Below are positions 1 to 64,000 of a DNA stretch of 64,000 nucleotides, in pieces. The notes beneath the pieces were generated by a model. The model searched no databases. It worked only from the letters and a program-made list of their open reading frames with translations, and had not been told where the DNA came from. Each line of letters opens with the position of its first letter. The stretch's first letter is position 1. The DNA is from Bactericera cockerelli (lineage: Eukaryota > Arthropoda > Insecta > Hemiptera > Triozidae), in the NCBI GenBank assembly GCA_024516035.1, contig CM044957.1:888613-952612 (forward strand), read 5' to 3'. The position numbers and the translations under genes were made by a program.

Positions 1-56
1 TGACTTTTTTGAACATCAAACATTGTATTATTTGCATCGACGATGTAGCTTGAACC

Positions 57-195
57 AACCTCAGTAGCTTGATCGATGAGGTGGCGGACTTGTAACCTAG
101 GGGTCGGTGGTTCGAGCACCAATCACGGTTAAAATTTAGCAGCGTGAGCTAGAAAGAGTAGTTGTGACTTCACGAAAGTGATAAACACAATACTA
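57..195 (+). repeat. tRNA-derived SINE, family C
   Basis: The B-box-like GGTCGGTGGTTCGAGCACC and the tail AGAGTAGTTGTGACTTCACG recur at 455-605 (-), 16547-16690 (+), 22395-22510 (+), 26327-26367 (fragment) and 30105-30245 (-). The tRNA-like head plus a common body identify a SINE. Confidence 0.65.
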
Positions 196-261
196 TGACC
201 ACTTTACAATACTATGACCACAATACTACGCTCTACTTTTAATTAATTTAAAAGTTTAAAA

Positions 262-430
262 TATTGGGTAGAAGAGATTGTCATAGGCAATAACATCGCT
301 CTTTAGTTAGGACATCTGTATATATTTTATTCATGTTTATATTTTTATTGTTTATATTGTTGTCAGTTTTGTATTCAATTTTTATCTTTATTTTTTTAAA
401 CATAATATATTCTGTAATTAAAGAATTTAA
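262..430 (+). repeat. Interspersed repeat, LINE 3'-tail-like
   Basis: Shares 'GATTG(C/T)CATAGGCAATAAC' and 'CTTTAGTTAGGACAT' with 13315-13400, 18885-19045, 28775-28945 and 33183-33236, each followed by T-rich sequence and most by AATAAAGAGTTT. This layout resembles the 3' UTR of non-LTR retrotransposons. The assignment is an inference. Confidence 0.5.
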
Positions 431-454
431 TAATAATAAAAAAGAAGTTATTAA

Positions 455-605
455 AGTTATCATATTTGTGTTAATCACTTTCGTGATATCACAACTACTC
501 AAACGCGCTCTACTAAATCCACGCTGGAACCGTGACTTAAACCACCGACCTCCAGGTTACAAGTCCGCCGCCTTATCGATCAAGCTACTGAGATCGAAAT
601 TTTGT
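455..605 (-). repeat. tRNA-derived SINE, family C
   Basis: Reverse copy of the element at 57-195, with the head CTCAGTAGCTTGATCGATAA when read on the minus strand. It lies in the intron before the first dynein exon. Confidence 0.65.
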
Positions 606-743
606 TGAGAAGTTATGAGTATTTAAAACATTTCTTCTAATTTTTATAACTTTATTTAGTTTTTACAAATAGAAAGCTTCGTCCATTTTGGTAATTTTAT
701 AATAATAATTTCGGTAATTTAATAATAATAATTTCGTCCCCAG

Positions 744-922
744 TGGTACGACGAGGAGCAGTCGGAGGCGGTGCCTCCCCCCGCCCCCTACAACACGATC
801 ATGACCGAGTTCGACCGACTGATGCTGGTGCGCTGTCTCCGCCTGGACAGGGTGTACCAGAGCATCTGTAACTATGTGGAACACATCATGGGCGTGGAGT
901 TCATCACGCCCTCCTTCATAAG
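744..922 (+). CDS. DNAH10: DNAH10-like exon (1st in window)
   Basis: The acceptor is TTCGTCCCCAG before 744 and the donor AAG|GTGCCG after 922. The exon has 179 nt, entering in phase 0 and leaving with 2 nt of a split Ser codon. It encodes [17 protein letters not shown] through VEFITPSFI, a typical dynein segment ahead of the AAA6 region. The first base follows an AT-rich intron holding SINE fragments. Confidence 0.85.
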
Positions 923-3900
923 GTGCCGCGGACACGTGTGGAATGTCGGAAGGAGTCTCTCGGTTTTTCATAAAGAACAAATGAAAACCCGGCACTTTGC
1001 TGCCATACCTCGTGAGGTCCACTCATACCTCGTCAGGAAAAATGAGTAGCTGCTTTAATGTGAGCAGCGACCAGAGGCGGAATTATAGGCAAAAATAAGA
1101 TATTAGGATAACAAAGTTACGGTAAAGTCCTATAATTCTGCGCTACCCACTAAAATTGTGATATATTAACACAAAGAAACATATTTATTTATTATTATTT
1201 ATTACTTTGTCGCCATAAGTCTTCTCAAAAGTACCTCTCCATGCTAGACTCATCAGTTAGACATCAGTTCGACATAGTTCTCTCTAAATCTTTTAAAGTC
1301 TATGTTTAAATCTATGCTTAATAAAGTTTCATTCGTGCTTTAAAATCGTTAAATTTACTATCAGAATATTAACATTCACTCTTAAAATATTAACAAAACC
1401 TATCAAAATATTAATAAAAACTATCAAAATGTTAACAAAACTATCAAAATATTAATATTTACTTTCAAAATATTAACAAAAACTATCAAAATATTAATAA
1501 AAACTATCAAAATATTAACAAAAACTATCAAAATATTAACATTTACTATCAAAATATTAACATTTACATCAAAAGACAGTGGTAGAAGTGCTGAGTTATT
1601 CCTCCACTGTCTGGTTACCATCGTTCACAATGACGCCACCCTATGATGATGATCAAAATATTGACAATAACTATCAAAATATTAACAATTTACTATAAAG
1701 ATGTAGTGACCTGATCCCTCAGTTCACAGAAAACCCCTTCATTTCTGTCATTGATGGAAAACCCGTTTATTTCTGTCATTGATGGAAAACCCCTTCATTT
1801 CTGTCATTGATATAAAACCCCTTCATTTCTGTCATTGATATAAAACCCCTTTATTTCTGTCATTGATATAAAACCCCTTCATTTCTGTAAATCCCATTCA
1901 TTGTTATAAAACCCCTTCAAACATATGACTGATTTGTGATTATTCCTCTCAGCTACGACGCAATATTCGAGCAGAGCTCATGCACCTCCCCCGTGGTGTT
2001 CATCCTGAGTCCTGGCTCCGACCCCACTGAGGACCTGATGAAGCTGGCGCAGCGCAACGACCAGGCAGGGGACAAGTTCAAGTTCCTGTCCCTCGGCCAG
2101 GGCCAGGAGAAGGTACTAAGATCCCTCCCCCTCCATCCACCCCTGCTGGCATTAGCCTCAATCCCCCTCAGCTAGTCCCTACTAAGATCCCTCCATCCAC
2201 CCCTGCTGGCATTAGCCTCAATCCCCCTCAGCTAGTCCCTACTAAGATCCCTCCATCCACCCCTGCTGGCGTTAGCCTCAATCCCCCTCAGCTAGTCCCT
2301 ACTAAGATCCCTCCATCCACCCCTGCTGGCATTAGCCTCAATTTCCCTCAGCTAGTCCCTACTAAGATCCCTCCATCCACCCCTGCTGGCATTAGCCTCA
2401 ATCCCCCTCAGCTAGTCCCTACTAAGATCCCTCCATCCACCCCTGCTGGCATTAGCCTCAATCCCCCTCAGCTAGTCCCTACTAAGATCCCTCCATCCAC
2501 CCCTGCTGGCATTAGCCTCAATCCCCCTCAGCTAGTCCCTACTAAGATCCCTCCATCCACCCCTGCTGGCATTAGCCTCAATTCCCCTCAGCTAGTCCCT
2601 ACTGAGATCCCTCCATCCACCCCTGCTGGCATTAGCCTCAATCCCCCTCAGCTAGTCCCTACTAAGATCCCTCCATCCACCCCTGCTGGCATTAGCCTCA
2701 ATCCCCCTCAGCTAGTCCCTACTAAGATCCCTCCATCCACCCCTGTTGGGCGATTGAAAGGGGGCATCTGCTGAACTTCAATCCTCCTCAAACTAGTCCC
2801 TACTAAGATCCCTCCATGCACCCCTGCTGGGCGATTGATAGGGGGCACCTGCTGGCATTAGCCTCAATCCCCTCAGCTAGTCCCTATTATTATTATAAAC
2901 TACCGAACTCAGTAGCCAGTAGCTTTATAATAATTATTCAATTCAATTAAAATATTTATTGTGATATTTATACATATAAACATTTTACACAATTTACAAT
3001 AATATTTTTATCTACATAAAAAAAACAGTAACACTAGCTACACCTGCCTAACTTAATATTTATCATAATCATAACACTCTTTAGTGGAAGGTAACAACCA
3101 GGCGAGAGGTTAATGCTTAAAGCATTTTCTACCACCTAACAACCTTCAGAGTCTTATTATTATGTAGTCACAAACTCAAATTAATGAGGAAAAATTTATG
3201 CACTGGGTGGGAGTTAAACCAACGGATCAATACGCCACCTGGATTACCAGACCAGCATGTTAACCACTTGACTACCAGTATACTTATAAAGACTTCATTA
3301 CCAGACTAGAGCCTTAACCACTTGTCTAACAATGCAAAGTAATCATTGGTTATAAATACGCAATTTTCTCACCCAGGCGGCGCTCGGTCTGCTGCACAAG
3401 AGCATCTCCCGTGGCTTCTGGCTCGTGTACCAGAACTGCCACCTGCTCATCTCCTTCATGCGAGAGTTGGAGAAGCAGCTGGAGTCGGCCACCCTCTACC
3501 ATCCCAACTTTCGTCTCTGGCTCACCACGGACCCGACACCTTCGTTTCCCATAGGTGAGTCGGCTCCCATAGGTGAGTCGGTTCCCATAGGTGAGTCGGC
3601 TCCCATAGGTAGGTGAGTCGGTTCCCATAGGTGAGTCGGTTCCCATAGGTGAGTCGGTTCCCATAGGTGAGTCGGTTCCCATAGGTGAGTCGGTTCCCAT
3701 AGGTGAGCCGGTTCCCATAGGTGAGTCGTTTCCCATAGGTGAGTCGGTTCTCATAGGTCAGTCTGTTCCCATAGGTGAGTCGGTTCCCATAGGTGAGTCG
3801 GTTCCCATAGGTGAGTCGGTTCCCATAGGTGTGTCGTTTCCCATAAGTGAGTCGGTTCCCATAGGTGAGTCGTTTTCCATAGGTGAGTTGTTTCCCATTG

Positions 3901-3985
3901 CGGATAAGTTAACAATAGGTGCCACACCCCGAAACAGGTTAGTAACTACCAACTGCATTAACTCGCAATTCATTAATTGCTACAG

Positions 3986-4016
<31 letters not shown>

Positions 4017-4969
4017 GAATTTATAATTTATATAGACAGAGAGAGAGAGGTGAGAGGATTTGGCTTCAATTTAAATAATACTATTTTAAGAGAGCACAAG
4101 AAAAATGTGCTTCTGAACGAGCTAAATTCAAGCGTATTTTTTACAGGAATTATAACCAGGTCGATTCCCTTGCAGGCATTCTCCAGAAATCCCTCAAGGT
4201 AGTGACGGAGCCCCCCAACGGGCTGAAACTGAACATGAAGAACACCTACTTCAAGATGAGGTCAGACCTGCTGGAGAACTGCGAACACCCGAGCTACAAG
4301 CACCTGGTTTACGTGCTGGCGTTTTTCCACGCCGTGGTGCAGGTGAGCAGAACCTGTACCTAATGAATCATACGTGTTTTTTTTTTATTAAAATGTCACT
4401 AAAGTTAAGCAGTCTAGCGAGGTTAGGAGGACTTGGATGGAAAATTTCCACGCCGTGGTGCAGGTGAGTAGAACCTACACCTAATGAATCTTCCGTGTTT
4501 TTTTTTATTAAAATGTCACTAAAGTTAAGCAACGTCTAGCGAGGTTAGGAGGACTTGAATGGAAAATTTCCACGCCATGGTGCAGGTGAGTAGAACCTAC
4601 ACCTAGTGAATCATAGTGTTTTTTTTAATTCAAATGTCACTAAAGATATGTAACGTCCAGCGAGGTTAGTAGGACTTGGATGGAAAGTATAATATTACAG
4701 GAGTGTCCTGCAACATCTTATCCTGGATAATTTAAAAATTTCCTGCTTGCCACTGAAGATGTTATTAAATACAAATAGCAATGATTTTATAGTAAACTAG
4801 CGGGTTACACCCGCCGCTTCGCCAGCCCATCAAACACACACAACGCACACACACACACCCACACCACACACACACACACACCACACACACCACACCACAC
4901 ACACACACCACACACACCACACACACACACGCACACACACACACCACACCACACACACACACCACACCA

Positions 4970-5055
<86 letters not shown>

Positions 5056-5109
5056 ACACACACACCACCACACACACACACACACACACCACACACACAC
5101 ACACCACAC

Positions 5110-5145
<36 letters not shown>

Positions 5146-8100
5146 ACACACACCACACACACACACCACACACACCACACACACCATACACACACACACA
5201 CACACACCACACACACACCACACACACACCACACACACACACACCATACACACACACACACCACACACACACCACACCACACACACACACACAAAATGTC
5301 ATTTAGGTTTGAAAAAAAACCTGAATATTTTTTGTCGCCCATCTATTTTCTGGCCTTCCCCGGCGTAGCTCAAGAATGGCTCATCAGAATTTCGCGATCA
5401 ATATGTCAAATGAAAGCCTAAACCCTTGCCTAAAACTTTCTCGCTCTGAGTTGATAGGTCGTCACTTCAAATTTCGAGAAAAAATGTCATTTAGGTCAAA
5501 AAACGTGAATATTTTACATGTTACCCATCCATTTTTTTACCTTACCCGGCGTAGCTCAAGAACGGCTCATCAGAAATTCGCGATCGATATGTCAATTGAA
5601 AGCTCAAGCCCTTGCCTAAAACTTTCTCGCTTTGAGTTGATAGGTCGTCGCGACAAATTTCGAGAAAAAATGTCATTTATGTCAAAAAACGTGCATTTTT
5701 TTTGCGTCACCCATCCATTTTTATCCTTACTCATTGTAGCTTAACCTCAGGGAGATATAATCTAGCCTAGAAGAATTTCCTGATCCAAGCGGACCTATGT
5801 GCAAAATTTCAGGTTTCTCGGTCAAACGGTGTGGATTTGTATAAAGAACATACATACACACATACATACATACACACATACATACATACACACATACAGA
5901 CAGCTTTCTTTTATAGATATAGATAAGTTCAGAGATTTTTCGTATTCATTTAATTTACTACATTATTTTGTTCCTATTTTATAACTATTTATTGCTAACC
6001 AAAGTTTTTACCTTCCAAATTTTATTATTACACATTTGGAAGGTAAAAAAAGCCATACGATCAATTAAAAAATAAATTTAACGTGATGTTATTTTGCTTA
6101 AACTCACTCTAATGATGATGCACCCGGCAGGAGCGGCGTAAGTACGGCAAGATCGGGTGGAACATCAGCTACGACTACAGCGAGTGTGACTTCATAGTGT
6201 GTGTCCAGATCATCGACACCTACCTGTCTCGTCTGCTGGAGAAGAATGAGGATATCATGAGGATCCCGTGGGAAACTCTCAAGTACCTCATAGGACAGGT
6301 GAGGAAACTCTCAAGTACCTCATAGGACAGGTGAGGAAACTCTCAAGTACCTCATAGGACAGGTGAGGAAACTCTCAAGTACCTCATAGGACAGGTGAGG
6401 AAACTATCAAGTACCTCATAGGACAGGTGAGGAAACTCTCAAGTACCTCATAGGACAGGTGAGGAAACTCTCAAGTATCTCATAGGACAGGTGAGGAAAC
6501 TCTCAAGTACCTCATAGGACAGGTGAGGAAACTCTCAAGTACTACATATTACAGGTGTGCTGGGCCACACCTGGGGTGGAATCCATAGGCGTTTCTGTTA
6601 TATCTCTGTGGACTTGTCTAGGGGCGAAATTAATAGACAAAATCTATAACTTAAGTCATTGCTAAGCGTCGGTTTTCCTTATCTTACACAGTACGCAACA
6701 GATTACTACCCGTCGTGGTATGACCCGTATGACCATGCAGTTGAAAGCGACGTTACAACCAAATTAAAAATACAGATGACACAGGCAGCTGAGATTTTTT
6801 ATAATATTAAGAGTTTTCTATTATATCCGAGTCCATTATATCTAGGTATCAGTTTTCAATTGTCAATGATATTACTAGACCTAAATTATTTTCCCCTTAC
6901 AGGTGATGTATGGAGGCAGGGTGATCGATAGCTACGACAGGAGAGTTGTGCAGACCTACATGGATGAATACCTGGGTAAGACTTTAACCTGTACCCGAGG
7001 TTAAAACTATTTATAAGCATAATAGCGAACATTAGTATTGTTGTTTTCAATTGTAATTTTTGTAAACAATGTTATGTTCTTATTACAACAACAACAACAA
7101 AAAATATATTCGCAATCCAGAAAGGGAACAGTGCGAGTATTGAGAGAATTTTTGCTCCATCTACATAGTTCCCTCGGTGAAGTCATCTAGTTCCCTGTAT
7201 GTGCCCACCAGCAGTTTGGGTTATTTGAGTGTATGAAAAGTGATTCGTACGTGTTAGTTAAAGCAACCAAATCTCTTCAGTCCTATGGTTCACAACAGGT
7301 CCACTCTATTCCTCAGGTGACTTCACTCTGTGTTAGTAGCAACCAAATCTCTTCAGTCCTATGGTTCACAACATGTCCACTCTATTCCTCAGGTGACTTC
7401 ACTCTGTGTTAGTGGAAGCAACCAAATCTCTTCAGTCCTATGGTTCACAACATGTCCTCTCTATTCCTCAGGTGACTTCACGCTGGATGACTTCCAGTTC
7501 TACCCAGGCTACCGCATTCCACCCCCGGGGAGCAAACAGTTCTACATCGACTACATAGAGGAGAATCTGTCCTCTCAGCAGACGCCAGAACCTTTCGGTC
7601 TTCACCTCAACGCAGAGATAGGTGGGTCAATATTTCAACATGGCTGCAGCCGAGTAACGGCTGGAGGCATTATTATTGTTATTATAGATATGACCTCTAC
7701 AGTTGTTGTCAAGGTGAAAGTTAAGGGATAGTGTCCACTAAGATTAACAAAACCTCTTTCATAATTCGAGCCCTAGTCTCATAGGTATTATCTGATATTA
7801 TAAAATGATTCGTTTGTGTTTACGTTGAGTCGTGTAAAACTCGAGAACCACAACTTCCTATCCTATACAACACTCTGTACATCCTGCAAGTATGAGACTA
7901 AAGAGTCCCTTTACTCTCAGAGCCTAAACAAAGTCTCATTTATTGGTGACAGGCACAGGTAAAATATTTACTAACAACTTTGTTTAAAGAAAAGAAAAAA
8001 AGTGTGTCTCCAATAATTATTCCAGGCTACTATACCCAAGCAGCCGAGGACATCTACTCGAATCTACTCAATATTCAGCCCCAGTCAGCCAGCAGCGCGG

Positions 8101-11100
8101 GAGGTATATCTCGAGAACAGTATGTTGATAAGGTGAGTGTGGTTTATATTGTTTGTCGCAGGTTTGAAACCCAGCCAGGTCATAAGAAGATATGTCCATT
8201 TTAAATTTCGACTACATAAAAATACGCCTTGAGCTTATTGCTAGAATAATGGGACTCATTAGTCCTAATTGGGCAGTATTAATAAGGCGATATTATTATT
8301 ATTATTTGGCTGGAGGACGTTAAACAGAGAGAAGACCAGTGTCTCTTTAGAGAGTCTAGACTGTCTAGAGGGTTAAAACAGACAGTGGACTAGCTAACCA
8401 TAAGAAGCCAGGCTAGCTTGAAGTTTCCCAAGTGTTTATGGCTTAAGAAAAAAAAAACCCCCCAAGTTGCTTGCAGTGATCGCACATAGACATATGTGGC
8501 CAACTTTTCAATTTAAGTTGGCTGGAGACCATTACTCCCCCCAGGTGTGGACTTCCTAGCTAAGTTACCGCCAGAGTTAAGCTGGTTACAACAAGAACTT
8601 ACTAACTTATGATGTTGTTTCAGCTCTGTGTGGACATCCTAGCTAAGCTACCACAACAACAACTTACTAACTTATGATGTTGTTTCAGCTGTGTGTGGAC
8701 ATCCTAGCTAAGCTACCACAACAACAACTTACTAACTTATGATGTTGTTTCAGCTCTGTGTGGACATCCTAGCTAAGGTACCACAACAACAACTTACTAA
8801 CTTATGATTTTGTTTCAGCTGTGTGTGGACATCCTAGCTAAGCTACCACAACAACAATTTACTAACTTATGATTTTGTTTTAGCTGTGTGTGGATATCCT
8901 AGCTAAGCTACCACAACAACAACTTACTAACTTATGATTTTGTTTCAGCTGTGTGTGGACATCCTAGCTAAGCTACCACAACAACAACTTACTAACTTAT
9001 GATTTTGTTTCAGCTGTGTGTGGATATCCTAGCTAAGCTACCACAACAACAACTTACTAACTTATGATTTTGTTTCAGCTGTGTGTGGACATCCTAGCTA
9101 AGCTACCACAACAACAACTTACTAACTTATGATTTTGTTTCAGCTGTGTGTGGACATCCTAGCTAAGCTACCACAACAACAACTTACTAACTTATGATTT
9201 TGTTTCAGCTGTGTGTGGATATCCTAGCTAAGCTACCACAACAACAACTTACTAACTTATGATTTTGTTTCAGCTGTGTGTGGACATCCTAGCTAAGCTA
9301 CCGCCGGAGTTCGACGTCCCGCGTATCAAGCGGGAGAAGGGCCGCCTGCCCAGCCCCACCCTGGCTGTGTTGTACCAGGAGCTGGATAGAATCAACCTGC
9401 TGCTCAACACTATGGCACTCAGTCTGGCCCTCCTGAGGAAGGTAAGACCTCCCGGGTGTTATAACCCCACCCTGGCTGTGTTGTACCAGGAGCTGGACAG
9501 AATCAACCTGCTGCTCAACACTATGGCACTCAGTCTGGCCCTCCTGAGGAAGGTAAGACCTCCCGGGTGTTATAACCCCACCCTGGCTGTGTTGTACCAG
9601 GAGCTGGACAGAATCAACCTGCTCCTCAACACTATGGCACTCAGCCTGGCTCTCCTGAGGAAGGTAAGACCCTCCCGGGTGTTATAACCCCACCTTTCTC
9701 CTGGACGTTAAAACCAAATAGAATCAATGGACATGACAGGAGCCTAGACATTGGATCTGGGTATCCATATAATCCTCTCATCACCGTGATCAAGCAAAAC
9801 GCTAGTTTTGCAACGCCAAGAAAAACAAAACGAGCGTGTATACTTACGCTAAACCTAGTTCGTATGTATTTTCTTTTGTAATTTTGACTTTCTTAGATAA
9901 AACATTTTATTTTTATTTTCTATATTTTTATTTTCTGTGCCTGTCTCATGGACACGGAATTATTATTACTACCCTGCTTCAGACGACTGTCATGCATTTC
10001 AAAGTTCTGTTATCTCTGTCTTGGCAGGGCCTGGCGGGTCAGATCGGCATGGACGCCCTGCTGGACGCCACAGCCGCTAACCTCTACAACGGGCAGCTGC
10101 CCGACCCCTGGCGCAAGCTCGCCCCCGCCACCTGTAAGAAGCTGGGCGCCTGGCTGCAGCATCTGCTGCGACGCAACGCGCAGTACGTGGCCTGGGTGAG
10201 TACTTTTTTTCTGTCTATCTAGAACCTTTAAGGGGCTAGCGCTCCGCCCCGCCAAGTCAAAAAGTAAGAAGAGCGTACCAAGAGATATTATGCGCCACAG
10301 CACAAAATGTCGATTTCACGCCCTTGTACCTGATTTAGTTTTGCTTTCTGGCTCAAAATAATAATAATAATAATAATAAAGGACTTTAATAAAAAGTAAC
10401 CACCAGGCGAGGTTAATGCTCAAATTTTCTACCACCTAACCCTCAGAGTCTTATTATTTTGTGGTAAATAAATGAAGAAAAATTCATGCATCGGTTAGGA
10501 TTCGAACGAACACACAGTGGAGCAGAATCTATTCTTAGGCGGGAAAACAGAAAAAAAATAATGTCATCATTTCAAAATAATACACTCCAGGTCTGTTCAC
10601 AATTATTATTATTCTGTTCACATTATTATTATTATTGTTTCAGATCCAGTCCGGAGACCCGACGGTGATGTGGCTGTCCGGCCTCCACACCCCCGAGTCC
10701 TACCTGACGGCCCTGGTGCAGACTGCCTGCAGGAAGATGGACTGGGCCCTGGACAGGTGCACCTTCCGCACCCGCGTCACCCAGTACACCGAGCCCTCCC
10801 AGGTGGAGGAGAGGCCCGAGCTGGTGAGTAGCCACGCCCCCACCTATACCTGAGCACCTTGCAGTGAGTAGCCACGCCCCCACCTATACCTGAGCACCTT
10901 GCAGTGAGTAGCCACGCCCCCCACTATACCTGAGCTCCTTGCAGTGAGTAGCCCCGCCCCCAACTATACCTGAGCTCCTTGCAGTGAGTAGCCCCGCCCC
11001 CAACTATACCTGAGCACCTTACAGTGAGTAGCCCCGTCCCCCACTATATCTGAGCACCTTGCAGTGAGTAGCCACGCCCCCCACTATACCTGAGCACCTT

Positions 11101-11897
11101 GCAGTGAGTAGCCACGCCCCCAACTATACCTGAGCTCCTTGCAGTGAGTAGCCACGCCCCCAACTATACCTGAGCTCCTTGCAGTGAGTAGCCACGCCCC
11201 CACCTATACCTGAGCACCTTGCAGTGAGTAGCCACGCCCCCAACTATACCTGAGCACCTTGCAGTGAGTAGCCACGCCCCCAACTATACCATTCTTTTTT
11301 TAACTTCGCTTTCAACTGTATGGTCATATCACGACGAACGTTTCACCCTCCGACACTCACAAACCAGCTACTCAAAATAAAATCACCTGAGTGGGGCCGT
11401 AAGTGGTCAGCACCACCAGGCTTCGAATTTGAATAGTTACACATCCAAGTCCTAGCATCGCTGGATGTTGCTTAACTTTAGTGACAGAACAAGAACTGCT
11501 GTATTCAGCGAGAGCCATCGAAGCTGGCTATGTCTACAATATGGTCTGTTTTAAACTTCAAAAGCAGAAGGTGCTAAACGTAATACTACTTTGTCGGCAG
11601 GGCTGCTACGTGACGGGACTCTACTTGGAGGGCGCCCACTGGGACCTGACCACGGGCGCCTTGGCCCCGCCCCTGCCCCGACTCCTCCTTGAGCCCCTCC
11701 CCCTGCTCGCGGTGACGCCCCTCCAGCTCCACCGCGTCTCCAACCAGAACTCCCTCCGCACACCCCTGTACGTGACGTCTCAGAGACGCAATGCCATGGG
11801 CGTGGGGTGTGTGAGCGAGGCGGATCTGAACATGGGCGCCAGCCACCCCTCCCACTGGATCCTGCGGGGCGTCTGTCTCACGCTCAACGCGGACTGA
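744..11897 (+). CDS. DNAH10: Axonemal dynein heavy chain (DNAH10-like), C-terminal 12 exons, 5' end outside window
   Basis: Motor subunit of an axonemal (inner-arm type) dynein, acting in cilia and flagella. Coding exons: 744-922, 1953-2112, 3377-3554, 4176-4342, 6131-6298, 6903-6975, 7472-7621, 8026-8132, 9274-9441, 10028-10195, 10644-10823 and 11601-11897. Every junction is GT-AG, phases match at every joint, and the lengths sum to 1995 nt, which is 664 codons plus TGA. The product covers the dynein C-terminal part (AAA5/AAA6 and C-terminal domain): [84 protein letters not shown] and the end CLTLNAD. These wordings fit DNAH10 better than the other heavy chains I can recall; the subfamily call is from memory. 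Eight exon borders carry tandem arrays. In insects such genes are usually expressed in testis and sensory cilia (family knowledge). Confidence 0.86.
1364..1695. repeat. AT-rich intronic minisatellite (about 21-bp unit)
   Basis: Degenerate repeats of AACTATCAAAATATTAACA, about 14 copies, broken near 1574-1650. This array is interior to the intron and does not touch an exon. Confidence 0.8.
1722..1920. repeat. Intronic minisatellite (about 29-bp unit)
   Basis: About seven copies of AAAACCCCTTCATTTCTGTC plus ATTGATGG/ATA, ending about 30 bp before the acceptor of the next dynein exon. No exon bases are copied. Confidence 0.8.
1953..2112 (+). CDS. DNAH10: DNAH10-like exon 2
   Basis: The acceptor is TTCCTCTCAG and the donor GAGAAG|GTACTAAG. 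The exon has 160 nt and encodes the conserved stretch [20 protein letters not shown] followed by [12 protein letters not shown] and LGQGQEK. A 60-bp tandem array starts at the second base of the following intron. Confidence 0.87.
2113..2880. repeat. 60-bp tandem array starting at a dynein donor
   Basis: About 12 nearly identical 60-bp units containing ACTAAGATCCCTCCATCCAC and CCCCTCAGCTAGTCC. The array begins right after exon base 2112. Units contain an acceptor-like CCCCTCAG, but the GT of the donor is present only in the first unit, where GTACTAAG is intact. Confidence 0.92.
3066..3295 (-). repeat. tRNA-derived SINE, family A
   Basis: Body GGAAGGTAACNACCAGGCGAG, then the reverse of a tRNA-like head: GCACTGG on the minus strand pairs with CCAGTGC, and the B box is GGTTCGAATCC in better copies. 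Other copies: 10383-10515, 14593-14700, 17146-17350, 22890-22990, 23838-24180, 24805-25010, 29883-30040 and 30810-31010. Confidence 0.7.
3377..3554 (+). CDS. DNAH10: DNAH10-like exon 3
   Basis: The acceptor is CTCACCCAG and the donor CCCATAG|GTGAGTCG. The exon encodes [20 protein letters not shown] and [16 protein letters not shown]. The last 7 bases plus the donor are the unit of an 18-bp array that fills the start of the intron. Confidence 0.88.
3546..3895. repeat. 18-bp array multiplying a dynein splice donor
   Basis: About 19 units of CCCATAGGTGAGTCGGTT. Each unit holds the last exon bases CCCATAG and the donor GTGAGT. Only the first is joined to the whole exon ending at 3554. Minor variants include GTGTGT and AGTGAGT. 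Confidence 0.93.
4176..4342 (+). CDS. DNAH10: DNAH10-like exon 4
   Basis: The acceptor is CCCTTGCAG and the donor GTGCAG|GTGAGCAG. It encodes [20 protein letters not shown] and ends LAFFHAVVQ. The exon tail and donor recur twice more downstream, at about 4450 and 4570. Confidence 0.88.
4330..4690. repeat. About 120-bp triplication of exon tail, donor and a 5S-like fragment
   Basis: TTTCCACGCCGTGGTGCAG plus GTGAGTAGAACC occurs at about 4324, 4445 and 4568. Each copy is followed by a T run and CACTAAAGTTAAGCAACGTC, which resembles part of 5S rRNA or a 5S-derived SINE. Confidence 0.85.
4800..5925 (+). mobile_element. Interspersed element with CA-rich core, copy 1
   Basis: Starts with GCGGGTTACACCCGCCGCTT, runs through a long CA/CCACACA microsatellite (about 4830-5293), then about 450 bp with an internal near-duplication built around CGGCGTAGCTCAAGAA, and ends in a CATACA-type repeat plus CAGACAGCTTTCTTTTATAG. 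A second copy lies at 13395-14480. It encodes nothing recognisable. Class unknown; the tail is like those of some non-autonomous LINE-mobilised elements. Confidence 0.7.
4830..5293. repeat. CA / CCACACA microsatellite
   Basis: Long imperfect (CA)n mixed with CCACACACA. Open frames across it are pure Cys/Val or His/Thr and are not genes. Confidence 0.95.
6131..6298 (+). CDS. DNAH10: DNAH10-like exon 5
   Basis: The acceptor is CACCCGGCAG and the donor GGACAG|GTGAGG. The exon is exactly 56 codons and encodes [20 protein letters not shown] through [11 protein letters not shown]. The last 29 bases of the exon plus the donor are copied about nine times into the intron. Confidence 0.87.
6268..6555. 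repeat. 32-bp array multiplying a dynein splice donor
   Basis: About nine copies of GAAACTCTCAAGTACCTCAT plus AGGACAGGTGAG. Each is the exon tail (ETLKYLIGQ) with its GTGAG donor. The copy joined to the exon is the first. Confidence 0.93.
6575..6715 (-). repeat. Degenerate MITE (TTA family)
   Basis: Contains GGGGCGAAATTAATAGACAA and CTTAAGTCATTGCTAAGCG, as in the intact copies at 23923-24051 and 30546-30682. This copy is rearranged. Confidence 0.5.
6903..6975 (+). CDS. DNAH10: DNAH10-like exon 6
   Basis: A short 73-nt exon with acceptor CCCCTTACAG and donor CCTGG|GTAAGAC. It encodes [14 protein letters not shown] and YMDEYLG, a conserved dynein block. Confidence 0.85.
7255..7480. repeat. 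About 78-bp triplication of a dynein acceptor
   Basis: Three copies of CAACCAAATCTCTTCAGTCC followed by CTATTCCTCAGGTGACTTCA. Each contains the acceptor CCTCAG and the first exon bases GTGACTTCAC. The third copy leads into the exon at 7472. Confidence 0.9.
7472..7621 (+). CDS. DNAH10: DNAH10-like exon 7
   Basis: The acceptor is TATTCCTCAG and the donor GATAG|GTGGGTC. It encodes [20 protein letters not shown] and [11 protein letters not shown]. Two imperfect copies of the acceptor plus the exon start lie upstream; only the third runs into the full exon. Confidence 0.86.
8026..8132 (+). CDS. DNAH10: DNAH10-like exon 8
   Basis: The acceptor is TTATTCCAG and the donor GATAAG|GTGAGTG. The exon has 107 nt and encodes [19 protein letters not shown] and [11 protein letters not shown], which fits the dynein segment after the AEIGYYT motif. 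Confidence 0.85.
8257..8560. repeat. SINE B fragment plus interspersed GGACGTTAAAC repeat
   Basis: 8257-8306 matches the reverse of the SINE B 5' part (GGGCAGTATTAATAAGGCGA). 8310-8560 shares GGACGTTAAACAG, AGACCAGTGTCT and GTTGGCTGGAGACCAT with 31980-32130. No gene is seen here. Confidence 0.55.
8600..9290. repeat. 65-bp array multiplying a dynein acceptor
   Basis: About 11 copies of a unit that contains TTTTGTTTCAG, then the exon start CTGTGTGTGGACATCCTAGC, then CCACAACAACAACTTACTAA. Every unit has a polypyrimidine tract, a branch-point-like CTAAC or CTAAG, and AG (one copy reads TTTTAG). The last copy is the real exon start at 9274. Confidence 0.94.
9274..9441 (+). CDS. DNAH10: DNAH10-like exon 9
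   Basis: The acceptor is TTTTGTTTCAG and the donor AGGAAG|GTAAGACC. It has 56 codons and encodes [19 protein letters not shown] and [20 protein letters not shown]. Both ends are amplified: about 11 acceptor copies upstream with 65-bp units, and two further donor copies downstream with roughly 111-bp units. Confidence 0.87.
9356..9690. repeat. About 111-bp in-frame triplication of exon end and donor
   Basis: CCCACCCTGGCTGTGTTGTA through GAGGAAGGTAAGACC occurs three times, each copy with its own GTAAG donor. Reading through the first two units is open and would add 37 residues per copy; the unit encodes [20 protein letters not shown]. Confidence 0.92.
9700..9795 (+). repeat. SINE E 3' fragment
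   Basis: GGACGTTAAAACCAAATAGA and GACATTGGATCTGGG match 38613-38690 and 61673-61760, the 3' half of the tRNA-headed repeat in the histone spacers. Confidence 0.7.
10028..10195 (+). CDS. DNAH10: DNAH10-like exon 10
   Basis: The acceptor is CTTGGCAG and the donor GCCTGG|GTGAGT. It has 56 codons and encodes [20 protein letters not shown] and PDPWRKLAP, the GEVGMS-like region of dynein. It is GC-rich against AT-rich introns and has no border array. Confidence 0.86.
10644..10823 (+). CDS. DNAH10: DNAH10-like exon 11
   Basis: The acceptor is TTGTTTCAG and the donor GAGCTG|GTGAGTAG. It has 60 codons and encodes [20 protein letters not shown], highly diagnostic for axonemal dynein. The donor is followed by a 40-bp array. 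Confidence 0.88.
10816..11290. repeat. 40-bp array after a dynein donor
   Basis: About 12 units of GTGAGTAGCCACGCCCCCAC plus CTATACCTGAGCACCTTGCA. Each unit holds a donor (GTGAGT) preceded by GCA, so AG/GT-like junctions repeat. The first donor follows exon base 10823. Confidence 0.92.
11294..11535 (-). repeat. 5S rRNA-derived SINE, full reverse copy
   Basis: On the minus strand the head reads TCTGTCACTAAAGTTAAGCA, like the 5S rRNA core (CCGATCACCGAAGTTAAGCA). The body has GGTCATATCACG and ends in an A-rich tail. Located in the last dynein intron. Confidence 0.65.
11601..11897 (+). CDS. DNAH10: DNAH10-like terminal coding exon
   Basis: The acceptor is TTGTCGGCAG, with stop TGA at 11895-11897. 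It encodes [36 protein letters not shown] and the C-terminus GVCLTLNAD, the standard end of an axonemal dynein. An insert rich in Pro and Leu ([15 protein letters not shown]) replaces the usual short linker. Confidence 0.9.
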   Translation, partial: GCYVTGLYLEGAHWDLTTGALAPPLPRLLLEPLPLLAVTPLQLHRVSNQNSLRTPLYVTSQRRNAMGVGCVSEADLNMGASHPSHWILRGVCLTLNAD

Positions 11898-12400
11898 AGA
11901 GTTTGCCGTGCCGGGCGGACTGAAGAGGAACTACTTGTGAATATGGTTTATATTAAAAAAGCTCAACAATTTACCATTGAGAAGAAATATTTAGAATAGA
12001 AATGAAGAGCAACTACTTGTACAAATGTTTTTGTAATTAGCTCAATATACATTGTTTAGAAGAATTCTATAGAGAGATAAATGTTTTGAAACTTTTTGAA
12101 GCTTCTAGTCATCTCTGTGTTTCTCTCCAATGAACTTTTTGTTCTTATTTGTGTTTATAAGTATTTTATATCTTAACTTTTCTAGTCCTCAAATTATTTA
12201 AATGCTCTTGTTATCCTAGTAAAAGCTGGATCTGCGAGGTCAAACAGGGAAAACTGTTCAGCCGGCAAGATTTGCAAAATATATATTTTATTTTAGTTAG
12301 TAAAATTTAGATTTAATTTAATAGGATAATTAGCATGTAAGTTTGTACTCATACAATATGTATCTTTTAGTACAATAAAATTGAAAATTGTAAATATTTA
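11898..12400 (+). other. 3' UTR of the dynein gene with poly(A) signal
   Basis: An AT-rich sequence follows the TGA. AATAAA at 12374-12379 is the first good poly(A) signal. I infer that the transcript ends shortly after it. Confidence 0.5.
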
Positions 12401-13395
12401 CCTTATACTACCTACTTATTTTCTGGTACCTAAAAAAGTCAAAGAGTTATCCATGGAGGAGGAATTCATACAAACCTAGGGCTAGTTAATTTTGAAATTA
12501 ACTTCCTCTTATCACTGCACAACAACAAAGTAAAATCTTTATTTTACAATCGACATTTCTTTAAACGTTTGCCCAAAGACACGATTTACATAACAATCAA
12601 ACAATTTAAATAAATTGAATGATTTACATCCACTAAAAATCTATTGAGATGTTTAAAAAAAACAAACAAATAAACAAAAACAATTGAACATATTTTATAG
12701 TTTCATTTCTTGATTTTTGTCTTTTTTCCCCTTTCTTTTCTTGTTCTTTGTTTTAACTTAATCCACTATTTGGAAGTTTTTTTTAAATTTATTTATTTAT
12801 TTAATAACAGGATAACATAGGTATACAAAGGTATTTTTCCTAAGCTAAACCTTTCAGTAAAAAACTGAAGAGAATGTTCTGTAAATGTTTTGTTATGTAT
12901 AAAAAAATTTGCCTACCTACTTATTTTCTAAATTGTCGTCAACCCTGTTTACGGTGATTGTGTCTTTTGGTTGGATAAAGCTGGGACCTTATTTGTTTAA
13001 CACTTTCCAGTGAGAAAATTGTAATTTTATTATGATTACCTAGACATGAGTTTTGTTAATGCATGGCATTCACATTAATTATGCACATATTCATTTCACT
13101 TTATGTCCATTTAATTTTCATGCACATAATTAATAAAGACTTTTTCTTAGCCAAGTTAGTATTGTGAATAAATTTTCTTGAAAACGTTTTTTTTTCACTC
13201 TAGAAACAAAGGAAAATCGATTCAACAATGTGTGATTTTTTCTACTATTAATTTAAAGCAAATGCAAAAACCTTTGACACCAGGTTATCCAGCGTAAAAA
13301 ACAATGCACTGCCATTGGCAATAATCCCGCCCTTTAGTTAGGACATATGTTTCTATATATTTTTCTATTCTTTTTTATTTTTATTGTATATTAAT
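12400..13395. other. Intergenic, AT-rich, no gene seen
   Basis: Separates the dynein gene (+) from the second CA element. A LINE-tail-like repeat occurs at 13315-13400 (GGCAATAATCCCGCCCTTTA). Nothing else is recognisable. Confidence 0.6.
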
Positions 13396-13462
13396 AGCGG
13401 GTTACACCCGCCGCTTCGCCAGCCCATCAAACACACACAACGCACACGCACACACACCCACC

Positions 13463-13518
<56 letters not shown>

Positions 13519-13809
13519 ACACACACACCACACACACACACACACACCACACCACACCCACACACACCACACACAAACACACCACACCACACACACAAAG
13601 CACACACCACACACCCACAACACACCCACACACACACAAACCACACCACACACACACCAAACAACACACCACACACACACACACACACAACACACACCAC
13701 ACACACACCACACACACATCACACACACACACACACACCACACACACACACACACACCACACCACACACCACCACACACACACACACACCACACCACACA
13801 CACACACAC

Positions 13810-13845
<36 letters not shown>

Positions 13846-14480
13846 ACACACCACCACACACACACCCACACCACCAAAAATGTCATTTAGGTTTGAAAAA
13901 AAACCTGAATATTTTTTGTCGCCCATCTATTTTCTGGTCTTCCCCGGCGTAGCTCAAGAATGGCTCATCAGAATTTCGCGATCAATATGTCAAATGAAAG
14001 CCTAAACCCTTGCCTAAAACTTTCTCGCTCTGAGTTGATAGGTCGTCACTTCAAATTTCGAGAAAAAATGTCATTTAGGTCAAAAAACGTGAATATTTTA
14101 CATGTTACCCATCCATTTTTTTACCTTACCCGGCGTAGCTCAAGAACGGCTCATCAGAAATTCGCGATCGATATGTCAATTGAAAGCTCGAACCCTTGCC
14201 TAAAACTTTCTCGCTTTGAGTTGATAGGTCGTCGCGACAAATTTCGAGAAAAAATGTCATTTATGTCAAAAAACGTGAATTTTTTTTGCGTCACCCATCC
14301 ATTTTTATCCTTACTCATTGTAGCTTAACCTCAGGGAGATATAATCTAGCCTAGAAGAATTTCCTGATCCAAAGGGACCTATGTGCAAAATTTCAGGTTT
14401 CTCGGTCAAACGGTGTGGATTTGTATAAAGAACATACACACATACATACAGACAGCTTTCTTTTATAGATATAGATATAT
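13395..14480 (+). mobile_element. Interspersed element with CA-rich core, copy 2
   Basis: Nearly the same as 4800-5925 outside the microsatellite: same GCGGGTTACACCCGCC start, same body, same CAGACAGCTTTCTTTTATAG end. The CA tract (13430-13875) has a different structure. Confidence 0.75.
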
Positions 14481-14804
14481 ATTGTTTGAATTTTTTTCTT
14501 TGTTAAAATTATTTTTTGTACTGTACATAATATGTCTATTTATATCTAATAAAGTGTTTTGTATAATAAACACTTTATTAGTCACATATTCAAAATTATG
14601 TGACCACATAATAATAAGACTCTGAGGGTTAGGTGGTAGAAAATTCTTTGAGCATTAACCTCACCTGGTAGTTACATTCCTCTAAAGAGTGTTATTATTA
14701 TTATAATAAAACATGTCCTCGATCCATGTTGGGGGAAAAGGGCAGTGTGCCTACTTTATATGTGTAAATCGGTACTTGGTAAAACATTATATTAAGTAGA
14801 TTAG

Positions 14805-15112
14805 CGCGCGATTAGCTCAGAGGTTAAGCACTCGCTTGCCATGCGGAAGGTCCCGGGTTCGATCCCCCGTGCCGACAAAAATTTGTATTCGTAATTTGGT
14901 TACAATTGTTTGTAAGGGATACCTTCCGGTGCGCTCGTGTTGACCCAGCACCTAATTGGGAAGTATTGTGTCACTTCTCGCCCATCGGAGGGGAGGCATA
15001 CTACGGGAACACACACCACAAGCGTCTACAGTAGCTCCTGTTTCATGGCTACGAAATTAAAAACGGCTGTGAAACACTCATCTTTAAAAAAAAAAAAAAA
15101 AAAAAAAAAAGA
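14805..15112 (+). repeat. tRNA-derived SINE, family D, full length
   Basis: The tRNA-like head starts GCGCGATTAGCTCAGAGG (A box) and contains GGTTCGATCCC (B box) with a GCC in the anticodon position, Gly-like. About 200 bp of body and a long A tail (15086-15110) follow. A reverse copy sits at 21967-22255. The tail and body argue against a functional tRNA gene. Confidence 0.78.
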
Positions 15113-15820
15113 TACGAATAGTTTTCTATCTTAATAGAATTCAGGAAGAAAAACTTTGTTTTACTAAAATATTTAAAATTATATTTTTATTAATTGAAAG
15201 CCATTTTGAGTTTATGTTAACAAGATACAGGTATTAATATTGAAAAATTACTGACGAAAAAACTCTCGAAAAATAATAGATCTTGGCTAAGCTACCCTCG
15301 ACTCTTTTTCTTTGCTTAACATTTTTTCAACATCTAGCATTCGAGACGTTGATTTTACCCTGTACGAACCCTGTACGAATTCGCTGTAAACTCACAAACC
15401 AGCTACCTACAATAACCTCACCCAGAGTGGGTGGGGCCGAAAATAGCTAGCATCACGAGGTTTCAAATTTGAACGGTCACCCATGCAAGTCTTAACCTTG
15501 TGGACGTTGGTTAAGTTCGGTGACAGATCGAGAACTAGTGTATTCCACGTGTCATCTACGCTGACAACCATGCCTTGATTCTTAGTATTGGTTCACGAAG
15601 AACCTAGGTCGTGCTTGTGGCCAGATGTAGTTGCCTATGTTACAAATGGACATTGTACATCGCACAGCACACAATTTTTGAATTAGCACCACAGAGGTAT
15701 TACAAAAAACTCTATTAAGTCCGCCCTAAGTTTCATTCTCGATCGGTCTCACCTAAGTGTCACTGAACGAATTCAAATGACTCCACGCCTCACTTGAACG
15801 GTTCGACATAAGTCCACGCC
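15113..15820. repeat. Intergenic region with reverse 5S-derived SINE (about 15390-15580)
   Basis: On the minus strand 15470-15560 reads GTTCTCGATCTGTCACCGAA and CATGGGTGACC, strongly like 5S rRNA. 15657-15727 is a MITE fragment. No gene is seen. Confidence 0.6.
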
Positions 15821-16121
15821 TCACTTGAACGGCTTCATAAGATCCTCAAAGTTGTACCGGTACGCTTTCTCTTCGAGAACCTTGACCAGAGGCTTCTGGA
15901 ACTTGGCGCACTCGGGCAGCGCCTCCCGGATCGTGTTGGTGTCGATAGTGCGCAGGTCTTGTGCCCACCCCAGCGCAGCCAGGACGCGTATGAACGCGGT
16001 GGAGCAGCCCTCGTTGTAGGTGCCGTACTCGCCCGAGCGGTAGTCGAAGGGCAGCAGGTAGTGGTACTGCGGCCACAGGGACTTGTTCACGATGAACACC
16101 AGGTTCGTGTCCGCTGAGCGT
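15821..16121 (-). CDS. Desaturase-like last coding exon, degenerate His box III
   Basis: The acceptor is TTATTTCCAG and the stop TGA at 15823-15821. It encodes RSADTNLVFIVNKSLWPQYH followed by LLPFDYRSGEYGTYNE and ALGWAQDLRTI, then FEDLMKPFK. The usual W-H-N-Y-H-H is W-P-Q-Y-H-Y, so two of three histidines are replaced. The surrounding FPWDY-like and GWAYDLKTV-like motifs are kept. Confidence 0.85.
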
Positions 16122-19100
16122 CTGGAAATAAATTGAGAAACAAAATTGAAATCGGAGCAAAAAAATATTAATTTAATTTACAAAAACGTAATACTTCAGA
16201 TTTGTAATATTAGAAATTCTTGGAAGTAATTTATTTTGGGGATAATTGAAGACCTTGCTGAAAAAACGAGCTATTTGCATTTCTGCAATTTTTTTCGAAA
16301 TCGCGTTTTTCGACGGTTTCGGGGTCACAAAAATATGCTGTTTCATTGGTGAAGAGCCGCTGGCTCTCCGATAGTTATAAGCGTACAAAAACGGACCATA
16401 TGACAGATAGCTTGATAACGTGACAACGTTTCCCCTGCAATTTTGTAAAATGCAGATAGCTCGTTTTTTGAGCGAGCCCTTCAATTATTATAAAACAGGA
16501 TTAGATTTAATTTAATAATAATAATATCGCCTTTTTTATACTGACCGACCTCAGTGGCTTGATCGATAAGGCGGCGGACTTGTAACCTGAAGGTCGGTGG
16601 TTCAAGTCGCGGTGTCAGCGTAGATTTAGTAAAGCGAGTTTGAGTAGTTGTGCTATCACGAAAGTAATTAACACAAATGTGATAAAAAAAATGAAATTAT
16701 GATAATATATTATAGTTCATTTATACATTTTATTCATTTTCCTTATTTATACTGTCCGATCAGGACTATTAAGAACCATTATTCCAGCAGTACGATATAT
16801 TATTATGTGGTAAAATTGGAGGATAACTTGTCATGTACCGGCTGGGTTTCGAACCCGCGACCTCTGGATTCACAGAGTGCCGCCTTCGTTACTGAGCTAC
16901 TGGGACAGACAGAATCTAAATGGACACTATACTTTTAAACTCTGGCTCTAGTGCGCTGTGATTTGTTGAAAACTTTGACTTGTAGGCGTGTCGACCATTG
17001 GATTAACTTTAATCACCATTTTGTCTCGAATTTAGATTGGAAAGCGTTGCGAAAAGAGTGGGATATAATCTGATTTGATCCTAAACACTCATTGGGATCC
17101 CGTCTTGAAAGTTCGCTTTCATTTCGGTTACCCTTAATAATAATAACACTCTTTGGTGGAAGGTAACCACCAGGCAAGGTGCTCAAAGCGTGTTCTACCA
17201 CCTAACCCTCAGAATCTTATTCTTATATGGCCACAAACTCAAATTAATGAGGAAAAATTCATGCACTGGGTGGGATTCGAACCAACGGATCCCTACGCTC
17301 CCTGGATTACCAGACCAGCGCGTTAACCACTTGACTACCAGTGCACTATTGACTACCAGGGCACTATTGACTACCATGCACTATTGACTACCATGCACTA
17401 TTGACTACCAGTGCACTATAGACCACCATGCACTATTGACCAGCATGCACTATTGACTACCAGCGCACTGTAGGTACAGGGTGGACTCACTTGTCGAGCG
17501 GATCCAGGCCCCACAGGATGTTCGCACTGTTGATGAGCCACACCATATGCAGGGACAAGGTTATCCTCAGGAAGCCCACAATGAAGACCGCGTTGAACCC
17601 TGACTCCGCCCAGTACTCCATGGGCGCGTTGATGGGCAGGAGAATGCCCAGCAAGATCGCAAACACCCAGTATAACCTGAAAAAACATTGTTGGAATGAG
17701 AACACCCAGTAGAACCTGAAAAAACTTTGTTGGAATGAGAAAACCCAATATAACCACCCAGTATAACCTGAAAAAAATGTTGGAATGAGAAAACCCAATA
17801 TAACCACCCAATATAACCTGAAAAAACATTGTTGCTATGAGAAGACCCAGTATAACCTGAAAAAACATTGTTGGAATGAGAACACCCAGTATAACCTGAA
17901 AAAATATTGTTGGAATGAGAACACCCAGTATAACCTGAAAAAATATTGTTGGAATGAGAACACCCAGTATAACCTGAAAAAACACTGTTGCTATGAGAAG
18001 ACCCAGTATAACCTGAAAAAAACATTGTTGCTATGAGAAGACCCAGTATAACCTGAAAAAACATTGTTGCTATGAGAAGACCCAGTATAACCTGAAAAAA
18101 CATTGTTGCTATGAGAAGACCCAGTATAACCTGAAAAAACATTGTTGCTATGAGAAGACCCAGTATAACCTGAAAAAAACATTTTTGCTATGAGAAGACC
18201 CAGTATAACCTGAAAAAAACATTTTTGCTATGAGAAGACCCAGTATAACCTGAAAAAACATTGGTCACATTTAAGAACATGGTTATATTATTTTACGTTT
18301 TTGAATGTACCAGCGTCAACAGCGCGTAGAATGCACCGGTTCCCGTAGGATCACCGAAGTTAAGCAACGTCCAGCGAGGTGAAGACTTCATGATGCTGGT
18401 ATTCTAGCCCAACCCAGACTAGGTGAATTTAATGTGGGTATAACCTGAAAAAACATTGTTGCTATGAGAAGACCCAGTATAACCTGAAGAAACATTGTTG
18501 CTATGAGAAGACCCAGTATAACCTGAAAAAAACATTGTTGCTATGAGAAGACCCAGTATAACCTGAAAAAACATTGGTCACATTTAAGAACATGGTTATA
18601 TTATTTTACGTTTTTGAATGTACCAGCGTCAACAGCGCGTAGAATGCACCGGTTCCCGTAGGATCACCGAAGTTAAGCAACGTCCAGCGCGGTGAAGAAT
18701 TCATGATGCTGGTATTCTAGCCCAACCCAGACTAGGTGAATTTAATGTGGGTACCTAGCAAGTTTGTGAGTTTCCTACGAATGAAGGGTTACCCCGTCGT
18801 GATATGACCATGCAGTTGAAGGCGACGTCAAAAAAATTGAATTTTGAGCCACCGGAACAGATAAGAGTGTTGGGTGGAAGAGATTGCCATAGGCAATAAC
18901 CCCGCCCTTTAGTTAGGGCATATGTATATATTTGTTTTTTTTCTGTTTATTATATTTATATTACCTATCAATTTTGTATTTTAATTTTTACCATTATTTG
19001 TTTGTGTATAATATTATGTTCTTCTAATAAAGAGTTTCATAATAATATAATAACACTATTTCTTGTCAACCCATTGTCACAATTTTCTTAAATTAATACA

Positions 19101-22100
19101 AATATACTATTGAACTGAATTGAAATAACAACAGTGGGTACCTGCTCTGCCACATGACAATGGCGTCCTCCTCCACATCCCTCATGTCTACCTGGGTGTG
19201 TAAGTTCTCACCTGCTCTGCCACATGACAATGGCGTCCTCCTCCACATCCCTCATGTCTACCTGGGTGTGTAAGTTCTCACCTGCTCTGCCACATCACAA
19301 TGGCGTCCTCCTCCACATCCCTCATGTCTACCTGCGTGTGTAAGTTCTCACCTGCTCTGCCACATCACAATGGCGTCCTCCTCCACATCCCTCATGTCTA
19401 CCTGGGTGTGTAAGTTCTCACCTGCTCTGCCACATGACAATGGCGTCCTCCTCCACATCCCTCATGTCTACCTGGGTGTGTAAGTTCTCACCTGCTCTGC
19501 CACATCACAATGGCGTCCTCCTCCACATCCCTCATGTCTACCTGGGTGTGTAAGTTCTCACCTGCTCTGCCACATGACAATGGCGTCCTCCTCCACATCC
19601 CTCATGTCTACCTGCGTGTGTAAGTTCTCACCTGCTCTGCCACATCACAATGGCGTCCTCCTCCACATCCCTCATGTCTACCTGGGTGTGTAAGTTCTCA
19701 CCTGCTCTGCCACATCACAATGGCGTCCTCCTCCACATCCCTCATGTCTACCTGCGTGTGTAAGTTCTCACCTGCTCTGCCACATCACAATGGCGTCCTC
19801 CTCCACATCCCTCATGTCTACCTGCGTGTGTAAGTTCTCACCTGCTCTGCCACATCACAATGGCGTCCTCCTCCACATCCCTCATGTCTACCTGCGTGTG
19901 TAAGTTCTCACCTGCTCTGCCACATCACAATGGCGTCCTCCTCCACATCCCTCATGTCTACCTGCGTGTGTAAGTTCTCCTGGCTTGCTCTTAATAGCGG
20001 TTTCCCCCACAACAGGAAGCCTGCTTGTAGTTTATGCTTGCCTCACTGGGTCCTTCCCGTTTGGTACTTGGTGTGTAAGTCCTCCGTGGCGGCCGTCGTA
20101 ACTAGCGGTCCCAGGTGGGGAACAAAGGGCTTGTATAAGGTTGTCGGAAGTGGTAGGTACTTGTGGTGCAGCCTGTGTCCAGCACCCAGTCGTACACAGA
20201 GCCCTGGGGGAATCAAAGGGTTAAGGGTTGTGGGGAAGTGGTAGGTACTTGTGGTGCAGCCTGTAGTCCAGCACCCAGTCGTACACAGAGCCCTGGGGGA
20301 ATCAAAGGGTTAAGGGTTGGTGGGAAGTGTGGTAGGTACTTGTGGTGCAGCTCTGGGTCCAGCACCCAGTCGTACACAGAGCCCTGGGGGAAATCAAAGG
20401 GTTAAGGGTTGTGTAGGAAGTAGTAGGTAGGTACTTGTGGTGCAGTCTGTGGTCCAGCACCCAGTCGTACACAGAGCCCTGGGGGAAATCAAAGGGTTAA
20501 GGGTTGTGTGGAAGTAGTAGGTAGGTACTTGTGGTGCAGCCTGTGGTCCAGCACCCAGTCGTACACAGAGCCCTGGGGGAATCAAAGGGTTAAGGGTTGT
20601 GAGAAGTATGGTAGGTACTGGTAGCTGTGGTCAGCACCCATGTGTACAGTGGGAATAAGAGTAGTGTAATACTTGTGGTAGCGTGTCCAGCACCAGTCGT
20701 ACACAGAGCCCTGGGGGGAATCAAAGGGTTAAGGGTTGGGGGAAAGTGGTAGGTACTTGTGGTGCAGCCTCTGGTCCAGCACCCAGTCGTACACAGAGCC
20801 CTGGGGGGAATCAAAGGGTTAAGGGTTGTGTAGAAGTAGTAGGTAGGTACTTGTGGTGCAGTCTGTGGTCCAGCACCCAGTCGTACACAGAGCCCTGGGG
20901 GAATCAAAGGGTTAAGGGTTGTGTAGAAGTAGTAGGTAGGTACTTGTGGTGCAGTCTGTGGTCCAGCACCCAGTCGTACACAGAGCCCTGGGGGAATCAA
21001 AGGGTTAAGGGTTGTGTAGAAGTAGTAGGTAGGTACTTGTGGTGCAGTCTGTGGTCCAGCACCCAGTCGTACACAGAGCCCTGGGGGAATCAAAGGGTTA
21101 AGGGTTGTGTAGAAGTAGTAGGTAGGTACTTGTGGTGCAGCCTGTGGTCCAGCACCCAGTCGTACACAGAGCCCTGGGGGAATCAAAGGGTTAAGGGTTG
21201 TGGGGAAGTGGTAGGTACTTGTGGTGCAGCCTGTGGTCCAGCACCCAGTCGTACACAGAGCCCTGGGGGAAATCAAAGGGTTAAGGGTTGTGTAGAAGTA
21301 GTAGGTAGGTACTTGTGGTGCAGCCTGTGGTCCAGCACCCAGTCGTACACAGAGCCCTGGGGGAAATCAAAGGGTTAAGGGTTGTGTAGAAGTAGTAGGT
21401 AGGTACTTGTGGTGCAGCCTGTGGTCCAGCACCTAGTCGTACACAGAGCCCTGGGGGGAATCAAAGGGTTAAGGGTTGTGAGGAGGTGGTAGGTAGTTGG
21501 GTGGAAGTGATACTTGTGATGCAACCTGTGGAACACAGAGCCCTGGGGGGAATCAAAGAGTTATGGGTTGGGTGGAAGTGGGAATCAAAGGGTTAAAGGT
21601 TGGGTGGAAGTGATACTTGTGGTGCAACCTGTGTTACACAGAGCCCTGGGGGGAATCAAAGGGTTAAGAGTTGGGGAAAAAAGAGGTTCAGAAAGAAAAG
21701 TGGGGATCGACAAATACTTACCGACAGGCTCAGCGTCTGGAAGGTGACGAGTAGAAGCCTGAGGGGCCAGGCGCCCGTGTAGGCTCTGTGCGCCCACAGC
21801 CTGTGCGCCCCTATTGTGTTCCCCAGGGTCGACATCATGACTAGCAGCAAGCCTGGGGACATGGAATAGAAGGTTCAACCTACATAACACGTTACTGGAT
21901 CCACACAACACGCGGCTGAGCCTCACCGATCTCACGGGAAGTGGTATTCATAGTTTTGAATCAAAACCATTTTTTTTTTTCGTAGCCATAAAACAGGAGC
22001 TACTTTAGACGCTTGTGATCGGTGTTGTAGCCTGCCCAATTGCCCATTCCCTAGTATTCAACCCCTCTGATGAGTGAGCAGTGACACAATACTTCCCAAT

Positions 22101-22694
22101 TAGGTGCTGGGTCAACACGAGAGCACCGGAAGGTATCCCTTACAAACAATTGTAACCAAATTAAGAATACAACTTTTTGTCAGCACGGGGGATCGAACCC
22201 GGGACCTTCCGCATGGCAAGCGAGTGCTTAACCACTGAGCTAATCGCGCGATTATATTCTGTCGTTTTATTATTATTACTAGTAGGTACTACTACTCAGT
22301 AGTACCTACTAGTAATAACGCGGCCTCTAGCTTATCAGAACGACGGTGAAGACCTGTTCACTGAGCTACCGGGACAGATAATAATAATAATAATAGTTAA
22401 CGACCAGCTTGATCGATAAGGCGGTGGACTTGCAACCTGGAGGTTGGTGGTTTGACTCTCAAGTTCTAAAAAAATAGCATTATTGTGAGTTTCAGTACGT
22501 ACAGTTGTGACATCACAAAACTTTTATTTTTTATGTACTCACAGAAGAGGGAGGTCTTGTACTGAGCCTGGGTGAAGACTAGGAGTACCCCGTAGATGGC
22601 GCAGCAGTGCAGATAGATCCAGAACAGAACCATGGGCCAGCTGATTTCTCGATGAACGAAATCATTTTTCTTCTCCTCGTCCTGAGTGGTCATG
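15821..22694 (-). CDS. Acyl-CoA delta-9 desaturase-like gene, five coding segments
   Basis: A membrane di-iron fatty acyl-CoA desaturase family member, expected in the ER. Coding segments in gene order: 22693-22543, 21852-21722, about 20203-19912, 17676-17491 and 16121-15821. The first encodes the N-terminus with the first hydrophobic segment (VLFWIYLHCCAIYGVLLVFT). The second carries His box I (GAHRLWAHR), and the third carries His box II (DHRLHHK) plus VDMRDVEEDAIVMWQ. The fourth has two membrane stretches and LINSANILWGLDPLDKR. The last should hold His box III (WHNYHH) but reads WPQYHYLLPFDY. Joints of segments 1-2 and 4-5 are in phase. The third has a 1-base deletion in its exon-joined repeat copy and an in-frame stop, so it is unresolved or contains a further intron. 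It may be a divergent or inactive paralogue. Confidence 0.75.
16510..16915 (+). repeat. SINE C nested in SINE B
   Basis: SINE B starts ATAATAATATCGCC near 16520, is interrupted by a SINE C copy at about 16547-16690, and resumes to the minus-strand tRNA-like head (GCGACCTCTGGATTCACAGA) ending GGGACAGACAG near 16912. Other B copies: 26604-26798 and 31466-31662, with heads also at 39809-39890 and 62884-62965. Confidence 0.6.
17146..17475 (-). repeat. SINE A with tandemly repeated tRNA end
   Basis: The SINE A copy ends in GACTACCAGTGCAC, and this terminal piece is repeated about seven times (17337-17470) up to the donor of the desaturase exon at 17491. Confidence 0.75.
17491..17676 (-). CDS. Desaturase-like exon with membrane segments
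   Basis: The acceptor is TTTTTTCAG and the donor GACAA|GTGAG. It encodes LYWVFAILLGILLPINAPME and ends VWLINSANILWGLDPLDK, the family's third to fourth membrane region and NS-A-H-like motif (here NSANILWG). Its acceptor is amplified about 20 times upstream. Confidence 0.83.
17665..18580. repeat. About 38-bp array multiplying a desaturase acceptor
   Basis: About 20 units. On the minus strand each reads CAATGTTTTTTCAGGTTATA plus CTGGGT, that is, the polypyrimidine tract, AG and the first exon bases. Two larger blocks (18247-18440 and 18555-18745) carry a 5S-like repeat within the array. Confidence 0.92.
18298..18440 (+). repeat. 5S rRNA-derived SINE head, copy 1 of a duplicated block
   Basis: Contains GGATCACCGAAGTTAAGCAA plus CGTCCAGCGAGGTGAAGAC, a clear 5S rRNA core match, followed by CCCAACCCAGACTAGGTGA. 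Confidence 0.7.
18603..18845 (+). repeat. 5S rRNA-derived SINE, longer copy
   Basis: Same 5S-like head as 18298, with the full body: GGTACCTAGCAAGTTTGTGA, GATATGACCATGCAGTTGAA and an A-rich end. It therefore shows the element's 3' half. Confidence 0.72.
19141..19979. repeat. 70-bp array multiplying a desaturase donor
   Basis: Twelve nearly identical 70-bp units holding the exon tail (VDMRDVEEDAIVMWQS) and AGCAG|GTGAGAAC. The exon bases GAGAAC of one copy double as donor bases for the previous copy. Seventy is not a multiple of three, so only the gene-5' copy (rightmost) can be translated in frame. Confidence 0.94.
19912..20203 (-). CDS. Desaturase-like middle exon(s), boundaries uncertain
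   Basis: The acceptor is TTCCCCCAG before GGCTCTGTGTACGACTGG, encoding GSVYDWVLDHRLHHKY in the array consensus (His box II). The donor is GAGCAG|GTGAG, after VDMRDVEEDAIVMWQS. The copy actually joined to the exon lacks one base in GGACCACAGG, and there is a TGA about midway. A small intron ending CTACAAGCAG before GCTTCCTGTTG would remove the stop. Pseudogenisation or assembly error are the alternatives. Confidence 0.55.
20150..21500. repeat. About 95-bp array multiplying a desaturase acceptor and His box II
   Basis: Fourteen copies, spaced 85-132 bp, of TTGATTCCCCCAG plus the exon start GGCTCTGTGTACGACTGGGT through the HRLHHK codons (minus strand). Degenerate remnants extend to about 21665. 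Each unit holds the acceptor and roughly 50 exon bases. Confidence 0.94.
21722..21852 (-). CDS. Desaturase-like exon with His box I
   Basis: The acceptor is TGTCCCCAG and the donor CTGTCG|GTAAGT. It encodes LLLVMMSTLGNTIGAHRLWA and HRAYTGAWPLRL, matching the GITAGAHRLWAHR block of the family. Phases fit the preceding exon. Confidence 0.87.
21967..22255 (-). repeat. tRNA-derived SINE, family D, reverse copy
   Basis: GGGATCGAACCCGGGACCTT and AACCACTGAGCTAATCGCGC are the reverse of the head at 14805. It ends in a T run at 21970. Confidence 0.78.
22543..22694 (-). CDS. Desaturase-like first coding exon
   Basis: The acceptor is TTGGTTTCAG before C-ATG, with start codon at 22693-22691 and donor TTCT|GTGAGT. 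It encodes 50 residues beginning MTTQDEEKKNDFVHREISWP and ending in a membrane segment and FTQAQYKTSLF, as in insect desaturases. The splice acceptor before the ATG implies a non-coding 5' exon further right. Confidence 0.8.
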
Positions 22695-25683
22695 CTGAAA
22701 CCAAAAGTTGTTCTGTGAACGGTAGACCTATCTCAGGTTCTCTAATTTGTTTTTTTTTTTTAATATGACGGGAGTTTTACCGTCCATTTACTGGAAACTT
22801 ACAAATCAGCTACTCAAATTAACCTCACCCAGACTGAGTGCGGCCGGAAATAGCCAGCATCACTCGGGTTCGAATTTGAATGGTCACCACGTACATAATA
22901 ATGAGACTCTGAGGGTTAGGAGGTAGAAAATGCTTTGAGCATTCAACTCGCCTGGTGGTTACCTTCTACTAATGAGTGTTAGTATTATTATTTATTTATG
23001 TACGAGTAGAGATTTTGTTCATTTTTATGCTTTGTTCAAGATAATCGCGCTCGACAAGCACCATTCACTTGGTTTAGCAGAACAAAAGATTTTCAACGTC
23101 TAGCGGGATGAAGAGTTCATTCCGGCCCTAACCAGATTGGGTGAGGCTCATGTGGTTGTGAGTTTCCCGAAAATGGAAGGTGACAAACACCCCCGGCATG
23201 ATATGACCATGCAGTTGAAACAAACCCAAAATTGAAAAAAAAATAAAACAATTTTCATTCGAATAAAGCCATTTCTGGATACTTACATTTTATTTTTGTG
23301 CCAAGGACGTTTGATATCAAAAAACAACTCTGCAAAATCCAAAGGTTCAATTAAGTCGGTGAAATAGAGTTATGTACTAAACTTGGTTTGATTAAAGATT
23401 GCACAAGGTAGATTATCATTCAATGGTGATCACGGAGACAAGAAAGCGAGACTGATGGGTAGCGTGTTGGAAAAAACAGCAGTTGTGTGAACTCTATTCT
23501 AATTTATACGACCACTCAACTTTGACCCGGGCCCCTGTTTTCTCATGCAAATGTCTCATCATTCCAGACGTATTTATAACAAAGCCGTGCCTACTGTGAC
23601 AGTGTAAAGCTGACAGCGGGAAACGATATCTATAATTTGACGAGGCATACATCTACAGGAAATATACTCGCTGGGGGACGTTAAACACATACAGTCGAAC
23701 CTGGATATAAGAGAAATTTGGTTTAGCAAAAACCTGAATATAAGAGAACCAGATATAGAATAAACCTGGATATAAGAAAAACCTGGATATAGGAGAAAAA
23801 TGTACTGGTAAAATTTACCCTTCTCTAAGGGAAAATAATAATAACACTCTTTAGTGTAAGATAACCACCAGGCGAGATTAATGCTTTAAGTATTTTCTAC
23901 CACATAACTCTCAGAGTCTTAGGGCGGAATTAATAGACGTTTTTGTAATACCTCTGTGGCGCTAAGTCACGGATTGCGTACTGTGTAAGATAGGGAAAAT
24001 CGAAACTTACCAACGACTTAAGTTATTGATGTTGTCTATTAATTCCGCCCTTAGTATTATGTGGTCACAAACTCAAATTAATGAGGGATATTCATGCAGT
24101 GGGTGGAATTCGAACCTGCGGATCCCTACGCTACTTGGATTACTAGACTAGCGCGTTAATCACTTGACCACCATTGCACATAAAAAAACCTTGATTAACC
24201 TGGGTAAATTACCTATGTGGTTTTTCTTTGTGTTATAATGCACAACTAGAAGTTGCTAGCTCAGCATTGCGATTCTCCTTAGTTCATCTTTTCCTAACAT
24301 CCATAAACTTCCTTTTCTTAGTGCCGCCACTGGTCCCCGTGCCTGCAAGCCAGTGCGCTGCTCCACTCACCCGCGGTGACTGCTGTTGGGGCATCAAGCT
24401 GTCAAGTGTGGAAGTGGGAGTGCCAGAATTAAACAACCTCAACCAATCAATCATAAGGACGAGGTTCAAAAATATCGACCCTAAGAATGTTTCGGAAAAG
24501 GCCAAGTGAAAGAATAATACAGATAAAACACAACAGCCAGTGTCGATGGCGCGTTGAATGCACCGGTTCTCGCAGGATCATCGAAGTTAAGCAACCAAGC
24601 AGTTAAAAGCGACGTTAAACCAAAAAAAAAGTCAATTTGGTGATAGTTGACTCTTCTAAATTTGACCAAGGTGTTTGGATTAGTAAATTATCAACTTCGA
24701 TTAAGTTTGAATTGTTAAGAAAATCACGAGTTGCAACGACTTTATCTTCCACCCAAAAAATATTTTTTCGCACCATTCAAATAACATGGTTGCTATTTTC
24801 AACCATGCCCTGGAGGTTGAGTGGTTAAGGCTCTAGTCTGGTAATCCAGGTAGCGCAGGGATCCGTTGGTTCGAATCCCACCCAATGCATGCATTTTTCC
24901 TCATTAATTTGACTTTGTGACTACATAATAATCACTCTGAGGATTAGGCGGTAGAAAATGCTCCTCGCCTGGTGGTTACCTTCCACTAAAGAGTATTATT
25001 ATATCTGTATACATAAGAGTCTATAAATACATTGTGATAAATACAAATGGATCTGATTTTATTTACAGTAAGGTATATACTATATAACATTCATTTTTAC
25101 ACAAATTCAAATTCATTTTATTTTATTTATTCTAATATATGGTCGTGACGAAATGAATGACCAGTCAGGTCAGAAAAAACTTGATACAGGGTGAATCATA
25201 TCATTGGCCTATAAGTATCTCATTGATTGGCCGTTACTACGCCACTGCTCATTACTTACTCCTTGCGGTGGAGGTATGAGTGGACCCTGGACATCCAAGT
25301 AGAGAAAAAAATCATCTTATGTTGAATTGTAAGTATTTATCCAAGAAATATTGACTTTGCACCACATACTCCTGTATAATTTGTAAGAATAAATATATTG
25401 ATTGATTGATCCTAATACAATCTTATTTTGCCAATCAATCCCACCACTGGTCGCTACTCATATCAAAGCAGCTCTCATTTTTCCTCACGAGGTCCTAGTG
25501 GAAAATCCAAAGTAAAGAGTCCAAAGATTCCGACTCCGCTGGGATTGGAACCCAGGTCTTCGTGCGTGCAAGTCTAGTGCATTCCACCATGCGGCCACGG
25601 TGACAAGTGGCAGTCAAAATAAGGGTAGAGTCCACTGTGCGTGCAACGCCACTTGTCTGAGTTCTAGCCAAGCTCCCGGTAGC
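22695..25683. other. Repeat-filled interval between desaturase and INO80 genes
   Basis: Holds 5S-SINE pieces (22745-22895 minus, 23060-23240 plus, 24545-24630 plus), SINE A copies (22890-22990, 23838-24180, 24805-25010), a MITE, and a pogo-like terminal sequence near 23692-23810. The 93-codon frame at 24228-24509 has no family resemblance. A 5' exon of the desaturase should lie here but is not identifiable. Confidence 0.55.
23923..24051. mobile_element. MITE with TTA target duplication, nested in SINE A
   Basis: Terminal inverted repeats GGGCGGAATTAATAGAC and GTCTATTAATTCCGCCC are flanked by TTA on both sides. It splits a SINE A copy between GAGTC and GTATTATGTGG. A 3-bp TTA/TWA duplication is typical of PIF/Harbinger MITEs. 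Confidence 0.8.
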
Positions 25684-25853
25684 TTAACCCTCGTCCACAC
25701 TGATCTCACACTCCTCCTCCTCCTCCACACTCAGGCTGGAGCTCTGATTGGCCGCCACGGAGCGGAAGTGCTGGTGGGCGGGGCCTACAGTCTTGAGGCG
25801 GGGCCTCCCTGGGCCTCGCTTGGCGGCCGCGCGCCTGGCTCTCCCGTCCGGGT
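25684..25853 (-). CDS. INO80: INO80 terminal coding exon
   Basis: The acceptor is ATGTTCCCAG and the stop TAA at 25686-25684. It encodes [12 protein letters not shown], another AT-hook, and the acidic end [15 protein letters not shown]. Confidence 0.75.
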
Positions 25854-28800
25854 CTGGGAACATGCGAGAGTAGGGGTGTTCTTTATCTAGTTGACATTAG
25901 AGGAGTTTTACAACACTTACTGTTTGTTTTGAATATAATTACAGTAGAACTCCGTTATTATGAACCCCGATATTATGAACTTCGGATAAAATGAACTTTT
26001 TTTTCCGCAATTTTTTTTTTGAAAATTTTCTCTTATTTCTCAAGAATTACTGACTTCTTTAGATCCTCACAATAGTACAATGTACATACATATTTTGTAT
26101 TTATATACCTAATCTGTACTTTAATTAACATTCAAATACATGTACGCCCGTTCATATGTCTAAAATTTGCCTAATTTCCCTTTCTTTTACCTATGATTAT
26201 ATGGAACCCCGATATTATGAACTTTTACATTGAACCCCGTTATTATGAACTACTCCTGGTCCCAATTAGTTCATAATAACGGGGTTCTACTGAATAAGAA
26301 TTTTTCCTTATTAATTTGAGTTTGTGACCAAAGTTATCATATTTGTGTTAATCACAACTACTCAAACTAGCTTCGAAGCAACGGATGCCTACGCTACCTG
26401 GACTACTAGACTAGCGTGTTAACTACTTGACTACCAGTGCACAAAAAATACTGTGGGCGTCAAGGGGAGGACCAAGACTCAGCACTCACCCAAGGAGGAA
26501 CAGGCGGCTTCTCTGCCGGGCGCCACTCTCCTCTGCACGGGCCGCCCGCGTCTCCCCGACCTCTTCTTACTAGAGCCGCCCCCCAGCTCTGAAATAGAAT
26601 AATAGTAATAATAATATCGCCTTATTTATACTGCCCGATTAGAAGTATTAAAGTCTCATTATTCCAGCAGTAAGCCCAAGACATATTTATTATGTGGTAA
26701 AAATCCCAATTGGGAGGATAACATGTCATGTCCCAGCTGGAGTCTTTGGATTCACAGAGTGCCGCCTTTACCACTTAACTACTGGGACAGACAAATAGAA
26801 CAAATAAATGTCCGGCGGGGGTTTCACATAAAAGTCAAAAATAAAATTCAAATAGTTCATTCTAGAATCTCGATGGCAGCCATCTTTTTTGTTTTGTGTC
26901 CATTTATGAATCAACCAATCAGAGAGCTCGCAAACAACATTTTATCAGTTTGAAACCAGTATTTAAATTTAAAACTTGTTTTACTAGAATAGAATTATGC
27001 GATGAACTACTAATCAGTAATTTCTCCATTTTTTTTCAATATAATATATAATATATAATCCCGGTAAACGGGCTTGTATTAACGGAAAGAATCCTGGTTA
27101 CAAATTACAACAGTAAAAACATTTACATGAAAAATATGGTTACAATATCAAAGACTTAAAGAACAATTGGTTTTTAAAACAACGAAAAGTAAAATAAAAT
27201 AGGTAATACCAAATAAGTATAAGTATAAGTAGTGCTTTATTTAGACTGTCAGCGCAAGACAGGTAGTCCCATTATGCCAACAGTTTAACAAAGCACCTCT
27301 TTATTTATTTAAGTATAAATACAATATAAATAAAATAGAATAACAATTAGAGTAAAGATAATAGAAAACAAGTTAGGTATATAAATATTCTTATTCAAGA
27401 AAAATTGTCAAATAAATAAAATAAACTAAAGTAAGATAAATTAAAATGACTAGAAAGATAGAAAACAAGTTAGGTATATAAAAAACAATAAACTCCACAA
27501 AATTGTTGAGATCGTCAGTCGTCAGGCCATTTCACAAGGTAAAAACCTTGCACGTCATAAGTTTAGTCAGGAACAAAACTACTGGGTGTGATTCTCAGCT
27601 CTCATCATTCTATTGAGAGGAGCATAAAATGTATAATTGGTGCTACACGAGGTTACGTAGAATGTTTTTCCTCTCCGAAGTTTCCTATGACAGCTGAAAG
27701 ACACTAAACTTAGTAATTTGGCACAGTCAACATCTCCGTCAACCAAGTTTTTGAGGAACCTGGAGTCAGCAAAAAGACGGCGATCCCTGAGTGATGCGAC
27801 ATTGGGACATGAAAGAGGATAACGATAATTGAAGTAAGAGAGAAAGCGTTTTTGCACCCTACTTAACATTTGATCATAGATTTGGTAGTGAGGGGACCAA
27901 ACAACGCACCCATATTCCAGAAGACTACGGACCAAAGCAACATAAAGAAGTCGAAATGAATTTGAAGAGAGACCCTTGGAAGTTCTGAAGATATAGCCGA
28001 GAAGCCTATGACAACGCATGGAGAGGTTTTTAATATGTTCAGAGAAAGAGAGTTTGGTGTCAATGGAAGGCAGGAAAAAATCTTTCAAAGACACCAAGGT
28101 CATCCTGACTTGGGGTGTGGGATTTCCATCCACTAAAAACCCACCTTCTCTAAAAGCTAACCGCACTTGGAACCAAATAATTTCATTACTTCAAATTTCC
28201 CCCATTAGGCTTAAATGATCTCTAGTTAACACTATGATTAGCGACAGTGCACTTCCCCATCAGCCAAAATATAATATTGAAATAATACAAAAAGAAATAT
28301 TATAGTTCCCATTTTTTTTTTTCTTCTTCTTTTCTTTTCTAACCTAAGCAAGGCTTTTTTATGTATGTAATCTTAAGAATATTAAATGTATGTACAAAAT
28401 GTCTATTTAAATTTGAAAATAAACAAGAGACCTTCTTTAGACTGCTGGAATAAAGGGACTTTTCAGTCTCACCTCGGCAGTATAAACAAGGTAATTTCTA
28501 TTCTATTCTATTCTATTCCCACGGTACTCACTGGAGGTGCTGCTAGTAGGAGAATCGAACTGGAGGAGCTCCCCCTCCGGCGTGGACATGATGTCCACCT
28601 CCTCATACACCTCCACACTGGAGGGGGAGCCCAGGGAGGTGTCCGCAGTGGAGGTGCCGGGCTCCTCCTTCATCTTCTTACAATCCTGAGAAACGAGATA
28701 GAATAATAATAATATCGCCTTACTTATACTGGGCCACACTCATCATAATATAAATTGCCAGCCTCAGTGGCGTAATCTCTGGTTGCCATAGGCAATAACC

Positions 28801-31800
28801 CCGCCCTTTAGTTAGGACATATGTATATACATATTTTGTTTATTTTTTTTCTTGTTCATGTTATTAATATTGTCAATATTTATATTCAATTTTTACTGTT
28901 TATTTGTCTTATACTGTATAATGTTCTACTAATAAAGAGTTTCTAAAAAAATAAAAACATATTCTCAACTCACTCTAGCCCCCAGCCCCAGCCTCCTCTT
29001 CCTCTCCCTATCCTTCTCCTTGTTCCCCTCCAGCCTCTGCTCCTCCAGCTGCTTCTTCTCCAGCTGCTTCTGCTGGTCTGGAACATAGATGTTTAATAAA
29101 AAAAAATATGAAAAAAGTTAAAATCGGAGCAAAAGAATATTTATTTATTTTACAATCTCCCGAATAAACAATCTCCCGAAAAGTACAACAGTACTTCATG
29201 GAGCTGTACTGGAATTGAAATGTATATGAAAATAAATAAAGATACTTATTATTATTACAAAAACGAACACAATACTTCCGATTCCTAATATTAGTAATTA
29301 TATCGGGTGTACCGATTCATTTCACAATACACGTCACAAAAACAAGAGACCCATACTATACTGGGTCTCTTAGTGTGACAAGTCATTGTAAGACATGCAG
29401 TTTCACTTTAATATTTCTTTTCCTATGTTCTATATTTTATAAGTAACTATGTAATGTAAAAGAAATGTACAATAAAACACATTATTATTATTTATCTATG
29501 AGCAGAGCCCATTTTACATTAAAACACGATATAAAAAGTAATGCAAATATTAATTTTAAATTAAAATTTAAAGAAAATGATAAAAAATATCTAAATTCAC
29601 AATTACTAACAGTTAGGGAAAAAAACTAGTTGTTCTGAATTCTCATCAAACGGTTGAGAGGAGAAAAGAAAGTACAATTGGTAGCATACTGTCTAACATA
29701 AAAGGTTTTAGAACCTCTCAGTAGACGACGACAATCAAATTGAACCAACCCAAGAATCTTGGTGCAATTAGAAATTATTCTGAAGTAAAAGCACAATAAT
29801 AGGTAATAATAATCGATCTAAAATTCTAAATGTTGGATGAAATGTTTATTTTCCTTCCTTTCCATAATCTTTTTTCTTATAATTATAATAACACCTTAGT
29901 GGAAGGTAACCACCAGGCGAGGTTAATGCTCAAAGCATTTTCTACCACCTAAACTTCAGAGTCTTATTTTTATGAGTTCACAAACTCAAAATAAATGAGG
30001 AAAAAATCATGCACTGGGTGAGATTTGAACCGACGGATTTCTTCTTCTTTTGGTATAAATCCCAGAAAGTTATGTTCACCTGTTTATTTTCAATAAAAGA
30101 AAAAGTTATCATAATTGTGTTAATCACTTTCGTGGTATCACAACTACTCAAACTCGCTTTACTAAATCTACGCTGAAACCGAGACCTGAACCACCGACCT
30201 CCAGGTTACAAGTCCACCGCCTTATCGCTCAAGCTACTGAGGTCGGGTTATTTTTCAATAATAAAACATAACTAAACCACTTACACTTGAGCTCCAGCTC
30301 CTCGTCATCCAGCAGAAGGGAGACCACCTCCTTGGCCTTGAGAGTGTCTGGCTTGAAGTCACCTCCACTGATTACCTATAATATTATGGATAAGTATAAG
30401 TATAAGACCACCTCCTTGGCCTTGAGAGTGTCTGGCTTGAAGTCACCTCCGCTGATCACCTATAATTTTATAATTAATACTTCAATTTTAAATATTTCTG
30501 TAATTTTAAATATTCCTTGTATGTATATGTATAATGTATACAGTCTTAGGGCGGAATTAATAGACAACATCAATAACTTAAGTCGTTGGTAAGTGTCGGT
30601 ATTCCCTATCTTACACAGTACGCAATCCTTGACTTAGCGCCACAGAGGTATTACAAAAACATCTATTAATTCCGCCCTTAATGTAAATAAAACTTGATCG
30701 AATTTGTATAATAATTAGCCTCACAAAGCCTAGGTAGGGCCGAAAATGTCAGCCTCAAGTGTTCGGAGGGAACAGAATTGTCTCTGGAACACGGGCATGA
30801 GACACAATAATAATAATAGTCTTTAGTGGAAGGTAAGGTTCATGCTCAAAGCATTTTCTACCACCCAACCCTCAGAGTCTTATTATTATGTGGTCACAAA
30901 CTCAAATTAATGAGGAAAAATTCGTGCACTGGGGGGATTCGAACCAACGCATCCCTACGCTACCTGGATTACCAGACTAGCGCGTTAACCACTTGACTAC
31001 CAGTGCACAGAACCGCACTCACCATGCGCTGGATCTCACTCTTCTCCCGGGCCCGCTGCAGGATCCTCTCCTCTATGGTGTCCTGGCAGATGAGCCTGTA
31101 CACAGTCACCTGTTTGGTCTGGCCCAGGCGGTGGGCGCGGTCCATGGCCTGCTGGTCCACCGTGGGGTTCCAGTCGCTGTCGTAGAAGATCACCTGGCGG
31201 GCAATACATTAGGGGTGGAATAATCAGTATCAGTATAAACAGAAAAGTGGGAAGTTGTACTAGATGTATATGAATATCAGAACATACCTGGACAAGTGGA
31301 CAGCTGTTTCGAGCTTATTTGTTCTCATCAGCAGGTAATAGTTCTGAATATTTATGTATCAACTAACCTCTCTATTTTAATCAATAGACGTTTTTGTAAT
31401 ACCTTTGTGGCGCTAAGTCACGGATTGCGTACTGTGTAAGACAGGGAAATCCGACGCTTAGCAATAATAATAATATCGCCTATTTATACTGCCCGATTAA
31501 CACTATTAAGTCCCATTATTCCAGCAGTAAGCCCAATAGGTATTATTAAGTGATAAAAATCCCAAATGGGAGGATAACATGTCATGTCCCGGTTGGATTT
31601 CGAACACGCGACCTCTGGATTACCAGACCGCCGCCTTTACCACTGAGCTACCGGCACAGACATGACTTGAGCAATGACTTGAGCTATAGAATTTGTCTAT
31701 TAATTTCGCGCTAGAATTCAGTTCGAATCATGTTTTTTTTTTTTTGCTAAGAACATAACATCATTTAGAGGGTGTTACCCCTAAATGACAATACTAATGT

Positions 31801-32355
31801 TCATTAAACATGCCCTAACTCTATAATGCACTTTAAATCTGACTATTTACTGATGCTGATGCAACCTCTCAACACACTCCAGCCGGGACAGATCACTGGA
31901 AAGGCCAAGGTGATCATACTCCAGGTGGAATTTGTTGCAAATTTTTGACTCTCTCAATGTTATAAAGATAACAAAAATAAAAATGAGTAGCTGTTTGTAT
32001 GGATAGCGATCAGTGTCTGGATAGCCTGGGGGACGTTAAACAGGGAGGAGACCAGTGTCTGGTCTGGAGCCAACTTGAAATATAGTTGGCTGGAGACCAT
32101 CATTCCTCCCTCCAGCTGTAGCCCAGCTACCTATAACAACAACAACATAGCGACCATCCGCGACATTACGAGAGGGCGTATTTACCCATTCAAAAAATAA
32201 CCATCAACTAAAATTAATTGTTGATTAGATGAAATCAACAATTGTATATATGACGGATGATAGATACTCGTAATGAACTTACAGTGTCAGCAGCGGTGAG
32301 GTTGATTCCCAGGCCCCCAGCTCTTGTACTCAGGAGGAACACGAAGATTTCAGCC
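25684..32355 (-). CDS. INO80: INO80 chromatin-remodelling ATPase, C-terminal seven exons
   Basis: Catalytic SNF2-family subunit of the INO80 complex, which slides nucleosomes in the nucleus. Coding exons in gene order: 32355-32283, 31193-31023, 30375-30285, 29077-28974, 28685-28532, 26588-26490 and 25853-25684. All are GT-AG with matching phases, giving 286 codons to TAA. The first two carry helicase C-terminal motifs V and [17 protein letters not shown] and [20 protein letters not shown] followed by VTVYRLI. The third carries the INO80-type [20 protein letters not shown]. Then come a charged coiled-coil-like segment, an acidic/serine part, basic AT-hook-like GRRGRP and GPGRPRLK, and an acidic C-terminus. 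The 5' part should lie right of 32.4 kb, but only repeats and a gap follow. Confidence 0.87.
25942..26292. mobile_element. Pogo-like MITE
   Basis: Ends CAGTAGAACTCCGTTATTAT and ATAATAACGGGGTTCTACTG are inverted repeats of about 24 bp, with internal repeats of CCCCGATATTATGAAC. This is the typical form of pogo/Tigger-derived non-autonomous elements. No transposase frame. Confidence 0.75.
26490..26588 (-). CDS. INO80: INO80 exon, basic AT-hook-like
   Basis: The acceptor is CTATTTCAG and the donor CCTTGG|GTGAGT. It encodes [20 protein letters not shown] with an AT-hook-like GRRGRP. The call rests on phase and composition. Confidence 0.72.
26604..26798 (-). repeat. SINE B
   Basis: Starts ATAATAATATCGCCTTATTT and ends in the minus-strand tRNA-like head CTGTCCCAGTAGTTAAGTGG. 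It lies in an INO80 intron. Confidence 0.65.
27020..28260 (-). mobile_element. Truncated non-LTR retrotransposon, 3' part of RT ORF
   Basis: Minus-strand frame 28166-27579 (195 aa) has RT thumb-type wording such as [31 protein letters not shown] and the tail typical of CR1/jockey-type LINEs. It is 5'-truncated and followed by a 3' UTR to about 27020. A second weaker piece of the same ORF end lies at 29640-29790. Confidence 0.72.
28532..28685 (-). CDS. INO80: INO80 exon, acidic/serine segment
   Basis: The acceptor is TTTCTCAG and the donor CTCCA|GTGAGT. It encodes [20 protein letters not shown] and [20 protein letters not shown]. Low-complexity and disordered; placed by phase. Confidence 0.75.
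28974..29077 (-). CDS. INO80: INO80 exon, charged helix
   Basis: The acceptor is TGTTCCAG and the donor GCTAGA|GTGAGT. It encodes [20 protein letters not shown] then [14 protein letters not shown], a highly charged likely coiled coil. Confidence 0.78.
30285..30375 (-). CDS. INO80: INO80 exon following helicase domain
   Basis: The acceptor is ATTATAG and the donor AAGT|GTAAG. It encodes [20 protein letters not shown] and [11 protein letters not shown] truncated copy of its acceptor and first half lies just upstream in the gene (30407-30461). Confidence 0.87.
30395..30470 (-). repeat. Partial duplicate of INO80 exon start and acceptor
   Basis: Repeats the intron end, AG and the first about 55 exon bases (GTGATCAGCGGAGGTGACTT onward), then runs into TTATACTTATACTTATCC. 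Splicing to this acceptor would give a truncated exon with no good donor. Confidence 0.85.
30546..30682. mobile_element. MITE (TTA family), second intact copy
   Basis: Flanked by TTA, with ends GGGCGGAATTAATAGAC and ATTAATTCCGCCC. It is the inverse of the copy at 23923 and lies in an INO80 intron. Confidence 0.78.
31023..31193 (-). CDS. INO80: INO80 exon, helicase motif VI
   Basis: The acceptor is GCCCGCCAG and the donor CGCATG|GTGAGT. It has 57 codons beginning [20 protein letters not shown] and containing the RAHRLGQ arginine finger motif. Confidence 0.9.
31379..31712. mobile_element. MITE (TTA family) interrupted by SINE B
   Basis: AATAGACGTTTTTGTAATAC at 31382 and GTCTATTAATTTCGCGC at about 31697 are the two MITE ends. 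A SINE B copy (31466-31662) sits between them, followed by the partial repeat GACTTGAGCAATGACTTGAG. Confidence 0.68.
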
Positions 32356-33235
32356 CTGTAATGGAATACTATACATTATTAATAATAAGCACGGTAAACG
32401 GGTGTTTATTAACGGAGCTAGTCCTATTTACAAATGTCAATATATAAACACAACAATAAAGGTAATAAAATATGTCAAATAAAATTAAAAATATTACAGT
32501 GTCAAAAAATGTAGCTAAAAATAAATGTAAAGATAATAGCAAAATCAAATACTCGTAATAGAATGAAAGACAAGTTAACATCAAGTATTATAAATATAAT
32601 TGCCATTTCAAAAATGTAAAATTAATAAAACAGAACTTGTTCTTGTGACCAGTTTGGCCAGAGCTCGGGAAGGAAGAGTATTGGTCTCTATCCAACTTTT
32701 GTTGACTCGTCCTGAACCACATATCACTTCCGAGAAATGTCTAACATTAGAAATCGGAAGTATTGTGTTAGTTTAAAAATAAAAAATAAATATATTTTTG
32801 CTCCGATTTTTTTTTTTTATGTAAGATCAACCATAGTAAGAACTTGGGCTTTTTCTTTATAAGCCATTAAACGCTCGGGAAAACTGCGAGCTCGCCTGGC
32901 TTATTATGGTTGGCTAGTCGAGACAGTGGTCTTCCCCCTGTTTACCGCATTTTCTACCACCTAACTTTAAGAGTGCCATTATTATGTGGTCATATACTCA
33001 AATACAAGTTGATGCATTGTGTGGTATTGATATCCGACGGATCACTACGCTACCTGGATTACGAGACTAGCGCCTTATCCACTTGACCCCACAAAACAAG
33101 AGGACTGTATCCCCTTAGTGTGGGGTAGTCGCATTAAATATATATTACCTATTATACTTATTATGTACAATTATTAATGCAGGGTTGGGTGGAACAGATT
33201 GCCAAAGGCAATAACCCCGCCCTTTAATTAGGACA
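31980..33235. other. INO80 upstream interval, repeats only
   Basis: Apart from the exon at 32283-32355 it holds interspersed repeats: GGACGTTAAAC repeat 32020-32130, a LINE-tail-like CGGTAAACGGG repeat 32385-32580, a reverse piece near 32870-32970, a SINE A piece near 32945-33085 and a LINE tail at 33183. No further INO80 exon was found. Confidence 0.55.
32283..32355 (-). CDS. INO80: INO80 exon, helicase motif V
   Basis: The acceptor is CCATTACAG and the donor GACACT|GTAAGT. It encodes [20 protein letters not shown] then AADT, the SNF2 helicase motif V region. Confidence 0.86.
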
Positions 33236-33908
33236 TACAGTATGTTTCAGAAAAGGTGGCCACCCCCTCGTAACTTTTGAACGCGACGGAATTTTTCATA
33301 TTTATTTTTGGCCCCGGTCGGCCCTTCCGGCTTTTAGGCCATATTTTTTCATTTTTCTCGAGAATTTTAAATGGAATGCTATATTTTTTATTCCTGTTAA
33401 TTAAAGTCCAAGTTAGGCTGAGTATAATAAGTTTTTAAATTTTTCAAAAACCTTATCAGGGGCGGAGCTAGTAGGGTGCAAGTTTCAAAACTGTTACACG
33501 CTGTATTTCAGCGTTATTTGGATTTTTTAGTACTTTTTTTATTTTCATAGGTTCAAAATATTGTTTTACACCATATGAAATCAAAAAAATATTCTTGTTT
33601 ACATGTAATCAGGGTCATAGTAAGGTTTTTGTAAAAGTACTTTTTTTCTCACGTCAATTTTTCCGTAAATTCATGGTGTTCTCGAAATTGGCATTTTTAG
33701 AGGTGAAAGTCTGCAGTGACATATGTTTTTTATGCTTCAAATCGAAAGAAAACTTAACGGAGAAGCGATTAAGATCATAAAAAAAAGCCATTTAACCTGC
33801 TAGTTTTTTCACGACAGTGTCCGGTAAAGTGGGTGAATTTCGTATTGGATTTTTTGTTGTTAAGGAAACACAATTGGCATAAAAAATAAATAATACCTAA
33901 TAACGGAA
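33236..33908. repeat. Possible half of a fold-back element, cut by gap
   Basis: Starts ACAGTATGTTTCAGAAAAGG, similar in style to the fold-back end CAGGGTGATTCAGAAAAGT at 54218. It has the same kind of unique-looking AT-rich interior with GGGGCGGAGCTAGTAGGG. The other arm would lie in or beyond the gap. Confidence 0.35.
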
Positions 33909-34008
33909 NNNNNNNNNNNNNNNNNNNNNNNNNNNNNNNNNNNNNNNNNNNNNNNNNNNNNNNNNNNNNNNNNNNNNNNNNNNNNNNNNNNNNNNNNNNN
34001 NNNNNNNN
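33909..34008. other. Assembly gap, exactly 100 N
   Basis: One hundred Ns, a conventional size for an unknown-length gap. Left of it is the INO80 side, right of it the histone repeats. Confidence 0.99.
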
Positions 34009-34269
34009 TTTTTTTAAAAATGTTAGGAACATGTTTTACTGCGTAGGTAACAACATGCCCTGGTTATACATTATGATACACTGTTTGGTTCATCAGGGGA
34101 CATGTCGATGATAATTATAAAAACCCCGAATCGCACTGACTCGAGGGCAAGACTTGATTGACATTCGATAGTACAACAACAATTCAGAACACCCCGACCG
34201 GATGATGATAGTCGGGTCTGGTGGGGGTTTCTATGCTTGTGGATGAATTTTAAGAAAAACAAATTTGGG

Positions 34270-34286
34270 GGCCCCTGAAAAGGGCC
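34270..34286 (-). terminator. Histone 3' stem-loop of H2A copy 1, with 1-base insertion
   Basis: GGCCCCTGAAAAGGGCC on the plus strand; the other copies read GGCCCTGAAAAGGGCC. Confidence 0.8.
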
Positions 34287-34326
34287 GTTTTAAGTGACGC
34301 GTAATAGAGCGGCGCGGAGAGAGAAC

Positions 34327-34702
34327 TTATGCTTTTCTTCTCGGTCTTCTTCGGCAAGAGAACTGCTGGATGTTGGGCGGGGACACCCCCTTGGGCGATG
34401 GTTACACCGGACAGGAGCTTGTTCAACTCTTCGTCATTACGGATGGCGAGTTAAAGGTGACGGGGGATGATACGGGTCTTCTTGTTGTCACGAGCTGCGT
34501 TGCCGGCAAGCTCGAGCACCTCAGGGCCAAGTATTCCATGACGGCGGCCAGGTACACGGGTGCTCCGGCTCCAAACTCTCTCGGCGTAGTTGCCCTTGCG
34601 CAGGAGACGATGAATTCTGCCGACGGGGAACTGAAGTCCGGCACGAGATGAACGTGTCTTTGCCTTTGCCTTCGCTTTACCCCCTTTACCTCTGCCTGAC
34701 AT
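34327..34702 (-). pseudogene. H2A: Histone H2A, copy 1, frameshifted
   Basis: Nearly identical to the intact H2A at 57393-57767 but with several 1-base insertions and deletions. The frame is lost after the KGNYAERV codons and again near the C-terminus. The start [20 protein letters not shown] is intact, and the 3' stem-loop at 34270-34286 has an extra C. Indels also occur in the flanking non-coding DNA at the same rate, which fits sequencing error better than decay. Calling it a pseudogene is therefore provisional. Confidence 0.8.
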
Positions 34703-35066
34703 GATGCTGTGATGAGTGAGTGAGGATCGTTTCTGAGTGAAATTCAAACGAGAATTGTGAATTTTGCGGCTGAAAACACAGGTTTGATACAAGCATGCCG
34801 TCAACGAAGTGGTTTTTACGAAACACACACAACACAGAGACGGAGAGTACTCCAAGACCAGTAGAATTTTTCTTTGTGAGATGCGGAACGCATGAGAGCG
34901 AAAACAGCCTCGTTGACGGACAAATCAAGAAAAAATTCTCCTTCAGCGAGGTGGTTCATGTCAGGAGAAGGTTTTTTCATGAACGTTTTTTGTTGACGGC
35001 ACGCTGTTGTTAGACAAGCAAAACTGAGCGAAAATCGTATCATTCGACTCGAAGCATTTCATCGAC

Positions 35067-35473
35067 ATGGCTCGTACCAAGCAGACCGCTCGTAAATCTA
35101 CGGAGGAAAGGCCCCGCGTAAGCAGCTGGCCACCAAGGCTGCCGCAAGAGCGCCCCAGCAACGGAGGTGTGAAGAAACCCCATCGTTACCGTCCCGGCAC
35201 AGTGGCTCTCCGTGAGATCCGTCGCTACCAGAAGAGCACGGAGCTCCTGATCGCAAGCTGCCCTTCCAGCGATTGGTGCGTGAGATTGCCCAGGACTTCA
35301 AGCGACCTGCGTTTCCAGAGCTCAGCAGTCATGGCCCTGCAGGAGGCTAGCGAGGCTTACCTCGTCGGTTTTGTTCGAAGACACCAACTTGTGCGCCATT
35401 CACGCCAAACGTGTCACCATCATGCCCGGGGGGACATCCAGCTGGCTCGTAGAATCCGCGGAGAACTGCCTAA
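35067..35473 (+). pseudogene. H3: Histone H3, copy 1, frameshifted
   Basis: Starts [12 protein letters not shown] like the intact H3 at 58133, then loses the frame within the GGKAPRK codons, with further indels along the gene. The intended stop TAA is at 35471-35473. The adjacent stem-loop at 35509-35524 is perfect. Confidence 0.8.
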
Positions 35474-35508
35474 AAAAACACTTCTTCCCTCTACCCCCTT
35501 TTTAAAAC

Positions 35509-35524
35509 GGCCCTTTTCAGGGCC
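35509..35524 (+). terminator. Histone 3' stem-loop of H3 copy 1
   Basis: GGCCCTTTTCAGGGCC, a perfect histone mRNA hairpin (6-bp stem, TTTC-type loop), 36 bp after the stop. Confidence 0.92.
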
Positions 35525-37074
35525 ACTACTAAATCAAATATGATGATCTTCCTTTCCGTCGCGTCGTATGTAACGGCTGTGGTGACTATGTAGGAACTGC
35601 TCCCTTTCGCTAGATTAGAGTTCACTCTGGTTTCTTTATTGTGTTAAACGAAGTAGGAGGACTTACTTTCGGGTTATAATATTTATGATAATAATTACGA
35701 TGTGGTGTGTCTATGTATTGTGTATTTCTCTACAATAAACTTTCTGCTGAGAATGTTGTGAAAGCAAAACCTTGGGTCAGGTGGTCTTTAAAAAAGCAAA
35801 AAGATCGCTTGACCGGTTGAGTGCTCGACCGGTTGGTGGTTTGGGGACGATGTTTTTTTTTTTTTTTTTTTTACAAGTCCAAAATTTTGGTGCTCAGGGT
35901 ACCAACTTTGTGTTTTTCTTTTATTTTTTTTTATTTTTTTATCCCCCCCCCCAACCGTTTTCCTTTATCTCTCTGTTCATAAAAGAGAATGAATGAAGGC
36001 ACGACGGAGGGAAACAAACGATTCTTTTTCAAATACACACACACTGCTATTATTTTATTCTCCTTTTACTTTCCTTCTTCTCACCCTTGGATTTTCTTCT
36101 TTTTCTGTCCTTCTATTTCGGTCTCAGTTATTTTATTTTTCTGTCTCTGCTATCTCGGACTTGATACAATATTCTCTTCTTGTCACTCTCTCACACTTCT
36201 GTTTTTTTTTTTTTTTTTACTTTCCTATATTCTTATCGTTCTCGGCCTCTATCTGCTGCTGTCTTCTCTTCTTCCTTGCTTGTTTTTCAATTCTCCTTCT
36301 TTTGTGCACTTTTCCGCCTCTAGTTTGTGTTCTTTTTCTCAATTTCCGCCAAAATACCACTCACGCTTTGAACAAAGTCTTGGTGAGGGTTGCTTCTTAT
36401 TTCGGTTCATTGCCTCTTTCTCGGTCGCTAATTCGAGTTTGGGCATTGTGTATTGGGGGAGGGAAGCCATCCACGGAAGGCCGGTACGATTTTCTCGGTT
36501 TAAAACAAAAGAGTCATCCTTTTATCGCCCGACTTCGTTTCGTAGCGGATAGCTGAGCGACCGGTGCTACCTATTTCCTCGCGAGTTGATCTCGTTTCGA
36601 AGTCAACCGGCAAGCGGTTTAGAGTTTGGAGACAGCCTGATCTGGCTTGGAGGTATGGGTCAGATGTTGCTTGGACGTGGGCAGTTGCCTTTGTTCTCTC
36701 GAACGATACAATGCACTTGAAAAACAATTATTTCCAGAAAATGATCTCGTCACGTGTTGTCTCTCTTCACATTGTGTTCGAGTTTCAGCGCAATCCGGCC
36801 ATACAGAAAGGATCGGATGAACACAGATTGATAGCTCATACGGTTGAGAAGATGCTCGAAATCGTCCGTCACCACCAGGAGCTATCTATTGGACGCCAGC
36901 CGTCGAAACGCAATTTGAGATAAAAACAATTTTGAAACATTCAGTAAACGCGAGTCGTCACTCTTTGAGGGCACGCTTGGATGACATAGACTTTTTTCCT
37001 CCACACGGTCATCATTTCTCTCGAAACGCTCTTACTGTTCAGATCGCCCGTACCGAAATTCAAGCATCTCCATC

Positions 37075-37678
37075 ATGTCCGACGCAGTCCCAGCAACACC
37101 CGTGGCACCCGCCACCGTGGCCGACACCCCAAAGGCAAGGGCAAGAAAGCTTCGGCAACCAAGGCAACGAAGAAACCCAAGGCAGTGCCCTCTCACCCAC
37201 CCACCGCTCAGATGGTCAACAAGGCCATCGCAGACCTCAAGGAGAAGGGTGGCTCTTCTCTGAGTGCCATCAAAAAGTACGTTGGTTCCACGTACAAAGT
37301 TGACGCTCAGAAGTTGGCTCCCTTTATCCGCAAGTACCTTGTGTCCGCGGTCGCTGCCGGCAAACTCGTCCAGACCAAAGGCAAAGGAGCATCCGGCTCG
37401 TTCAAGCTCGCCACCAAGGAGAAGGCTCCCGCCGTCGCTGCAGCCAAGAAGGAGAAGGCACCCAAGACAAAGGCCCCCACCGCCGCCGCGAAAGCAAAGA
37501 AACCTGCTGCTGCCAAGAAACCCAAGACAGCTGCCGCCAAGAAACCTGCTGCAGCCAAGAAGACCAAAACACCAACCAAGGCCAAACCAACGAAGAAAGT
37601 TGCCGCCAAATCTCCGGCCAAGAAAGCTCCCAAGCCAAAGAAGATCGCGGCAAAGAAAGCTGCACCAAAAAGAAGTAG
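37075..37678 (+). pseudogene. H1: Histone H1, copy 1, two frameshifts
   Basis: Same gene as 60152-60757 with a missing base near 37127 (GACACCCCAAAGG against GACACACCCAAAGG) and one near 37666 (CACCAAAAAG against CACCCAAAAAG). Between these the winged-helix domain and the lysine/alanine tail are open. The intended stop TAG is at 37676-37678. Confidence 0.85.
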
Positions 37679-37736
37679 ACTGTCCCTGTCCACCCAGCGG
37701 AGCGGCCCGGCGGTGCAAATCGTCACTACTTAAAAA

Positions 37737-37752
37737 GGCCCTTTTCAGGGCC
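37737..37752 (+). terminator. Histone 3' stem-loop of H1 copy 1
   Basis: GGCCCTTTTCAGGGCC, perfect hairpin, 58 bp after the intended stop. Confidence 0.92.
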
Positions 37753-38428
37753 ACCACATTTTCTGCTCATCTCGTGTGCAATGTCACACAACATTATTTT
37801 ATTACCGAACCTACCTCTTATCTACCTGCCTACCTACCTACCATTCTTTCTACGTTATTCGCTATCAGACTTTGGCCAAAGGTATCTTAGATATAGTAAT
37901 GTAATCTATGTTGTAGGGAGAGTAAAGAAGACAAGTTTAAAATAGGTATGATAATAACATTATTGTAGAGAAGGTATGATGCTTGGTTTATTTACTAATA
38001 CTTGTTAACACAGAATATTTTATTGAGACTCCTATGGTGCCGCCATCGCCAACATGATAATGAAATCTTAAAAACCATGCATACATTGAGTGATCCGATC
38101 GTTTTCACCGCGCCCGCCCGCCGCCGCATCATGACACGTTATTTATGTGGGTATTTTGCTTTTGTACTTGAACTTTTGTAGGTTATCTTGCTTTTGTCCT
38201 GATTATTTAGACACACACCCATCCGTAGGTTATACTGCTATTCAACATCCGTCCAAATTTTTCAGACTTCCATGACCTTGAGAGCTATAGGATCCATATT
38301 ATAGAATCCAGTGAGTGGATTGCTCATTTTCATCGCATCATAATTAACATTTATGTACATAATAATTATGTTGTATCTATCTTGATTTTGTTCTTGGTAA
38401 AAAGATTAGCATTATCTCACATTCATCA

Positions 38429-38690
38429 CCAGCCTCCGTGGCGTAACGGTTGTGACTACTGCCCGTAGTCCAGAGAACCTGAGTTCGATTCCCGGTTGGA
38501 GCAGGCCCTACCCAGGCTGGGTGAGGTTAATGTGGGTAGCTGGTACGATTCCCAGCGAATGGAGGGTAAAACCCCTTTCCTGTCTACCTCAAGTCAGGAC
38601 GTTAAAACCAAATAGAATCTATCGACATGAAAGGAGCCTGGACATTGGATCTGGGCGTACTTAAATCTTCTCACCACCGTGATTTAGGTA
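38429..38690 (+). repeat. SINE E in histone spacer, copy 1
   Basis: The tRNA-like head has GCCTCCGTGGCGTAACGGTT and the B box GAGTTCGATTCCC. The body GGGTGAGGTTAATGTGGGTA resembles the 5S-SINE body. The same insertion is present at 61503-61760, so it predates the repeat duplication. Confidence 0.72.
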
Positions 38691-39099
38691 TGAATACATA
38701 ATTATCTCACTCTCACGGAATCATTATTATCTCACTAGTGGAGTCGAACTCAGATTACCTATTTTAATGAGTGGAATCTGCACATTTTCATCACATCATA
38801 ATTAATATTTTTGGTACATAATTTGTATCAATCTTGATTTTGACCTTGATAAAATGATACATTTTGTCCTCATTTTCATCGCATCGCATAATTGATTATT
38901 TTATTGTACATAATAATTGTATCTATCTTGATTTTGTTCTTGGTAAAAAGATTATCATCATCATCATCTCACTAGTGGAATCGAACTCAGATATTTTAGA
39001 CACCAAATATTGTCGAACTGAGTAAAAATGTTTAGTATCATGTTAATTTGTCACGTTTACCTGGAAAGACAAAGCCCGCCGCTCCTCGGCTCACAAGTA

Positions 39100-40620
39100 A
39101 AATGAATTATCAGTGAACCCCTTTTTTTCCACCTAACACTACCTACTCTGTTTCATGCATACCTGGTATGCCTAATCTAGCTTAAAACTAAGCTACGCGG
39201 CACTATTTGCAGAATCGATTTTTTATTTTTTAACGAGGTTGGAACTCCGGAATGACCGATTTTGTGTACTGGGCGTCACCCACCAGAGCAACCTATCCGT
39301 TACAAAACCAGTCCTCGTGCTTTTTTTGGGCATCTCGACAAAAAAGCGGCTAACACCTCGACAACCCTAGTTCTTAAACTAAGAATAAACAAATTTTGTG
39401 GGGTGGTGTGACTTACGTTAGATTCAAGTGCAAACCTGAATCAATACTTAATATTGCATCGTCCGTTCTGATGAGGAGATTCCAACACACATTTCTTTCC
39501 AACATTTCTTTACACTCAGTCTGTCGCTTCTCATTATTGTTATTATCATTTCAAGTGATTCTAAACGAGGGAGTGAAAGTTCGACTCTAGAGTTTGGTTT
39601 CTTTCGGTAGCTCTTCTGGTCTTCTGAAGAGTGAGTGAAGCAGGAGCAAATTTAGATTTATGATGTATGTATTTTTAAAAAATTTCAAGAATAATGAATT
39701 CGTGAAAAATTTTAAGTGGCTCAAAAATATGTAGGTTGTTAATATTTTTTTTTTTTTTTTTTGTGTGGCCGAAAATTTAATTTATTAAACTGTGGTAGAT
39801 ACAAAGTCTGTCCCCCCGGCAGCTCAGTCGTAAAGGTGGCACTCGGTGAATCCAGAGGTCGTGGGTTCGAAACCATCCAGCCGCGACATTACTGTAAAAC
39901 AAAAGAGTGTAAAACAAACATGTAAAGGTGAACCTTTTTTTTCCACCTAACACTACCTACTCTGTTTCATGCATACCTGGTATGCCTAATCTAACTTAAG
40001 ACTAAGCTACGCGCACTATTTGCAAGAATCGATTTTTTATTTTTAACGAGGTTGGAACTCCGGAATGACCGATTTTGTGTACTGGGCGTCACCCACCAGA
40101 GCAACCCATCCGTTACAAAACCAGTCCTCGTGCTTTTTTGGGCATCTCGACAAAAAAGCGGCTAACACCTCGACAACCCTAGTCCTTAAACTAAGAATAA
40201 ACAAATTTGTGGGGTGGTGTGACTTACGTGAGATTCAAGTGCAAACCTGAATCAATACTTAATATTACATCGTCCGTTCTGATGAGGAGATTCCAACACA
40301 CATTTCTTTCCAACATTTCTTTTCACTAAGTCCGTCGCTCCTCAGTTTTGTTACTATCATTTCAAGTGATTCTGGACCAGGGAGTGATAACTTGATTGTA
40401 GGGTTTGGTTTCTTTCGGTAGCTCTTCTGTTGGCCGGCGGTAGCTCTTCTGAAGAGTGAGTGAAGCAGGAGCAAATTTAGATTTATGATGTATGTATTTT
40501 TAAAGTTACAAGACTAATGAATTCGTGAAAAAATTTAAGTGGCTCAAACTATGTAGGTTGTTAAAATTATTATTATTTTTTCTTCTTCTTATTTTGTGTG
40601 GCCGAAAATTTAATTTATTA
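39100..40620. repeat. Direct duplication of about 0.8 kb in H1-H2B spacer, copy 1
   Basis: CACCTAACACTACCTACTCT to the GTATGTATTTTTAAA region occurs twice (about 39130-39790 and 39940-40620), separated by a SINE B head at 39809-39890. The same arrangement is in copy 2 at about 62200-63700. Confidence 0.85.
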
Positions 40621-40787
40621 AACTGCACAAGTGAATGTATTGAAATCCCTTCAACCAGACTGCACGTGTGGCGGCAGGCAACATGTTTTGCCACTGAGAA
40701 GTTTCAGCCCTGCATGTATTGTTATGTCACAAGCACTGACTGTAAGTAAGAGTAGAGTCTTTGGATGTTAATAGAACAGATTGGTGG

Positions 40788-40803
40788 CCCTGAAAAGGGC
40801 CGT
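40788..40803 (-). terminator. Histone 3' stem-loop of H2B copy 1
   Basis: GGCCCTGAAAAGGGCC on the plus strand, perfect hairpin for the minus-strand gene. Confidence 0.92.
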
Positions 40804-40839
40804 TTTAAGTGAGGATGGAGCAAGTGAGAAGACAAGTTC

Positions 40840-41214
<375 letters not shown>

Positions 41215-41247
41215 TGTAGATGTGCTCTGCTTGAAGGTTCAATAGAG

Positions 41248-41259
41248 AATGAGAGTTTG
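41248..41259. repeat. Left 12-bp direct repeat flanking the nested insertion
   Basis: AATGAGAGTTTG here and at 56045-56056. It is taken as the LINE target-site duplication in the H2B/H4 intergenic DNA. A T run (poly-A of a minus-strand LINE) follows immediately. Confidence 0.78.
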
Positions 41260-41983
41260 TTTTTTTTTTTTTAAAAATATATGTATATTCATTTATTTAT
41301 TTTTTATTTACATAGACATAATACGACATTTAAGAACATAGTAAGCTGATCCCTACCCTTGGGGTTTAACCCAGCATTTGATAAGTTTTATATTTTTTTT
41401 ATTTTAAAAAGTGTTTTGGCGGCTTAAATTTTCAAACGGAGCCGCCGAACATGTTGGCTGGATTTACCAGCCGGTGTCTATATTGTTTATTCACAGTGGC
41501 GAGCACAACTCGACCTCAGGGGCCGTGCTGCATCCAACCACTGTGAATAAGGTGTGCCAACTGTTGGTTGGGCCCTGATGGCTTAGATTACTGTTGGGTA
41601 AGTAGTATCGTCATCTTTTTTGTTTTCTTAATTCTATAATACTTAAAAACTATCTTAATGCTAGACACTATATTGCGTATAGATATAACCATTATACTTG
41701 TCAATTTAAAATAAACAAATTATATATATACACACACATACACGTAACACATAGTAGGGATTCGTACACTTATATCACAGACTTTTAACACTTATTTCTT
41801 ATTTCATGTATTGGGGGGTTTCTACACTTACATCACAACATTTACATTTAATTCATATTTATTTATTCTTCACATTTATATCACAGACAGTTTTATTGTA
41901 TACATAACACAGACTCTTTTTAGACATAATAATTATCACAGACTGTTATTGTGTAGGACTAGTTCCTAAGTACAAAAGGATTT

Positions 41984-43827
41984 TTACCTGGCAATATTAA
42001 TAATTTTTTGTATCGCTTTTTGTTTTTTCCTATTTTTTATTGCATTGTACTGTCCTAGTGTCTGTATGAGTGGGTTGTTTATTGTCTTGGTCTTGTCAGC
42101 AAAGTTACGTATTATTCTGTCAGTGAAGTCGGTCAGTTTTTCTATATTGGCCTCTTGATGTAGTCGGCTTGTCTTGTGTTTGTATTGTCCCCAGTATATT
42201 GTTCTTAGTGTCTGTTTTGTATTTTTTGTAGTCTGTCATGGTGGGTCTTTGCTGCATGCTTCCAGGTAGCAGCAGCATATGTTATAGTTGGTCGTATTAT
42301 TGTCTTGTATAGTAGTACCTTTAGGTCTGTTCTGAGTCTGGACTTCGTGTTTATAAGTCTGTATATTTTGTTGAGTCCTATGTTGGCTTTGTTAGTCATG
42401 TATTTTGTATTTCGTTGCCATGTCAGTCTCTTGTCCAGTATTGTGCCCAGGTATTTTACTTCTTTCTTCCACTCTATGTCAGTTTTGTCGTAGGTCGGTT
42501 TGTGTATTCGTGAGTCAGGTCCGTAGTGGAATATTATGCCTTCTGTTTTACTGGCGTTGATCTTAATTTTCCATTTTTTGTAGTAGTCGGTCAGTGTGTC
42601 CAGGTCTTTTTGTATTAGTCTAGTCTCACGTTTTGTCAAGTTTCCTGTTCGGTATAGTGCGGTGTCGTCTGCAAACAGCGTCCTTTTAAGGTATTTTGTC
42701 GGTGGCATGTCGGATATGTATATGTTGAACAGGGTAGGGCCAAGTATGCTGCCTTGGATTACTCCTGACATGGCCACCCGTTTTGTCGATAGTAGGTTAT
42801 TGTATGTTACCTGGAAAGTCCGTTGTAGTTGTGTATCAGTTTTGTCAGTCGTGTAGGTATTTTAAGGTTCAGTAGTTTGTAGGTCAGTCCGTCTTTCCAG
42901 ATCTTGTCAAAAGCTTTTTCTATGTCTAGTAGTATCATCATTGTCTTTTTGTTCTGCGTCAGTCCTAGTGCAACGTCCTGTGTTATTCTGCAAAGTTGAT
43001 GTACTGTCGAGTGATGTAGTTTGAAACCCGCATTGTTCGTTTTGAGTTAGTTGGATGTTCGTGTCTCGTAATCGTTTTAGTATTAGTTTCTCGTACAGTT
43101 TGCTAAGTGTTGGTAGTAGGCTTATTGGACGGTAGCTGCTAGGGTTAGTCGGGTCTTTGTTTGGTTGTGGACTGGTATGATTTTTAGCGTTTTTCCAGGT
43201 GTTGGGGAAGTAAGAGTGGTACAGTGATGAGTTATAAATGTCTACTAGTGTCTCAAGTATGTTGTCGGGTAGTTTCTTAATTATAATTCCTTGGAGCCCG
43301 TCTTCTCCTGGTGCTTTTCTGTTCTTTAATGTTTTGGTCATCGTCTTTAGTTCGTTAATGTCGGTGTAAGTTATGTCTTCGTCGTCAGGGGGTGTTTCTG
43401 TGTCGAGTCTTGTTAGTCTGGCAGTCACTTGTTGTTCTAGTTCGTCGTCACCCAGCTCGTCATTTCCTTTGTATATGTGTTCATAGTTTGTGGCAAGTGT
43501 TTCTGTTATAGTTTGTTCCTCAGTAATGTCGGTGTTGTGTATCGTTAGTTTGTTGATGTGCAGGGTCTTTTTGTCAAATTTACTGAGGTTTTTCCAGAGC
43601 GTATGGTCTTTGGTGTCAAGTTTTCTTATTTCATCTTCTAGGTGGTTGTTTTTAAGTATATTTATTCTGTACTGTATTTGTCTAGAGAGTTTGTTTGTTA
43701 GTGCTCTTAAGTTGTAGTTTCTAGTCGCTTGCCATAGTCTTCGTGCCCTATTCCTTGTCTTTATCAGTTCCTTAGTTCTTTGGTCGAGTTTGTAAGTTCC
43801 TGGTTTGTGAGTCATTTTAGGTATACA
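41984..43827 (-). pseudogene. LINE ORF2, reverse transcriptase part, frameshifted
   Basis: Residues just after the LTR target site run through the RT domain: NRKAPGEDGLQGIIIKKLP, SYRPISLLPTLSKLYEKLIL, SGVIQGSILGPTLFNIYISD and the catalytic LFADDTAL. Frames change near 42.9 kb and again near 42.2 kb. The last frame ends INIAR and TAA at 41986-41984. The motifs fit the jockey/CR1 group. Confidence 0.85.
43824..43827. repeat. TACA target-site duplication, left
   Basis: TACA directly before the left LTR, matching TACA at 51833-51836. A 4-bp duplication with a TAYA-type sequence is usual for Gypsy/errantivirus integrases. Confidence 0.85.
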
Positions 43828-44230
43828 AGTTATATTTAGAGAAATAGAGAAGGTCTTTTTAAAAATGTTTATTTCAAAATTCCCCAAAATTTATTATAAC
43901 TTAAAAATAATAATAAGACAATTAAAAATGATAAAAACACAATAAAAATTGATAATTTGAAATAGTGAAATGAAATACGTGATTAACAGTAATTTAATCA
44001 ACGATTGATTAATTAAACAGATAGGAAATAAATTAATAAAAATAACTTGAGAAATAATAATAAAAAACACGTAATATTCTGCTCGATGCAGAAGAACAAT
44101 AATTATACGCACAAGATCTGCGATGGATCGGGAATTGGCTCAGACTGACTAACTAGCTACGATGCAAGCGAGTGCACCGTGAGATATGCTGACTCAGGTG
44201 TGCTAGGTCAGCAGTTAGGCTCGCATAACT
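43828..44230 (-). repeat. LTR, 3' copy (left)
   Basis: 403 bp, AGTTATATTTAGAGAAATAG to GCTCGCATAACT. It is the same as 51430-51832 over its whole length as far as can be read. Confidence 0.93.
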
Positions 44231-44242
44231 CCTCCCTCATTA
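44231..44242 (-). promoter_or_regulatory. Polypurine tract
   Basis: AATGAGGGAGG on the minus strand, directly next to the 3' LTR. It would prime plus-strand synthesis. Confidence 0.7.
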
Positions 44243-45848
44243 GAATTTGGCACCCCCTGGAAGTGTTACATTATGGTCTGTTTGGATAGGTGCTAAGTTT
44301 TGATCAATAGAATGAGAATGAGAGAGTGTTTGATTAGAGGTAGGAATATTCCTAAGACAAGGAATGAAGTGAATTTTGTTTAGTAATATATACAAAATAA
44401 TGGATAATGTTAGGACCAAAGTTATACAGTTTAGAATTTGCCATTGGGAAGAGTTTTCAATAGGAGACGGTGATACATTTGATTCTGGCATCAATTGATT
44501 GAGATTGATGTCATTAATCTTAAGGTTATTTAATTTAATCTTAATATTTGATAAGTTTTTCATTTTACTTATATCTAGATTAACATTATTCAAAATAGTT
44601 GGTTTTCCGAAGGATTCCAGTTTAAAATTGATCTTTTCGTTTCGGAAAACCAAGTTATCTCTATCTAATTCTATTAAGTAGATCCCTTTAATTTCTTTGA
44701 TTTCAACTCCATGTGAGGATTCAAATTTTAATGTTTCTTGAATGGGAAAAACTGCTAAGTATTGGTTTATTTCAGGAATAAGTTGGATATGATTTTCTGA
44801 TATGTCTAAGCGAGTTTGTTCACAGTTATTTGCATTTTCATGTAAAAGAATTTCAGATTCGCAATTATTGAGATTATTATCAAGGTCCTTTTGGAAGCAT
44901 TGAAAGGGATTACTTAAAATACATGCATTATTTAAAGGTTTTACTGAGGAATGTGATTTAAGAAAGTATTTGCTGTGGGGAATAATTTGTAGAAAATCCA
45001 TTGTCATTGAGTGACGGTATAGACAAGAGAAAGTACAAGTCAAATATGGTGTCATAGTTTATAGGGAATGAGAGGAAGTAAACAATTTTCTTATCTTCTA
45101 CTTTACAATTGACGGTCATGAGTTTTTGGAGGTCCGAAATGTTTTTTGGGTCTAGAGGTATTTGAAATTTCTCGTTAATGAGTGTTAAAATTGACACTAG
45201 TTCTTTATGTTTCAAAATGCTAGGGTGGTACGTTCCTATGCGACAAAAGGTTATAGAGTTTTCTATGTCTTGTAAGACGCTAAGTATTGTGTTATACAAT
45301 AGTATTAGTTGGTTGCATAGGTCTTTAGCATATAGTATGTTGGGAATTTCCAGTTCTCTTTCTACAATGTTAGTTAGTTGCATTATTCTAGATTTTAGTA
45401 GTAGTTCGTTGTGTTCTATATTTTTTATTGTTTCGTCGAATCTCTTAACAGATTCTTTGTTGAATGTATATTGTAGGTTAAGCTGTTTTTGAAAATTATT
45501 AGAGTTTGTTGTTAAGTCATTTAGTATTTTGTCAAAATGTTCACCGTCTGTGGAATCTAAGTTACCTGTGATTGATTTAATTACTGAGCCTATACCATTG
45601 AATAAGGCTCGTTTAGATCGTTCTCGTTCTGGAATGATATTAGTTAGTTTTTCTTCAATAGAGGTTTGTAAATGGGAAATAATTTTGTTGTAATTTTCTA
45701 GATCTCTTTTGAATGAGGATTTATTGGCAATGACGTCCTGTAAGAAATTATGTTGAGTTTCTAGATCTTGTAGTTCTTCTATTATTGGTTTGAGGTTGTA
45801 ATAGTGTGTGATAGTATGAGTGTTCTTCTGCAATCTTGCTGTACCCAT
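44240..45848 (-). pseudogene. env: env-like gene, F-type fusion glycoprotein family, frameshifted
   Basis: Two overlapping minus-strand frames, 45848-44958 (296 aa) and 45055-44240 (271 aa), together look like one insect-retrovirus envelope of the baculovirus-F-like group. The first has a basic furin-type site at residues 77-80, followed by a Gly/Ala-rich fusion-peptide-like stretch and a long helical region. The second has a hydrophobic membrane anchor about 60 residues from its end. The frame is broken somewhere in 44958-45055. The first frame shows no signal peptide at its ATG, so the true start may be upstream or spliced. As read, it cannot make a whole protein. Confidence 0.75.
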
Positions 45849-45877
45849 ATTGATGGGTAGAATCCCGGAATTCTTCG

Positions 45878-48800
45878 TTAAGTTCCGGAGGTTGGCTCCC
45901 CAGGCTCCTTGGAGGGACCTGAAACATATTGTTTGGGTCTTTTAATATTTGATAAGTGGATTCTTTCGGAGGTGTTGTGGTGAGTTGTTTTTATATTTGC
46001 TGTTTTTAGCTCTTTGTTTACACTATCTAATTCTTCTTTTTTATATTTATTTTTTGTTTTGGATTGTTTTTGTTTGTTTTTCACAAAAACGTTCTGTGGG
46101 ATCTCGGGTAGGGGTTCTCTTTTTTCGTTTATTTTCTTGATGATCTTATCTTTGTTCGTTTGAAGTGTTTCATTGATGGTTTCATATAGCACTTTCATCT
46201 TTTCCTTGTGGTTATTCACATAGTTTGTAGCCATCTGACGATCAACATCGGCTTCTACAGGATCGTTGGTTTCAAAATGACCAGTGATGACATGGATTGG
46301 TCGTAGCTTAGTAACTGAGTGTATTGTATTATTGTACGCTAGGATAGCGTATTTTACTTTTGTGCGGGTTGACTCATTTTCGAATTCCTTCCTATTGTTG
46401 AAAATCCGAATGTGCTCGATTAGGGTCGAATGGAATCGTTCAACAATTCCATTGGATTCCGGGTGTTGAGATGAGTTAAAGTGGACATTAACTCGGTGAA
46501 AGGAGAGAAGTTCTTTAATAATTGTATTTTTAAATTCTCCACCGTTGTCCGTAATTATTTGAGTTGGTAATCCGTGGTTAGAGAAATATTCAATAAGTTT
46601 ATCTGCTATTTCTATTGCTTGAGTTGATGTTACTGCATATGCTTGTGCAAATTTAGAGAAAGAGTCCACGAGTGTTAAGAACTTGGTGCCGTCTAGAGTT
46701 ATAGTGTCCATGTGTATTATCTCGAACGGTTTGGTGGCAGTTGGTGTATTGTTTAAAAATAATTTCATTGGTTTCCTGTCATATTTTGCTACCTGACAAG
46801 GTTCGCAATTATTTATCATTTTCTGTATCATTTGTTGCATGTTCGGCCAGTAGTATAGTTCTTTGAGTTGGTCATATACTTCTTTACTGCCTCTATGATT
46901 CGTTATTCCTTCATGATATCTAGTGATTATGTCTTCCTTTTGTTTGTCGTTCGTTATATCTTTGAGAAATTTTGTACATTTAACAAGGTTAATTTCGGAA
47001 TCTTTGAAATTGGTTTGCAGAACTCTGGATAGGACTTCATACAGTGGTGATTCAAAATAAATGCAGTATTTTATTTTTGGTGCAATATAGGTTTTAAGAA
47101 AAGCCTTGAGGTGATTTTCATTATTATTTTTAGGCACTTCAACTACGAGTCTTTGTTTGTCTTTGTGAAGTAATAATTTTTTAACAGGTTTAGGTGGTGT
47201 TGATACTTCTCTTATAATTATTTGGTTTCTATTTGTGTTTAGTGTTTCTTCTGTGATAGGAATTCCAATAATTGGGTTTTCGTCGCTAGAGTGAATGGTG
47301 TTTATATCTTCACTGGTATTATTTACAATTGATTCTTCTGTTTTGTTGGTATTAACAACTTGGGTGTCTTCAGTCTCATGTTTGTCATTCGGTATTTCTG
47401 TATTAAGTTCTTGAGCAAAGGCGGTGTAGTAGGAGGCTGCATCTGTGGCTAGCTCGTTGTCTGCAGGTGACAAGGTTGCCGGATCTTCTGTAAGTCTTTC
47501 ATACGTTTGGTTCACGAAGTCGTCCAAGTCTTCTATGTCTTCAAGACATTGGTCTAGATCGGGTTGGGCGGCTGTAGATAGATTGTCATCGTTCCTTTGG
47601 TTTCGTTCTTCGCTCATCTTTCGCCTCGTGTCGTGAATAAAGCGTTGTATAGCATTTAGTTCGTTATACTCCTTCTGGTTTGTTATCTCGTTTGCATTTA
47701 ATTCAATCCGAGAAAGTGCGTCTGCGTTGGAATTGAGACATCCTTTCTTATATATAATTTCGTACTCGTATTCTTCGAGCTTTAGGCGCCATCTTACCAA
47801 TTTCGAACTGGGTTCTTTTAGGGAGAAGATCCACTGTAATGGTCTATGATCGGTGATGATTTTAAACTTGCGTCCGTACAAGTAAGGCCTAAAGTATTTG
47901 GTGGCCCATACGATACCGAGTAGCTCCTTTTCTATCGTACTATAATTTTGTTCAGATTGATTCAACGTTCTACTGGCATATGCTATAGGTCGATCTTGTC
48001 CTACAGTTCCTTGAGAAAGTATTGCTCCCAGGGCCAGGTTACTTGCGTCAGTGGTGAGAATAAACTCCTTTGTAAAGTCTGGATATTGTAGTATTGGTTC
48101 ATCCACTAAGAGATTTTTGCACATTTCGAAGCATTCTTTATATTCTAAATCATTTATGTCAATTCGTGCATTCTTCTTAAGGCACTTTGTGAGAGGTTTT
48201 GTAATTTTGGCAAAGTCCTTTATAAATTTCCTGTAGTATCCAAGTAACCCAAGGAATCCTTTGATTTCTTTGGTAGTTTTAGGGATTGGGTATTTTTTTA
48301 TGGCTCTTATTTTTTCAGGATTCGGTTTTACTCCTTCGGGAGTGACAATGTGTCCTAAGTATGCAACTTCCCTTTTTAGGAATTCTGACTTGTCGAGTTG
48401 GATTTTTAGCCCAGCATCTCTAAGGCGGTTGAATATTTGTTTGAGGTTGTTAATGTGATCTTGTAGGCTGACGCTAAAGACGATAATGTCATCGAGGTAC
48501 ACGAGACATATGGTGTTCACGAGTCCTCTTAGAATTTGGTCCATTACTCTTTGGAATGTTGCCGGTGCGTTCTTTAACCCAAAAGGCATTCTTAGGAATT
48601 CATGATGTCCAAGTTCGGTGCTGAACGCCGTTTTTTCAATACTATCCTGTTCGATTTCAATTTGGTGAAATCCTGATGCAAGGTCAAGTGTCGTGAAGTA
48701 TTGGCACTTGCCTAGTTTGTCCAATAAATCATTAATATTTGGCAGTGGATATCTGTCACTCACAGTTTTTTCATTTAGTCGTCTATAATCTACGACTAGA

Positions 48801-49810
48801 CGCCATTTTTGCTTTCCGGATGCGTCTTGCTTCTTTGGCACGATCCAGATTGGTGAATTCCACGGTGAAAAGGAGTGCCGGATTATTCCTTGATCTAGCA
48901 TTTTTTCCACTTGATTTTTTACCTCTTCTTTGTGTACTTCCGGGTATCGATATGATTTAGTGTAGACAGGGTCTTCATCTTTTGTTCTAATACAATGTTT
49001 GATCTTATTAGTAAATGTTAGATCATTGCCTTCAATGTGAAATATGTCTGCGTATTGGTCCAGTAGCAGTTTAATTTTTTCCTTTTCTTCAGGGTTCATG
49101 TGGTCGCTTCTGATTAGTTCAAAGGTGAATTGGTTCGCATTTTCATACAGGATGTTCATATTAGATTCTGGAATGTTTGATGTTGTGAATGGTTTTAATC
49201 TTAGGTTTGGTTTCAATTTCATGTCTTGTTCCTGTTTTGAACGGTTGATCACGGTGCAGAGGGCCTTGCCGTCTTTTACTGTTGCAATCCCTTCTTGAAT
49301 GAGCATGTGACCGGATTCTGATTTGGTTTGTGGAATGAAAGCTTCACCATTAGTTATATTTGAAACGTTTAATTGAATCACTTGTTCACTTTCGGGTAAA
49401 ATACGGATTGTGTTCAATTCGATATTAGTATCGCGGAGTTCCATTGGAATTTCTGTATACTTGTTTTTGAGTGTATTATTAGGTATGTCTACAGTTAGTC
49501 CAAGTTTTTCTAGAGTATCCATTCCTAGTAGACAATCGAAATAACTATGAAAGTTAAAAATATGGAATTTCAGGTCAGTTTTAATTTTGAAAATTTCAGG
49601 AGATGGAATTTTAATACTGTATTTTTCGTTACTTACTCCGTGTGCTGTACAAATTTGGAAGGGATCTGGTCGTATGTATTTGTTGAAGAGCTTCTTAGCT
49701 ATTTCTGGTTTGATAAAGGATTTTGTGCTTCCAGTGTCGATCAAAGTTTTCAGGTTGTGTTCGGGTAATGTTAAGTATGGTAATTTATTTTCGTGATTAG
49801 TCAGGTTCAT
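45878..49810 (-). CDS. pol: Pol polyprotein (protease, RT, RNase H, integrase), intact 1310 aa
   Basis: Order of domains: aspartic protease (DTG at residues 25-27), reverse transcriptase (YLDD near 437), RNase H (TDAS near 586), a low-complexity acidic linker (about 700-900), and integrase with an HHCC zinc finger (from about 965) and DDE core (DNGGEF near 1087, SNGIVERFHS further on). This protease-RT-RNase H-integrase order is Gypsy/Ty3. The ATG overlaps the gag stop (TAATG). The frame is complete, consistent with a young insertion. Confidence 0.93.
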   Translation of the reverse strand: MNLTNHENKLPYLTLPEHNLKTLIDTGSTKSFIKPEIAKKLFNKYIRPDPFQICTAHGVSNEKYSIKIPSPEIFKIKTDLKFHIFNFHSYFDCLLGMDTLEKLGLTVDIPNNTLKNKYTEIPMELRDTNIELNTIRILPESEQVIQLNVSNITNGEAFIPQTKSESGHMLIQEGIATVKDGKALCTVINRSKQEQDMKLKPNLRLKPFTTSNIPESNMNILYENANQFTFELIRSDHMNPEEKEKIKLLLDQYADIFHIEGNDLTFTNKIKHCIRTKDEDPVYTKSYRYPEVHKEEVKNQVEKMLDQGIIRHSFSPWNSPIWIVPKKQDASGKQKWRLVVDYRRLNEKTVSDRYPLPNINDLLDKLGKCQYFTTLDLASGFHQIEIEQDSIEKTAFSTELGHHEFLRMPFGLKNAPATFQRVMDQILRGLVNTICLVYLDDIIVFSVSLQDHINNLKQIFNRLRDAGLKIQLDKSEFLKREVAYLGHIVTPEGVKPNPEKIRAIKKYPIPKTTKEIKGFLGLLGYYRKFIKDFAKITKPLTKCLKKNARIDINDLEYKECFEMCKNLLVDEPILQYPDFTKEFILTTDASNLALGAILSQGTVGQDRPIAYASRTLNQSEQNYSTIEKELLGIVWATKYFRPYLYGRKFKIITDHRPLQWIFSLKEPSSKLVRWRLKLEEYEYEIIYKKGCLNSNADALSRIELNANEITNQKEYNELNAIQRFIHDTRRKMSEERNQRNDDNLSTAAQPDLDQCLEDIEDLDDFVNQTYERLTEDPATLSPADNELATDAASYYTAFAQELNTEIPNDKHETEDTQVVNTNKTEESIVNNTSEDINTIHSSDENPIIGIPITEETLNTNRNQIIIREVSTPPKPVKKLLLHKDKQRLVVEVPKNNNENHLKAFLKTYIAPKIKYCIYFESPLYEVLSRVLQTNFKDSEINLVKCTKFLKDITNDKQKEDIITRYHEGITNHRGSKEVYDQLKELYYWPNMQQMIQKMINNCEPCQVAKYDRKPMKLFLNNTPTATKPFEIIHMDTITLDGTKFLTLVDSFSKFAQAYAVTSTQAIEIADKLIEYFSNHGLPTQIITDNGGEFKNTIIKELLSFHRVNVHFNSSQHPESNGIVERFHSTLIEHIRIFNNRKEFENESTRTKVKYAILAYNNTIHSVTKLRPIHVITGHFETNDPVEADVDRQMATNYVNNHKEKMKVLYETINETLQTNKDKIIKKINEKREPLPEIPQNVFVKNKQKQSKTKNKYKKEELDSVNKELKTANIKTTHHNTSERIHLSNIKRPKQYVSGPSKEPGEPTSGT

Positions 49811-50892
49811 TAGAGTTCCTGAGTGTCCGAGGCTTCGTTGCGAAAATCCGCAGCATCGCTTTCGTAATAATCTACATTGTTTGTGATGTCTGGGTCGTAC
49901 TGTTCAGATGTTTGTTCAGTAGTATCATAAATTTCATTTTCTGGTTCTTGTTCGATGTTGTGGAAGTTTGTGTTGTTACGTGTTGTCTGTGCGCTCATTG
50001 GGACAGGTTTGGGTAGTGAGTTGGTAGGTTTTGAATTCCACACATTTTGAGAGGAGTTGTTTGGTCTTGACCAGTTGTTGTTGTTGTTGTTGTTGTTATT
50101 TCCCCAAGTATTATTAGGTCTTGATTGGTTGGGAGATTGTTGGAATGAGCGATTTGAATTAGTATTGTTTGATTGGTTGTTGAACCGATTGTTGGAGTTA
50201 TTGTTAGGGAAGGATCGGTTCATGGGGGGAATGTAACGGTTGTTACTATTGTTACCATTTATTTTTTGATTTTGTTGGTATTGTGATGTGTATTTGTTGT
50301 TTGGTTGGTTAGTATATTGTTGGCCTAGGTTTCTTTTTGTTGCATCTATCTGGAAGTCGTTTGTCAGTATATTTAGTGCAGCGTTGAGATCGGCGGGATC
50401 TCTTGTTCTCATTAAAGAACCGAGAGGTTCTTTCAAACCTTTGAGGAACGTCCTCAACCCTACTTTGGCCACATAGTTTTTCACGTGTTCCGCGCCTTCA
50501 ATCGCATGAGTATTGATGTAACTCGAATGAAGATTAATATGCTGTTGAATTTTTTGATGAAATTCGAAAGCTGTTTCGTTGAACTGTCGCATATTGCACA
50601 GTTCTAATGTGAGGGTATAACAATCGCGTTTGTCCCCGTACGTATTTAACAATGCTGTTTTTAGTTCGTCCCATGTAGTAATGTTGTATGTACTCAGATT
50701 TATTTTGGCTTCACCCTTTATCTTTGCCTTCAGTGAGTTCATAAGATAAATGTTTTGGAAGTCATTGACGTCCGTGGCATTATAAAAATGCTTGACAAGG
50801 CTTTCCGAAATGGAAAGAAATTCCGATAAGAGTTCAACTTCTCCAGTGAACTCTGGCACCATTCGAAGGTGGTCATTTTTTAATTCAGGCAT
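49810..50892 (-). CDS. gag: Gag, 360 aa
   Basis: Starts MPELKNDHLRMVPEFTGEVE, with capsid-like helical wording (LKAKIKGEAK, TWDELKTALLNTYGDK) like errantivirus Gag. Residues about 200-300 are Asn/Gln/Arg-rich. I see no CCHC zinc knuckle, as in Gypsy itself. Stop TAA at 49812-49810 overlaps the pol start. Confidence 0.88.
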   Translation of the reverse strand: MPELKNDHLRMVPEFTGEVELLSEFLSISESLVKHFYNATDVNDFQNIYLMNSLKAKIKGEAKINLSTYNITTWDELKTALLNTYGDKRDCYTLTLELCNMRQFNETAFEFHQKIQQHINLHSSYINTHAIEGAEHVKNYVAKVGLRTFLKGLKEPLGSLMRTRDPADLNAALNILTNDFQIDATKRNLGQQYTNQPNNKYTSQYQQNQKINGNNSNNRYIPPMNRSFPNNNSNNRFNNQSNNTNSNRSFQQSPNQSRPNNTWGNNNNNNNNNWSRPNNSSQNVWNSKPTNSLPKPVPMSAQTTRNNTNFHNIEQEPENEIYDTTEQTSEQYDPDITNNVDYYESDAADFRNEASDTQEL

Positions 50893-51409
50893 TTTTGGGC
50901 TTGAATTTAGACTAAAACTTGAAAATAGTTTGATAAGATCGTCTTGAAGATGATCGTCTGTGTTATAATCGTATCCGCAGTATAGATCGTCTGACGGAAA
51001 TGATCGTATACTGTCGGAATCAGAAGAGGATGCCGTTTTGAAGAGTAATTCTAGATAATTCTAGATAAATTAAAATAAAAATGGAAAATGTAAAACCTTC
51101 AAATAATATTAAAATCTTACAATACAAGAAGGATAATCAGCATCCTTGATTGAATTTGGAGATCTGGAGAAGAGCCGGATGAGCAATTGCGTTGCGACAG
51201 GATCCTTGAGCGATTCAGGGGTTGTCGGTGTTTGTCTCGATCCGTGGGTTGTAGTATTCGCAAGATGAGTCAGGGACAGATGAAATTGTGGGGTAGTTGT
51301 TCAAGTCTCTGATGTTAAATAAACACTTGGTTTTCAAAGTTAAATTTTTATTATTTTGGGGATAGGTTCGATAGGATATCTTGGAAAATATGCGCTTTTC
51401 CGGAAGAAT
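50893..51409 (-). other. 5' leader of the Gypsy element
   Basis: About 0.5 kb between primer site and gag ATG, with no frame of note. It would hold packaging and splice-donor signals, which cannot be located by eye. Confidence 0.5.
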
Positions 51410-51430
51410 ATCCTACTTTCGACTGCGCCA
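51410..51430 (-). promoter_or_regulatory. Primer binding site, tRNA-Ser type
   Basis: On the minus strand the LTR end is followed by TGGCGCAGTCGAAAGTAGGA, very close to the tRNA-Ser primer site reported for errantiviruses such as 17.6 and 297 (family knowledge). Confidence 0.7.
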
Positions 51431-51832
51431 GTTATATTTAGAGAAATAGAGAAGGTCTTTTTAAAAATGTTTATTTCAAAATTCCCCAAAATTTATTATA
51501 ACTTAAAAATAATAATAAGACAATTAAAAATGATAAAAACACAATAAAAATTGATAATTTGAAATAGTGAAATGAAATACGTGATTAACAGTAATTTAAT
51601 CAACGATTGATTAATTAAACAGATAGGAAATAAATTAATAAAAATAACTTGAGAAATAATAATAAAAAACACGTAATATTCTGCTCGATGCAGAAGAACA
51701 ATAATTATACGCACAAGATCTGCGATGGATCGGGAATTGGCTCAGACTGACTAACTAGCTACGATGCAAGCGAGTGCACCGTGAGATATGCTGACTCAGG
51801 TGTGCTAGGTCAGCAGTTAGGCTCGCATAACT
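51430..51832 (-). repeat. LTR, 5' copy (right)
   Basis: 403 bp, same sequence as the left LTR. Transcription of the element would start here and run leftward. The 72-codon frame it contains occurs identically in both LTRs and is not a gene. Confidence 0.93.
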
Positions 51833-51836
51833 TACA

Positions 51837-52694
51837 TAGGTCAACTTGGGTCTTAATAGCATTTGTCAGAGAGTTAATTTCGTTTTCTATTTGTCCTGTT
51901 GTTAGTGGAATAGTGCTGTAAGTTGGTTGGTAGTCTTCCAGGTTCTTTTGTAGTCGGTCCCAGTTGGCTCTGTTATAGTTAAGGTGAAGTCTTTCTAGTG
52001 TATTAATATTTTTGTCGAGCGTTAGTAGAACTGGGTAATGGTCTGAACTAAGGTCTTGTATTGTTGTAGCTTCTAGTGGGTCAGTTGTATTTTTCACAGC
52101 GAAAAAGTCTATCACAGATGGAGCGTGATTTCTGTTGTCAGGAGTATGCGTAGGTTGTCTCGGTGTTATGAGTTGGTAACCTACGCTTCTCGCGTGTCGA
52201 ACTAGTTTCCTGCCGTTGTTGTCTTCAGTCGGGTTCCAGGTCAAGTGTTTAGTGTTCCAGTCTCCTGCTACAATAGTCAGTATGTCGCGGTCGTTTAACA
52301 TGTTATTGAGTTCAGGGTAGAGTAGAAGTTTACCTGGTTTATGGTGGATGTTGTACAGTTTTAGTTTAATGTTTTGTCCTTCTACTTGTACTCCTAAACT
52401 CTCCATGTTGGTCTCGTTTTTATTGTCAGTCAGTCTTGTATATTTAAGTTTAGTCTTGACATATATGCATAGGCCACTTGTAGGTGTTGTGTGGTTTGGT
52501 TTTTTATCCTTCCTGATGCATATATATCCTGGTATGTACGTCTTCGAGTATTTAGTCAGTCGTGTCTCTTGTATGCAGGCTAGGTCTATGTCGTTAGTCA
52601 GTAGGAAGTTTTGTAATTCGTCAAGTTTGTTAGTCAGAGATCTACAGTTCCACGTAATGATTTTTAGGTCGCTTTGTCTTGTTGTTTTAAACAT
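51837..52694 (-). pseudogene. LINE ORF2, apurinic endonuclease part
   Basis: An APE-type endonuclease: KIITWNCRSL (Asn), ACIQETRL (Glu), VAGDWNTKH (Asp/Asn) and DLSSDHYPV (Ser-Asp-His). It would nick the target DNA for target-primed reverse transcription. It is cut from its RT half by the LTR element at 51832. Confidence 0.87.
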
Positions 52695-53015
52695 CAGCCA
52701 AGAGTTCGAACATGGCTGATGCTTTGTCCTGTGGTTTTGCTGATTGTTTCAGTTTTGTCAGTACAGTTGTTGCTTTTGTAAGGAATTTTTTAAAGTTAAT
52801 GATTTCATTTATTTCCTTAAGTACTTGTTGTAATGTGACGAAGTCGTTCAGTATTTCATTGTCTAGGTCTGGTCTTGTAGGTTGTGAGGGTCTTGGTCTA
52901 GTCCAGTAGTTTGTCTGTTTGTTTGGTTCTGTCGTGTCTATGGTGGGGTCGTTTTGTGTTGGTCGCTGTATTTCCCCTATTTTCCTTTGGTCAGATGTTG
53001 GTCCCTTGTTTTTGT

Positions 53016-53960
53016 TTATCCGGCTGACGTAGTTCTTGTATGTCCTGCAGTTTCTACTGTTTGATAAATGCGCCTCGGAGCAATTTGCACAGCATGGGGG
53101 TCGTCTCGTGACTTGATGCAGTCACGAGTTTGATGATCGCGACCACACTTGAGGCATTTAGGATTTAGGGAGCAATTCCTAGCCCCGTGCCCATACTGCT
53201 GGCAGTTGTAACACTGCGTTACTTTGCTCCGAGGATCATATTTCTCCCAGTAGATCCTGACATGAAGAAGGTTATTCATTTTCAGGACATCTTTGAACTG
53301 CGCTGCGCCGTTAAACTTGACTAGGTAGATAGGGTACTTTGTATTAGTGTTTTCGTTTTTTGTCGTCAGTCTTTTACAGTCCAGAGTCTTGTCGTACTTG
53401 TTCTTCAGTTCGTCCAGTATTTCGTCGGTCGTGTAGGTCGGTGGTAGTCCTTTAAGTACAGCTATCTTAGTTTTTTCATGGTCTAATGTAAATGTGTAGT
53501 GAGGTATCTTGTTTTTGGTCAGAAATTCTTTCAGTGAGTTGTAGTCCTCAATGGTCTCAGTCTTGATGCTGTACTTGTCCCCCAGGTATTTTATAGTTAC
53601 GTTCTTTTTGCATACAGCTTTAGCCCTGTCAGTCATTTTCCTAAGGTCCTCCCCGTAATTGTTGACTATAATTGGTTTGGGTCGTGCTGCTGGGGTCAGC
53701 GTGATGTTGGTGTCCTCGTCGGGGTGGATGGTCGATGCGGTGCTGTCGAGGTCATCTTCAGTGTTAGTTGTCCCAGTCTTGTCTGTCAGAGCATCGAACT
53801 TGTTTTGGACGGGCACGGTGTAGTTGCCCGTCTCAGCTTGCTGTCTTGACCCTTGGTTTCGCAGGGGTAGCGCCCAGTCAAACAGACCTTTGCCCGACTG
53901 TGCCACCTGCGAACGGGTCGTACGGTCAGTCTTAGGGGTAAAGTATTTGTCATTGTCCAT
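53016..53960 (-). CDS. LINE ORF1, gag-like with CCHC knuckles
   Basis: A 314-aa open frame. The middle part has a PRE_C2HC-like region (YSIKTETIEDYNSLKEFLTK). From about residue 250 there are two zinc knuckles, CYNCQQYGHGARNC and CLKCGRDHQTRDC. This is a nucleic acid-binding chaperone in jockey-type LINEs. ORF1 is intact while ORF2 is not. Confidence 0.82.
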   Translation of the reverse strand: MDNDKYFTPKTDRTTRSQVAQSGKGLFDWALPLRNQGSRQQAETGNYTVPVQNKFDALTDKTGTTNTEDDLDSTASTIHPDEDTNITLTPAARPKPIIVNNYGEDLRKMTDRAKAVCKKNVTIKYLGDKYSIKTETIEDYNSLKEFLTKNKIPHYTFTLDHEKTKIAVLKGLPPTYTTDEILDELKNKYDKTLDCKRLTTKNENTNTKYPIYLVKFNGAAQFKDVLKMNNLLHVRIYWEKYDPRSKVTQCYNCQQYGHGARNCSLNPKCLKCGRDHQTRDCIKSRDDPHAVQIAPRRIYQTVETAGHTRTTSAG

Positions 53961-54217
53961 GTCTGTCTTAGTCGAGTGGAAGTATAGGTCAGTAGGTACT
54001 ACTATGTTGTAATGTCAGTTGTCCCGGTTGGGTTATGTCAATGATTATGTCAAATAATAAATAAAATATATACTAAAATGTTCCTTTAAGGATAATGTCA
54101 ATTGGTAAGAAAAGATAAGATACGAGATTTAATATAATATACACACAAAGATACGAAAACACTAAAGAATAAAATGACTATGTAACTCTCTCTTATGAGC
54201 TCCCTGCTTTTTATATA

Positions 54218-55277
54218 CAGGGTGATTCAGAAAAGTACCGTCAAACGTTAACCACATATTCTATGGGCTAGTTAAGGAGGGGTCAACTCTATAAAAGAAA
54301 GTGCGCAAATGCCTCCTAACGGAGGTACACGCCCCTTAAGGTGTTTTTAAACAATCGATATTTTCATTTTACGGCTTACCTATTTGGGATATCGCGATAT
54401 GGTAAAAAAATCACTCTCAAAACTAGATGAAAACTTTCTTTTGGCATACAATTTAACAGCGTTCCAATTTCAGGGGCGGTCTGAGGAGGGTCAGATGGAA
54501 GAAAAAACGTTCTAACTTTTTAGTCGTTGCTTGTAATTGAATTTGGTTTTCACCATTTTAAAACGTCTGTCAATGTCTACAAAAATGGTTTGAATAATTT
54601 TTCCCTCAAAATAACACAAAAGCTTGAAAATTGAAATTGAAGATTTTAAAACCGCATTAAGTTTTGAAACCTATGCAACTAGCATACAATTTTAGAACAA
54701 GAATTTTCAGCCAATTCATTATTTAACAATTTTTAATACATTATTTAACTTCTAAATTCTAAATCAATCTTTTCGAAGGCGTATGGAGGTCTGCATTGAA
54801 GCCAGAGGAGCCCATGTGGAACATTTGCTGTAAATCTTATTTCGGCTTAAACCCTTCAATTTCGATTTTCAAGCGTTTGTGTTGGTTTGAGAAAAAAAAT
54901 ATTCAGAACATTTTTGTAGACAATGACAGACGTTTTAATAGGGTGAAAACCAAATTCAATTACAAGCAACGACTAAAAATTTAGAACTTTTTTCTACCAT
55001 CTGACCCTCCTGAGACCGCCCCTGACATTGGAATGGTGTTAAATTTTGTGCCAAAAGAAAGGTGCTATCTAGTATTGAGAGTGATTTTTTTACCACATTG
55101 CGATATCCCAAATAGGTAAGCCGTAAAATGAAAATTTCGATTGTTTAAAAACACCTTAAGGGGCGTGTACCTCCGTTAGGAGGCATTTGCGCACTTTCTT
55201 TTCTAGAGTTGACCCCTCCTTAACTAGCCCATAGAATATGTGGTTAACGTTTGACGGTACTTTTCTGAATCACCCTG
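54218..55277. mobile_element. 1.06-kb fold-back (palindromic) element
   Basis: The two halves are reverse complements over about 500 bp each: CAGGGTGATTCAGAAAAGTA at the left, TACTTTTCTGAATCACCCTG at the right, with a centre near 54740-54760. TA (or TATA) duplicates flank it. It has no coding capacity. Inserted in the LINE 5' UTR. Confidence 0.9.
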
Positions 55278-56044
55278 TATAGGCAATGTGCGATTTTAGA
55301 GGAGGTGTCTACAGAACACCTCCTATGACTCCTACTAGCCTAATACTTTATATCTTATTTTGTTGTTGATTATGCCCTTTTTTGGAGCCGCAGCGCCTCG
55401 GGATAGCCCCCAGTGGATGTGGGTGGGGCCAGGTACTCTTCCAGTCAAGGATCGGATGGAGTGGATGGCCTTGCTGGAAGTGTTGAGGTGTTGCTCCGGC
55501 GGGGTGGATGGATGTGCGGCACCCCCTTGGCAACACTTTGGGAACCGCTGCTGAGGAATTGGGCGTGGATGTTGTACGCCGGGATGATCGCTGGAAGAAA
55601 GCGGCTCACCAAGTGGATGGGTGGAAGTACACTTTGGGAACCGCTGACACAACGCCGTCGGATAGGGGGACACCGTTCGCGCCTGGTCCCGCCCCAGGTT
55701 AGAGCTGTCTTGAAGTGGCGGGACTGGTTGGAGATCGAGCAGCGGCGGTGTCCTTGACCTTGGGACGGCGTTCTAGGTGTTGTGGTTGGAGAGCGGCAGT
55801 CGGTGGAGTGGTAGGAGAGCGGGAGTCGATTGGAGTGGCCTTGAAATCCTTGGTGTACTGGTGTAGCTGATGTTTTGTCCAGTCCAGATAGTGGTGAGCT
55901 CTGAGCAGTTTTTTTTTTCTTTTTTGAAAATTAATTATTTATTGATTTAATTTTAAAATAATATCGTAATTTTAAGCGTATATCGATGAATCTTCAATGA
56001 AATGAATGAAATGAATCAATCAATGAATCAATCAATTAAAAATC
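55278..56044 (-). other. LINE 5' UTR (GC-rich) and AT-rich filler
   Basis: 55340-55906 is GC-rich, unlike its surroundings, and probably holds the internal promoter of the LINE. From 55907 to 56044 the sequence is T-run, AT-rich and AATGAATCAATC-type simple sequence, which may be untemplated joining DNA. Frames here look random. Confidence 0.5.
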
Positions 56045-56056
56045 AATGAGAGTTTG
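56045..56056. repeat. Right 12-bp direct repeat flanking the nested insertion
   Basis: AATGAGAGTTTG, partner of 41248-41259. Native H4 promoter sequence follows. Confidence 0.75.
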
Positions 56057-56070
56057 GGAGTAAAACGCAA

Positions 56071-56078
56071 TATTTAAA
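56071..56078 (+). promoter_or_regulatory. H4 TATA-like box
   Basis: TATTTAAA, 160 bp upstream of the H4 ATG, within the H2B/H4 divergent promoter. Confidence 0.4.
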
Positions 56079-56171
56079 GCAGAAACCTCGTACGTCGAAT
56101 TTCGATCAACTCACTTGACGGAACTAAAGTGAACAGCTTCTTTGACGGCACGTTTGTATCACAAGAGCTGA

Positions 56172-56549
<378 letters not shown>

Positions 56550-56596
56550 GTCCATCACCGTTTACGGTAACTCACACCCACCCCCTCACTTAAAAC

Positions 56597-56612
56597 GGCC
56601 CTTTTCAGGGCC
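56597..56612 (+). terminator. Histone 3' stem-loop of H4
   Basis: GGCCCTTTTCAGGGCC, perfect hairpin for SLBP-dependent 3' end processing. Confidence 0.94.
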
Positions 56613-57334
56613 ACCATGTTTTCACAATAGCAAAAAATAGCTCTTTCACACTCGCTCGAATGTATGTATGTAAAGTTAGTTGTCGGATATAAAGGTCGAG
56701 TCTCAGGTGAGGGAGACAGACACACTTGCACAGAAGAAGTAAAAGTAGGTGCGAATCCCGGCCGAGGCCAAGAATCTATAGTTACCTACCTAGCAAACAG
56801 TGGTTCCTCCGAATATAAATTGTGTTGTACATACATAATAACAATATACATTATTAACAAATAATATAAGGCACGTGACAATTATAGTACGAAAATGGTA
56901 GCCCCATGAGAACTAATACTATACATTATGTACGTCTTATTTATTTTACAAAATACACATAATATTATGTTTAGGCATATGATGTTAAGTACCTGTAATT
57001 ATACGTACAATATTTACGTAGAAATACAACAAGCCTTGGTTTTACTATTGCACTATGTTACTAACTGCAATAATGATATTTTTTCTTAATGTTAGGAACA
57101 TGTTTTACTGCGTAGGTAACAACATGACATGGTTATACATTATGATACACTGTATTGGTTCATCAGGGGACATGTCGATGATAATTATAATAACCCGAAT
57201 CGCACTGACTCGAGGGCAAGACTTGATTGACATTCGATAGTACAACAACAATTCAGAACACACCGACCGGATGATGATAGTCTGTCTGGTGGTGGTCTAT
57301 GCTTGTGGATGAATTTTAAGAGAACAAATTTGGT

Positions 57335-57350
57335 GGCCCTGAAAAGGGCC
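57335..57350 (-). terminator. Histone 3' stem-loop of H2A
   Basis: GGCCCTGAAAAGGGCC on the plus strand, perfect hairpin for the minus-strand gene, 42 bp past the stop. Confidence 0.94.
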
Positions 57351-57392
57351 GTTTTAAGTGACGGCGTCATAGAGCGGCGCGAGAGAGAGAAC

Positions 57393-57878
<486 letters not shown>

Positions 57879-58093
57879 TCATACGAAACACACACAACAC
57901 AGAGACGAGAGAGTACTCCAAGACCAGTAGAATTTCTTCTTTGTGAGATGCGAACGCATGAGAGCGAAAACAGCCTCGTTGACGGAACAAGATCAAGAGA
58001 AAATTCTCCTTCAGCGAGGTGGTTCATGTCAGGAGAAGGTTTATCATGAACGTCTTTGTTGACGGCACGCTGTTGTTAGACAAGCAAAACTGA

Positions 58094-58543
<450 letters not shown>

Positions 58544-58575
58544 GAAACACTTCTTCCCTCTACTCCCTTTAAAAC

Positions 58576-58591
58576 GGCCCTTTTCAGGGCC
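58576..58591 (+). terminator. Histone 3' stem-loop of H3
   Basis: GGCCCTTTTCAGGGCC, 32 bp past the stop. Confidence 0.94.
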
Positions 58592-60151
58592 ACTACTAAA
58601 TCAAATATGATGATCTTCCTTTCCGTCGCGTCGTATGTAACGGCTGTGGTGACTATGTAGGAACTGCTCCCTTTCGCTAGATTAGAGTTCACTCTGGTTT
58701 CTTTATTGTGTTAAACGAAGTAGGAGGACTTACTTTCGGGTATAATATTTATGATAATAATTACGATGTGGTGTGTCTATGTATTGTGTATTTCTCTACA
58801 ATAAACTTTCTGCTGAGAATGTTGTGAAAGCAAAACTTGGGTCAGGTGGTCTTTAAAAAAAGCAAAAAGATTCGCTTGACCGGTTGAGTGCTCGACCGGT
58901 TGGTTGGGTTGTGACGATGTTTTTTTTTTTTTTTTTTTTACAAGTCCAAAATTTTGGTGCTACAGGGTACCAACTTTGTGTTTTTCTTTTATTTTTTTTT
59001 ATTTTTTTATCCCCCCCCCCCCAACCGTTTTCCTTTATCTCTCTGTTCATAAAAGAGAATGAATGAAGGCACGACGGAGGGAAACAAACGATTCTTTTTC
59101 AAATACACACACACTGCTATTATTTTATTCTCCTTTTACTTTCCTTCTTCTCACCCTTGGATTTTCTTCTTTTTCTGTCCTTCTATTTCGGTCTCAGTTA
59201 TTTTATTTTTCTGTCTCTCTGCTTATCTCGGACTTGATACAATATTCTCTCTCTTGTCACTCTCTCACACTTCTGTTTTTTTTTTTTTTTTTACTTTCCT
59301 TATTTCTTATCGTTCTCGGCCTCTATCTGCTGCTGTCTTCTCTTCTTCCTTGCTTGTTTTTCAATTCTCCTTCTTTTGTGCACTTTTCCGCCTCTAGTTT
59401 GTGTTCTTTCTTCTCAATTTCCGCCAAAATACCACTCACGCTTTGAACAAAGTCTTGGTGAGGGTTGCTTCTTATTTCGGTTCATTGCCTCTTTCTCGGT
59501 CGCTAATTCGAGTTTGGGCATTGTGTATTGGGGGGAGGGAAGCCATCCACGGAAGGCCGGTACGATTTTCTCGGTTTAAAACAAAAGAGTCATCCTTTTA
59601 TCGCCCGACTTCGTTTCGTAGCGGATAGCTGAGCGACCGGTGCTACCTATTTCCTCGCGAGTTGATCTCGTTTCGAAGTCAACCGGCAAGCGGTTTAGAG
59701 TTTGGAGACAGCCTGATCTGGCTTGGAGGTATGGGTCAGATGTTCGCTTGGACGTGGGCAGTTGCCTTTGTTCTCTCGAACGATACAATGCACTTGAAAA
59801 ACAATTATTTCCAGAAAATGATCTCGTCACGTGTTGTCTCTCTTCACATTGTGTTCGAGTTTCAGCGCAATCCGGCCATACAGAAAGGATCGGATGAACA
59901 CAGATTGATAGCTCATACGGTTGAGAAGATGCTCGAAATCGTCCGTCACCACCAGGAGCTATCTATTGGACGCCAGCCGTCGAAACGCAATTTGAGATAA
60001 AAACAATTTTGAAACATTCAGTAAACGCGAGTCGTCACTCTTTGAGGGCACGCTTGGATGACATAGACTTTTTTCCTCCACACGGTCATCATTTCTCTCG
60101 AAACGCTCTTACTGTTCAGATCGCCCGTACCGAAATTCAAGCATCTCCATC
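58592..60151. other. H3-H1 spacer with T/C-rich tracts
   Basis: Conserved with copy 1 (35525-37074). Contains T runs (58920-58939, 59277-59292), a C run at about 59011-59022, pyrimidine-rich DNA to 59400, and an open but unrecognised 112-codon frame at 59662-60000 that is shifted in copy 1. Probably spacer and the H1 promoter. Confidence 0.6.
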
Positions 60152-60757
60152 ATGTCCGACGCAGTCCCAGCAACACCCGTGGCACCCGCCACCGTGGCCG
60201 ACACACCCAAAGGCAAGGGCAAGAAAGCTTCGGCAACCAAGGCAACGAAGAAACCCAAGGCAGTGCCATCTCACCCACCCACCGCTCAGATGGTCAACAA
60301 GGCCATCGCAGACCTCAAGGAGAAGGGTGGCTCTTCTCTGAGTGCCATCAAAAAGTACGTTGGTTCCACGTACAAAGTTGACGCTCAGAAGTTGGCTCCC
60401 TTTATCCGCAAGTACCTTGTGTCCGCGGTCGCTGCCGGCAAACTCGTCCAGACCAAAGGCAAAGGAGCATCCGGCTCGTTCAAGCTCGCCACCAAGGAGA
60501 AGGCTCCCGCCGTCGCTGCAGCCAAGAAGGAGAAGGCACCCAAGACAAAGGCCCCCACCGCCGCCGCGAAAGCAAAGAAACCTGCTGCTGCCAAGAAACC
60601 CAAGACAGCTGCCGCCAAGAAACCTGCTGCAGCCAAGAAGACCAAAACACCAACCAAGGCCAAACCAACGAAGAAAGTTGCCGCCAAATCTCCGGCCAAG
60701 AAAGCTCCCAAGCCAAAGAAGATCGCGGCAAAGAAAGCTGCACCCAAAAAGAAGTAG
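60152..60757 (+). CDS. H1: Linker histone H1, intact
   Basis: 201 aa. A short N-tail, then a winged-helix globular domain ([57 protein letters not shown]), then a Lys/Ala/Pro tail ending AAPKKK. It binds linker DNA at the nucleosome dyad. It is transcribed in the same direction as H3 and converges on H2B. Confidence 0.97.
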
Positions 60758-60815
60758 ACTGTCCCTGTCCACCCAGCGGAGCGGCCCGGCGGTGCAAATC
60801 GTCACTACTTAAAAA

Positions 60816-60831
60816 GGCCCTTTTCAGGGCC
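60816..60831 (+). terminator. Histone 3' stem-loop of H1
   Basis: GGCCCTTTTCAGGGCC, 58 bp past the stop. Confidence 0.94.
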
Positions 60832-61502
60832 ACCACATTTTCTGCTCATCTCGTGTGCAATGTCACACAACATTATTTTATTACCGAACCTACCTCTTAT
60901 CTACCTGCCTACCTACCTACCATTCTTTCTACGTTATTCGCTATCAGACTTTGGCCAAAGGTATCTTAGATATAGTAATGTAATCTATGTTGTAGGGAGA
61001 GTAAAGAAGACAAGTTTAAAATAGGTATGATAATAACATTATTGTAGAGAAGGTATGATGCTTGGTTTATTTACTAATACTTGTTAACACAGAATATTTA
61101 TTGAGACTCCTATGGTGCCGCCCATCGCCAACATGATAATGAAATCTTGAAACCATGCATACATTGAGTGATCCGATCGTTTTCACCGCGCCCGCCCGCC
61201 GCCGCATCATGACACGTTATTTATGTGGGTATTTTGCTTTTGTACTTGAACTTTTGTAGGTTATCTTGCTTTTGTCCTGATTATTTAGACACACACCATC
61301 CGTAGGTATACTGCTATTCAACATCCGTCCAAATTTTTCAGACTTCCATGACCTTGAGAGCTATAGGATCCATATTATAGAATCCAGTGAGTGGATCTGC
61401 TCATTTTCATCGCATCATAATTAACATTTATGTACATAATAATTATGTTGTATCTATCTTGATTTTGTTCTTGGTAAAAAGATTAGCATTATCTCACATC
61501 AT

Positions 61503-61760
61503 CACCAGCCTCCGTGGCGTAACGGTTGTGACTACTGCCCGTAGTCCAGAGAACCTGAGTTCGATTCCCGGTTGGAGCAGGCCCTACCCAGGCTGGGTGA
61601 GGTTAATGTGGGTAGCTGGTACGATTCCCAGCGAATGGAGGGTAAAACCCCTTTCCTGTCTACCTCAAGTCAGGACGTTAAAACCAAATAGAATCTATCG
61701 ACATGAAAGGAGCCTGGACATTGGATCTGGGCGTACATATAATCTTCTCACCACCGTGAT
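61503..61760 (+). repeat. SINE E in histone spacer, copy 2
   Basis: Same insertion as 38429-38690: GCCTCCGTGGCGTAACGGTT head, GAGTTCGATTCCC B box. Confidence 0.72.
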
Positions 61761-62199
61761 TTAGGTATGAATACATAATTATCTCACTCTCACGGAATCA
61801 TTATTATCTCACTAGTGGAGTCGAACTCAGATTACCTATTTTAATGAGTGGAATCTGCACATTTTCATCACATCATAATTAATATTTAGGTACATAATTT
61901 GTATCAATCTTGATTTTGACCTTGATAAAATGATACATTTTGTCCTCATTTTCATCGCATCGCATAATTGATATTATTTTATGTACATAATAATTGTATC
62001 TATCTTGATTTTGTTCTTGGTAAAAAGATTATCATCATCATCATCTCACTAGTGGAATCGAACTCAGATATTTTAGACACCAAATATTGTCGAACTGAGT
62101 AAAAATGTTTAGTATCATGTTAATTTGTCACGTTTACCTGGAAAGACAAAGCCCGCCGCTCCTCGGCTCACAAGTAAAATGAATTATCAGTGAACCCCT

Positions 62200-63700
62200 T
62201 TTTTTCCACCTAACACTACCTACTCTGTTTCATGCATACCTGGTATGCCTAATCTAGCTTAAAACTAAGCTACGCGCACTATTTGCAGAATCGATTTTTT
62301 ATTTTTTAACGAGGTTGGAACTCCGGAATGACCGATTTTGTGTACTGGGCGTCACCCACCAGAGCAACCTATCCGTTACAAAACCAGTCCTCGTGCTTTT
62401 TTTGGGCATCTCGACAAAAAAGCGGCTAACACCTCGACAACCCTAGTTCTTAAACTAAGAATAAACAAATTTGTGGGGTGGTGTGACTTACGTTAGATTC
62501 AAGTGCAAACCTGAATCAATACTTAATATTGCATCGTCCGTTCTGATGAGGAGATTCCAACACACATTTCTTTCCAACATTTCTTTACACTCAGTCTGTC
62601 GCTTCTCATTATTGTTATTATCATTTCAAGTGATTCTAAACGAGGGAGTGAAAGTTCGACTCTAGAGTTTGGTTTCTTTCGGTAGCTCTTCTGGTCTTCT
62701 GAAGAGTGAGTGAAGCAGGAGCAAATTTAGATTTATGATGTATGTATTTTTAAAATTACAAGAATAATGAATTCGTGAAAAATTTTAAGTGGCTCAAACT
62801 ATGTAGGTTGTTAATATTTTTTTTTTTTTTTTTTGTGTGGCCGAAAATTTAATTTATTAAACTGTGGTAGATACAAAGTCTGTCCCCCCGGCAGCTCAGT
62901 CGTAAAGGTGGCACTCGGTGAATCCAGAGGTCGTGGGTTCGAAACCATCCAGCCGCGACATTACTGTAAAACAAAAGAGTGTAAAACAAACATGTAAAGG
63001 TGAACCCTTTTTTTCCACCTAACACTACCTACTCTGTTTCATGCATACCTGGTATGCCTAATCTAACTTAAGACTAAGCTACGCGCACTATTTGCAAGAA
63101 TCGATTTTTTATTTTTTAACGAGGTTGGAACTCCGGAATGACCGATTTTGTGTACTGGGCGTCACCCACCAGAGCAACCTATCCGTTACAAAACCAGTCC
63201 TCGTGCTTTTTTTTGGGCATCTCGACAAAAAAGCGGCTAACACCTCGACAACCCTAGTCCTTAAACTAAGAATAAACAAATTTGTGGGGTGGTGTGACTT
63301 ACGTGAGATTCAAGTGCAAACCTGAATCAATACTTAATATTACATCGTCCGTTCTGATGAGGAGATTCCAACACACATTTCTTTCCAACATTTCTTTTCA
63401 CTAAGTCCGTCGCTCCTCAGTTTTGTTACTATCATTTCAAGTGATTCTGGACCAGGGAGTGATAACTTGATTGTAGGGTTTGGTTTCTTTCGGTAGCTCT
63501 TCTGTTGGCCGGCGGTAGCTCTTCTGAAGAGTGAGTGAAGCAGGAGCAAATTTAGATTTATGATGTATGTATTTTTAAAGTTACAAGACTAATGAATTCG
63601 TGAAAAAATTTAAGTGGCTCAAACTATGTAGGTTGTTAAAATTATTATTATTTTTTCTTCTTCTTATTTTGTGTGGCCGAAAATTTAATTTATTAAACTG
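62200..63700. repeat. Direct duplication of about 0.8 kb in H1-H2B spacer, copy 2
   Basis: Two copies (about 62200-62870 and 63015-63690) of the block beginning CACCTAACACTACCTACTCT, with a tRNA-like SINE B head at 62884-62965 between. No gene is seen in 60832-63859. Confidence 0.85.
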
Positions 63701-63859
63701 CACAAGTGAATGTATTGAAATCCCCTTCACCAGACTGCACGTGTGGCGGCAGGCAACATGTTTTGCCACTGAGAAGTTTCAGCCCTGCATGTATTGTATG
63801 TCACAAGCACTGACTGTAAGTAAGAGTAGAGTCTTTGGATGTTAATAGAACAGATTGGT

Positions 63860-63875
63860 GGCCCTGAAAAGGGCC
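63860..63875 (-). terminator. Histone 3' stem-loop of H2B copy 2
   Basis: GGCCCTGAAAAGGGCC, 38 bp past the H2B stop on the minus strand. Confidence 0.93.
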
Positions 63876-63913
63876 GTTTTAAGTGAGGATGGAGCAAGTG
63901 AGAAGACAAGTTC

Positions 63914-64000
63914 TTACTTGGAGCTGGTGTATTTGGTCACAGCCTTGGTGCCCTCGGACACGGCGTGCTTGGCCAACTCACCGGGCAGGAGCAGACGTAC
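63914..64000 (-). CDS. H2B: Histone H2B, C-terminal part, cut by window end
   Basis: Stop TAA at 63916-63914. The 29 codons visible encode [20 protein letters not shown] and VTKYTSSK, the H2B C-terminal helix. In frame here, unlike copy 1. The start lies beyond the window. Confidence 0.95.
   Translation of the reverse strand, partial: VRLLLPGELAKHAVSEGTKAVTKYTSSK

Follow-up and report, generated by a model that had tools for sequence, protein, structure and literature searches.

The 64,000-nucleotide stretch of Bactericera cockerelli DNA analysed here (the window) carries the last 12 exons of a dynein gene on the forward strand (744–11897; exons 744–922, 1953–2112, 3377–3554, 4176–4342, 6131–6298, 6903–6975, 7472–7621, 8026–8132, 9274–9441, 10028–10195, 10644–10823 and 11601–11897), together with desaturase and INO80 exons on the minus strand. 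The dynein is DNAH10: a frame of 664 amino acids is open when only the exon-joined copies of repeated borders are used, and its product gives an end-to-end alignment to DNAH10 9fqr_K2 (E = 7.5e-254) and matches a Diaphorina citri protein at 80%. The dynein–desaturase part is present a second time on the same contig; this second copy is most likely an uncollapsed haplotype and is called the other haplotype below.

Direct repeats at exon borders

Direct repeats that hold exon bases enclose the DNAH10 donors at 3554, 4342, 6298 and 9441 and its acceptors at 7472 and 9274, as a sequence-only reading of the window had reported. The donor arrays have units of 18 bp (3542–3921; about 19–20 copies, ~59 in the other haplotype; TRF, self-alignment and copy listing), 121 bp (4324–4686; 3 copies versus 2; TRF and copy listing), 32 bp (6271–6557; 9 copies versus 60; TRF) and 111 bp (9354–9694; 3 copies versus ~7, with 88 exon bases per unit; TRF and copy listing). 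At the acceptor of 7472, units of 76–79 bp span 7251–7485 (3 copies versus 4; TRF and copy listing). The 65-bp acceptor array of 9274 (8545–9311; all three methods) comprises 11 copies and one more diverged outer copy that holds more exon sequence; in the other haplotype just one copy accompanies the outer one. Both haplotypes retain this same outer copy, and the expansion is present in one only. Two further arrays (TRF and self-alignment) contain no exon bases: a 60-bp array adjoining the donor of exon 1953–2112 (2114–2889), absent from the earlier list, begins at the second intron base, and a 40-bp array (10824–11290) begins on the first intron base after exon 10644–10823, its unit only abutting the donor.

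On the minus strand, the desaturase acceptors at 17676 and 20203 and the donor at 19912 likewise lie in direct repeats with exon bases, each found by TRF, self-alignment and copy listing. These are a 39-bp acceptor array of exon 17491–17676 (17661–18753), part of which is repeated again later, a 70-bp donor array (19140–19979; ~12 copies) and a ~93-bp acceptor array (20110–21680). The exon between 20203 and 19912 is frameshifted and scrambled in the window, whereas the stretch inspected in the other haplotype reads through, which points to assembly noise or allelic damage there. The INO80 acceptor of exon 30286–30375 (30321–30471, minus strand; self-alignment) is also directly repeated with exon bases, but as two copies spaced 84 bp apart with other sequence between them rather than as a head-to-tail array.

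Of the at least 11 border arrays claimed from the sequence alone, 10 therefore stand as repeats holding the splice site and exon bases, and the one at 10823 does not. Arrays away from exons had been put at only two or three. The first 34 kb hold 16 clusters of local repeats, a count that omits arrays lying mainly in dispersed repeats (for example 4834–5902 and 13431–14314); 4 of these clusters are interior, and another 2 adjoin a donor. The absence of a mobile family is supported: beyond a distance of 2.5 kb, array stretches match nothing else in the window (E 1e-6, 40 bases), except for short stretches within the 17331–17469 and 17661–18753 clusters. Units hold anywhere from ~9 to 108 exon bases, and thus no fixed breakpoint motif is apparent. 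Unit lengths include multiples and non-multiples of 3, and with one row per border, AG|GT stands at the unit junction in 10 of 12 donors and 3 of 7 acceptors (site strings and sequences). A fixed breakpoint motif, intron gain and a mobile family were all rejected as origins of the arrays.

Variation between haplotypes and among copies

Between the two haplotypes, the 12 dynein exons differ at 36 nucleotides and at 0 amino acids (dN 0, dS 0.081). In both haplotypes the dynein splice sites are canonical and the protein encoded by these exons is identical, with very different arrays alongside, a pattern that fits tolerance of border arrays.

Copies were compared in a table of 23 rows, in which some borders are entered for both haplotypes. 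Among the 247 extra copies, 241 retain GT or AG and 200 have a site score equal to or above that of the exon-joined site. Splice dinucleotides vary less than expected (observed/expected 2/10.0); randomly drawn pairs of neighbouring columns would give 9.2 variants instead of 2 (P = 0.006; P = 0.03 with one haplotype plus other loci). The corresponding variation ratios are 0.82, 0.57 and 1.16 at codon positions 1, 2 and 3, and 1.22 in intron. The position-3 share (0.53) also holds in units whose length is not divisible by 3 (P = 0.005), which argues against the copies being translated. Some of the position-3 excess may reflect synonymous changes in the exon copy. Renewal from the exon copy should make inner copies the youngest, yet outer copies are more diverged in just 8 of 17 arrays (a set that includes some haplotype pairs and 3 arrays that do no more than adjoin a donor); the polarity expected if exon-proximal copies were newest was not seen.

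Spread and enrichment

Outside the window, 14 random 10-kb stretches were sampled, and two genes there were confirmed by Pfam: an aminotransferase class V gene with 3 donor arrays and an Ig/kinase receptor gene with 1 donor and 1 acceptor array. Further DNAH10 exons outside the window bear 7 border arrays. Two kinesin loci, picked for compact exon lists, have no border-straddling array; one array there starts 8 bases past a donor. In the random sample (137,553 bp), 25 arrays (period ≥12, score ≥100) occupy 7.1% of bases. The occurrence of border arrays beyond the window is supported in this small sample. To that extent the suggestion of a genome-wide property survives, with a border enrichment weaker than had been claimed.

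Taken together, the window and the regions outside it contribute 38 arrays, of which 22 straddle a border. The expectation is 7.0 under a naive null, 14.9 after collapse of array copies and dispersed repeats (P = 0.007) and 17.8 given the own length of each intron (P = 0.09). For the window only, the count is 10 of 16, with 1.9 (naive), 5.2 (collapsed; P = 0.009) and 6.1 (own intron; P = 0.027) expected; outside it, over all spacings, 12 of 22 compare with 9.7 (P = 0.18) or 11.7 (P = 0.54). At spacings of ≤250 bp, a cut chosen after the data had been seen, 22 of 33 straddle a border against 10.7 expected, and outside the window 12 of 17 against 5.5 (P = 0.0007). In uncollapsed coordinates, local duplications cover 20 of 94 borders as opposed to 0.39–0.43 of non-dispersed intron positions 100–300 bp away; this base coverage runs against enrichment but is inflated by expanded interiors, and is therefore reported beside the collapsed tests. 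The border signal would vanish if hidden transposons filled ~40% of the intron sequence that is left (P = 0.05 at ×0.6; 34-array set).

Earlier versions of the test gave stronger results: 3.0 expected and P = 7e-5 for the window-only collapsed test over the whole 34 kb, intergenic sequence included, and 18 versus 8.9 expected (P = 1e-4) for 34 arrays. Enrichment weakened through restriction to gene spans, use of a gap-free haplotype for upstream DNAH10 and addition of its new exons. The main counts cover arrays outside dispersed repeats and, among the random stretches, those with confirmed genes; they omit L022, L025 and L027, whose predicted peptides lack a Pfam family match, and L026, which was not submitted to Pfam. 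With these four included, the count is 22 of 45 versus 12.4 expected (P = 2e-4; approximate form, 34-array set). Kinesin locus L036, fetched for a visible triple exon match, was left out of every enrichment count, as was a duplication inside an exon of L029 from the main one. In the 38-array set, upstream haplotype-1 arrays were swapped for haplotype 2, two merged clusters were split by hand (the position 13294–13650 being a guess), exon 700–882 was placed by approximate edges, and a 53-bp donor array was scored as straddling although it is expanded in haplotype 1 only. If the receptor exon starts at 1155 instead of 1141, its acceptor array stops just before the exon and the straddling count falls by one. 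When only the single-copy, non-dispersed part of the introns is considered, the border share is near the prediction from unit length. The unexplained border excess is about twofold at most.

Discussion

These arrays are probably border-straddling minisatellites that are tolerated because the exon-joined copy still splices. Short tandem duplications would by chance straddle an exon border and seed intronic minisatellites. Such a duplication would be harmless, since the exon-joined copy keeps a complete border and the extra copies presumably leave with the intron; we take the exon-joined copy to be the site in use. Copy number would then shift rapidly by slippage or unequal exchange, as the differing haplotype lengths suggest, while the exon-joined copy would be held fixed by purifying selection. 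The codon-like variation among copies suggests that arrays are renewed from this constrained exon copy. Borders would be struck often mainly because unique intron is short relative to the unit, in a genome with ~7% tandem arrays in the random sample, and the climb in expected border share as introns collapse to unique sequence speaks for this reading. Against it stand the window count, which still exceeds the collapsed null, and the excess at ≤250 bp, for both of which geometry alone is insufficient. Of the two causes proposed from the sequence alone, tolerance fits the comparison of the haplotypes; a special proneness of exon edges is not supported by the border share in single-copy intron, which is near the unit-length prediction.

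That exon borders are a hotspot for tandem duplication here, for example through transcription-linked breaks or a sharp change in GC at exon edges, is rather doubtful. The window excess, the short-spacing excess outside it and the two arrays starting at the first and second intron base would fit a hotspot, but over all spacings the outside sample is close to expectation, hidden transposons could absorb the signal, and borders are covered less than intron interiors in uncollapsed coordinates. We regard as unlikely the broader proposal that arrays arise preferentially at exon borders or are retained there by selection, with duplications of up to ~250 bp straddling them at about twice the predicted rate, the exon copy acting as a standing template and extra sites keeping splice function.

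It is less probable still that selection maintains the extra splice sites for a function, whether in buffering or tuning splicing or as dual-specific AG|GT sites that are removed stepwise. Dinucleotide retention, the high scores of most extra copies and the deficit of dinucleotide variants agree with such a role, as do the AGGT sites of human cells that can play both roles (PMC10809524). However, presumably untranslated copies are also constrained by codon position, for which the exon copy can be the source; haplotype copy numbers lie as far apart as 11 versus 1 and 9 versus 60, and the deficit weakens when one haplotype and other loci are used. Arrays made or inflated by a noisy long-read assembly are very improbable: the scrambled desaturase exon edge, the N gaps and the likely uncollapsed haplotypes would be in keeping with artefact, but point changes distinguish copies, and most of the same dynein borders bear arrays in both haplotypes with the frame intact in each. 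Intron gain by tandem duplication of AGGT exon segments, suggested by AG|GT at many junctions, is scarcely credible, as window border arrays each reach one intron end only and the opposite border lies outside.

The arrays offer, as natural variants of one exon border, tandem runs of 1 to ~60 nearly identical 5′ or 3′ splice sites. They would allow a direct test of how the spliceosome chooses among equal sites, a gauge of tolerated splicing noise, and a test of whether a selected exon copy protects the adjacent array from decay. They are also an annotation hazard, in that gene finders may read array copies as exons; a simple gene finder called several as such, and splice-aware aligners can go wrong between repeats (PMC10632439).

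Several known systems are related. The gain of introns through tandem genomic duplication at AGGT (reviewed in PMC3443670; for Drosophila, PMC2891723) has in common a duplication over a splice-like AG|GT. Here, by contrast, the copied border existed already, and the array occupies one intron end without creating a new intron; in the window border arrays, the two intron ends do not both lie in copies of a duplicated exon segment. Nor do units of different borders share sequence as introners or a mobile family would, judged by the dispersed-repeat list and with the short 17661–18753 stretches excepted. The tandem dual-specific sites of polyubiquitin UBC (PMC10809524) likewise form an array of AG|GT-bearing units; those units are coding ubiquitin monomers, whereas the copies here are intronic and many would break the frame if retained. 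Minisatellites also expand within genes in the case of human duplicated genes altered by internal tandem repeats (PMC2812944), which the description used here does not present as anchored on splice borders. The closest description is that of intronic minisatellites or VNTRs: the units are short, of ~10–100+ bp and head to tail (the INO80 pair being spaced instead), and copy number depends strongly on haplotype, differing between alleles if the second copy is indeed a haplotype. What sets the present arrays apart from these is that the unit holds a splice site and exon bases and that one copy is under coding selection.

Border arrays and gene models in the window

Border arrays, that is, tandem repeats whose unit includes a splice site together with exon bases, are a real and striking feature of this region. 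TRF and an independent self-alignment (direct repeats ≤1.5 kb apart, E ≤1e-3, arrays mainly in dispersed repeats excluded) revealed 16 local-repeat clusters in the first 34 kb of the window. In 10 of these the repeat takes in exon bases at a splice border, two abut a donor (2114 and 10824), and four are interior (1342-1704, 1730-1919, 17331-17469 and 27315-27482). Ten of the 11 borders listed in the sequence-only reading hold strictly; at the remaining one, 10823, the array only abuts the donor (10824). Two copies of a dispersed element, each with a long AC-rich stretch and a tail that is itself repeated, lie at 4834-5902 and 13431-14454.

Twelve plus-strand exons of the dynein gene DNAH10 (744-11897) form a single open frame of 664 codons, which aligns with DNAH10 end to end and without insertion at the array-bearing borders; the closest protein is from Diaphorina citri (80%). 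INO80 and a gene for an acyl-CoA desaturase relative lie on the minus strand. Aligned with the mouse enzyme, the desaturase relative (15834-16121) has PQYHY at the expected position of the third histidine box, for which the desaturase motif is HNYHH. Histone genes H2A, H3 and H1 occur in two groups (34300-41300 and 56170-60900), with H2B near 41 kb and H4 near 56.2 kb (ORF list); an N run lies beside them (33909-34008), and adjoining it the frames of the first group are broken. LTR-retroelement-type ORFs (43900-51600) are flanked by repeats at 43901 and 51503 that match each other, with LINE-type ORFs on both sides (42200-54000; ORF list and TRF), an arrangement that looks as if one retroelement had inserted into another.

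Copy number in a probable second haplotype

The dynein-to-desaturase region is present again, inverted, on the same contig (C3:2.556-2.605 Mb; fetched as L009-L013, C3:2555500-2605499), ~1.7 Mb from the window; the fetched part yielded no INO80 exons. The dynein exons of the two copies differ at 36 bases and at no residue (dN 0, dS 0.081), and the splice borders are canonical in both. Because several genes turn up as pairs on one chromosome in a kinesin search, the second copy is most likely an uncollapsed haplotype, a young paralogue being a possible alternative, and the same pairing suggests that the assembly probably retains both haplotypes of many regions. An N run immediately before the window (C3:883613-888613) lies at the place where the other haplotype has more DNAH10 exons.

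Between the haplotypes, array lengths at matching borders differ greatly. Donor arrays of 18, 32 and 111 bp have 19.6, 9 and 3 copies in the window versus 58.7, 60 and 7 in the other haplotype; for acceptor arrays of 76-79 and 65 bp the counts are 3 versus 4 and 11 versus 1. The 65-bp array, in which one longer outer copy is kept in both haplotypes and expansion is confined to one, shows a seed. Upstream, a 53-bp DNAH10 donor array likewise differs between the haplotypes, with 5 copies versus 1.

Arrays elsewhere in the genome

Fourteen random 10-kb stretches contained 25 arrays (7.1% of bases), and two of the stretches held Pfam-confirmed genes. A class V aminotransferase, aligned to solved relatives, has donor arrays at 3 of 8 exons, and the four exons of an Ig/kinase receptor carry one donor array and one acceptor array. 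Two predictions for the receptor's acceptor edge differ by 14 bases, and the array counts as border-straddling under only one of them. The upstream DNAH10 exons add seven border arrays; two kinesin loci have no border-straddling arrays. Across all studied genes, the last exon base lies inside a duplication at 20 of 94 internal borders (window 10/42, outside 10/52).

The intron part of one DNAH10 donor array (C3:874514 onward, L015) starts with TTAGG-type repeats, TTAGG being the usual insect telomere motif. Tandem repeats also occur within predicted coding exons (L025, a random stretch without Pfam matches, 7678-8013; L029, another fetched stretch, reversed, 9096-9269), and arrays may therefore form within exons too in this genome. 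Five myosin matches to nearly one profile stretch within 8 kb on another contig (C11:3719023-3726888) are possibly alternative exons of muscle myosin, which are known in insects.

Enrichment at borders

The array footprint was taken as the seed unit, since all that subsequent growth of an array does is make the intron longer. Border-straddling arrays number 22 of 38, against 7.0 expected from random unit placement, 14.9 when arrays are collapsed to one unit and sequence with other matches in the fetched DNA is removed (P = 0.007), and 17.8 when every array is confined to the collapsed intron in which it lies (P = 0.09). For the loci beyond the window, 12 of 22 compare with 9.7 (collapsed, P = 0.18) or 11.7 (own intron, P = 0.54). 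At spacings ≤250 bp, a cut chosen after the data were seen and with equal introns assumed as an approximation, 22 of 33 straddle a border against 10.7 expected (P = 2e-5; outside the window 12 of 17 against 5.5, P = 0.0007); none of the five duplications spaced >250 bp does. In uncollapsed coordinates, duplications cover 0.21 at borders versus about 0.4 in intron interiors. These P values are rough, since arrays that share a gene are only partly independent, and hidden transposons would weaken every version of the test. Most of the border pattern is therefore attributed to the length of the units relative to the short unique introns; a residual excess of up to about twofold may remain, and enrichment appears modest.

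Variation among extra copies

GT or AG is kept in 241 of 247 extra copies, and 200 of 247 equal or exceed the exon-joined site when scored with a small matrix derived from the window. Over 23 array rows, some arrays being entered from both haplotypes, splice dinucleotide variants are scarce (2 distinct versus 10.0 expected; P = 0.006 against random adjacent pairs, P = 0.03 for one haplotype plus other loci). Observed/expected variants rise from codon position 2 (0.57) through position 1 (0.82) to position 3 (1.16), the value in intron being 1.22. Translation of the extra copies is an unlikely cause of this grading, because the position-3 excess persists in arrays whose unit length is not divisible by 3. 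The simplest account would be renewal of the arrays from the selected exon copy; an age gradient of copies away from the exon was looked for and not found.

Discussion

Most simply, the border arrays are neutral border-straddling minisatellites, putative passengers in a repeat-rich genome. Genome-wide arrays on existing exon borders were not described among the matches listed, which is weak evidence as these cover open-licence literature only. Related phenomena described there are tandem duplications that give rise to introns (PMC3443670, PMC2891723), arrays of dual-specific AGGT sites in UBC (PMC10809524) and minisatellites inside genes (PMC2812944).
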